From positions 1 through 35,177 of IMG/VR virus record IMGVR_UViG_3300028800_000223: DNA of 35,177 nucleotides; one strand, 5' to 3'. Made by a program: the position numbers and the translations under genes. The DNA comes from a virus. The notes under the pieces were generated by a model. It worked only from the letters and a program-made list of their open reading frames with translations. It had not been told where the DNA came from and made no database searches. Of the stretch, positions 1 to 35,177 are shown piece after piece; position 1 is the first letter of the stretch; each line of letters starts with the position of its first letter.

Positions 1-252
1 ATCAATCCACAGGTATCGCGGCGTATAGCGTTGACTGACGACGGGAACGAGGATGTGTTCCATGATGGCTTGAAAGTGAGATCCGCCATGTGCGCCACAC
101 GTAGGGGTCTCGCCTTGCCAGTTTGGGACGAGCCATGAGATGTCGGGAGTAAATGAGGGAGGAAGGGCGACCGGCGCTTGAATGGAGCCGAGTAAAAAGT
201 CTCTTTTGTCTTTTGGTCGTTCTATAGCCCCTAACCGTGTGGGATCTTGCAT
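1..252 (-). CDS. Papain-like (C1A-type) cysteine peptidase, N-terminal part
   Basis: The first 84 codons of a gene are present; the rest lies beyond the left edge. A Gln at residue 46 sits six residues before Cys52 in the context WQGETPTCGAHGGSHF. This matches the oxyanion-hole Gln and nucleophile Cys spacing of papain-family peptidases (Q19/C25 in papain). The catalytic His and Asn would lie outside the window. No signal peptide is visible. The ATG follows a 32-nt leader without any G and without a Shine-Dalgarno site. The gene lies last in the late operon, after a small XhlA/holin-like membrane protein. A role in lysis or in attacking the host surface is therefore an inference; a virion-associated or host-directed protease is equally possible. 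Confidence 0.72.
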   Translation of the reverse strand, partial: MQDPTRLGAIERPKDKRDFLLGSIQAPVALPPSFTPDISWLVPNWQGETPTCGAHGGSHFQAIMEHILVPVVSQRYTPRYLWID

Positions 253-308
253 TGTTTTAATTGTGATTGTTTATTGATATTTGTCGAGGATGCTCCCGTG
301 GATAGCGT

Positions 309-536
309 CTATCGGTTGTTGTATTTGATAATGAGTATCCAGCCGATGATTATGACGGCTACAGTCAATACGCCGATCGCGGACCATACCCAGCGCTCAA
401 TCAATCGAATCCGTAACTCGTGGTCGGTAATCTGCGTCTTGGTCGTATCCTTCATCTCCTGCATTGCCTCTTTTAGCACTTTTATATCGCCGCGCATGTC
501 GAGGAGGATGTCGTGGTCTGATTCGGGTTTCATCAT
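309..536 (-). CDS. XhlA/holin-like small membrane protein
   Basis: This is a 75-residue protein, starting at the ATGATG at 536/533. A charged helical segment with heptad-like spacing (residues about 10-48) is followed by one strong transmembrane segment (about 50-70) and a short basic tail ending KYNNR. This architecture resembles XhlA-type haemolysin/holin accessory proteins, which sit next to endolysins. The reading frame is open further upstream to 647, but that would overlap the fibre gene and adds a low-quality, basic N-terminus, so the internal start is preferred. The leader before the start is A/C-rich without a Shine-Dalgarno site. Adjacency to the papain-like peptidase suggests a two-gene lysis or exit cassette. 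The function is inferred from topology and position only. Confidence 0.6.
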   Translation of the reverse strand: MMKPESDHDILLDMRGDIKVLKEAMQEMKDTTKTQITDHELRIRLIERWVWSAIGVLTVAVIIIGWILIIKYNNR

Positions 537-603
537 TGATGGTGTTATTGAGCGTCGGAAAGGATGTTTTCTCTTTGTGTGGTTCGCTCTTCGTTCATGC
601 TTT

Positions 604-2319
604 TTATGCGAACTCAGTATTCTTTGCGACCATTGAATATCCTGCACCTCCCGCGCCGCCGCCAGCTGAACCGCCGCCGCCGTTCCCGCCGATTGCCGCG
701 CCGCCGCCAGCTGAAAAATAACCCGAAGAAGCCGAAGAACCGCCCGTAGTAGTTATCGTTCCCGTATTTGCCGTGAGCGTGTTGTAGAGAATGACCACCG
801 TTCCGCCCCCACCGGCGCCACCGTCGCCAGTCGCGTTTGTACCCGCAGCATTTATCGTTCCCGTGAAGTTCAATGCACCTGCGCTTTCGATATATAATGC
901 TCCCGCTCCGCTCTTGCTTACCGATACAGAACCGCCGCCACCGCTTGCTCCGCAAATAAGGGGGATATATTTTGAACCGCTCAATGTCAGTCCCGATGAT
1001 ATGCTCGCCGCTGAAATAAAGATGCCCGCCCCTCCATTTGAACTTCCACCCGCAGCTCCTCCTCCTTGTGGCGTAACGACAAAATTGGAAGTTCCATAGT
1101 TGCCAGTTGTTTGTGCCGCAACCGATTGACCGCCCATTCCCACTGTGCTGATAAGTGCCGTGGCGGACGAGGTGAGGATAACATTCCCTTGGGATTTCAA
1201 AATGACGATAGTGCCATTCGTGTTCGGGTTGGAGAACGTGATATATCCCGTTCCCGTGATGCTGATGCTCGTGTAGTTTTTAATGACGACGGCAGCATTG
1301 CCGAGGTTGATATTCGTCGCACCGCTTGTGGCGGATAATGCGCCGTCCGCGCCGGTGCCGCCGAACTTGGCAGAAGCCACTGGATTACCGCCTACAAAAA
1401 GACCAATTCCCGCATAGATATTTTTCCCGTATATGTTATTCCATTCATAGCTCGATGAGCCGAGCGAGCGTGTGTCCGCCGCATCGGGAATAAGGTCATC
1501 GGGAATTGCGCCGAGCGTCGGTCCAGCGGTTACGGAAGGGCGTACGTCGTTCAAGATATATCCTTGACCGCTTTGCTGGTTCTCGTTATCGTAAAGCGCC
1601 GTTTCCGAGACGACGTTATAGAGTTCGCAGATGGCGAGCTTGTTTGCGGGATATGCCGGAGCGGACGGCGAGGCGTTTTCCGTTCCCGTCGTCCAAGCGA
1701 GCGTTCCGGATGTATCGATCGTGAGGACATCGATGCGGGGATTCGATACAGGACCGGCGGCGGTCGGAGTCGAGGCGCCGGTAAAGAGATAGCGCGTGCC
1801 GTTGATGTAATAGGTTCCATCTTCTACGTAGAGCTGCATGGTCTGCGCGGCCCATGTTCCACTCGTCACGGTGGTCGTGATGTTGAAGCTCGTAAGCGAG
1901 GCGCTGGCACCGTTCACGTTTTTGTTAGGCGAGAAAGGCACGATGTTCGTGCTCGATCCGGGCCATGCCCAGCCGACGTACTGAATGAGCGCTTGATTGG
2001 GACCGGAGAGTGCGATAAAAGTCGATGTGGTGAGATCCGGCCGGCGTAGCGCGGAGATGAGGTTCGTGACAAAGCCGAGCGCGGTGCCTGGCGCTTTCAC
2101 GTCACCGGGATTCGTCGGTGTGCCAGTGACGGCCGTGAAGACGACGCTTGTCCCGTTGACGACAAAGGTGACAGTCTGTCCGCTCGTCGGTGTGGTGCCT
2201 AATGCGAGTGCCCCGAGCTGCTGATGCGCAAGAAGAAAACTTCCACCGCGCGCGTCGTCGCGCCGCGTGTTGTGATCGGTGGCAAGAATCGATTGAACGC
2301 CAAGAGGTCGTGACTTCAT
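604..2319 (-). CDS. Tail fibre / receptor-binding protein with polyglycine-rich tip
   Basis: This 571-residue protein starts with an ATGA overlap on the preceding tail gene. The N-terminal about 290 residues are beta-rich and end in a PDAADTRSLGSSSYEWNNIYG segment, which resembles the fibre-shaft repeats that precede receptor-binding domains. From about residue 400 the chain is dominated by glycine clusters (GGGAAGGSSNGGAG, SAGGGAAIGGNGGGG). This composition recalls the polyglycine-II sandwich of distal adhesins such as gp38 of Salmonella phage S16. The protein is likely to be exposed at the tail tip and to decide host binding. The glycine-rich DNA contains a 20-bp perfect direct repeat (651-670 and 696-715), a possible site of recombination-driven variation. 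The family assignment is by architecture. Confidence 0.75.
   Translation of the reverse strand: MKSRPLGVQSILATDHNTRRDDARGGSFLLAHQQLGALALGTTPTSGQTVTFVVNGTSVVFTAVTGTPTNPGDVKAPGTALGFVTNLISALRRPDLTTSTFIALSGPNQALIQYVGWAWPGSSTNIVPFSPNKNVNGASASLTSFNITTTVTSGTWAAQTMQLYVEDGTYYINGTRYLFTGASTPTAAGPVSNPRIDVLTIDTSGTLAWTTGTENASPSAPAYPANKLAICELYNVVSETALYDNENQQSGQGYILNDVRPSVTAGPTLGAIPDDLIPDAADTRSLGSSSYEWNNIYGKNIYAGIGLFVGGNPVASAKFGGTGADGALSATSGATNINLGNAAVVIKNYTSISITGTGYITFSNPNTNGTIVILKSQGNVILTSSATALISTVGMGGQSVAAQTTGNYGTSNFVVTPQGGGAAGGSSNGGAGIFISAASISSGLTLSGSKYIPLICGASGGGGSVSVSKSGAGALYIESAGALNFTGTINAAGTNATGDGGAGGGGTVVILYNTLTANTGTITTTGGSSASSGYFSAGGGAAIGGNGGGGSAGGGAGGAGYSMVAKNTEFA
651..715. repeat. 20-bp direct repeat in glycine-rich fibre tip
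   Basis: The same 20 bases (beginning CCGCGCCGCC and ending CAGCTGAA on the plus strand) occur at 651-670 and 696-715, exactly 45 nt (15 codons) apart. They encode the repeated SAGGGA motif of the fibre tip. The in-frame period allows repeat-unit gain or loss without frameshift. Confidence 0.85.
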
Positions 2320-2870
2320 GTGATGGTGATGTCAATTTCTAGAGTCGTGTCCGTTCCGGCCGACTTTGAATACGGCGATGCAAAGAGCGCGTGGTTGAAT
2401 AAATTTCCCGTACCGATGCTCGATGTACCGCCAATGAATGAACCGCATTCGTAATAGGTCCCATTCGCCAAGACGGCATCGGGAAAGAAGAACTGAAGCT
2501 GCGCAGTCTGAAACGCGAGGTCGGCAGCATAGGAGACTGGAGCGCGATTCGTCGGCGTTGTGAGGGCGGTATCAGAAGAAGCGGGAGACGTATTGCCGGT
2601 GCCGATCTCTCCCCACGCTATCCCCAGCGGAAAGCTGAAGGAGCCGTTGTACGCGCTCAAGAGATATTGCACGAGGATGTCGATGCCATAGCTAGATGAA
2701 TCAACAATGAGGTTCTTCTGCTCTACCGCAACCTTCCCGCCGGCGAGGAGCTCGCGCGCGAGTTCGGGTTTTCCTAACTCAACGAGGCTCTGATAGAGAT
2801 GGAGCGTACCTGCCGGATAGGAACGAATGATTATCTTGCCTGAAATTGATAATGCTTCCTTCTGGATCAT
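2316..2870 (-). CDS. Phage tail/baseplate structural protein
   Basis: This 184-residue protein lies between the hub-like protein and the glycine-rich fibre. The N-terminus is helical (residues 1-55). The rest is beta-rich, with GIAWGEIGTGNTSPASSDTAL in the middle, followed by AQLQFFFPDAVLANGTYYECG. This pattern is familiar from uncharacterised phage structural proteins that precede tail fibres. Its end overlaps the fibre start by ATGA, so the two are probably translationally coupled. It is the first gene behind the promoter-like element at 2897-2933. A collar or adaptor between hub and fibre is plausible but unproven. Confidence 0.65.
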   Translation of the reverse strand: MIQKEALSISGKIIIRSYPAGTLHLYQSLVELGKPELARELLAGGKVAVEQKNLIVDSSSYGIDILVQYLLSAYNGSFSFPLGIAWGEIGTGNTSPASSDTALTTPTNRAPVSYAADLAFQTAQLQFFFPDAVLANGTYYECGSFIGGTSSIGTGNLFNHALFASPYSKSAGTDTTLEIDITIT

Positions 2871-2896
2871 TGATGATGGTGGGCTATATTAGCTTC

Positions 2897-2933
2897 ATCT
2901 TAGCAAGCATAACAATTCTGTATATGTGCATAG
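2897..2933 (-). promoter_or_regulatory. Extended -10 promoter-like element, copy 1
   Basis: On the minus strand a TGC-extended -10 box TAAGAT (2902-2897) is separated by 17 nt from ATATAC (2925-2920), which is itself preceded by TATGCAC. The same arrangement recurs at 14604-14639. It occupies the short gap between the hub stop codon (2937) and the start at 2870. A transcript from here would have a 5' leader of about 20 nt. It probably drives the receptor-binding and lysis-like genes. The -35 hexamer is far from consensus, so the call rests on the repeat, the spacing and the extended -10. Confidence 0.55.
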
Positions 2934-2936
2934 TTT

Positions 2937-4412
2937 CTAGGAGTAGACCGCAAAGCCGTAGCGGGGTTGCGGAGTGGTGGCGCCGTACTTATAGGGTCGG
3001 GTGCCAGCGGTCGCGGTGACTGTATCGGCGATCGGTATTGTCTCAGCAACGGATACGAGGTTCTCGTTGACTGTGGAGTCATCCACCGTGGTCTGCGCGG
3101 CCTCTGTCTGGAGGATCATCGTCATAAGATCGGTGAACGTGACGGAGTCCGAGCCGATGCACTCCACTTGGTATTCGAGCATGCCGTTGGCTCCAGGTGC
3201 GTAGCCTGTCGCTTCAACGCGCTTGATGACGAGCTGCTTATTGATCCCGAACGCCGGCAGGTTGACCTTGATCGCCTGGCCGATCGCGCAACCGGGTACG
3301 AGCGTCTTGAACTTCACGTCATAGACCGGATGACCGAACTGGAGAATCTGTGCCTGCGCGCGGGCCTGCGCCTCGGGGACAGTGGTGATCTTCGAATCGA
3401 CGATAACGCCCTGGATCTCGCCGTAGGTCGTAACGCTCGCGGCATTCGATGCATGGGCGACGATCGGTACTTTCGCGTTGCCATAGACTTTGACCGTATG
3501 GCCGGAACCGGGCGCGCCGGCGGTGAACTGAATCCATCGCTGCGCATCGTTGTAAAGCACCTGGACGCTACCGGGACTTGTCTGGTTCGCGATGCCTACG
3601 GTCTGCGCCACGCCGTCGAGGGTGACGGTGATCGTGCTCGAATCGTACGGATATGAGGTCGTGAAGAACTGCGTGACGCCGTCAGTCAGGAAGCTGTCCG
3701 GCGTGTTGCCGGCGGTGAAGGCTTTGGTGTAGGTACCCCCGATGACGTATACGCTGTTCTGCATGTTTTGCAGACTGAGGTCCACGTCGAGAGAGTTCCA
3801 TTCGATCTCGCCACTTGTGGCATCGATCGTGATCGGTGCGGTGCCTCCCTCACTCACGGCGCTCTCTACATCGCCAAGGAAGAAATGGACGTCCTTGCTC
3901 GGATCGATGTACCAATCCCAGCCAATAAGCTTCGCGAGCGATTCGAGCGCCTTGGTTGGCTGCTGATAATTAAATTTGATGGACGGGATGAGAAAGTTGC
4001 CGACCTGGACATGGTTCGTGGTAAACCCTTTGCCGGCGCAGAAGGTGGAAACGATGTCCGCCACGATCGCTGAAGGGTCCATCATTGCGTAGTTCTTCTT
4101 CACGAGGGTGCCGTCGAAGCTGTAACCCCAGTCTGAGACCGTGATCTGCCATGTGAGAAGCAAGCCGGAAACAGTTGCCTCCACTTCGGTCACCGTTCCG
4201 CCAAAGATGACGCCGGTGGAGTCATAGAGCTTGATAATATTCCCGATCACTGGAACGGTGATCGCGGGGTATGTCTGACCGGAGCCCTGCCGGACGGAGA
4301 ACTTGAGCGTCGCGTTTTCCTTGGTGAGAACGGAGACACAGTCGATAGTTTTCCAATCGACGCTCGATGAGATGTCGGCCCCTTGGCAGGTGAGATAAAT
4401 GGGGTTGGCCAT
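2937..4412 (-). CDS. Tail hub / baseplate protein (gp27/Tal-like)
   Basis: This 491-residue protein follows the tape measure with its ATG one base after the upstream stop, as tail hub genes usually do. The N-terminal about 90 residues form a beta-domain. A middle section (about 105-200) holds VADIVSTFCAGKGFT and ALESLAKLIGWDWYID, motifs I associate with gp27/gp44-like hub domains. A central insertion (about 235-320) with SYPYDSSTITVTLDGV looks like an added carbohydrate-binding or Ig-like module. The C-terminal part again resembles a hub barrel. No peptidoglycan hydrolase motif is visible. It probably caps the tail tube and carries the fibres. The call rests on position and pattern. Confidence 0.7.
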   Translation of the reverse strand: MANPIYLTCQGADISSSVDWKTIDCVSVLTKENATLKFSVRQGSGQTYPAITVPVIGNIIKLYDSTGVIFGGTVTEVEATVSGLLLTWQITVSDWGYSFDGTLVKKNYAMMDPSAIVADIVSTFCAGKGFTTNHVQVGNFLIPSIKFNYQQPTKALESLAKLIGWDWYIDPSKDVHFFLGDVESAVSEGGTAPITIDATSGEIEWNSLDVDLSLQNMQNSVYVIGGTYTKAFTAGNTPDSFLTDGVTQFFTTSYPYDSSTITVTLDGVAQTVGIANQTSPGSVQVLYNDAQRWIQFTAGAPGSGHTVKVYGNAKVPIVAHASNAASVTTYGEIQGVIVDSKITTVPEAQARAQAQILQFGHPVYDVKFKTLVPGCAIGQAIKVNLPAFGINKQLVIKRVEATGYAPGANGMLEYQVECIGSDSVTFTDLMTMILQTEAAQTTVDDSTVNENLVSVAETIPIADTVTATAGTRPYKYGATTPQPRYGFAVYS

Positions 4413-4413
4413 A

Positions 4414-6132
4414 TTAGACGGCGTAGTTCTTTACACGGATCTGCTGCGTGATAGTCTTTGCGATTTGGTCGGTGAGTTGGCGGACACTCTGGGCGTTCAG
4501 GAACATTCCGCCATCGATGTGGATGATGATCTGTGGCTGTACGACCCCGCCGCCAGCGCCCATGCTCGAAAGTGGCACAACGGCTTCAGGGCCTCCTTCG
4601 CCGATCAGGGCGAGAGTAGGCCCTGTGACGATGCCTCCGGCGGCAAGCATGGGAATGTCTGGGATGTTGAATCCGAGGTTGACCGATGGCGTGGAGATCT
4701 TTGTTCCCGGAATGGAGATGGACGGGATATTGACATGAATAGCATCAAGCGCATTGATAAAGGCATTGATTGCCTGGATCTCGTAATTAATGCCGGCTTT
4801 GATGGTGTTTTTAATGACATCCCATATTGTCGTAAGAACATCGCTCATATCGTTCCACGCGGTGCTCCAGACACTTTTCACTTCGTTGAGCGACGTTTCG
4901 AAAAGATTCGTGAGCCATGCCCACGTGTTGGTGAAAAAGCTTTTGATAACGGTCCAAATGGCCATGATGTCATCGCTCAGGGACTGCCAGTTGGCGATGA
5001 TGATGGAAGCAAGGAGTACGACAAGAGCGATCAAAATGGCGAACGGCGCCCCGAGAAGCGCGACGGCGATCGCAAGGGTGCCGAAAATGACGAGCAGTGA
5101 ACCCATCACGACAAGGAGCCCTCCGAGGACGCCAACGAATATGAGAATGACCTCGGTGAGCTTCTGATGCTTTTGCGTGAAGTTGTCCACTGCATCGATG
5201 ACCTTGACGAGCCACTGAAGCAATTGCGTTAGGATTGGGAGTTGCGTGCTTCCCATATCGGACATCAATTTATTGAAACTCTGCATTGCGACGGCGAGCT
5301 GGCCCGTGAGCGTATCGGCGTATGCTTGCGCTTGGCCGTTCACGGCTCCCTGCACTGCCTCAAGCGCGCTCATCCCGGAAAGTCCGTCTTTGATCTGGAT
5401 ACCGTAAGTGGCGAGCGCGCGGCCCTGGCCGTTCATGGCGAGAATAACTTGGTTCGTGGCCGTTGCTAAATCGATGTTCTTCGCACGGGCAAGGTCCATC
5501 GCGGCTTGGTTGACCTGCATGGCCTCACTCATGCTCTTGGTCGCCGTGAATGCCTGCGAGAGACTCCGTGTGCTGTCAGCGAGGGAGAATCCGAGCGCGA
5601 CATTACTCTGAGCCTGCGTATCAAGCTTCCCGGTGATGTCATCGACGGACTGGCCGTTAAGGTCCTCAGAATTTGTGAGAAGATCTAGTTGCTGCTGATA
5701 CTTCTCCATATTTATCTGCGCGGTGGCAATGGCCGCCGCGGCCTTCGCATGTGACGCAGCGGACTTCTCCGCTGACCCGGTATTCGTATCGAGCGTAGCG
5801 GTGGCTTGTTGGATGGTTGCCTTATAGCCGTCGATCTTGTCTTTAAGGAAAGTGACCTGGGTGGTATATGCGCCGGTCGATTGGCTTGCACCTTGCATCG
5901 CGTCTACGACTGCCTGGTGGAGATTGTCCTGTGACTCTTGAACCTGCGCTGCTGAATCGACAACGCCGGCATACGCCGCGGTGAGGGTTGCGCCGATGGC
6001 CCCGAGTTCGACGCCGGTGCTCATCGCTTCCTGGCCAACCTGCTTCAGATTGTTCTGCGCACCCTGAATAGCCGCGGCGCTTTGGTCAACGGCTTGAATG
6101 AGGATTTCCAGAACGGTCTGTGAGGCAGCCAT
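4414..6132 (-). CDS. Tape measure protein
   Basis: This 572-residue protein sets tail length and is ejected with the DNA. Residues 1-300 are Ala/Gln-rich helices. A strongly hydrophobic double or triple membrane segment lies at about 326-382. The C-terminal segment contains AGGIVTGPTLALIGEGGPEAV, a hallmark near the end of many tape measures. At about 1.5 angstrom per residue the length predicts a tail near 85 nm (inference). It lies directly after the tail chaperone and a tiny membrane protein and before the hub gene, the canonical place. The start ATG is preceded by an A/C-rich leader without Shine-Dalgarno. Confidence 0.9.
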   Translation of the reverse strand: MAASQTVLEILIQAVDQSAAAIQGAQNNLKQVGQEAMSTGVELGAIGATLTAAYAGVVDSAAQVQESQDNLHQAVVDAMQGASQSTGAYTTQVTFLKDKIDGYKATIQQATATLDTNTGSAEKSAASHAKAAAAIATAQINMEKYQQQLDLLTNSEDLNGQSVDDITGKLDTQAQSNVALGFSLADSTRSLSQAFTATKSMSEAMQVNQAAMDLARAKNIDLATATNQVILAMNGQGRALATYGIQIKDGLSGMSALEAVQGAVNGQAQAYADTLTGQLAVAMQSFNKLMSDMGSTQLPILTQLLQWLVKVIDAVDNFTQKHQKLTEVILIFVGVLGGLLVVMGSLLVIFGTLAIAVALLGAPFAILIALVVLLASIIIANWQSLSDDIMAIWTVIKSFFTNTWAWLTNLFETSLNEVKSVWSTAWNDMSDVLTTIWDVIKNTIKAGINYEIQAINAFINALDAIHVNIPSISIPGTKISTPSVNLGFNIPDIPMLAAGGIVTGPTLALIGEGGPEAVVPLSSMGAGGGVVQPQIIIHIDGGMFLNAQSVRQLTDQIAKTITQQIRVKNYAV

Positions 6133-6153
6133 TATTTGGCGGTGGTGTCTTCG

Positions 6154-6291
6154 TTATTCCGATTCGATATATCGGTTGATGCTTTTGCCCGTTCTGCGCA
6201 GGAGCCGGTAGAAAGTATATGCACGCTTTGCGCCAACGTACGCGCCCACCCCGACAAGAACTAAGAGAACGATGCCGATGAAAATGCCCAT
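6154..6291 (-). CDS. Small single-pass membrane protein
   Basis: This 45-residue protein begins MGIFIGIVLLVLVGVGAYVG, one N-terminal membrane segment, and ends with a basic, Arg/Lys-rich tail. The start is supported by a perfect AAGGTCGAA motif 24 nt upstream and a 26-nt G-free leader. It sits between the frameshifted tail chaperone and the tape measure, a slot normally without a gene. The family is unknown. A role in DNA ejection, membrane anchoring of assembly or lysis control is conceivable but not shown. Confidence 0.7.
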   Translation of the reverse strand: MGIFIGIVLLVLVGVGAYVGAKRAYTFYRLLRRTGKSINRYIESE

Positions 6292-6315
6292 GATGGTAAG
6301 GATTATTGTTTAGGG

Positions 6316-6324
6316 TTCGACCTT
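6316..6324 (-). promoter_or_regulatory. AAGGTCGAA leader motif, 24 nt before start at 6291
   Basis: The minus strand carries AAGGTCGAA exactly 24 nt before ATG. The bases in between contain no G. This is one of five identical copies that all precede start codons by 20-26 nt; see the leader finding. Confidence 0.7.
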
Positions 6325-6376
6325 TTGTCTTACCTTAACTAATGCCTCATTTTGGGCGTTTTGGCAAGGAGCGCTA

Positions 6377-6900
6377 CTACTTATTCCTGCGCTTGGATTC
6401 CTCGGCTTCTTCTTGCATCATGCTGAGGATCACGTCGATGAACCATTTCGGCTGGGACTGGAATTGCTCCCAATCCCATTTCATCTCGCGGCAGACGAGC
6501 GCCGCGACCATGGCGGGCTTGAGCTCGGCGCGACCGAGGGTGAAGAAACTGCGCCAGATCTGTGATACTTCACCCTCTAAAAATTTCCGTCTGCGAGGCC
6601 TTTGACCTCGTTCAGGATGGCCGTGTATTCGGTGACAGGAAGGTCCTGCAACCGCTCCGCGACGTTATCCGCAGAGTTATCGAGCGATAGGACTGCCGCT
6701 TCTACGAGCTTCACGTTGCGCTGAATTCCGATGAGGAGAGAAAGGCGCGGATTCTTGTCGTCCGCGGAGATCTCCTGCGACTTGAAAAGCTCGGAGAGCA
6801 CGTTGTTCACCTCGCGCGCGGTGAGATACTCCTTGACGACGACGGTGTGACCGAGCGGAGTGGTGATCTCTCGCGTTGGCCGGGTTGTTAATTCTGACAT
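6377..6900 (-). CDS. Tail assembly chaperone fusion (GT-type), made by -1 frameshift
   Basis: A minus-one shift at 6586-6580 joins the 107-residue zero-frame protein to 67 further residues, giving about 174 residues. The downstream part begins LEGEVSQIWRSFF and contains a typical T-like domain: conserved Trp/Phe, Leu-rich helices and a charged EEAEESKRRNK end. It has no start codon near its beginning and opens exactly at the slippery site, so it makes sense only as a frameshift extension. The position between tail tube and tape measure is the classic one for lambda G/GT. The fusion would bind the tape measure and recruit tube subunits while being absent from the virion. Confidence 0.85.
6577..6900 (-). 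CDS. Tail assembly chaperone, zero-frame product (G-type)
   Basis: This 107-residue protein ends at TAG (6579-6577), immediately after the slippery heptamer. It starts MSELTTRPTREITTPLGHTV, consistent with a short beta-hairpin followed by helices (VNNVLSELFKSQ). It is the shorter of two tail chaperones expected from one gene. The ATG has a perfect AAGGTCGAA motif 24 nt upstream and a 26-nt G-free leader. It follows the tail tube gene directly. Confidence 0.85.
   Translation of the reverse strand: MSELTTRPTREITTPLGHTVVVKEYLTAREVNNVLSELFKSQEISADDKNPRLSLLIGIQRNVKLVEAAVLSLDNSADNVAERLQDLPVTEYTAILNEVKGLADGNF
6580..6586 (-). other. Programmed -1 ribosomal frameshift site A-AAT-TTT
   Basis: On the minus strand the zero frame reads GGA AAT TTT TAG. 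The heptamer A AAT TTT fits X-XXY-YYZ exactly. Slipping one base back gives AAA TTT and continues TTA GAG GGT into an open frame of 67 codons that ends at 6377. The zero-frame stop directly behind the site would favour pausing. Confidence 0.85.
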
Positions 6901-6924
6901 TATGGTGAGGATTTTGATTTATGG

Positions 6925-6933
6925 TTCGACCTT
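6925..6933 (-). promoter_or_regulatory. AAGGTCGAA leader motif, 24 nt before start at 6900
   Basis: This is a perfect copy of the nonamer, overlapping the stop codon of the tail tube gene (TAA followed by GG). Twenty-four bases lie between it and the ATG, none of them G. Confidence 0.7.
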
Positions 6934-7930
6934 AGTAGCTGGATACAGTATTCGTGAGCACTGTAGTGATCATTGCGCTGTCGGCAAGCTTGTACGTTGC
7001 CTTGAACTTGACGGTCTGGTAAACGAGGTCTTTCACCTTGATCGGGCGGCTGAGCTCAGTGAAGTAGACCTGGTTGAGCGTGACTTTGAGCTCCGGGTTC
7101 GTCGAGACGCCGAGCGTGACATCGGTGTTCTTGATGTCCACGAGCATGGCCTGGCCGACGTTAGGGGTCGCGAGAAACACGGTCTTGAAGTCGGTATTGT
7201 TCTGGTACACGGCCTCAAGTTGTCCCTCCACCTTGAACTCCTTATTGAGGAAGTCCGCGGGTGCGACGCTGCCCAATACCTCCTGGTCCTCAATGTTCTC
7301 GTCAACTGTGAGCTTGAACGACTTTAAGGCGATTGCGGTAGCACCGGAAAGTCCGGCGATGGCCGTTGCGTACTTGAAGATCATGTACTGCGGGATGAAG
7401 CGATTCTCGTTGACGATCGCCGGCGTGAATGCCGACTGCGCGGCGCCTTTTTGGGCGCGGGCGGAGAATGAGAGCGTGACGAACTTTTTCAACTCGACAT
7501 CAACCTCCAACTTATGCACGACGCCGTTCGCGTGCGAGTAATCCACTCCGGTGAGCGGGTCATGGATGAAGAAGGTGAGCGACTGGTGCTGCGCGGATTC
7601 GCCAACGGTGAACGTGTGGTCATAGACCACCGATTCGCCGGCGTGCGTCGTGTGCGCATAGCTGCCGAAGAGCGAATAGAACAGTGGGCCGGCGCTTTGG
7701 TCGGTGAGCGGACACTTGAACGTGCCATCCGCGTAGTTCTTGACGCGGTACTGTGTGATGGAGTCCTCAATAACGCCTATTGCCTGGTCGGCGGTGACGT
7801 TATCTGCCTTCTCATCGAAGCTGAGATCGTCGAACGGCGACCAATATGTTGCGGCAGATACGGCGGTCCCGCGGGTGGTCTCCTTTGCGAATCCCCAGTT
7901 GAATAGTCTTCCAATTCCTTTTACTGACAT
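6932..7930 (-). CDS. Major tail tube protein
   Basis: This 332-residue beta-rich protein has an N-terminus GRLFNWGFAKETTRGTAVSA that is typical of phage tail tube proteins (Phage_tube family). Further on it contains GPLFYSLFGSYA and FFIHDPLTGVDYSHANG. The gene precedes the frameshifted chaperone and tape measure. It should polymerise as hexameric rings to form the non-contractile tube; no sheath gene is seen, which argues for a siphovirus. The start ATG lies 2 nt after the upstream stop and has an AAGGTCGAA motif 26 nt before it, inside the upstream coding sequence. Confidence 0.85.
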   Translation of the reverse strand: MSVKGIGRLFNWGFAKETTRGTAVSAATYWSPFDDLSFDEKADNVTADQAIGVIEDSITQYRVKNYADGTFKCPLTDQSAGPLFYSLFGSYAHTTHAGESVVYDHTFTVGESAQHQSLTFFIHDPLTGVDYSHANGVVHKLEVDVELKKFVTLSFSARAQKGAAQSAFTPAIVNENRFIPQYMIFKYATAIAGLSGATAIALKSFKLTVDENIEDQEVLGSVAPADFLNKEFKVEGQLEAVYQNNTDFKTVFLATPNVGQAMLVDIKNTDVTLGVSTNPELKVTLNQVYFTELSRPIKVKDLVYQTVKFKATYKLADSAMITTVLTNTVSSY

Positions 7931-7932
7931 GG

Positions 7933-8178
7933 TTATTCGTTATTGGTTTCTTTTGCTTCGACCTTTTCATCCGGTTGCACCGGGACTCGTTTGTCGAGAT
8001 AGATCTTCTCCGCCTCTTCCTTATTGCTCGCGACGACGCAAATGGCCTGATAGCCGTTGGCCGCCGGATAGAAGTATTCGTTCAATATCACTGAGACCGC
8101 TTTGAGCGATGTCGGCTGCGGGATCTGCTTATTGTCCGCATCATCGATCATCTTGTTTTGTGTTTTTGGTATATCCAC
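7933..8178 (-). CDS. Small hypothetical protein in tail operon
   Basis: An 81-residue protein starting at GTG (8178); an internal ATG at codon 10 is an alternative start. It is predicted alpha/beta with ICVVASNKEEAEKIYLD in the middle and a charged, flexible C-terminus EKVEAKETNNE. The DNA encoding the VEA of this tail contains the AAGGTCGAA motif of the next gene, so the end of the protein may be shaped by that signal. Family unknown. Its place between tail completion and tail tube suggests a minor tail or assembly factor. Confidence 0.65.
   Translation of the reverse strand: MDIPKTQNKMIDDADNKQIPQPTSLKAVSVILNEYFYPAANGYQAICVVASNKEEAEKIYLDKRVPVQPDEKVEAKETNNE
7957..7965 (-). promoter_or_regulatory. 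AAGGTCGAA leader motif, 26 nt before start at 7930
   Basis: A perfect copy of the nonamer inside the 3' end of the preceding coding sequence, 26 nt before the tail tube start. Its presence in coding DNA argues that the signal is selected rather than an accident of spacer sequence. Confidence 0.65.
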
Positions 8179-8190
8179 GATTATGGTTGA

Positions 8191-8661
8191 TTAGTTTATT
8201 TGTACGCCGGCAGGGACGAGCTGCCTGGCCTTGAAAGTGACGTAAAAAACGACATACGTCACGCTGTTCGAACTGATCGGCCCCGGCGGTTCGAGAATGG
8301 CCGGCATGACCGCGCCGTTCGCCGTTCCTTGCAAGGTTGCATCGGCGTCGAACACTGCGCACACGTTATCCACAAGGCCCGCGAGATAGGTTGGATCGCT
8401 CGAAGGCATATTTTCAGGCGTGGTGACAACCATGATGTACCAGGTATATTCGCGGAGATTGTTCGCTTGATCCTCGAACTCCGAACTGTTGAGCGTCGGG
8501 GGAATGACCACCGCAGAAGGGAATCCGGACCAATTGCGATCGAGCGGATTGACCTTCGTAAGGTCGTCCACGATCACAGCTTTGAGAGTCCCGCCATCTA
8601 CGAGCGTTTGAAGGTCGGCGAGAATCGCGTTCATCTGAGCCTGTGAGGGAGTGTTAGGCAT
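8191..8661 (-). CDS. Tail terminator / completion-like protein
   Basis: This 156-residue alpha/beta protein lies between an HK97 gp10-like protein and the tail tube, the usual place of the tail terminator. Its start overlaps the preceding stop by 8 nt. It begins with a helix (MNAILADLQTLVDGG) followed by strands, with REYTWYIMVVTT in the centre. Such order fits the fold of gpU/gp17-type terminators, which bind the end of the tube and join it to the head. I do not recognise a specific signature, so the assignment is positional. Confidence 0.6.
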   Translation of the reverse strand: MPNTPSQAQMNAILADLQTLVDGGTLKAVIVDDLTKVNPLDRNWSGFPSAVVIPPTLNSSEFEDQANNLREYTWYIMVVTTPENMPSSDPTYLAGLVDNVCAVFDADATLQGTANGAVMPAILEPPGPISSNSVTYVVFYVTFKARQLVPAGVQIN

Positions 8662-9124
8662 TGGCTTGTGCGGCGATCGCGCCGGCTATTTTGTCGAGTG
8701 CCTGACCGAAGAGAATGTCCACTGCCGGCTGGGCCGCGTCGATGATACGTTCCATGAACGGGTTCGCTTTCGTGCCGGGATGATGGACGAGCATACCGAA
8801 TATCTCGCCCGTCTTCGCATTGGCGAGTACGCGCTTGTTGATCGGGCGAATCTCATGCGGCGGGGTGCCAAACTCGACGTAGGGCGCATATGCCGCCTTT
8901 GGATACCAGCGCGCCTGGAGATTGCCGACATCGAAGGCCCAGTTCTGCGAAAGGTAGCCGGTACGGATCGGAACAGTGCTCGCGTTGGTGAACTTCGCCA
9001 TGACCGCCTGGGAAGCAACGACGGCGCTCTGCACGATGGGCGTGGCGATCGCGGGATAAGAGGCAAGCGCCGCTTGGAGTTGCTGGAGATTCACTATTGA
9101 TACTTTGAACTGGGGATCTGCCAT
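8654..9124 (-). CDS. HK97 gp10-like head-tail joining / tail protein
   Basis: This 156-residue protein contains YAPYVEFGTPPHEIRP and HHPGTKANPFM, the characteristic motifs of HK97 gp10-type minor tail proteins. The chosen start (MADPQF) lies 4 nt after the upstream stop. A longer frame to 9385 would only read through the neighbour. N-terminal helices (LQQLQAALASYP, VVASQAVMAKF) precede the conserved core. It acts at the neck during head-tail joining. Confidence 0.82.
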   Translation of the reverse strand: MADPQFKVSIVNLQQLQAALASYPAIATPIVQSAVVASQAVMAKFTNASTVPIRTGYLSQNWAFDVGNLQARWYPKAAYAPYVEFGTPPHEIRPINKRVLANAKTGEIFGMLVHHPGTKANPFMERIIDAAQPAVDILFGQALDKIAGAIAAQANA

Positions 9125-9128
9125 TGGA

Positions 9129-9992
9129 TTAAATGATGATGCGACGATAATTATCAACGACGTTTTGGTCGAACGCATCGAGGCGATCCCTCCACGAAGT
9201 CGTCGCTCCGGCAATGTTCTCGCTTGATTTTCCGTCGAGCAAGCGGCGTTTGAAAATACGGACCACGAGATTCTCGCAAAGGTTCGCGAGATCGTCGGGG
9301 AGAAGATGCGTTGAGCTATTGCCGGCGTTCGGCCAGTCCACCGGATAGCCGGCGACGTAGGTCGCGCGGAGCATATTGGACGCAAGGCGCGGCATAACGC
9401 CGTAGACGCGCACGATGCCGCTATATCCCTGCTGTTCGAGTTCGAACTGGTCTTGGATGAAGGTAGTCCAACTCGGGCTGGAAGGCGTTCCTGCGCGATA
9501 TTGGAAGGAAATAAGGCCGCTTACTTCAAGCACTGCGCCGGTCTGGGTGACGCTGGCCGGGAGGGAGAGCGTAATGGTCGTTCCGGTGATGCCGGCGACG
9601 GTCGTACCCTGGGGAACGACGCCTTGGGCGAGCACCGGCATTCCTGATACGATGCCAGTTACCGGCGAGCAGTTCGTGACGGCGTTAGATCCGGCGATCG
9701 TGTTTCCGGAAACGATGAGATAGGCAACGGGCGCGTTCCGCAATGGAAGATATATCGCCTGCTTTCCGATCACGCTATAGACCTCGTTCGTGTAAGTCTT
9801 CTGGATGAAATGGCCGTCGTTCGGGAAGCGGTCAAGGCCGCTCTTGCCGCACTCGCGCTCAATGAAGCTGGTGGCGGCGTTGATCATGCGCATAAGCACC
9901 GCGTCGGAATCGTCGAGCGTGATCTGGAGACGGTCCTTGACCCGTGCCAATGTCGTCAACGCATATGGTGAAACTTGTTCTTTTTGTGTCAT
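9129..9992 (-). CDS. Head-tail connector (gp6-like) with inserted repeat domain
   Basis: The protein has 287 residues. The N-terminal part (TTLARVKDRLQITLDDSDAV, then MINAATSFIERECG) is the helical fold of gp6-like connector proteins. The C-terminal part (DLANLCENLVVRIFKRRL) returns to that fold. Between them, at about residues 95-158, lies an inserted beta-domain of the type GNT..GSNAVT..S...GI..GMPV..GV.PQGTTV that recurs at almost the same position in the neighbouring protein at 10065-10715. Gp6-like proteins are normally about 100 residues, so the insertion more than doubles the length. The start ATG has an 18-nt G-free leader. Confidence 0.78.
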   Translation of the reverse strand: MTQKEQVSPYALTTLARVKDRLQITLDDSDAVLMRMINAATSFIERECGKSGLDRFPNDGHFIQKTYTNEVYSVIGKQAIYLPLRNAPVAYLIVSGNTIAGSNAVTNCSPVTGIVSGMPVLAQGVVPQGTTVAGITGTTITLSLPASVTQTGAVLEVSGLISFQYRAGTPSSPSWTTFIQDQFELEQQGYSGIVRVYGVMPRLASNMLRATYVAGYPVDWPNAGNSSTHLLPDDLANLCENLVVRIFKRRLLDGKSSENIAGATTSWRDRLDAFDQNVVDNYRRIII

Positions 9993-10018
9993 GTGAATTG
10001 AGGAATAGATCCTCGCGT

Positions 10019-10048
10019 CATGGCACTTACCTCACCGGAAGTGCCATG
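10019..10048. other. Perfect 10-bp stem hairpin between neck genes
   Basis: CATGGCACTT (10019-10028) and AAGTGCCATG (10039-10048) form a perfect 10-bp stem with a 10-nt loop. It lies in the 72-nt gap between the decoration-like gene and the connector gene. No T-run follows on the minus strand, so it is not a standard intrinsic terminator; an RNA processing or stability element is possible. A second, 7-bp inverted repeat (10059-10065 / 10071-10077) overlaps the stop codon just upstream in transcription. Confidence 0.65.
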
Positions 10049-10064
10049 GGAGCGAAGATTCGAA

Positions 10065-10715
10065 CTAGGTGTTCGAAACTGTGCTGGTGACGGGGAGCTG
10101 CTGCGGAGGTCCGCCCTGGACGATCTCAGCGACAACCGCGCACGCGGGGGCAGTGCCGCCCGTGTAGGTCGGAGTAACCGCCGCCCGAAGGTATCGCTTC
10201 CGATTAAGGCCGAGGCCTTCGATGCGGGCAACGCTATCCGTCGTGAAGGAGAGCGTCGTGCCGGTCTGGGCAGAGACAGCGTTCGCGCTCAGCGTGACGG
10301 TGGTCGTGCCGACGGCAGTGACCACCGCGCCGTTCGTCGGAAGGCCCGTGCCGGTGACAATGGAGCCGACAGTGATGCCGGCGACACTCGACATCGTAGT
10401 GACGACGTTCGAGCCACTGGCGGTGTTTCCCGTCGCGCCGATGAGCGGTGCGAGCGTGAAGCCGATGACGGTGCTCGTATTATCGAGCGCATCCGTAAAG
10501 GTCACGTTGTCCGCTGATTCCTGGAGCTTGAAGACCAAGCTGGCCGCGGTCGGAGCGGACGTGCCGCCCGGAACCGCGATGGACACCCGGAGCGCCGCGT
10601 CGGTCATGCTGATCGTGTCGATACCGGCACCATAAATGATGCTGGAACCGGTGACGTTCTGCATGAGGCTCGATCCGCCGACGAGTTTGACGTTGTCGTA
10701 AATTGAATCGCGCAT
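10065..10715 (-). CDS. Capsid decoration / stabilisation-like protein
   Basis: The protein has 216 residues and is beta-rich throughout. The N-terminus (GGSSLMQNVTGSSIIYG) and VFKLQESADNVTFTDAL resemble small virion proteins encoded right after the capsid gene. At about residues 94-158 it carries the same inserted module as the adjacent connector (GNTASGSNVV ... GTGLPTNGAVV ... TTTVTLSANAV). Position after the major capsid protein and the all-beta pattern suggest a head decoration or cement protein; no catalytic motif is visible. A TTCGACTTT variant of the leader motif lies 27 nt before the start. Confidence 0.6.
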   Translation of the reverse strand: MRDSIYDNVKLVGGSSLMQNVTGSSIIYGAGIDTISMTDAALRVSIAVPGGTSAPTAASLVFKLQESADNVTFTDALDNTSTVIGFTLAPLIGATGNTASGSNVVTTMSSVAGITVGSIVTGTGLPTNGAVVTAVGTTTVTLSANAVSAQTGTTLSFTTDSVARIEGLGLNRKRYLRAAVTPTYTGGTAPACAVVAEIVQGGPPQQLPVTSTVSNT

Positions 10716-10882
10716 TGAATTAGATGATGGCCCCTACTTTCCTTCGACTTTAATCGGAAAGGACGAGAGTAAATCTCGATGGGCGGTTAATGTGGAGATC
10801 CCCGCCCGCTCCGGATTCCGCCGAGGAATGGGCGAAATACCGGAACGGACAGAAGCGTACGCGAACTAAGGACTCCTATGCA

Positions 10883-12103
10883 CTAGGAGACCGACGTGAA
10901 GATCACGGTGAACGCTTTGGGGAGAACGGTCACGAGCGCATGGCGGTGCTTGTAGACAATTCCGCTCTGATCGGACAGGGCAATTTCCTTGCCACCGAAC
11001 GAACCAGACTGGAAGTTGCCGACGCGCATATCGCCCTTGTCGCCGAACGCCACTGCTTTCAAATTTCCGAAGATCATGAAAGCGGTATTGGTCTGCGTTG
11101 CTACGGTCGTGGCAGGGAGCCAGCGGTTGGTATAGACCGGATAGCCGCCCATATAGCCCGCAGGCTTGATGGGACCACCTCCCGGTTCATCCTTCAGCTC
11201 GTTACCTGCACCGCTCAAGAAGAGGAACGGAAGTCCGGAGGTCGAGGCCAATTCGGCGCGAATCGCTGCCCAGACGGTGCGATGGCAATACCATGCAGCA
11301 CCATCCAAGATCGACTCTTCCAAAGTGGCGATGACGTTTGCCGCGTCCGTTACGGGGTTGAACTTCGCGTACGTAGTTCCGCCTGTGGCGAGCGTGTACG
11401 TGTTCGTTCCCGTGACGGTCAAGATGCCCTGGAAAGGACCCGGAGCGGACGACTGCCCGCCGATGAATCCCTGCTGGTCGATCATGTTCGCGAGCGCCTC
11501 GCCTGCCATGGCAAGAAGCCAATCGGCGAGCTGCACGGACGCATCCTGCAAGAGGTCGTTGCCGACCGTGAATGCAAGCTGCCACTTGCGGGCGATGAGC
11601 ACTGCCTGACCAAAGGTCAAGCCGGTCACCGTACCCGGAAGGTCAACGCCAATGTAGGAGCCGGTAAGGAAGTTGCCGGTGTAGTTGGGGATGCCCAACT
11701 CGTCGGTCTTCATCGGCCACTTCTGGCACTGCTTCATGATCGTTCCAACGGAGGCCGCGATACGGAGGATCGCTGCTGCTACTTCGGGTTCAACCAAATA
11801 GCCGCCGCGATTGTCCTGCTCCTCGATAAGCGCCTCGTTCGCCTTGGTGACGAGACGGGCCTGATCGTGGAAGCCGCGATACGCCGCTTTGACCTGGCTC
11901 GCAAACTTGAGTTTCTGGTCCGTGTCCAAGCCGCTCACATCGTTGCCCCGGAGGGAGCGCTCGACGATCATGGCTTCGACAACCTTGCGTGCGTTCTTTG
12001 TAGAGACCTCTTCCATTGTGGGGATGAGGGTTTTCTCCATGAAGTCGTTGAAGCCCGTCTTTACGGTTTCCTCAACGGTCTTCACGATTGTTTCTGTATT
12101 CAC
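10883..12103 (-). CDS. Major capsid protein, HK97 fold
   Basis: This 406-residue protein has the HK97 layout. A helical, charged N-terminal about 95 residues is the likely delta domain removed by the protease. The core begins at about residue 98 with NRGGYLVEPEVAAAILRI, and later come GDKGDMRVGNFQSGSFGG and RHALVTVLPKAF. The start codon is GTG at 12103, and the leader lacks a Shine-Dalgarno site. It follows the protease/scaffold gene by 23 nt. The 167-nt space behind the gene (10716-10882) holds small inverted repeats, including CTTTCC/GGAAAG and GGGCGG/CCGCCC, but no clear terminator. A long open frame on the opposite strand across this gene is a shadow. Confidence 0.9.
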   Translation of the reverse strand: MNTETIVKTVEETVKTGFNDFMEKTLIPTMEEVSTKNARKVVEAMIVERSLRGNDVSGLDTDQKLKFASQVKAAYRGFHDQARLVTKANEALIEEQDNRGGYLVEPEVAAAILRIAASVGTIMKQCQKWPMKTDELGIPNYTGNFLTGSYIGVDLPGTVTGLTFGQAVLIARKWQLAFTVGNDLLQDASVQLADWLLAMAGEALANMIDQQGFIGGQSSAPGPFQGILTVTGTNTYTLATGGTTYAKFNPVTDAANVIATLEESILDGAAWYCHRTVWAAIRAELASTSGLPFLFLSGAGNELKDEPGGGPIKPAGYMGGYPVYTNRWLPATTVATQTNTAFMIFGNLKAVAFGDKGDMRVGNFQSGSFGGKEIALSDQSGIVYKHRHALVTVLPKAFTVIFTSVS

Positions 12104-12126
12104 TTTTTGAAGCTATTGAATGTAGA

Positions 12127-13194
12127 TCAATTGAACTTCCGACCCGGATACTTCTTTCTCAACGTCTCGTTGATTTGTCGAAGACCGTCTTCGGAAGCAG
12201 ATTTGATCTGCCTCGCGAGCCGCTGCACAAGAAGGTAGGAGTCCAATTCGGACATCAACTCCTTCTTGGAAGCCGGCGCTCCCGAGGTCCTCGACCTTGA
12301 GTTCAGGGCCTTCTCATCCCCATCCGGCTCTTCGCCGTTGGGCTTTTTGGAAGGTTCCTCCCCTTCGCCACCACCTGAGGATGCGAAATCCTTCAGGGCC
12401 GCGATAACAACGTCAGATGATTTCCCGTGCTCCGTGTGATGATCTTCGATGGCTTTGATAATCTCCTTAATCTTGTCCTTGTTCGCTGCGGAAATGGCGC
12501 GGCCGGCTTTGCCGATGAGAGGACGAATGGTGCTGTCCGGATAGCGTTTGGTCTCAGTGTTCTTCATGAGCGCAACGGCTTCGTCAAGCAGGTCGTCATA
12601 ATCTTGCACAGCCGCTTTCTCGTCGAGGTACGCGGAGATGAACGCGGAGAAGACGGAATATGCCTTGTCAATGCGCTTATACTTTGCCTGCATTTCGGCA
12701 TCCTCCGTCATCTCGTCAGCCACCGCGCCCTTCTTCTTGGCTGCCTTCTGTTCCTCTGTTTCGCCTTCGCCCATGCGATCGGCTTCCGCCTTACACATAT
12801 CCATATGCGCCTGCTGATGGCGATCTAATTCGTCGCCGGCAGACTTCGTAAACTCTTCGAGCGCCTTCGCCTTGGCATCGTCGTCCGTGGCTTCGCCATA
12901 CGCTTTGCCAAACTCGACGATCGCTTTCTTGACGTTCTCCACGTGCGTCTCGTGCGCGACCCCGAACGCATCCTTGAACTCATCGATGCTTTTCACACCC
13001 TTTTGGTTCTCCGGATCCAAGGACGCATAATTGTCGTCGATGGCCTTCATGCACGCTTCCTTGTGGCGGCTCTGTTCGCCGTCGATGGATTCTGTCAACG
13101 TATCGATAGACTTGAACTCATCGATGCTCTTCCCTACCGCTTCGGCGTGGTCCTTGTGCTCTGCCTTTAGTTTTTTTGTAAGTTCGTTTTCCAT
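12127..13194 (-). CDS. Possible internally initiated scaffolding protein
   Basis: An in-frame ATG at codon 265 of the protease gene (MENELTKK) lies just where the charged scaffold region starts. It is preceded by an A/C-rich stretch with AACCACC and no structure-forming G run, as in other starts here. The product would be 355 residues, without the protease. Phages such as lambda make a nested scaffold in the same way (Nu3 inside C). This is an inference; the start could be unused. Confidence 0.4.
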   Translation of the reverse strand: MENELTKKLKAEHKDHAEAVGKSIDEFKSIDTLTESIDGEQSRHKEACMKAIDDNYASLDPENQKGVKSIDEFKDAFGVAHETHVENVKKAIVEFGKAYGEATDDDAKAKALEEFTKSAGDELDRHQQAHMDMCKAEADRMGEGETEEQKAAKKKGAVADEMTEDAEMQAKYKRIDKAYSVFSAFISAYLDEKAAVQDYDDLLDEAVALMKNTETKRYPDSTIRPLIGKAGRAISAANKDKIKEIIKAIEDHHTEHGKSSDVVIAALKDFASSGGGEGEEPSKKPNGEEPDGDEKALNSRSRTSGAPASKKELMSELDSYLLVQRLARQIKSASEDGLRQINETLRKKYPGRKFN

Positions 13195-13986
13195 GGTGGT
13201 TGATTTGTCTTGTACGGGAACGCATACGAGTCTGCCAGGATTCTCGGAATCTTCTGCGAGTGTGCCTGGGGTCCCGTCCTCCAGCTCGCAGTGGTCGCCT
13301 ACCTCGGACGACTTCTGCAATTTCTCTTTGCCCGGCGGAGAAAGTTCGCTGTTAACTCCCCCATCGCCACCGTGTATGGTGGAATCCGCTTCTTTTCCTT
13401 CAGAGGCCGTTTTACGGTCTGAGGCGCGTTGGTGGGGGAGCGGGTTTGTCTCATAGAAGAATCCTTTCGTGATGAGCTCCTGCGTCGATACGCCAAGAAC
13501 GCCCACTTGGCGCAATGAAAGCGCGTAGCGCCCCGCGGGAACCGGACAGAAGCTCATTTCAAGGAGTTCGCGCGTGCCGTCGTCGTTCTGGATATATCCG
13601 GGCGAGACAGTGCGGAGGATCTTCTCCTGGTACAGCGCGCACGCCATATCCGCTTCCGGGTTGATCCCCGCCTGGGCGAATTTGCCGGTCGCGATCGTTT
13701 TGTCGCCATCGATCTTGATGTCAGTGACGATCCCGATCGGGAAGCTGGAATAGTTATGCGCCCACAGGACGACGGGGTTCATGTCGTAGTACTTGAAGTC
13801 CCATCCGGCCTGGTCGAGGGCGTCGCCCTGGCGGTCCTCATCCGACGTGCTCATCACAACCTCAAACGTCCGGTCATCGCCGGACGCTTTCACTTTCGAA
13901 ACAAAATCGGAAGTCTCCTGGCTCGCAAGACGGGCCTTGAGAGTCTCCGCTATGTCCTTCGAAAATTGTTTGAGGTTTTCATTCAT
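12127..13986 (-). CDS. Prohead serine protease fused to a scaffold-like domain
   Basis: The protein has 619 residues. Residues about 25-165 are an HK97-type (S78) prohead protease: His77 in WAHNYSSFPIG and Ser128 in RTVSPGYI fit the catalytic His and Ser. The remaining about 450 residues are highly charged and helical (Glu, Lys, Asp, Ala) with repeated KSIDEFK and His-containing helices, as expected of a scaffold. HK97-like proteases are usually about 200 residues, so this is a protease-scaffold fusion. It lies directly before the capsid gene. The C-terminus is basic (RKKYPGRKFN), typical for capsid-binding scaffold ends. It should guide shell assembly, then cleave the scaffold and the capsid delta domain. 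Confidence 0.85.
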   Translation of the reverse strand: MNENLKQFSKDIAETLKARLASQETSDFVSKVKASGDDRTFEVVMSTSDEDRQGDALDQAGWDFKYYDMNPVVLWAHNYSSFPIGIVTDIKIDGDKTIATGKFAQAGINPEADMACALYQEKILRTVSPGYIQNDDGTRELLEMSFCPVPAGRYALSLRQVGVLGVSTQELITKGFFYETNPLPHQRASDRKTASEGKEADSTIHGGDGGVNSELSPPGKEKLQKSSEVGDHCELEDGTPGTLAEDSENPGRLVCVPVQDKSTTMENELTKKLKAEHKDHAEAVGKSIDEFKSIDTLTESIDGEQSRHKEACMKAIDDNYASLDPENQKGVKSIDEFKDAFGVAHETHVENVKKAIVEFGKAYGEATDDDAKAKALEEFTKSAGDELDRHQQAHMDMCKAEADRMGEGETEEQKAAKKKGAVADEMTEDAEMQAKYKRIDKAYSVFSAFISAYLDEKAAVQDYDDLLDEAVALMKNTETKRYPDSTIRPLIGKAGRAISAANKDKIKEIIKAIEDHHTEHGKSSDVVIAALKDFASSGGGEGEEPSKKPNGEEPDGDEKALNSRSRTSGAPASKKELMSELDSYLLVQRLARQIKSASEDGLRQINETLRKKYPGRKFN

Positions 13987-14000
13987 CGCCGATTAGGTGG

Positions 14001-14543
14001 CTAGACTCCGGTATGGAAACAGGTTGTCTTCAGGGTGCTCGATACTCCCGTCGCGGTGCTCGTGACATTCAATGGCACCACCGATGAAAGGCCATTCCAG
14101 AACGTTACGGTCGCGCTGATGTTGTTGCCGCTTACTGCGGTCACGAACGAATCCGCACCGAACGCGCCGGTTGTGGATGCACCGTTATAGGCCACATTGC
14201 ATGCGTCTCCAACCGAGAAGCCGGAAGCGGTGAACGAGACCACAGTGCTCGTCGTCGAGGTTGACGACAGGATTGAACCGAGGTTGACGATCGCCGATGG
14301 ATAGGCTGTGGTTGCGGTGTAGAGTGCGGTGATCTGGTTGGCCGCCGCGGTTCCGCCAAATCCGATGGAAAGGTTGCCGACCGGAGTGATGCCGCCGGTC
14401 GAAACGTTTGGCGTGAAGAGCTGGGTCGGCGTCACGCCGCCTGCAAAGTCACCGCCAAGCTTCGTGGCCAACGACTGGTATCCGAAAACTCCGACAAGTA
14501 CGACCGCTGCGACTGAGAGAATGATTTGTGTTGCTTTGCTCAT
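14001..14543 (-). CDS. Signal-anchored beta-rich protein of unknown function
   Basis: The protein has 180 residues. It starts MSKATQIILSVAAVVLVGVFGY, a signal peptide or membrane anchor with no lipobox. The remainder is Ser/Thr/Gly/Val-rich and probably all beta, with two Cys in the mature part (GDACNVAY and KTTCFHTG) that may form a disulfide. A secreted or surface-bound protein is likely. It lies between the fibre block and the protease, and it is the first gene behind the promoter-like repeat at 14604-14639. A major expressed surface or virion component is possible; no family recognised. Confidence 0.6.
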   Translation of the reverse strand: MSKATQIILSVAAVVLVGVFGYQSLATKLGGDFAGGVTPTQLFTPNVSTGGITPVGNLSIGFGGTAAANQITALYTATTAYPSAIVNLGSILSSTSTTSTVVSFTASGFSVGDACNVAYNGASTTGAFGADSFVTAVSGNNISATVTFWNGLSSVVPLNVTSTATGVSSTLKTTCFHTGV

Positions 14544-14603
14544 TGAGCGAATAAACTTTTTTATATATTTAGACCTTTAGTTATTTGGCTCTCAATTGCT
14601 TTC

Positions 14604-14639
14604 ATCCTAGCAAGCACAGACTTTTTGTATATGTGCATA
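14604..14639 (-). promoter_or_regulatory. Extended -10 promoter-like element, copy 2
   Basis: On the minus strand the sequence reads TATGCACATATAC, 17 nt, then TAGGAT with TGC in front (extended -10). The layout is identical to the copy at 2897-2933. It overlaps the last codons of the small zinc protein gene and points at the 180-residue protein, protease and capsid genes. The predicted 5' leader is about 54 nt and contains AAAGGTCTAA, a degenerate form of the leader motif. Confidence 0.55.
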
Positions 14640-14786
14640 TCTTCGCGTGCGCTCGCGGGCCTTCTTCGCCTTGCACGATGAACACAAAGGATTCGTCACG
14701 CCCTTGTGGCGCATGATCTTTTCCCTGCAACCGGCGCCGCTGCATCGGGTGAGGACATAATCGGTTGATTTGCGGGAACGGATCAT
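14607..14786 (-). CDS. Small zinc-ribbon-like protein
   Basis: This 59-residue basic protein has Cys15, Cys20, Cys35 and Cys38 (C-x4-C-x14-C-x2-C), which fits a small zinc-binding knuckle, and an Arg/Lys-rich end that could touch nucleic acid. The start ATG (14786) follows the upstream stop by 13 nt; an open frame continues upstream but would read through the BppU-like gene. Its last codons overlap the promoter-like repeat, so the C-terminal residues YAHIQKVCAC may be a by-product of that DNA signal. Function unknown. Confidence 0.55.
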   Translation of the reverse strand: MIRSRKSTDYVLTRCSGAGCREKIMRHKGVTNPLCSSCKAKKARERTRRYAHIQKVCAC

Positions 14787-14799
14787 TGAGTGGTGAAAA

Positions 14800-15150
14800 T
14801 CAATTGTTGGACTGGGGAAGGGATGGCTGCACAAGGATGACAATGCCCGGCGCGCTGATGGAATAACTCCCTGATGAGGAAACGACAAGTTCTCCAAGGT
14901 ATTTGCCGGGACTCGGAAAATCGCCTAAGGCAACGGTGTAGTGGCAAGTCCCGAGCGCGGCGTTGTCCACCGTGATGCTCCCGCCAAGCGTGAGAAGGGT
15001 GTTCGTGGGATCATCGGCGCGCTGGACATGGAGGACGACAGTTGCGCCCAATAGGTTCACCGGATTGCCCTGGCCGTCTACGACGGTGAAGTCGAGCTGC
15101 TGTCCGAAATTGCCCTGGACGATGGTGAATGGTTGGATGACGATGCTCAT
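14800..15150 (-). CDS. BppU N-terminal-like Ig-fold baseplate protein
   Basis: This 116-residue all-beta protein has FTIVQGNFGQQLDFTVVDGQGNPVNLLGA at its start, split here as FTIVQGNFGQ and DGQGNPVNLLGATVVLHV. This resembles the N-terminal domain of BppU-type baseplate proteins, a segment that anchors fibres. Its start overlaps the previous stop by ATGA. It is probably a small adaptor within the fibre block that separates portal and protease genes. Confidence 0.6.
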   Translation of the reverse strand: MSIVIQPFTIVQGNFGQQLDFTVVDGQGNPVNLLGATVVLHVQRADDPTNTLLTLGGSITVDNAALGTCHYTVALGDFPSPGKYLGELVVSSSGSYSISAPGIVILVQPSLPQSNN

Positions 15151-15407
15151 TGGATAGTGATGATTCTTGATTTATTTTCGTCCGCTTCGACCGTGCGGAT
15201 CTGGTGGGTCATGGCGATGGCGTTCCGTTCATGATTGGTCGCGAGTGCAACGGTGCGGATGTAGTTCGTCATTGCAGTGATCGTGCCCGCAAAGTTGGTA
15301 AACAGGACGACGGTGCGCTGTGCGACTGCCGCTGAGATCTTCTTCAGGAACCCCGCCTCCCTGGATGATCCATATTCATTTGTGCCGTATCCGGAGAAGC
15401 CGTACAT
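15147..15407 (-). CDS. Small hypothetical protein in fibre block
   Basis: An 86-residue protein with a Gly/Tyr-rich start (MYGFSGYGTNEYGSS) and a more hydrophobic central part (AQRTVVLFTNFAGT). Two short imperfect repeats are visible (NYIRTVALATNHERNAI and HQIRTVEADENKSRII). The leader is 19 nt without G. The end overlaps the BppU-like gene by ATGA, so the two are coupled. No family recognised; it could be a small adaptor. Confidence 0.6.
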   Translation of the reverse strand: MYGFSGYGTNEYGSSREAGFLKKISAAVAQRTVVLFTNFAGTITAMTNYIRTVALATNHERNAIAMTHQIRTVEADENKSRIITIQ

Positions 15408-15712
15408 GGTGTTATTGGTGGATGGTCATGCCTCGTTTCATATTCGTTTATGACATTTGTTGCAGTAATGTTGCCGGGAAGAAAAACTAAAGATACCAGA
15501 GAAGCAACAGGGCGAGATTCCACAGAAGATAAGGAGAGAGTTCATGGGGCTTGCGTTATTTATTGGATATGGCATAATCCCCGCATGATATATATATTGA
15601 ATCTAATCTTTCATGGGAGGTGGACGGCTTGTTCCCACCCAGAAAGTAAGCGGAAATATCACGGTTATTACGATGAATGGGACTGTGAATGTGGGGCGAG
15701 TGGATAGTCATG
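15408..15712. other. 305-nt gap in minus-strand gene array
   Basis: No minus-strand gene is visible here. The plus strand is locally lower in GC and has an AAGGAG box before a 14-codon open frame (15543-15587). The end of that frame overlaps the start of a 40-codon frame by ATGA. It may be remains of, or a small, plus-strand insertion like the other plus-strand genes. Confidence 0.4.
15585..15707 (+). CDS. Possible very small Cys-containing protein
   Basis: A 40-codon plus-strand frame beginning MIYILNLIF and ending DEWDCECGASG, with Cys-x-Cys near the end and one earlier Cys. It overlaps a preceding mini-frame by ATGA, and that mini-frame has a good AAGGAG Shine-Dalgarno. The frame is also open upstream to 15450. 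Support is weak: it is short and has no recognised family. Confidence 0.25.
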   Translation: MIYILNLIFHGRWTACSHPESKRKYHGYYDEWDCECGASG

Positions 15713-16486
15713 TTATTCGCTTGCTATTATCATCGGCGGCCTCCGGAATGTTGAAGATGGAGTGATAACGGGTTGCAGTATGAATGTCGAGATGAGCATA
15801 TTCCAGTGCCCGCTCAATGAAGAAGTGGCAGTTGCGACATAGGTGCTTGTTACCGAAACGGTCTTGTCCTCAAAAAGCAACTGTGAGCCGCCCGTTGAGG
15901 GTGTGCTTGTCTGTACGTTTCCATAACCCGTTCCCTTAGATAAGATACCAGCCGTAGCTGAGTTGATCGCCGCGCCTCCGAACACTATCTCATTCGTAGA
16001 GGTCGTAACACCCGTGGAACTCGAATTGAGTGACGTGCCACTGGTTGCACTCGCGCCTTTTTTCTGGTCGAGCGGGTCGGTTGAGGTCTGTACGCCTGAG
16101 TATTCAAGCATCAGGATTGACGGAGAAACCGCCGGAGAATAGGTCACGGTGGCGTTGTCTATCTTTCCACCTACGGAGTTATAGACGTACCAAAACTCTG
16201 CCGACTGGAAGCTCGCTTCTGTGGTGGTCGCCGCACGATGCCATGTATTCCCTTCGGAATCCACGATGCCCGTGATGCGTTGCCCGTTGCTCGAATTATC
16301 ACCGCTTTCGATGATGTAGAAGTCGTGCGCCGTCGTCGTCGCGCTAAAACTCACATTGGCAGTCGTGAGTGATGATGCGCCTATATACTTTCCTGTTTGA
16401 ACCTGCGCGGCAAAAGCATAGTCAGTGAGAAGCAAAAGCCACGCGAGAGCAAAGAGAACAGGAAGGATTTTATATCCTAACTTCAT
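15713..16486 (-). CDS. Secreted beta-rich protein (lectin/jelly-roll-like)
   Basis: The protein has 257 residues. A clear Sec signal peptide (MKLGYKILPVLFALAWLLLL, cleavage likely after AFA) is followed by a beta-rich body with IVDSEGNTWHRAATTT and AEFWYVYNSVGG, and a Ser/Thr-rich second half. Such bodies occur in bacterial surface proteins and fibre tips with a jelly-roll fold. The start overlaps the end of the deacetylase-fibre gene by ATGA, so the two are coupled and presumably act together at the cell surface or on the particle. A frame extends upstream to 16618 but lacks any sense there. Confidence 0.65.
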   Translation of the reverse strand: MKLGYKILPVLFALAWLLLLTDYAFAAQVQTGKYIGASSLTTANVSFSATTTAHDFYIIESGDNSSNGQRITGIVDSEGNTWHRAATTTEASFQSAEFWYVYNSVGGKIDNATVTYSPAVSPSILMLEYSGVQTSTDPLDQKKGASATSGTSLNSSSTGVTTSTNEIVFGGAAINSATAGILSKGTGYGNVQTSTPSTGGSQLLFEDKTVSVTSTYVATATSSLSGHWNMLISTFILQPVITPSSTFRRPPMIIASE

Positions 16487-19400
16487 TTCGTGTATGAGAT
16501 ATTTATCGTCGTCATTTGCGGCGTTCCTGCGGTTGCCGTGGTAGATGCGATGATAAAATCCCCTGCGTTCAGCGTGCTGTTCGTGAATGTGGTCGTCGTG
16601 TAACCCCCGACACCGCACACTAATGAGCCTACGATGTCGCCATTATTTGCCACGCTTGCGAGAGCGGTTGATTTGTATAGGTCGAACGTGGTCGTTGCCG
16701 AAGCAAGCTCGTCGCATGAAACCGACGTAATGGTAAGCGGGATGGAAGTGCGCCATTTTGCATACTGCAATCCTGCGGTCGTCGTAGCCTGATAGATGTC
16801 CATCGAAGCGGACCCGCCGAGAGGATTCCTCGCTTGCAAACTATTTATCACCTGCCCGTAAGTCTGCACCGACATCCCGCTTGCAGAGAGGATCTGCATC
16901 ATTGATGCAAATGTTGAACTCGCCATTTGATCTGCGTTGCTCGGTGTTCCCGTCGTGATGTCATGGAAATAGAAGTTGCACCATTCGTTCCCCGTCTTAC
17001 ACGCCGTGAGCATAGAAGCGAACGTAGAGGTCGCCGTCGAACTCACCACGTCCAATGCGGGAATATTATAGGCGAATGCCGGAGGCGCAACATCGGGAGG
17101 AATGACCGCGCTATTGTTATCGATGCCGCGCGAGAAGGAGAAGTATTTTTGTGCTTCTGTCACACTGGTCGTGCTGTAATCCCCATTTGGCCATGCAAGA
17201 CCATTCAGCCCGTTATAGAGGCCATTTTGAAGAAGCCAATTTTTGCACCGTAGGAACTCTTGGTCGTCGAACGCGGCGGTCGTCGTAGCAAGCGAGGTGT
17301 GGTCATAGGTATGACAATCCATCTCCATTCCCTGCGCTTGAAGCGCTTGGAGTTGTTGGACGGTGGCAAAACTTCCGGTATGATCGGTAATTTGGTCATA
17401 AGGGATGATGAAGAAGTCCCCCTTAAAGCCATATAACGAAAGTTGCGGCATCACCTGTGTCCATGTCGAAGCCCAACCGTTATCGAATGAGATGGTGACG
17501 ATAGGTTGGGACTGCTGCGGGACGCTCGCGATCTCATTAAGGTAGACCGTCGAGGTGACGTTGGAAACTGCGTTATCGAGGGCGAGCTCATACTTTGTGA
17601 TGGCGGTAATGTCCGGCGAGCCATTTTTTATGATATTGCTACCGTCTGCCGCGAAAGGAAGAATAATCGGCGTCCAGACTCCGCTCTGGAAATACGACTC
17701 CGCCGGAGTTGAAGACAGCCACTTTCGTAGTTTGAACTGATAGCTGTTCGAGCAAGAACCCGAACAAGTATAGAAATCAAAGTCGTTCAAATTGGTCGAT
17801 GAGGTGACATAAATCCAGAGCAGAAGATTCTTTCCCGTGAAGTTCGTCGTGCCGAGTCCACTATTTACGATGGATACATACGACCCAGTAGAAGTACCGC
17901 TGGTAAGCCCGACGGACTGGATGCCCTTGATGAATGTAGATGTGCTATTAACAAGCGTGCCGTCCGCAGAATTAAGCGTCCATGCGTTCCCTGCCTGCAT
18001 AGTATCAATCACGCTTTCCTGCGGAGGGTAAAAACCTTCCTGCGAGTTTGTCAGGTTGCCGATGCCGTTCTGCAAAGCATCGCCATAGGAGTCCTCGTTG
18101 TAGGTCGGGTACGAGCTAGTGGTGTATACCGAGAACGGCCCCCAGTCGGTCGTGCTCCCGACGGTCGTATCCTGCGTGGCGCTGTTGACATAGATTTGAG
18201 AGTTAGTGAGGGACTGTGGTGATGTACTCGCGACTGGAACATATCCCGCCGAATAGGGAGTAGTAGTCCCAACCGCTGTAGGTGGTGTGCCGCACGCGAC
18301 GGTTCCGGTCGCGCTGATCCCGGTGACATATTGTCCGCCGCTGCACGCCGAACCAAGGTAGCTGGATAGATTGCCGTTCGCGTCGTAGATGCCGAGCGAA
18401 GTGGTTGCGAGATTAATGTGCCATGCGTTCGATGTGAATTGTAGAGTGCCGGTCGCATTAGTAGGCAAAGCTTTACCGTTCAGCCCCGTGACCGTGATGC
18501 TGTCAGTGATCGCGGTTGCGCCGGAAGCCGTCCCCGTTGCATCGCCGTTGATCGTGAAGGTGATACTTTGATTGCCGGAAATACACGTTACGGCAAGAGA
18601 GACGCTGCCGGTCGAGTTCGCCGCGGTCACGCACCCCGCGCCTGTGAAGGACGTAACACCGGTGTTGGTGATCGTCGTCGTGCTGTTCGTCGAACTCGCC
18701 GCGGTCGCAACGCTAATCCCGGTCCCTCCCACGATGGTCTGTGCAGAGCTCGTGGCGCCGTTCAGCGACTGCAAAGCCGCCGTCAGATAATTCGAGAGCT
18801 GGAGCAAGAAGTTGATGGTGCTTGATCCGCCCGCGGTACTCGTCGTGATCGACAGAACGCTCCCCGTCGATGAAGCAACGAAGTTAAACAGCGCGCCCAA
18901 TGCTCCATTGATGGTTGTGGTAGCTGCGCCGCTGGGTATTGCGCATGATATTGTCCCCGTCGGTGAGATCGTCTGGACAAAGTTACCGCCGCTGCATCCT
19001 GGTCCAAGATTGAGCGTGATGGTGGTGGTCGCGCCGGATACGGTGGATGTGACGCCCTGGCCGGCGACGATGTTGAAGCTCGTGCCGCTCTGTCCGTTGA
19101 CCGTTATCGCGGTGATGTAGTTCAGAGAGTTCGTCCATCCGATCGCCCCCGTGGAGGTATTGAACGTCACCGGCCCAGATCCCGAGAACAAGGCATAGAG
19201 CGTGCTGGTCGTGTATGTCGTGGCGATGGAGGTCGCGCCGCTTCCGGTCACCGCGCCGGTCAAAGTAATCGTCTGATTCGCCGTGAGGCACGTTGCGCAC
19301 GTGAGCGTGAGGCCCGCGCTCGTGAGCGCACCGCCTCCGCCCAATGGAGCAGTGGTGGTCACGTTGATGCCGGAAAGCAGATAGGTGTTATTGTCGAACG

Positions 19401-20202
19401 TCCATGAGCCGCCCGTATACTTCAGCGTACCGGTGGCAAGCGCCGGCAATGACTTACCCTGGAGGCCGGTGACGGTGATCGTGTGTGTGATAAGCGTTGT
19501 CCCGCTGTTTGTGCCGGTTGCATCGCCCGCGGCAACAATCGTGATGGTCTGATTCCCCGAAATATATCCGTTCGGGTTGGACGCAGGATAGAACGTGGAG
19601 CTATTAACACCCTGCCATGTGCCGGCCCAATTCCCAGTATTGATTATCGAAAATGTCGTGGTCGTGCCATTTACCGTCGATGTCACCGTCGTGCCGTCAC
19701 CGATGAGCTTGAACACCGTGGCCTGGGCGCCGTTGATCGTCGTGGTTGCCGGAACGCCGATCGTCACCGCTCCACTCTGGCCATTCACGCTCGCGACATA
19801 TGTCGTGCTGGACGGGAGGAACTGGCCGGACGCGACGACATCGGCGATGACCGTCGATGTATTCACCGCAATGGTGCCACTGGCAGTGATCGATGAAGGA
19901 CTGAGCGAGATCCCGTGCCCGCCCTGGAGAAGATACACCGTGCCGGTGGCAGTGCCGGTGACCGCAATCGTCACCGTGCCGCTACCGTTCGTGATCTGAA
20001 TGTTCGCACCGGGCGTGAGAAATGATGGCGTATATGAACCCGCGCCGTTGCCGATAAGCACCGTTCCCGATGCCGGCGTGATGCTCGTGCCAGTACCGCC
20101 GACGCCTGTGGGGTAGGGAAGGGCAGAAGCATTGGCGACGATGCCCAAGATACCTATGACGGAGATGGCGATTGCTGCGAATATGAATGCTGCTTTCTTC
20201 AT
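16483..20202 (-). CDS. Secreted-type fibre protein with NodB polysaccharide deacetylase domain
   Basis: The protein has 1239 residues. Residues 1-27 form a Sec signal peptide. About 30-700 is a long repetitive beta-shaft (ITVTGLNGKALP..ATGTL, TTTINGA, GGGGAL units) like a fibre. Residues about 715-895 look like a carbohydrate-binding module. Residues 900-1125 carry the NodB deacetylase motifs: SFDNGW at 905-910, HTYDH at 965-969, AWPNGD at 1004-1009 and FYFHD near 1080. The second Asp of the usual DD pair is Asn908, which could alter metal binding. A C-terminal beta-cap follows. It may remove acetyl groups from host polysaccharide. A phage fibre with a signal peptide is odd; a lysogen-expressed surface protein is the alternative. 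The leader is 22 nt without G. Confidence 0.8.
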   Translation of the reverse strand: MKKAAFIFAAIAISVIGILGIVANASALPYPTGVGGTGTSITPASGTVLIGNGAGSYTPSFLTPGANIQITNGSGTVTIAVTGTATGTVYLLQGGHGISLSPSSITASGTIAVNTSTVIADVVASGQFLPSSTTYVASVNGQSGAVTIGVPATTTINGAQATVFKLIGDGTTVTSTVNGTTTTFSIINTGNWAGTWQGVNSSTFYPASNPNGYISGNQTITIVAAGDATGTNSGTTLITHTITVTGLQGKSLPALATGTLKYTGGSWTFDNNTYLLSGINVTTTAPLGGGGALTSAGLTLTCATCLTANQTITLTGAVTGSGATSIATTYTTSTLYALFSGSGPVTFNTSTGAIGWTNSLNYITAITVNGQSGTSFNIVAGQGVTSTVSGATTTITLNLGPGCSGGNFVQTISPTGTISCAIPSGAATTTINGALGALFNFVASSTGSVLSITTSTAGGSSTINFLLQLSNYLTAALQSLNGATSSAQTIVGGTGISVATAASSTNSTTTITNTGVTSFTGAGCVTAANSTGSVSLAVTCISGNQSITFTINGDATGTASGATAITDSITVTGLNGKALPTNATGTLQFTSNAWHINLATTSLGIYDANGNLSSYLGSACSGGQYVTGISATGTVACGTPPTAVGTTTPYSAGYVPVASTSPQSLTNSQIYVNSATQDTTVGSTTDWGPFSVYTTSSYPTYNEDSYGDALQNGIGNLTNSQEGFYPPQESVIDTMQAGNAWTLNSADGTLVNSTSTFIKGIQSVGLTSGTSTGSYVSIVNSGLGTTNFTGKNLLLWIYVTSSTNLNDFDFYTCSGSCSNSYQFKLRKWLSSTPAESYFQSGVWTPIILPFAADGSNIIKNGSPDITAITKYELALDNAVSNVTSTVYLNEIASVPQQSQPIVTISFDNGWASTWTQVMPQLSLYGFKGDFFIIPYDQITDHTGSFATVQQLQALQAQGMEMDCHTYDHTSLATTTAAFDDQEFLRCKNWLLQNGLYNGLNGLAWPNGDYSTTSVTEAQKYFSFSRGIDNNSAVIPPDVAPPAFAYNIPALDVVSSTATSTFASMLTACKTGNEWCNFYFHDITTGTPSNADQMASSTFASMMQILSASGMSVQTYGQVINSLQARNPLGGSASMDIYQATTTAGLQYAKWRTSIPLTITSVSCDELASATTTFDLYKSTALASVANNGDIVGSLVCGVGGYTTTTFTNSTLNAGDFIIASTTATAGTPQMTTINISYTK

Positions 20203-20215
20203 TGTTTGTTAGTGA

Positions 20216-20785
20216 TTATTGATACTGCGCGTAGTGTCCTTGCCCGGCAAGCGAGGACGGGGGAGCGGTGCCATAGATGATGTAAGGAACGCTCTCAATG
20301 ACGGAATAGTCGAAGTCAATGCCGAGTAGCTGCGGTTGGCGCGCAAGCGTGACCTGGAGGGAATTGATGTCGGCCGGCGTGGAGGGAAGCTGGAACATCG
20401 TGTTCACGCCGTCGATGTCCCCGATGATCGCCGCCGGCGCGTTCCAAGGCTTATGAAGATTGGCTGCAATGTCGGTGATCATCTTCGCCGTGATGCCGAG
20501 GATCATTTGATACGTCTTGCCGGCAAGGTTCTTGATTGATGCTGAAGTACCTTCCTGCCCTCTCGTTACGGTCAACATATCGCCTGATACTGCGGTTACT
20601 CGCACGATCTCCACGTCCGGGTCGAGCGACGGGTCTGAGTAATCGGTTGCGTCGTACCAGACGATATTGAAGGGCGAAGCGGGCAACAGCGAGCCTTGGC
20701 CGCTCTGAAGCGTGACGGACGTATCAGTGGAACCGTAGCCGGTGCTCACCGTAAGCTTGATGAAGTTCGCGACGGAATCGAGCAT
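20216..20785 (-). CDS. Tail fibre / baseplate adaptor-like structural protein
   Basis: This 189-residue protein starts at MLDSVANF, 2 nt after the portal stop. The segment EIVRVTAVSGDMLTVTRGQEG is a recurrent motif in phage structural proteins that lie at the base of fibres. NMFQ-like beta strands and HKPWNAPA follow. A longer frame to 20830 overlaps the portal end and is rejected. It probably belongs functionally with the fibre proteins next to it. The exact role is unknown. Confidence 0.65.
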   Translation of the reverse strand: MLDSVANFIKLTVSTGYGSTDTSVTLQSGQGSLLPASPFNIVWYDATDYSDPSLDPDVEIVRVTAVSGDMLTVTRGQEGTSASIKNLAGKTYQMILGITAKMITDIAANLHKPWNAPAAIIGDIDGVNTMFQLPSTPADINSLQVTLARQPQLLGIDFDYSVIESVPYIIYGTAPPSSLAGQGHYAQYQ

Positions 20786-20787
20786 GG

Positions 20788-23133
20788 TTAGTCGATGGAT
20801 ATGTCTTCCGGACGCGCGAAGCACATGCACAGCGGATGAAGGGGGGGACCGCCTACATCCGAGTAATCCATCGTCATGCTCTGGTCTCCGACTGAGAGCG
20901 TCTCGCCCTGGTCGAAGAAATTGGAATCAATATCGATGACCTTGCCGTCCATCGCCTGGCAGTAGGGACACACGGTCGCCTTCTCGGACGTGTACCAGCG
21001 GATGCTCTTGACGACGCCGGACTCCTTCCATGCCTGCTTGAGCGCGGAATTCGAGGTGCGGAATGATTCTGTCTTGGCGATGCGTTCCGCGGCGTAGCCG
21101 TTCAGGTCTTCATAGCGGCTGCCGATGCTCGCGGAGATGTCGGCGATACCCTGTCCGGACTCCATGCCGTCGTTGATGAGCTTTTCCATCGTGTCGCGGA
21201 CGGTCGTCTGATAGCTGCGCGACATAAGGCCGATGGAGGTATGCAATTGCTCACGGGCAGTATCGGTGAACGGATTGAGATCTGGCATCCCGAGCTCCAC
21301 GACCGCGGCCTTCGCCTCGTCGGTAAAGAGCGTTTCGAGCGTGGGCGTGAGTGCGTCGGTCGTAATGGAAATCCATTGCTCGATGTCGAAGAGCTTCGTA
21401 GGATCGATGGCCTTCTCGATCGCTTTCGGAAGGTTCTCCAGGACTTCTTTCTTCTGTGCGTCGTTCAGCTTCTGGATGGATTCAGAGATCTCATGCTCCG
21501 CCTTGTGCGTGCGTTCGCTGAACTCTTTCCAAACGGTCTCATCCTTTTCCTTCGTCGATTCGAACTTCTTTGTCGCAAGCTTGGCCTTCAGCGTTTCGGC
21601 GATCTTCTTTGCAAGGTCGCTGCTCATCTCCTGCCGCTGCTTCGCTCGGGTCTGTAGCTTTACCCTGATCGGGCGAAACGCCACGCGCAAGCCGTTCGCA
21701 GCCTTCTGACCTTTCGGCTCGAATCCCTTGAGCTGCTTGTCTGCGTTCTGCGGATTGCCTCCGGCGTCTGGGTCCACATTGCCATCACCGGCTGGCTCAC
21801 CGGTCGGCGTCATCGTGGTCGGCGTCATGAGCACGTCGCCACCTTCCACGGGTCCTAAGCCCATGAACTCGTCGCGCGCTTCGTTGATCGTGAGGATCGG
21901 CTGATTGCCGACGGATGCCTGCATCTCGGTCGTCTTTGCGGCGCGGTCCTCAGGCACCGGATCAATAAAGGTTATGTACAGGTTGTCCCCATAGCGTGGG
22001 ATGAGCTTCTCGTTCAACGTCGCGCAAATGAGCATCATGTGCGGCTTCACGACGCGCTTGCTGAACACGTAATCCGCGGTCTCAGCGGTCGCGCGGTTCG
22101 TGTCGGATTCCGCAGTTCCGAGGATGGTGCGCGATACGCCGAACATGGCAAGCGTGCGCTCCTTCCCGTCGTCCGAAAGATTCTTGAAGTCCATATCCTT
22201 CGGGCTTGCGCCGTTCGCCTGCCACTTCACGCCCTTCGGCAAGACACCGATGCGGTTCATGTTGTCGATGCCCTGGTGGAGGTCGGCGAAGCTGATCTTG
22301 AGCGTCTCAATCTGCGTCTCGTTGACCATCTCGGTCTCAAGGAACCCCGCCGGGCGTGCGCCATTCTTGAAGAAGTTACGGTTGAACTCCTGTGCGTAAT
22401 TGTCGTTATCGATGTATTCCGCGGCGGCCTGCGTGGGGCTCATGCCTTCGAAGAAATCGCCGGGATTGGGAAGCCGGAAATGGATCACTTCGTACGGCTG
22501 GAAGTTCATCTCAAGTGTGCCGAGCTTCATCCGGTACCCGAGAAGCTGGTGTGGCCATGAGCGGCGATCGATGACCGGTCGCACTTTGTCCGGCGGCATG
22601 AGGTGGATCGCCTTCGGTTTGTCGAGATCGCCCTTCACGCCTTCCAGATACCAATACGCACTCCCGGTGAGGTCGAGACACGCCGACGTCAGGTACTTGA
22701 GCTCAAGTCCGATCATGTTGTCGTTCACGGCATCCAAAAGGTCGAGGACCTCGTGCGACTCCTGTTCTTTATGATCCTTGCCGTCCACCTCGAACAAGCG
22801 CCAGTCGATGACCATGACCTCGCGCGCCTTCGCGTTCACCGCGGCATAGACAAAGCCGCGATTGTTCGCCAATGCCTTTGCGGGGTCCACGGTCGCACCC
22901 GCTGACGGCCGCTCGATGACGAACTGATTCGCACTGCCGCTGATCTCGCCGAACTGCGCACGGCCAGCCTTCGTGCGCACCGGACGAACGATGCCGGCGC
23001 TCGTGAACTCGATCTTCTGGTCCTGCTCGAACGTTTCCGGCTCGATGCGGAACACCTTGCGGAAGGCGCTAACGGCCCAGCCTGGTTTGTTCTTGGCGGT
23101 GAGGGTTGTGGGAATGAAGCGGTTGTCGGGCAT
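20788..23133 (-). CDS. Portal protein fused to Mu gpF-like minor head protein
   Basis: The protein has 781 residues. Residues about 65-430 are an HK97-type portal: NRGFVYAAVNAKAREV, GSAYWYLEG, the VIHFRLPNPGDFFEGMSPTQAA motif and FGVSRTILGTAESDTNRATAE. A Lys/Gln-rich linker follows at about 470-560. The C-terminal part from about 600 is a Mu gpF-like domain with AERIAKTESFRTSN, Cys722-x2-Cys725, DGKVIDID and a PPLHPLCMC end (His766, Cys769, Cys771), the conserved Cys/His set of that family. Usually these are two genes. The fusion places the gpF domain on the dodecameric portal inside the head, from where it may be ejected with DNA. Start immediately after the preceding stop. Confidence 0.9.
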   Translation of the reverse strand: MPDNRFIPTTLTAKNKPGWAVSAFRKVFRIEPETFEQDQKIEFTSAGIVRPVRTKAGRAQFGEISGSANQFVIERPSAGATVDPAKALANNRGFVYAAVNAKAREVMVIDWRLFEVDGKDHKEQESHEVLDLLDAVNDNMIGLELKYLTSACLDLTGSAYWYLEGVKGDLDKPKAIHLMPPDKVRPVIDRRSWPHQLLGYRMKLGTLEMNFQPYEVIHFRLPNPGDFFEGMSPTQAAAEYIDNDNYAQEFNRNFFKNGARPAGFLETEMVNETQIETLKISFADLHQGIDNMNRIGVLPKGVKWQANGASPKDMDFKNLSDDGKERTLAMFGVSRTILGTAESDTNRATAETADYVFSKRVVKPHMMLICATLNEKLIPRYGDNLYITFIDPVPEDRAAKTTEMQASVGNQPILTINEARDEFMGLGPVEGGDVLMTPTTMTPTGEPAGDGNVDPDAGGNPQNADKQLKGFEPKGQKAANGLRVAFRPIRVKLQTRAKQRQEMSSDLAKKIAETLKAKLATKKFESTKEKDETVWKEFSERTHKAEHEISESIQKLNDAQKKEVLENLPKAIEKAIDPTKLFDIEQWISITTDALTPTLETLFTDEAKAAVVELGMPDLNPFTDTAREQLHTSIGLMSRSYQTTVRDTMEKLINDGMESGQGIADISASIGSRYEDLNGYAAERIAKTESFRTSNSALKQAWKESGVVKSIRWYTSEKATVCPYCQAMDGKVIDIDSNFFDQGETLSVGDQSMTMDYSDVGGPPLHPLCMCFARPEDISID

Positions 23134-23526
23134 TTATACGGCGATAATGTTTCCCTCGGTGATCGTGAAAGCGTGCGACGTATCGCTTCCCTGGTACGGA
23201 CAGGTGATCTTGTTTTCGATAGTGAGGGGATTCTTAGCAACGATCTTGTGGGTTGGCGCCGTCATGATGGGCAGTCCACAGAACGGGCAACTGATGATGA
23301 CGCTCTCCACAGTGTTGATGACTATGCGCGTCTTGCGCCCAATGAGCCGCGCCCAGAACGACGCCTTGACTTCGCGCGAATAGAGACTTTGCTTGAAATA
23401 GAAATCGCCCGCTTGCATCGTGGGCGTTTCATCGGGAACCGCGCGGCCTTCGAACACAAGCGCGGGGCGCTCGGTAACGCTCGCTCGGTCTATCTCATGA
23501 GCTGTCGTCGCTTTGAGGGCTTGCAT
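23134..23526 (-). CDS. Hypothetical protein with C-terminal zinc-ribbon pattern
   Basis: This 130-residue protein lies between large terminase and portal and abuts the portal start without a gap. The first about 40 residues (HEIDRASVTERPALVFEGRA) look like a small structural segment. The second half carries Cys80-x2-Cys83 (CPFCG), Cys109 and His118, a plausible zinc site. No family recognised. Coupling to the portal suggests a head assembly or packaging accessory role. Confidence 0.6.
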   Translation of the reverse strand: MQALKATTAHEIDRASVTERPALVFEGRAVPDETPTMQAGDFYFKQSLYSREVKASFWARLIGRKTRIVINTVESVIISCPFCGLPIMTAPTHKIVAKNPLTIENKITCPYQGSDTSHAFTITEGNIIAV

Positions 23527-23622
23527 CAGGAGGGAATACCAAAACTATAGCACACTGATTACAAACAAGTTATGCACAGGGAGGAGCCGGGAGTATGATG
23601 CTTGACATCCGGGAAAAGGGGA

Positions 23623-24315
23623 ATGGAAATGTTCATTGCGGGCGATTTGAGCTATGGGGGAATCAGCGTCGTAACGATTTTGAGCGCGGGCATTGGGGCG
23701 TACATCGGTGCCTACCTCAAGAAAAAGGGCGAGAATCTAGCGACCAAAGAAGACTTTGAGAAATTGCTCGTCGCTCAGAAGGCGACAACGGAGGCCACGA
23801 AGTCAATCGAAGCTCGAATCTCAAAAGAGGTCTGGGATAGGAAGAGGGAGTGGGAATTTAAACGTGAAGTCCTCTTGGAAGGTGCTCGCTCAATTGCGGA
23901 TTTTCTTGCATCGATCATGCGGCTCAATGCTATTAGTGCGACAAAAAACGGTGCTGCCCCGGATGAGGAAGCAGCCTACCTCATAGCGCTCAGTCAGAAC
24001 GAAACGAGCGCTCTCGATGCAGTGAATAAGGCGTCCTACAGCTTGCAGCGTGCGCAACTTGTCCTGTGTATCGTGAGCGGTAAAGAGACACAAATCGCAT
24101 TTGTCAAATTGGAGAAGCTTTTTAAGCAAATTGCAGTGAAGATTGTAGATGGTGATACGAAGTACTTTGACAGTGTCTATCCCCAACTCAAGAAGTATGG
24201 TTCCAATCTGACGCTGGCTATTCGCAGGGAATTGGGATTCGACGATTCGGACTTTACGTCTCTATCCAATGAATTTTCGGCAGTTCGAGCCCCTGGTTCG
24301 CCAGCCCCTGAATGA
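23623..24315 (+). CDS. Membrane-anchored coiled-coil protein (moron-like)
   Basis: A plus-strand gene amid minus-strand late genes. Starting at ATG 23623 (MEMFIAG) it has 230 residues; ATG 23629 or TTG 23602 are alternatives. A membrane segment (about 12-33, ISVVTILSAGIGAYIGAYL) is followed by KKKGENLATKEDFEKLL, a widespread signature of small bacterial membrane proteins, and then long helices. It has a GGGAAAAGGGG purine-rich site before the start, unlike the minus-strand genes, and a possible -10 TATGAT at 23594. Its 3' end overlaps the large terminase gene tail to tail by 62 nt. It looks like independently expressed cargo, perhaps affecting host or superinfecting phage; function unknown. 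Confidence 0.7.
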   Translation: MEMFIAGDLSYGGISVVTILSAGIGAYIGAYLKKKGENLATKEDFEKLLVAQKATTEATKSIEARISKEVWDRKREWEFKREVLLEGARSIADFLASIMRLNAISATKNGAAPDEEAAYLIALSQNETSALDAVNKASYSLQRAQLVLCIVSGKETQIAFVKLEKLFKQIAVKIVDGDTKYFDSVYPQLKKYGSNLTLAIRRELGFDDSDFTSLSNEFSAVRAPGSPAPE

Positions 24316-25693
24316 GGTACACGCACGCGTCGTTCAAGTCGTCATGCGACTCGATGCCGAGATTAAATATCTGCCCGAGCAGTTCCTCGCATCCGGTCCG
24401 CGGGAAGAGCACTGTCCCGTTCCTGATATACGGCGCGACGACTTGCAACCGTGCTCGCTTGTCGCCCTGCGGCTTCATCGGCACGATGGGTAGCATCGCG
24501 CGTTCCATCTCCTGGATCGCCGCCTTCTGATACGCCACATCCTCCACGAAGAACAGGTTCGCCCCGCCCATCTCGCCGGGGATCGCCCGTACGCGCTTCA
24601 ATAGCTCATGGAACGTGACGTGCTCGTTGTAGGGGTTGGGGCGTATGAATATCTTTGGCGCGTCCTCCACGTACAGCACCTCGCCGCTCACGATCGCCGT
24701 GTAGTCCGCGCCTTCCTTTTGCGATATGGCAAGGTCGATGCCGTGCCCTTTCATCGCGGCAACGCCGTTCGGCCTGGCATCGTAGTAATGAATATCTTCC
24801 GGCCTGATGACCGCCTCGTCGTCCGATACGATCTTCAGCAGCATCTCGCGCTGCCATGCGATCGGCCCCATGTCGCGTTCTTTGTCCTTGAGCGACTGCT
24901 CCGTGGGATACATCGCCGGCCATGTGCATTTGCCATCCTTGTCGATGAGTGGAAACTCAAGACATGTGAAGCCGGTGCCTGGCGCGCGGAGGCGCGATAA
25001 GAGCGCGTCCATGTGGAGCAGGTTGCCAATGACGACCAGCTTGCCCTTGCGGGCGTCCATGCCCGGCATGATCTCGGAATGCAGCCATCGATCGGTCTTA
25101 TCGCGGTTCTCCTTCGTGCGGACCCATTCGCCGTCCTCCGGGTCGTCCACGACGATGAGCTTTGGCCTGTGCTGGAGATGACGAAGGCCACGCACCTTCT
25201 GGCCACGGGATCGCGCAAGGATGCGCACGCCGTTCGATAGGACGATATTCTGCTTCTGCCATTCCTCGCCCTCGCCCTGGAGCGAGAAATCTTCGATGAC
25301 GGTGCCTTTGATCTCACCGTAGTCCTGCTTGATGAGCTGGTTCGTTTCGAGCTCGTGCTTGATGGCAGAGATGTTGAGCGTCGCCTGGCGACTGGAATCG
25401 GCGACGAGGATGATGAACGGGTACTTTTCGGGGTATTCGAGCGCGGCCCACAAAGGGAGCGCCAAGCTGCCGAACGTGCTTTTGCCCGATCCGCGGAATC
25501 CGAGGATGAGCACGCGGCGCTCGTCCTCGCTCTCTAGCGCGTGGATAAGCTGTGGATGGAACAGCGCGGGCGGGTCGGTAAAATAGCCGGAAAGGTAGAT
25601 CAGCGAAAAACCGAGCAGCGTTTTACGGCTCTCTTTGCGGGCTTCGAAGGTCTCGAAAAGACTAGGACTGAATTGTAGTGCCTGGTGTTGCAT
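24254..25693 (-). CDS. terL: Terminase large subunit
   Basis: The 479-residue packaging motor has the full motif set. Walker A is GFRGSGKST (65-73) and Walker B LIVVDDPED (179-187). The nuclease acidic residues are Asp320 in GIDLA, Glu384/Asp385 in FVEDVAY, and Asp451/Asp452/Asp455 in SHDDLND. The ATPase translocates DNA through the portal and the RNase H-like C-domain cuts concatemers. The start overlaps the small subunit gene by 32 nt. The 3' end overlaps the convergent plus-strand gene by 62 nt, so its last codons are also coding on the other strand. No mechanism (cos or pac) can be read directly. Confidence 0.95.
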   Translation of the reverse strand: MQHQALQFSPSLFETFEARKESRKTLLGFSLIYLSGYFTDPPALFHPQLIHALESEDERRVLILGFRGSGKSTFGSLALPLWAALEYPEKYPFIILVADSSRQATLNISAIKHELETNQLIKQDYGEIKGTVIEDFSLQGEGEEWQKQNIVLSNGVRILARSRGQKVRGLRHLQHRPKLIVVDDPEDGEWVRTKENRDKTDRWLHSEIMPGMDARKGKLVVIGNLLHMDALLSRLRAPGTGFTCLEFPLIDKDGKCTWPAMYPTEQSLKDKERDMGPIAWQREMLLKIVSDDEAVIRPEDIHYYDARPNGVAAMKGHGIDLAISQKEGADYTAIVSGEVLYVEDAPKIFIRPNPYNEHVTFHELLKRVRAIPGEMGGANLFFVEDVAYQKAAIQEMERAMLPIVPMKPQGDKRARLQVVAPYIRNGTVLFPRTGCEELLGQIFNLGIESHDDLNDACVYLIQGLANQGLELPKIHWIET

Positions 25694-26180
25694 CCTCCTG
25701 TGGGGCCGTCAATAATCCCCAGTTTGTGAACACTGCCTCAATGGCCTGCTTCTTTTCCTCGGATAGCGGTGTATTGCGCACAGTGGCGTCTATGGTCCCG
25801 AGCTTGCGCTCGAAGATTCCGGCGTCAAATAGCTTTTCAAATGCAGCGTTATATGCCTCGCGCACTTCGCGCAACGCCGCTGCGCGATCGCGTCCCGGCG
25901 CCATCTCATCGTTCGCTATCGTCCAGCCGACGCGGGCGATCTCGGCCATGGCGTCCTGGAACGAGGAAAGCGCCATGTTGAGTGTCCAGGTGTCGGCGCG
26001 CTTGGCACGTTCGGAATGGATCTCGCCAACAAGCTTTCCGATGTAATGGCGGTCAAGCGTCAAGCCGTCCTGCTGAAGGCGCTGGCGGATTCCCTCGCCG
26101 CTAATGTGCGGGCTTTGAACGAGCAGACTGCGGATGCGCTCGCGATAGTAATGCTTGGTCTTTGTGGATAGAGCTGGCAT
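25662..26180 (-). CDS. terS: Terminase small subunit
   Basis: The protein has 172 residues. The first about 50 residues (YYRERIRSLLVQSPHISGEG, then IRQRLQQDG) have a helix-turn-helix look suitable for recognising the packaging site. Helical oligomerisation segments follow (SFQDAMAEIARVGW, RAAALREVREAYNAAFEKLF). It overlaps the large subunit gene by 32 nt, the standard arrangement. A possible minus-strand promoter (TTGCGA, 16 nt, TATGCT) lies in the 68-nt divergent gap toward the plus-strand gene at 26249; its match is modest. Confidence 0.85.
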   Translation of the reverse strand: MPALSTKTKHYYRERIRSLLVQSPHISGEGIRQRLQQDGLTLDRHYIGKLVGEIHSERAKRADTWTLNMALSSFQDAMAEIARVGWTIANDEMAPGRDRAAALREVREAYNAAFEKLFDAGIFERKLGTIDATVRNTPLSEEKKQAIEAVFTNWGLLTAPQEDATPGTTIQS

Positions 26181-26248
26181 GGCATCAAGGGGAGGTTTAA
26201 GTCTAATATTGTTCTAAGCATACCGCACCTTCAGAGGTTCGCAACTAC

Positions 26249-27019
26249 ATGCCAATGGGACAATGCAAGCTCTGTTTACAAACACGGGAATTGCAGGACA
26301 GCCATCTCCTCCCCAAGGCTCTGTACAAGAAGTCTCGTTATGAAGGCGGCGGCAATCCAAACCCTACCCTCATCACTTCCAAGGCAATGGTACAAACGTC
26401 GGAACAGATGAAGGACTACGTTCTCTGCCGTGATTGCGAGCAACTGTTCAATCGCAACGGCGAACGCTATGTGATGAGCTTAGTTCACGCAAGAGGCAGG
26501 TTCCCGCTCCTTGCCGCGCTTCGGTCCATTAAACCTGCAAGCGTTTCGCCCTTCGCCTCGCACTACGATTTGAAGAGTCTCCCTGCCATTGATCGCGCCC
26601 AACTCGCGTATTACGCGCTGAGTATCTTCTGGCGCGCTTCGGTCCATATCTGGGACAAGCGTGAGCGCACTACGCCGGTTATCGATCTCGGCACAAATAA
26701 CGAAGTGTTGAGGAAATACCTGATCGGCGAAACAGGCTTCCCGAAAGAGGTCGTGCTGATGCTGGTCGTCTGCACGGATAACCTGTCCCAAAACAGCTTC
26801 TTTGAGCCGAATAAAGGTAATCCTGACATGGAAACCTACACATTCATAACGAGAGGCTTGAACTTCTTTATGATGCTCGGCGAGCAGGTGACCGATAAAA
26901 CACGCAAGGTTTGTATCATCAACGGAGAGCGCAAGATGATTTCCGTGCGAACCTGCGAAGAAAAGGTCGTCTGGGCTGCGCAACAGCTCACCGCACAACA
27001 CAAGAAGGCGAAGAGCTAG
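26249..27019 (+). CDS. HNH-like zinc protein (moron-like)
   Basis: This 256-residue protein is on the plus strand, divergent from the terminase genes. The N-terminus has Cys6-x2-Cys9, Ser18-His19 (DSHLLPKALY) and Cys60-x2-Cys63 followed by EQLFNRNGERY. This layout (CxxC ... SH..P ... CxxC-E..fn) resembles zinc-supported HNH-type proteins, but the usual second His of HNH is not obvious, so nuclease activity is uncertain. The remaining about 180 residues are alpha/beta without a known motif. The 3' end overlaps the minus-strand gene at 27016 by 4 nt. It is probably cargo acting on host or rival DNA (inference). Confidence 0.65.
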   Translation: MPMGQCKLCLQTRELQDSHLLPKALYKKSRYEGGGNPNPTLITSKAMVQTSEQMKDYVLCRDCEQLFNRNGERYVMSLVHARGRFPLLAALRSIKPASVSPFASHYDLKSLPAIDRAQLAYYALSIFWRASVHIWDKRERTTPVIDLGTNNEVLRKYLIGETGFPKEVVLMLVVCTDNLSQNSFFEPNKGNPDMETYTFITRGLNFFMMLGEQVTDKTRKVCIINGERKMISVRTCEEKVVWAAQQLTAQHKKAKS

Positions 27020-27213
27020 TCGCCCTGCTTTTGCATTTGCTTCAAAATCTCGACCATCTTCCGCAAGTCCTCAAAGTCCGCGATAATCTCTATGCGCGCC
27101 TTCATCTTATGAAGCTTCGATTGTACTGACGTATCCCCAGCTTCAATCAAAGCCTTCTCAAGCTCTTTCTGACTGACCGCCGGGCCGAATTTTATGGTGT
27201 AGCGTTCGATCAT
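27016..27213 (-). CDS. Small hypothetical protein
   Basis: A 65-residue charged alpha-helical protein (SQKELEKALIEAG, DFEDLRKMVEILKQMQKQ). Its start overlaps the preceding gene by ATGA, so the pair is co-translated. It meets the plus-strand HNH-like gene tail to tail with a 4-nt overlap. Family unknown. Confidence 0.65.
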   Translation of the reverse strand: MIERYTIKFGPAVSQKELEKALIEAGDTSVQSKLHKMKARIEIIADFEDLRKMVEILKQMQKQGD

Positions 27214-27482
27214 TGAAATAGTGGCTGTCCGTTTGCGACCTTCCGCTCTGTGAGCTCCTTCATGAGCCGTTTTATCTTACCCATAATCTCTGCCTTCGTC
27301 GTGAGCGGCGCGATGATTTCGAACACGCGAAGCTCCCGGCAGTAGATAAGGCGTCCGGCGAAGTCCACCGCGATGGCCCCGTGCCCGAATGTTGCTATCT
27401 CGCCACTGATCTCCGAAGTACCGGGATGCTCTTTCTGGATCTCCTCGGCTGCACGGTTAATTGCGCTGCGTCGATATTTCAT
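27210..27482 (-). CDS. Small hypothetical protein
   Basis: A 90-residue alpha/beta protein; strands in GEIATFGHGAIAVDFAG and LIYCRELRVFEIIA alternate with basic helices (KIKRLMKELTERK). It is coupled by ATGA to the 65-residue protein downstream. The leader is A/C-rich (AATCACAAGAATC before ATG). Family unknown. Its position at the border of early and packaging genes gives no clear hint. Confidence 0.65.
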   Translation of the reverse strand: MKYRRSAINRAAEEIQKEHPGTSEISGEIATFGHGAIAVDFAGRLIYCRELRVFEIIAPLTTKAEIMGKIKRLMKELTERKVANGQPLFQ

Positions 27483-27776
27483 GATTCTTGTGATTATTTT
27501 GTGGATTCAAAGAGCAGAGAAGCCTCCAGACCGAAGCTCGTGAGAGTTTCCCCGCCGGAGCGGGCTCGGGAACGGGGACCAGTAGCAGGGAGACGCTCCC
27601 CGCAAACCACATCCGAAGATATGGCACCCACTGGCATATTGAGGACGCGAAAACTTTTGAGTCCATGAAAACTCTTCCCGAAATTCACAGCGGCGCTCGC
27701 GCATGTCTAAGCGTCTGCATGACATCGTTGGTACACCAACGGCTCCGCCTTCTCTGCTTTGAATTGGTAAGCTGCG
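27483..27776. other. 294-nt non-coding stretch with several hairpins
   Basis: No convincing gene is found. Three perfect short hairpins are visible: CCCGC-CGGA-GCGGG (27551-27564), GGGAG-ACG-CTCCC (27588-27600) and CGTTGG-TACA-CCAACG (27726-27741). The segment is GC-rich in its centre and separates early genes from the late array. A structured RNA or a transcription control region is possible. No tRNA fold was found. Confidence 0.45.
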
Positions 27777-28079
27777 CTATTCTTCCGGCTTTTCCTCTTC
27801 GGCGTCTTCCGCATCGGCGACGTGCTCCTCCGGGTCGAGCTTCTCGTCGATTGCCGCTACCTCCTCGTCTTCCGACTTATCCTCGCCGTCCACAGACGCT
27901 TCGACTTCGGCGCCCTCTGTGCCCGCTTCCTCCGGCTTCGCCTCTTCCGACTCCGTTTCAGGGGCTTTATCGGCTTCCTGCTCGACCGTGGCCACAGTCT
28001 TGACCTCCTCTGCCGCTGCCGGCGTTTCAGCCTTGGCCATGCCGCCGTCCGGAGATGCTACGAAATGTTCTCCTTCCAT
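27777..28079 (-). CDS. Extremely acidic, probably disordered protein
   Basis: A 100-residue protein from MEGEHF. From about residue 20 nearly half of the residues are Glu or Asp (EEAKPEEAG, GEDKSEDEEVAAIDEKLDPEE), with many Ala and Pro and almost no aromatic residues. Such chains are disordered and can act as histone-like charge shields, DNA mimics or scaffolds. The upstream frame to 28193 is basic and unlike it, so the internal start is preferred. It has a GTCGAA half-motif 34 nt before the start. Confidence 0.6.
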   Translation of the reverse strand: MEGEHFVASPDGGMAKAETPAAAEEVKTVATVEQEADKAPETESEEAKPEEAGTEGAEVEASVDGEDKSEDEEVAAIDEKLDPEEHVADAEDAEEEKPEE

Positions 28080-28143
28080 GTTCTTTTGAAAATGATGTTT
28101 ATTTTTCCGGCCGTTCGACGTATCCGTCCGGTGGGTATGATTG

Positions 28144-28536
28144 TTACTTGAGCCGGCGCACGCTCTCCGCGAGATTGCGATGCGACGTGGCAATCTTCCG
28201 GAAATACTCGACGGTCTTCATGTGCTCCTCGATCTCGCCTTCGAGCTGCTTCACGTATTGGCGCTTGCTGTCCGCTAACTTCTCCGCGTCTTTGCGCTCC
28301 TGGTCCGCCTTGTACTTCTCCTGACCTTCGAGCGCCTTATAGCTCTCGGCCTCCATGCCGGCGGCGATGGACTGGTCGATCGCTTCCGCATCCGCGGTGA
28401 GCTGGGCGATCGTAGCACGCTTATCATCGGCGTTCTGGGCCGAGATGCGCGCGCCGAGTTCGTTCAGTTCCGCCTCCACGGTCTCTTTCCACAGGTAGCG
28501 CCGTTTGGCATAGAACCTTGCGATGAATTGAAACAT
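28144..28536 (-). CDS. Coiled-coil hypothetical protein
   Basis: A 130-residue, almost fully helical protein rich in Glu, Lys, Ala and Gln, with a coiled-coil from about 20 to 120 (ALEGQEKYKADQERKDAEKL, VKQLEGEIEEHMKTVEYF). The start (MFQFIARFYAKRRYLW) is chosen because a perfect AAGGTCGAA lies 21 nt upstream, with a 23-nt G-free leader. The open frame further upstream overlaps a small membrane protein gene. Function unknown. Confidence 0.65.
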   Translation of the reverse strand: MFQFIARFYAKRRYLWKETVEAELNELGARISAQNADDKRATIAQLTADAEAIDQSIAAGMEAESYKALEGQEKYKADQERKDAEKLADSKRQYVKQLEGEIEEHMKTVEYFRKIATSHRNLAESVRRLK

Positions 28537-28557
28537 GTATTTATTGGGTGGGTTTGG

Positions 28558-28566
28558 TTCGACCTT
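28558..28566 (-). promoter_or_regulatory. AAGGTCGAA leader motif, 21 nt before start at 28536
   Basis: Perfect copy of the nonamer in the 40-nt gap after the 34-residue membrane protein gene, followed by a run without G up to the ATG. Confidence 0.7.
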
Positions 28567-28576
28567 GTTGCGCTCG

Positions 28577-28681
28577 CTATGCCAGATGGGCCAGCACTTC
28601 GACGATGCTGGTCGCCAGGGCAAACACGAGCGCGATGATGCAGAGTACCCGCAACGCTGACTTGAACTTTTTCGATGTCAT
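28577..28681 (-). CDS. Very small membrane protein
   Basis: A 34-residue protein: basic start MTSKKFKSALR, then one membrane segment (VLCIIALVFALATSIVEVL) and a short end. It lies 40 nt before the coiled-coil gene and 55 nt from the divergent plus-strand gene at 28737. Composition and topology are typical of real phage mini-proteins. Holin or inner-membrane regulator is possible, without further support. Confidence 0.55.
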   Translation of the reverse strand: MTSKKFKSALRVLCIIALVFALATSIVEVLAHLA

Positions 28682-28736
28682 GGGAATGCATTAATTGTAG
28701 AATGTAAGAAGTATCTGTCAATATCAGGACTACCCA

Positions 28737-29198
28737 ATGAAATATGTCATGAGTAATCGGAAGCTTCGCAAGATTCTAAAGGAGGTCGATAGACAGCGAG
28801 TAATCGGAATAGCCGCTAGCTCACAGTCAAACGTTCGCTCGTGGCCCATGGTTGAATACGGCATCCCATATGAAGAGGAAGAATTCATGTGCGGGCTTCT
28901 CACGTGTGAGTTTCGTGGTTGGGTAGAAAGATTCGGGGACGAAATACCCATCACAAGCATCTCGACTGGTAAAATCACATACAACAATCTATTTCGCATA
29001 ACACAAGCAGGACGAGCAGTCCTGGATCGGACGCAGTCTATTTCGAATATTGCTTTGATTGTGGCCATCGTTAGTTTGATCAGTTCGATAGTCTCTTTCT
29101 GGATCTCTCAGCATCCCATATCTCAAACGCCACATATTCCTCCCCCCTCGGCACAATCTTCTTCTCCACTTCCCACCGGTAGATCTGCCGGTCGTTGA
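28737..29198 (+). CDS. Membrane protein with cytoplasmic domain (moron-like)
   Basis: This 153-residue protein lies on the plus strand. A soluble N-terminal about 100 residues with a possible winged-helix pattern (ACT-like segments ITYNNLFRITQAGRAVLD at the end) is followed by a membrane segment (SNIALIVAIVSLISSIVSFW, about 103-122) and a Pro/Ser-rich tail. ATG 28737 is used; ATG 28749 is an alternative. Its last 119 nt overlap the RusA-like gene on the opposite strand. That is unusual and suggests it was inserted or extended. Possible host-takeover or exclusion factor; unknown family. Confidence 0.6.
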   Translation: MKYVMSNRKLRKILKEVDRQRVIGIAASSQSNVRSWPMVEYGIPYEEEEFMCGLLTCEFRGWVERFGDEIPITSISTGKITYNNLFRITQAGRAVLDRTQSISNIALIVAIVSLISSIVSFWISQHPISQTPHIPPPSAQSSSPLPTGRSAGR

Positions 29199-29430
29199 AG
29201 CCATATTTTTCGCATAGTGTGTCCTGGAAGCTCTTGATGAGATTGTCGCCGTCCGATGCTTTTGATGAGACGCCAAACTCGTAACGGACGGCGAGCTTGC
29301 CTTTCGGGATCGAGAGCGGCGCCAGGAGATAACCGAGCGCCTGTTTGTAGGCTTTCAGTTCCGGCGTCGCAAACCGACGCCCCTGATATGAACGATTCAC
29401 GGAAAGAGGCTTGATCGGAACCCTGATCAT
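29080..29430 (-). CDS. rusA: RusA-family Holliday junction resolvase
   Basis: The protein has 116 residues. The RusA signature is clear: PLSVNRSYQGRRFATPELKAY near the start and Asp60-x-Asp62-x3-Lys66 (SDGDNLIKSFQD), with Asp80 further on (GFNDRQIYRWEVEK). The Asp-x-Asp-x3-Lys spacing equals that of E. coli RusA (D70, D72, K76), with Asp80 in the place of D91. It resolves Holliday and branched intermediates before packaging. The start overlaps the Cys-rich gene by ATGA. The 3' part overlaps the plus-strand gene 28737-29198. Confidence 0.88.
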   Translation of the reverse strand: MIRVPIKPLSVNRSYQGRRFATPELKAYKQALGYLLAPLSIPKGKLAVRYEFGVSSKASDGDNLIKSFQDTLCEKYGFNDRQIYRWEVEKKIVPRGEEYVAFEIWDAERSRKRLSN

Positions 29431-29591
29431 TTCTCGTAATTTGGTTTATGGCAGTCGCAGTCGCACGGGTGATCGTGCGACTCGTCGTAGCCCCTGGGAA
29501 CAGACCCGTCGCAATCTTGATGACGCTTTCGCTTGCACGCTTCACAGATATGCTTTCGGATCACTTCTCCAAGAAACGCTTTATTTGGCAT
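29427..29591 (-). CDS. Cys/His-rich mini-protein
   Basis: A 54-residue protein with Cys16-x2-Cys19, Cys27 and a dense HPCDCDCH cluster (Cys43, 45, 47, His48), enough for one or two zinc sites. It sits directly before the resolvase gene (ATGA overlap) and overlaps the preceding 60-residue gene by 11 nt. It may be a nucleic-acid or protein-binding partner of the recombination genes; not recognised. Confidence 0.6.
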   Translation of the reverse strand: MPNKAFLGEVIRKHICEACKRKRHQDCDGSVPRGYDESHDHPCDCDCHKPNYEK

Positions 29592-29763
29592 GGAGTCTGA
29601 ATTGTTCTTGAAGGAGCGCGATGATCTCGTCGGTTGCCTCAAGTGCGAGGTCTTCCTTGGACTTCACTTCCCCGATATATCCCACGCCCTTCCGGTCGTA
29701 CTCGATCTGGCGGAGGATCATCAGTCTGACGATGATGTGGTTGATGTCGGCGCGGAGGTTCAT
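29581..29763 (-). CDS. Small helical protein
   Basis: A 60-residue protein made of two or three helices (ADINHIIVRLMILRQIEYD; LALEATDEIIALLQEQFRL). The 25-nt leader contains no G, the same pattern as other starts here. Coupled by overlap to the Cys/His-rich gene. Family unknown. Confidence 0.6.
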   Translation of the reverse strand: MNLRADINHIIVRLMILRQIEYDRKGVGYIGEVKSKEDLALEATDEIIALLQEQFRLHAK

Positions 29764-29837
29764 TTTTGAGGATGTTTAGTTTTGGGGGCCGGGCATGGTG
29801 GACAATGTAAGCGTACAATCTCTTTGAAATCAGTCAA

Positions 29838-30167
29838 ATGGATGAAAGGATACCCATGGTCAAAACCGAGCATCCCTACAACATCGGCAAATTGCGTACG
29901 CTCACTGCGATCGACAAGGTGAAAGCATCATTTGTCGTCGAGGATGAGATCCATTGCAAGCAGCGGGGCGCGGCGCACGAGAAGCTGATCTATCTCCAGC
30001 GCCTCAAGCATATCCCTGGAGGCCGCATTGAGTACCGCTTCACGTACTACATGCGAGGACTGAAGAAAGGAAATTGGGTGTTCGGTCAATATTCGCTGAT
30101 GATTCCGGAACGAGAGTTGAAGTGGCTCCTACGAGGAGCACGAAAGAAGAGATGGTCTGGGTTCTAG
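29838..30167 (+). CDS. Conserved hypothetical protein (moron-like)
   Basis: A 109-residue basic alpha/beta protein on the plus strand with IEYRFTYYMRGLKKGNWVFGQYSLMIPE and WLLRGARKK, split as YRFTYYMRGLKKGNW and FGQYSLMIPERELKWLL; this Trp/Phe-rich end is familiar from uncharacterised bacterial proteins. It stands alone in the minus-strand array and ends 16 nt before the convergent gene at 30184. Function unknown; nucleic-acid binding is conceivable from its charge. Confidence 0.6.
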   Translation: MDERIPMVKTEHPYNIGKLRTLTAIDKVKASFVVEDEIHCKQRGAAHEKLIYLQRLKHIPGGRIEYRFTYYMRGLKKGNWVFGQYSLMIPERELKWLLRGARKKRWSGF

Positions 30168-30183
30168 GTGAAGTCGATGCGGG

Positions 30184-30441
30184 TCATTTCTCGTAGTCTT
30201 TAAGGTGAAGCTCCCGCATTTCCTCCATAAAGCCCGCTACCTTTTGCACGTCCGCGAGCGACTGCTCAGAATCTTCAGCGGCATATCCGTCTTCATTCAA
30301 GAACTGCACTTTTGCGTCGCCTTTATCATCGAACGAGATATTTGCCCAGCCGTCGGACAAAGAGAGCGAGAACACGACTCGATATTGCTTCATTACCTCG
30401 GCAAGTGTCTTCTTTGATTGTTCTTTTGTTTTTGTGATCAT
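30184..30441 (-). CDS. Small hypothetical protein
   Basis: An 85-residue protein starting at MITKTKEQ. A helix, a beta-hairpin (YRVVFSLSLSDGWANISFDD) and a C-terminal helix (QKVAGFMEEMRELHLKDYEK). The start overlaps the winged-helix gene by ATGA. A GTCGAA motif lies 20 nt upstream inside that gene's VEA codons. Family unknown. Confidence 0.6.
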   Translation of the reverse strand: MITKTKEQSKKTLAEVMKQYRVVFSLSLSDGWANISFDDKGDAKVQFLNEDGYAAEDSEQSLADVQKVAGFMEEMRELHLKDYEK

Positions 30442-30758
30442 AAAAGTTGTAATGGATTTGCTTCGACTTTCTTCTCTTCCCTCGCCGGCGGCAACACGGG
30501 ATGCTTGGCTCTTAATGACCACGCGGTTCCGCTTGTCGCTTTGCAGGTGCGGCGTTCAACCTTGAATACAAGCCCCATTTTTATCAGCTCTCCCGTGCGG
30601 GGCGTTACGCGGTTCACCGGCCATCCGAGATGCGCGGCGATCTCTGCGTTCGTCGCGTCCGAGAAGAAGCGGAGCGCGTCCAGCACTTCCTTCTGTTTTG
30701 CGCCGAGATCCTTCGTGGCGACGCTGTATGCCCAGAGTGATGTGTCGGCGCTTCCCAT
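30438..30758 (-). CDS. Winged helix-turn-helix DNA-binding protein
   Basis: The protein has 106 residues. Residues about 20-85 have a winged helix pattern: helix KQKEVLDALRFFSD, then NAEIAAHLGW-PVNRVTPRTGELIKMGLV as helix-turn-helix and a wing (VERRTCKATSGTAWSLR). Likely a transcription regulator of this phage. It precedes the 85-residue gene (ATGA) and follows the zinc-knuckle gene by 6 nt. Its C-terminal end EEKKVEANPLQLL resembles other VEA tails here, which are encoded by the leader motif. Confidence 0.7.
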   Translation of the reverse strand: MGSADTSLWAYSVATKDLGAKQKEVLDALRFFSDATNAEIAAHLGWPVNRVTPRTGELIKMGLVFKVERRTCKATSGTAWSLRAKHPVLPPAREEKKVEANPLQLL

Positions 30759-30764
30759 GGTCGT

Positions 30765-31355
30765 CTATAGGATCTCGCCCTCCTCCTCTTCTTCGGCCTT
30801 TCCGCTGCTCGATGCGATAGACGGGTCCCAAAGCTCATTCACCTTGCTGATCCTGATCTTGAGCTTGCTTGCAATGACGAGGGAATCCAACCCGTCCTGC
30901 TGTAGACCATGCACTGCCGCTGCGAGTTCTTCATCTGTGCGCGTTTCAATTGCCGGAGCCTGTTCGACATTTTTCTCAGGATTATTCTCCGGGCATGTCT
31001 TGCGGTTATGCCCTACCTTGCCGCACGTTCCGCATCCTGAACGCGCGCCCTTTTTCTTCACTAAGGACTTATGCGGCGCTTTCCTTTTTCGTTCCGGGCA
31101 GTGCCAGGCGCTATGGCCTTCCTCACCACACTTCCCGCACGTACCTTTCTTATAACCCTCTTTGGGAACTTGTTTGCGGTCTTGCTTCTTTGGCTTGGTC
31201 TTCTTCCGCAATGGGAGCGGTGGCACGATGTGCGCCGTAGCGACGATAGTACCGTTGTCAACGAGCGCCTCAAACGAATCGAACTCCGGGACCTTCTCGA
31301 AAAGGTTATCTCCGGATACTGCGTACTGCTTGCCTGCGATTTGATAGATCTTCAT
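30765..31355 (-). CDS. Double CCHC zinc-knuckle protein
   Basis: The protein has 196 residues. Two perfect C-x2-C-x4-H-x4-C knuckles are present: Cys73, Cys76, His81, Cys86 (CGKCGEEGHSAWHC) and Cys108, Cys111, His116, Cys121 (CGTCGKVGHNRKTC), embedded in Lys/Arg-rich linkers. Such knuckles bind single-stranded nucleic acid in retroviral nucleocapsid and eukaryotic RNA proteins and are rare in phages. An N-terminal about 45-residue domain (MKIYQIAGKQYAVSGDNLFE) and a C-terminal helical segment (DEELAAAVHGLQQDGLDSLV) with a poly-Glu end complete it. The start is directly behind the ParB-like gene, so it belongs to that operon. It likely binds ssDNA or RNA. Confidence 0.8.
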   Translation of the reverse strand: MKIYQIAGKQYAVSGDNLFEKVPEFDSFEALVDNGTIVATAHIVPPLPLRKKTKPKKQDRKQVPKEGYKKGTCGKCGEEGHSAWHCPERKRKAPHKSLVKKKGARSGCGTCGKVGHNRKTCPENNPEKNVEQAPAIETRTDEELAAAVHGLQQDGLDSLVIASKLKIRISKVNELWDPSIASSSGKAEEEEEGEIL

Positions 31356-31357
31356 GG

Positions 31358-32752
31358 CTAAAGCATTTTAATGATTTTCTTGCCATCCCAACCAGACGAA
31401 ATGAAACCTTCGAAGACCAGCTGAAGGCGTTGCTCGTCCGTCATCTCCTTCGCCTTCGCCCGAAGTGTCGCCTGATAGGAAATCGCCGGTTTGTTCTGGT
31501 AAGAGACTTTTACACGCAGCACCGGCCACCCGCGCCCCTTCACCACGGACCGGATACCGTCTTCACGGATCTCTCGGATCATGATCTCAACGAGTGCGTT
31601 GATCGCCTTTGAGTTGATCGGAAGCTTCACTTTTTTGGCCGCGTCCTCGATCAGTTTCGCTTCACGTTTTAACTTGGCCTCTTCGCGAGCGACGGCTGCT
31701 TTACGAGCAGCGATCTCTTTCGGAGTGGCCTTGTAGACCGAGGCTGCACGGGCGCCGTGAACCTTGCATCCCTTATCGGTGCAGATTCGGATCGTTTCGC
31801 CCAGGCCGTCATCGAGATCGCCGGCGACAATCAAAGCGGAATGCTCGCTCGGGCATTTTTCCTTTCCGGTGAGCTTGCGATATTCGTCATAGCGCACGAC
31901 GCCGGCCGGCAACGGAGAAACGTATCCGCCGGCAACGAGCGTGAGCGGGGTTTTCTTCGCGGCAAATTCATTTTTGACAAGCGCAACATGTGCGGCCAGC
32001 TTGCGGGCAAAGCATTTGGGATCGGGGCATTGTCCGGCCTCCTTCTCGTTGAATAGCGTCGTCCCGGTCCTTTTGCTGCACTCGGGGCACGGAGCCATCG
32101 CTGCAACGGTCGCGGCATGATCCTTCCACGGAGGAGCTGAAGAGAGTTTCCGGAACGTGAGCTCTCGAATCCATTCACGAAGTTGCGCGATGTCGTCCTC
32201 ATAATCGATCACGCGCTTCAACGCTTTCTCCTGATCGGCCGTTTCGAGCCGGGCGATGAGCGCGGCGTGGCCCGCAGAGATCTTCCCGGCACGGAACGCT
32301 GACGCCGCCTTGGAGGTGAGATCCGTGAGCGCCAGGCGTCCCCGGACGTATGCGGTACTCTTTCCGGTTTTTATCGCAATCGACTCCACTTCCTGTGCTC
32401 CCTTCTCCATGAGCTCGCGATATGCTTTACCCTCATCGAGAGGATGGACATCGGCGCGCTGGAGATTTTCTATGATCTGCACTTCGCGGGCTTCCGTATC
32501 GGATAGGCTTTGAATGTTCGCCGGGACCTCCGTCAATTGAAGCTTCTGCGCGGCGCGGAACCGGCGGCTGCCGGCGACGACTTCATAGCCCTTCCCGGCC
32601 GGGCGAAGGATCAAGGGAACGATGATGCCCTTTTCCTTGATGCTTGCGACGAGATCGTTGAACTCCGGCCCCTCGAACGATGTGCCACGGGGATTGGTCT
32701 TTGACTCCGCTATTTGCTTTATGCTGACGTTTTGAAAGGTTGATTTATTCAT
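31358..32752 (-). CDS. ParB/Spo0J-like protein with zinc-cluster extension
   Basis: The protein has 464 residues. The ParB N-domain is clear: NPRG (20-23), GYEVVAGSRRFRAA (56-68, CTP-binding GxRR motif), ENLQRADVHPLDEGKAY (95-111). A helix-turn-helix region follows at 122-140. From about residue 235 comes CPECSKRTGT and GQCPDPKCF, a zinc-like cluster, then a long Lys/Ala-rich helical part. No ParA is seen, so partition is not proven; phage ParB-like proteins also act as regulators or nucleases. The start overlaps the SWIM gene by 8 nt. The C-terminal stop lies 2 nt before the zinc-knuckle start. Confidence 0.82.
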   Translation of the reverse strand: MNKSTFQNVSIKQIAESKTNPRGTSFEGPEFNDLVASIKEKGIIVPLILRPAGKGYEVVAGSRRFRAAQKLQLTEVPANIQSLSDTEAREVQIIENLQRADVHPLDEGKAYRELMEKGAQEVESIAIKTGKSTAYVRGRLALTDLTSKAASAFRAGKISAGHAALIARLETADQEKALKRVIDYEDDIAQLREWIRELTFRKLSSAPPWKDHAATVAAMAPCPECSKRTGTTLFNEKEAGQCPDPKCFARKLAAHVALVKNEFAAKKTPLTLVAGGYVSPLPAGVVRYDEYRKLTGKEKCPSEHSALIVAGDLDDGLGETIRICTDKGCKVHGARAASVYKATPKEIAARKAAVAREEAKLKREAKLIEDAAKKVKLPINSKAINALVEIMIREIREDGIRSVVKGRGWPVLRVKVSYQNKPAISYQATLRAKAKEMTDEQRLQLVFEGFISSGWDGKKIIKML

Positions 32753-32957
32753 CAATGCGTTGATTAGTTTTGCGATACCACGGCTTCGCGACGATCTCGT
32801 AGTGATGCACAATATCGTTCTTCGTAAATGGACTGAGCTCGTTCCACACCTCCTCCGCATGATGACAGAGTCCGTGTTGGAAGGTAGCCTTAGGGCAGGT
32901 ACACGTGACGTTCGGGTTCGTCATCGTCCCGCCCCAATAGATCTTCGTCGTATACAC
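32745..32957 (-). CDS. SWIM zinc-finger-like protein
   Basis: About 70 residues from a GTG at 32957; ATG 32924 and upstream starts that overlap the SSB-like gene are alternatives. The Cys19-x-Cys21 ... Cys31-x-His33 pattern (CTCPKATFQHGLCHH) fits the SWIM domain CxCx(n)CxH, a zinc site in DNA- and protein-binding proteins. It lies between SSB-like and ParB-like genes. It may assist replication or recombination. Confidence 0.65.
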   Translation of the reverse strand: MYTTKIYWGGTMTNPNVTCTCPKATFQHGLCHHAEEVWNELSPFTKNDIVHHYEIVAKPWYRKTNQRIDE

Positions 32958-32973
32958 GACATCCGAATTCTTC

Positions 32974-33489
32974 TTAGAACGGAATGTCGTCGATCGAAAT
33001 ATCCTCTCCGCCTCCCAGGCTCGGACGATCTCCTTCACCATCTTGCTCATCGAGTTGTATAGTCGGGATGTGTTCTGCCGACGCTTGGACCGCGACCTTT
33101 GAGATGCGCTTGCCATACTTCCCGTTCTTCAGTTTGAATGCTTCCACAAAGAACTCCTCACCGATCTCAATGTCCTCCAGATCCTCGATAAGGTAATACA
33201 GATTGCCATCCTCGTTCTTAATCGGCATATTCCACTGCTTCTCAACGCCGTTATCGGTGATGACCATCTGGAGCTCCTCCTGCTCCGCGCCGTTGAAGCT
33301 CTTGCCCTTGCCGATCTTCTGTGAAACGATCTTCACCCGATGCTGGCCGTTCGGTACCTCCACATCGATCATCTGGCCGCCGCCGGCGTCAATCTTCTTC
33401 TTGTCCGTGACGCTGAAGAACTGATTCTTATCCGCAATCGCGCCTTTCTCGCGCGCCACCTCCGCCAACTGCTTCGCTAACGTACTCAT
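32974..33489 (-). CDS. Single-stranded DNA-binding-like protein
   Basis: The protein has 171 residues. It ends with an acidic tail and the hydrophobic tip DDIPF, the classic C-terminal hook by which SSB proteins recruit replication partners. The body is beta-rich (HRVKIVSQKIGKG, LQMVITDNGVEKQWNMPI, YYLIEDLEDIEIGEEFFVEAF) and could be an OB-fold. The start follows a 29-nt G-free leader. Alternative: a nonspecific acidic-tailed replication protein of the T7 gp2.5 type, which has a similar hook. Confidence 0.75.
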   Translation of the reverse strand: MSTLAKQLAEVAREKGAIADKNQFFSVTDKKKIDAGGGQMIDVEVPNGQHRVKIVSQKIGKGKSFNGAEQEELQMVITDNGVEKQWNMPIKNEDGNLYYLIEDLEDIEIGEEFFVEAFKLKNGKYGKRISKVAVQASAEHIPTIQLDEQDGEGDRPSLGGGEDISIDDIPF

Positions 33490-33523
33490 GTTTTTGAATG
33501 AATGATTAGGTTTATTTACTACG

Positions 33524-34396
33524 CTACGCTGCCTGCAATTCGCTCACAATTTCGTCTATGAGCTTCCGCACCTTTGCGACCTTTGCCAATGCCTTCTTGC
33601 TTGTGACTTCCGGAAATGGAATTGCTCTAAAGGCGCCGGCGAACGAGTAAAGCTTCTCGGTGTCCGGACGTTCCGCGTCGATCCGCTCGGCTTCGGCCTT
33701 CGCAGCCGCTTCTGCGGCGATGCGCTCATCTTCCTTGCGCTTGGCATCGATCTCGGCCTGGATGCGGGCATCCTCGGCGGCCTTACGCGCGGCTTCCTCG
33801 ACCTCAGCCTTATGCCGTGCATCGCGCTCGGCATCTAACTTCTGCTGTTCGATGGCCTTCTTCTCCGCGTCGATCCGCTCGGCTTCGGCACGCAATGCCC
33901 GTTCCTTCTCTTCCTGCTCGATACGCTGTTGCTCCAGCTTCTTCGCCATGAGCAAATTCAACACCTCGGCGAATGCGGCATCGTCTAACGTGAGCAACTC
34001 GGCTTCGCTGATCTCCGCGCTAACCTCGGCGAGCAGAGCGTTCCGGGCCGGAAGCTTCTCGCGCTGTTCCTTTTCGAACTTAATGTGCGCCTTCTCATCG
34101 TCAATCTTCTTCTGCTCCGCGATAAGATGGTTCTCGACTTCCAAGATCGCCTCAGTAATGCGCTTTGCTTCCGTGTCAACGGCTCGACCATATCTGAGGC
34201 TGTCCTCCTTGAGCTCGACACGCTTCTTCTCGACGTTGACGCGCTCTGCTTTGATAAACAACCGCGCCTCGCGTACCTGCTCGTAACCTTCCACATCATC
34301 CAAGCCCTTGATGGTGAGTGGAAGGAACTCCTTGCGGTACTGCGCAAGCGCCTCGTCCGTCACGCTATATTTGACCAATTCAGTAACACTGTCCAT
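33524..34396 (-). CDS. Coiled-coil phage protein of early region
   Basis: The protein has 290 residues. Residues 1-100 contain PLTIKGLDDVEGYEQVREAR and VEKKRVELKEDSLRYGRAVD, a pattern I recognise in phage proteins that lie near recombination and replication genes. Residues about 150-250 form a continuous Glu/Lys/Arg/Ala coiled-coil. The C-terminal helices (KALAKVAKVRKLIDEIVSEL) follow a linker. It may support recombination or be a structural filament; function unknown. A TTCGACGTT variant of the leader motif lies 30 nt upstream, within the preceding gene. Confidence 0.7.
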   Translation of the reverse strand: MDSVTELVKYSVTDEALAQYRKEFLPLTIKGLDDVEGYEQVREARLFIKAERVNVEKKRVELKEDSLRYGRAVDTEAKRITEAILEVENHLIAEQKKIDDEKAHIKFEKEQREKLPARNALLAEVSAEISEAELLTLDDAAFAEVLNLLMAKKLEQQRIEQEEKERALRAEAERIDAEKKAIEQQKLDAERDARHKAEVEEAARKAAEDARIQAEIDAKRKEDERIAAEAAAKAEAERIDAERPDTEKLYSFAGAFRAIPFPEVTSKKALAKVAKVRKLIDEIVSELQAA

Positions 34397-34408
34397 GAAT
34401 GTAATTTG

Positions 34409-34627
34409 TTATTTATTTTGGGATGCTTCGACGTTTTCCCGTTCGATCTCCTGCAATGCTTCCGCTTTTCTATCAACCTCTCCAATGAACGTGTAAGGAT
34501 GGGACGACCGTCTATTTAATTGGAACTCCGCTTTCATACACGCTTTGAGATTCTCGTTGCGCTCATCCTGCTCTTCCTGTTCGAGCGCAGACTTCCTATT
34601 CGCCATGCCGATTTCTTCCGGAGTCAT
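34409..34627 (-). CDS. Small hypothetical protein
   Basis: A 72-residue charged helical protein with a Gln/Glu-rich first half (SALEQEEQDERNENLKACMK) and a C-terminus ENVEASQNK, again containing a VEA encoded by a leader-motif variant. It starts directly at the stop of the preceding 45-residue gene. Family unknown. Confidence 0.6.
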   Translation of the reverse strand: MTPEEIGMANRKSALEQEEQDERNENLKACMKAEFQLNRRSSHPYTFIGEVDRKAEALQEIERENVEASQNK

Positions 34628-34765
34628 TTAATGTGCTGTCTGATATTCCTCTGACGCGCTTCCGACCATAGCGTCGTACATGTCCTCGATCTCTGCTTCC
34701 GTGGGGACTTCGCCATATCTCATCTGATCATCGGCAAGCACCTCCATTATTTCTTCCTTGCTCAT
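34628..34765 (-). CDS. Acidic mini-protein
   Basis: A 45-residue acidic protein (MSKEEIMEVLADDQMRYGEV, then EIEDMYDAMVGSASEEY). The ATG is preceded by a 26-nt G-free leader and by the hairpin at 34798-34845. The next gene starts directly after its stop. Small acidic helical phage proteins of this kind often inhibit host enzymes, but nothing specific can be said. Confidence 0.65.
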   Translation of the reverse strand: MSKEEIMEVLADDQMRYGEVPTEAEIEDMYDAMVGSASEEYQTAH

Positions 34766-34797
34766 GATGTGTGATTGTTAGGTTTATAGTTCCGATA

Positions 34798-34845
34798 TTT
34801 GAGGGGGAAGAAAAGGCTCTCGTCTTAATCTTCCGCCCCCTCAAA
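34798..34845. other. Strong bulged hairpin with an alternative pairing
   Basis: TTTGAGGGGG (34798-34807) pairs with CCCCCTCAAA (34836-34845), extended beyond a 3-nt bulge by AAGA/TCTT. A mutually exclusive pairing CTCTC/GAGAG brackets its right arm. There is no T-run on the minus strand behind it. It lies between the 50-residue membrane protein and the acidic mini-protein and may act as an attenuator or mRNA end protector. Confidence 0.55.
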
Positions 34846-34854
34846 TGAGAGTCT

Positions 34855-35007
34855 TTATCTATTCCAGGCAAACCATAGAACGGTCGCCACTACTACCGCG
34901 ATTCCTGCGATCACCGACATCTCATAGAGATAGGTGCGAACCGGGTGTTTTGTGCGGGGCTTAAGATATGTCATCTCGGTCCCGGTAACTTCGTAATCGT
35001 TGTACAT
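34855..35007 (-). CDS. Small membrane protein
   Basis: A 50-residue protein. A basic, soluble N-terminus (MYNDYEVTGTEMTYLKPRTK) is followed by a membrane segment (SVIAGIAVVVATVLWFAW, residues 31-48). The start has a perfect AAGGTCGAA motif 20 nt upstream, a 22-nt G-free leader and a promoter-like pair farther up, so it is probably the first gene of this minus-strand block. Family unknown. Confidence 0.7.
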   Translation of the reverse strand: MYNDYEVTGTEMTYLKPRTKHPVRTYLYEMSVIAGIAVVVATVLWFAWNR

Positions 35008-35027
35008 GAATTTGATTAGTTAGTTTA

Positions 35028-35036
35028 TTCGACCTT
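35028..35036 (-). promoter_or_regulatory. AAGGTCGAA leader motif, 20 nt before start at 35007
   Basis: A perfect copy of the nonamer. It lies downstream of the promoter-like pair at 35051-35078, so here it would be part of the transcript, which favours an RNA-level role. Confidence 0.7.
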
Positions 35037-35050
35037 TTAAGTACCCTCTT

Positions 35051-35078
35051 ATAATACCTCCGCCCTGCGGTATTGCAA
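35051..35078 (-). promoter_or_regulatory. Sigma-70-like promoter
   Basis: On the minus strand TTGCAA (35078-35073) and TATTAT (35056-35051) are 16 nt apart. An inverted repeat AATACC/GGTATT spans the spacer and -10 region and could be an operator. The gene behind it starts at 35007. Confidence 0.45.
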
Positions 35079-35149
35079 GGGCGAGTCAATAGCTCTAAAA
35101 AGCCCATAAAACCTATCTCGACACTGGCACTTATGCACACCCTTGCAAT
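35072..35149. repeat. Inverted repeat ATTGCAAGGG, 58 nt apart
   Basis: ATTGCAAGGG (35072-35081) and CCCTTGCAAT (35140-35149) are perfect 10-bp inverted copies. An outer pair AAGTACC (35039-35045) / GGTACTT (35158-35164) encloses them. Repeated half-sites around a promoter suggest an operator pair; the copy at 35072 overlaps the -35 box. Confidence 0.5.
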
Positions 35150-35177
35150 TACCCGTAGGTACTTCATGCTTAGGGAA

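Follow-up and report, generated by a model that had tools for sequence, protein, structure and literature searches.

The SAS/ESAS elements of the cluster K mycobacteriophages have the consensus GGGATAGGAGCCC, contain a Shine-Dalgarno (SD)-like core and lie immediately upstream of the start codon (PMC3203893, PMC12699233), and the stoperators of the cluster A mycobacteriophages are DNA sites bound by the repressor (PMC9283540, PMC6550527). Initiation without an SD in Bacteroidota goes with a normal anti-SD and a Kozak-like A at -3, A being favoured at -6 too, and the abstract of the relevant study mentions no sequence-specific distal word (PMC6847099).

The element described here, i.e. an RNA word of eight letters, AAAGGUCG, and behind it a short, nearly G-free stretch, resembles SAS in being a short, asymmetric, phage-specific word of putative role that stands almost always in one orientation before many unrelated gene families. 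In contrast to SAS, its core is AAAGGTCG, which lacks an SD and does not match the SAS consensus, its gap to the start is mostly 15–30 nt with a G-poor linker instead of the direct contact seen in SAS, and it occurs across phages that differ in terminase and in base composition. Like stoperators, the word is asymmetric, repeated along operons and oriented with transcription in a temperate phage; however, the narrow start gap and the G-poor linker are not expected of stoperators, which act by blocking elongation and whose position is not linked to the start codon. With the Bacteroidota starts, as far as that abstract describes them, it shares the absence of an SD, a normal anti-SD, a weakly structured leader and few AUGs near the start, whereas here the host uses the SD and the phage alone does not. 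The purine-rich AAAGG part of the word upstream of starts recalls an SD sequence, but its distance falls outside 5–10 nt and nothing in the anti-SD pairs with the invariant GUCG.

In the stretch of virus DNA analysed here (the window, 35,177 nt), there are five copies of AAGGTCGAA, all of them on the minus strand, with 0.26 copies expected (sd 0.46) and at least five copies in 0/100 dinucleotide shuffles, which bears out the preliminary description, where five minus-strand copies had been set against about 0.3 by chance. The distance of 20–26 nt to the start given there is likewise correct, i.e. 24, 24, 26, 21 and 20 nt for the starts at 6291, 6900, 7930, 28536 and 35007, and, as also stated there, no SD precedes any of these five starts. 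The linkers, described as G-free, are indeed so in four of five cases, while the linker before 7930 has three G because it is still coding sequence. The copies, their linkers and the genes that follow are:

35028–35036, minus strand: site 1, AAGGTCGAA, from the count against shuffles; a predicted promoter ends 14 nt upstream
35008–35027, minus strand: site 1 linker, 20 nt, G-free, reaching the start codon at 35007
34855–35007, minus strand: gene preceded by site 1, 50 aa, function not assigned
28558–28566, minus strand: site 2, AAGGTCGAA; L006 and L037 members of this gene family retain the word
28537–28557, minus strand: site 2 linker, 21 nt, G-free
28144–28536, minus strand: gene preceded by site 2, 130 aa, function not assigned
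7957–7965, minus strand: site 3, AAGGTCGAA, within the 3' end of gene 7933–8178
7931–7956, minus strand: site 3 linker, 26 nt, three G, coding
6932–7930, minus strand: tail protein gene preceded by site 3, phrog_290
6925–6933, minus strand: site 4, AAGGTCGAA, overlapping the TAA stop of gene 6932–7930
6901–6924, minus strand: site 4 linker, 24 nt, G-free
6577–6900, minus strand: gene preceded by site 4, 107 aa, part of the tail module
6316–6324, minus strand: site 5, AAGGTCGAA, from the count against shuffles
6292–6315, minus strand: site 5 linker, 24 nt, G-free, up to the start codon at 6291
6154–6291, minus strand: gene preceded by site 5, 45 aa, beginning MGIFIGIVLLVLVGVG

The gene that contains site 3 starts at 8178 or 8151, and the shared VEA C-termini are, as had been proposed, a by-product of the word lying inside the upstream coding sequence.

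Absence of the motif from the orthologous starts of relatives had been named beforehand as the refuting outcome; when this test was run, the motif was present. The word is conserved on the gene strand in 22 related phage genomes and in fragments, where it precedes 89 genes of 47 protein families, and all 77 start-linked copies (77/77) lie on the gene strand. Among 7,842 8-mers located 13–32 nt before the starts of these phages it ranks first (86 copies vs 9.0 expected), and the same word is again first of 514 8-mers in AT-rich phage contigs (68 vs 3.6 expected), several of which carry unrelated terminases; it is absent from the corresponding lists of the host and of the control phages, and five control phages show no enrichment of it. 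A substitution scan counted 56 exact copies against 1.3 expected, with almost no copies changed in the central GTCG, and the conserved core of the element is AAAGGTCG. The position of the word is tied to the start codon: the gap between the two is mostly 15–30 nt and rarely below 15 nt, while the distance to the upstream stop extends from -44 to thousands. The linker contains about 5 % G in the related phages, compared with 25 % just 5' of the word (4 % and 15 % in the AT-rich phages), and at equal distance from the ATG its G content is still lower (10 % vs 31 %). At the tail gene, 17 of 21 site 3 orthologues retain AAAGGTCG with Lys-Val encoded as AAG GTC, while the following codon, always GNN, specifies five different residues. 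Protein-level conservation was thus ruled out as the cause at this site, since the nucleotides are kept and the amino acids are not.

The GTCGAA variants listed in the preliminary description fared unevenly. GTCGAA alone occurs 16 times on the minus and 15 times on the plus strand of the window, i.e. it is not enriched, and therefore the variants taken together lack significance. Two of them have the following positions:

30462–30470, minus strand: variant AAAGTCGAA before the start at 30441
34427–34435, minus strand: weak variant AACGTCGAA before the start at 34396, inconsistently retained in orthologues

The variant before 30441 is supported by the exact AAAGGTCGAA in its G015 orthologue. 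Those upstream of 15150 and 34396, plausible in themselves, are weak candidates. The copy before 10715 proved to be the 3' arm of a hairpin-like repeat, i.e. a different element, kept in 22 orthologues (CCTTTCC..GGAAAG in the window, CCCTTCC..GGAAGG in most); the window copy of this repeat, taken alone, folds no better than shuffles. The variant before 28079 has several G in its gap and is not backed by orthologues.

Two of the window sites follow sigma-70-like promoters predicted from consensus matches:

35051–35078, minus strand: promoter before site 1, TTGCAA-N16-TATTAT, with the -35 box at 35078–35073 and the -10 box at 35056–35051
6339–6367, minus strand: promoter before site 5, TTGCCA-N17-CATTAG

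The earlier placement of the site before 35007 downstream of a promoter thus agrees with the prediction, in which TTGCAA-N16-TATTAT ends 14 nt upstream of the word. At the ten best promoter matches, all predicted, the word begins 6–14 nt after the -10 box and is therefore probably transcribed. Exceptions are G011 and G014, in which a probable promoter has a near copy of the word in its spacer, where it would remain untranscribed.

The phage group is temperate, with an integrase and att sites, and a prophage of the same group is integrated at tRNA-Met in an Acidobacterium genome. This host uses the SD, its starts carry SD-like motifs in 36 % of cases vs 7 % in the phages, and the word was found at 0/235 of its starts. 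The full element has five matches in 396 Acidobacteriota genomes, one of them in that prophage, and a host-wide start signal was rejected for Acidobacteriota on these two counts. Starting does not depend on the word, since about 80 % of the phage starts are without it, and most of these have no SD either. Phage leaders are predicted to be less structured than those of the host (0.69 vs 0.46 unpaired in the last 20 nt), and the frequency of A at phage starts is 0.33 at -3 and 0.41 at -6. Against known phages, the first 25 kb of the window gave no nucleotide match and the terminase only remote relatives, tblastn for host assignment of the AT-rich contigs returned remote matches only, and of the 388 papers matched by a literature text search for the 8-mer, the 20 listed look, by title, like chance (primers, other sequences).

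None of the non-structural proteins that were scanned could be recognised as a translation factor or an RNA-binding factor, and a profile search found no non-structural family common to all carriers, the gene content of many contigs being partial. No phage tRNA is shared, and the window has no Rfam match to a known structured RNA.

We consider there to be about an even chance that AAAGGUCG, a G-poor, A/C-rich linker of 15–30 nt and the AUG together form an RNA-level, start-associated translation signal of the phage mRNAs. That this signal works at translation, in an activating and not a repressing sense, and that something reads it, is what we infer. The element has the appearance of a gene-start signal dedicated to the phage, whose host uses an ordinary ribosome-binding signal. 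The word would capture the initiating ribosome, or a factor bringing one, at a point just outside the region covered by the ribosome at the start codon. As AUG, GUG and UUG all need a G, a G-free linker offers none of these codons; it also has little tendency to fold, and so would make the AUG the first usable start. The preliminary description had likewise proposed an RNA-level translation-start or regulator signal and not a promoter. This stands with respect to the anchoring to the start, the single orientation, the probable transcription where a promoter is visible, the nucleotide conservation in the coding overlap and the G-poor linker, but not with respect to 16S pairing and some of the variants, and the role in translation is putative.

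By analogy with stoperators, the word could instead be an asymmetric DNA site for a phage repressor that would block transcription in the lysogen from short gaps in the lytic operons. The temperate lifestyle, the asymmetry and single orientation to transcription of a word with several copies per genome, often at stop/start junctions, and the near copies in the promoter spacers of G011 and G014 are consistent with this. However, it does not predict a narrow start gap with a minimum of about 15 nt or a G-poor linker beginning at the word, the word and the -10 box are separate at the ten best promoter matches, and the profile search found no repressor family common to all carriers, so that we consider it unlikely. 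We give a similarly low probability to an RNA-level regulator or endonuclease site that would serve translational repression, stability or processing and not promote starts. A sequence-specific RNA word beside starts and near predicted mRNA 5' ends would suit such a site, and the two-knuckle CCHC protein encoded in the window at 30765–31355 could bind such RNA, but the word lies outside the region that a competing repressor must cover, and CCHC zinc-knuckle proteins, rejected as the reader, are absent from many carriers, including the strong ones G016 and G020.

That the word is a promoter element of a phage RNA polymerase or of an altered host polymerase is very improbable: its position 20–30 nt before starts, with promoter-like boxes at a similar distance in many genes, would fit, but at the best sites the word has ordinary -35 and -10 boxes properly placed upstream, no -10-like partner was found at a fixed spacing downstream, and no phage polymerase was found among the non-structural genes scanned. 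Direct rRNA pairing at an unusual place, i.e. a displaced SD, is hardly credible. AAAGG could pair with CCUUU of the 16S tail (CACCUCCUUUCU in the host family), but GTCG, the most invariant positions, has no partner in this tail, and a spacing of 20–30 nt is far beyond the SD range. The comparison with the 3' end of host 16S rRNA suggested earlier yielded no convincing complement to the word. No conserved 16S complement of at least 7 nt was found, 23S pairing was likewise without support, and the best word–rRNA duplex (-9.8 kcal/mol) is just slightly more stable than those formed by permuted words.

Returning to a start-associated translation signal, a bolder version, which we put forward tentatively and regard as rather doubtful, is that several unrelated phage lineages share a phage-specific start in which AAAGGUCG would be a distal ribosome-loading site on SD-less mRNAs. 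The reader would be an unrecognised phage factor or a general ribosome feature unexploited by the hosts, and the loaded subunit would slide along the G-poor linker to the first AUG.

The word has only eight bases, is highly specific and is common to phages of very different base composition, which makes it readily testable. If it is translational, start sites in uncultivated phages could be called better, and phages of an SD-using host would carry their own start signal, offering a way to study by what means bacterial ribosomes locate SD-less starts and how phages give preference to their own messages.

The nonamer AAGGTCGAA occurs five times in the window, on the minus strand only and exactly where the preliminary description had placed it, against 0.26 copies expected, and none of 100 shuffles reached five. 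Each copy is separated from an ATG by 20-26 nt and none of the five genes is preceded by a Shine-Dalgarno (SD) motif, as had also been described. The linkers between word and start codon, said to be G-free, are so at four of the five sites; the one before the tail gene start at 7930 contains three Gs because it forms the end of the upstream gene. By contrast, the proposed GTCGAA variants are not significant as a class, since they show no enrichment (16 on the gene strand vs 15 on the other). Individually, the variant before 30441 gains support from an exact copy of the word in an orthologue, while the one before 10715 was rejected as a start word, being the 3' arm of a separate element, i.e.:

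10716-10770, minus strand: hairpin-like repeat CCTTTCCGATTAAAGTCGAAGGAAAG, upstream of the gene at 10715

This repeat is kept in 22 orthologues, including a paired T-A to C-G change; folded alone, the window copy was no better than shuffles.

The window carries genes for packaging, head and tail of the siphovirus type, most of them on the minus strand. Its terminase was found at 38 loci in viral contigs (45-91 % identity) and in three Acidobacteria assemblies; it is rare in Acidobacteriota (2 of 396 genomes at 1e-60), with high identity in the Acidobacterium genome G001 only. One of the three assemblies harbours a clear prophage at 116013-168126 of a 232-kb contig, flanked by two copies of a 23-bp repeat corresponding to the 3' end of tRNA-Met, adjoined by an integrase-like gene and with a G+C content of 54-58 % vs around 62 % for its contig. 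Therefore, the host is an Acidobacterium. On the lysogeny side of the prophage (L044, G001:C67:160923-166193), proteins resemble conjugation-type ATPases by eye, and TrwB and Replic_Relax matches were obtained from a protein set that included the relative G020; this module may therefore be plasmid-derived. The terminase large subunit gene of the window (24254-25693, minus strand) shows AGGAGG directly before its start with zero spacer, conserved in relatives, and its called start may be wrong.

Genes were called by a simple script; many contigs are fragments and mutually related, and identical leaders were removed. In the set of 22 related phage genomes and fragments, 77 copies or near copies of the word lay at most 60 nt before a predicted start, all 77 on the gene strand. 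When repeated AAGGTCGAA sites were reduced to distinct ones, 88 remained on the gene strand vs 13 on the other. Downstream of most intergenic copies without a called gene, there was a small reading frame, missed in gene calling, with comparable spacing. The bias towards the gene strand was also found in 20 further virus records, where a reversed control word had few copies. Motif discovery from several unrelated seeds converged on the same word, and its core AAAGGTCG ranked first of 7,842 8-mers at 13-32 nt before the starts of related phages (86 observed vs 9.0 expected). A substitution scan upstream of starts gave 56 exact copies vs 1.3 expected, with almost no copies once any base of the central GTCG was altered. 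In total, the word is carried by 89 genes in 47 protein families. It is also present at orthologous starts, e.g. AAAGGTCG is kept in 17 of 21 orthologues of the tail gene, where it overlaps the upstream gene. In these 17, Lys-Val is always encoded by AAG GTC, and the next codon always begins with G, encoding Gly, Glu, Asp, Ala or Val; given this invariance despite the change of residue, selection at the overlap acts on nucleotides.

The distance from word to ATG is mostly 15-30 nt, rarely shorter, and that to the upstream stop ranges from -44 to thousands. The linker consists of 51 % A, 25 % C, 19 % T and 5 % G, vs 25 % G in the 25 nt on the far side of the word. At equal distance from the ATG, G amounts to 10 % inside the linker vs 31 % upstream of the word; word and linker thus behave as one unit. 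Each of the start codons AUG, GUG and UUG includes a G, so that none of them can occur in a G-free linker.

Predicted promoters, matched by consensus only, would place the word within the message. In the ten best matches upstream of copies, including that at window site 35028, 16-17 nt separate a TTGNNN box from a -10 box (e.g. CATAGT, TATACT or TATTAT). The first base of the word lies 6-14 nt past this -10 box, i.e. at or just past the expected transcript start; a similar arrangement with a weaker score is seen at site 6316. What speaks most for a site read in DNA instead is a near copy of the word within the spacer of a probable promoter in two related phages, G011 and G014. Separately, the window starts 2870, 23526 and 26180 and their orthologues show extended -10-like boxes (TGCTACGCT, TGCTATAGT) around 20-25 nt before several starts, and the leaders that follow often end in CCCTCC, the reverse of Shine-Dalgarno, directly before the ATG.

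Host genes show a normal SD peak at -14 to -8, and the word was found before none of 235 host starts. SD-like motifs precede 7 % of phage vs 36 % of host starts, G makes up 14 % vs 32 % of the last 18 nt, and the predicted unpaired fraction of the leader is 0.69 vs 0.46. The full element, i.e. word, G-poor linker and ATG, had five matches in 396 Acidobacteriota genomes, one of them in the prophage itself. The host-family 16S tail is ordinary, with the anti-SD present; no conserved complement to the word of at least 7 bases was found within host-family 16S, and computed word-rRNA duplex energies were not convincing. Among phage genes, family c24 (at around 0.85 of the genome) has a host-type SD in 87 % of its members, vs none in most other families. 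Its proteins resemble DUF932 by eye, and the family is perhaps expressed at another stage.

Viral contigs were further scanned for the word followed by a G-free stretch and ATG. The matches listed include AT-rich contigs (31-40 % G+C) with many gene-strand copies, e.g. 20 vs 0 on the other strand in G091, 14 vs 0 in G084 and 10 vs 0 in G096. These contigs were picked via the word itself, to which one or two copies each are owed, and their 68 start-linked copies vs 3.6 expected, with the word again first among 8-mers, exceed what such selection alone could yield. Some of these contigs have terminase, portal or tail genes in common with the window, with low identity, and others have unrelated terminases. 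A middle group with around 55 % terminase identity also carries the word on the gene strand with weaker start linkage, and several relatives at 44-46 % identity are without it. A repeat protein in G096 appears similar to those of Patescibacteria. In G091, a run of QueD/QueE/FolE/QueC-like genes, recognized by eye (L264, 11025-13304), suggests 7-deazaguanine DNA modification.

Among published concepts, the Start Associated Sequence of cluster K mycobacteriophages, the role of which is unproven, comes closest (PMC3203893, PMC12699233). Since the word, its distance to the start and the linker all differ, the word described here is not a member of it; it may work in a similar way. Stoperators (PMC9283540, PMC6550527) are alike in orientation and copy number but not in anchoring to starts.

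A reader of the word was sought among the phage proteins. Scanning 45 non-structural proteins (25 of 31 matching families inspected) revealed no translation or RNA-binding family for this role, and no non-structural family common to all carriers was found. One candidate encoded in the window was considered:

30765-31355, minus strand: two-CCHC zinc-knuckle protein (CGKCGEEGHSAWHC, CGTCGKVGHNRKTC) with a retroviral nucleocapsid pattern

The window protein had no Pfam match, around half of those relatives that are more complete had a match to the CCHC pattern, and the protein was rejected as the reader, being absent from strong carriers.

The best-supported reading is that the word belongs to phage messages as an element acting at the RNA level and associated with starts. 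Its anchoring to start codons, its position, the weakly structured, start-free linker and the lack of SD motifs suggest that it may be a translation signal. The extent of mRNA covered by the ribosome at initiation is well established, and the word would sit just outside it. Around 80 % of phage starts are without the word, and most of those are also without SD; therefore, the word supplements, and does not replace, a mode that generally works without SD in these phages.
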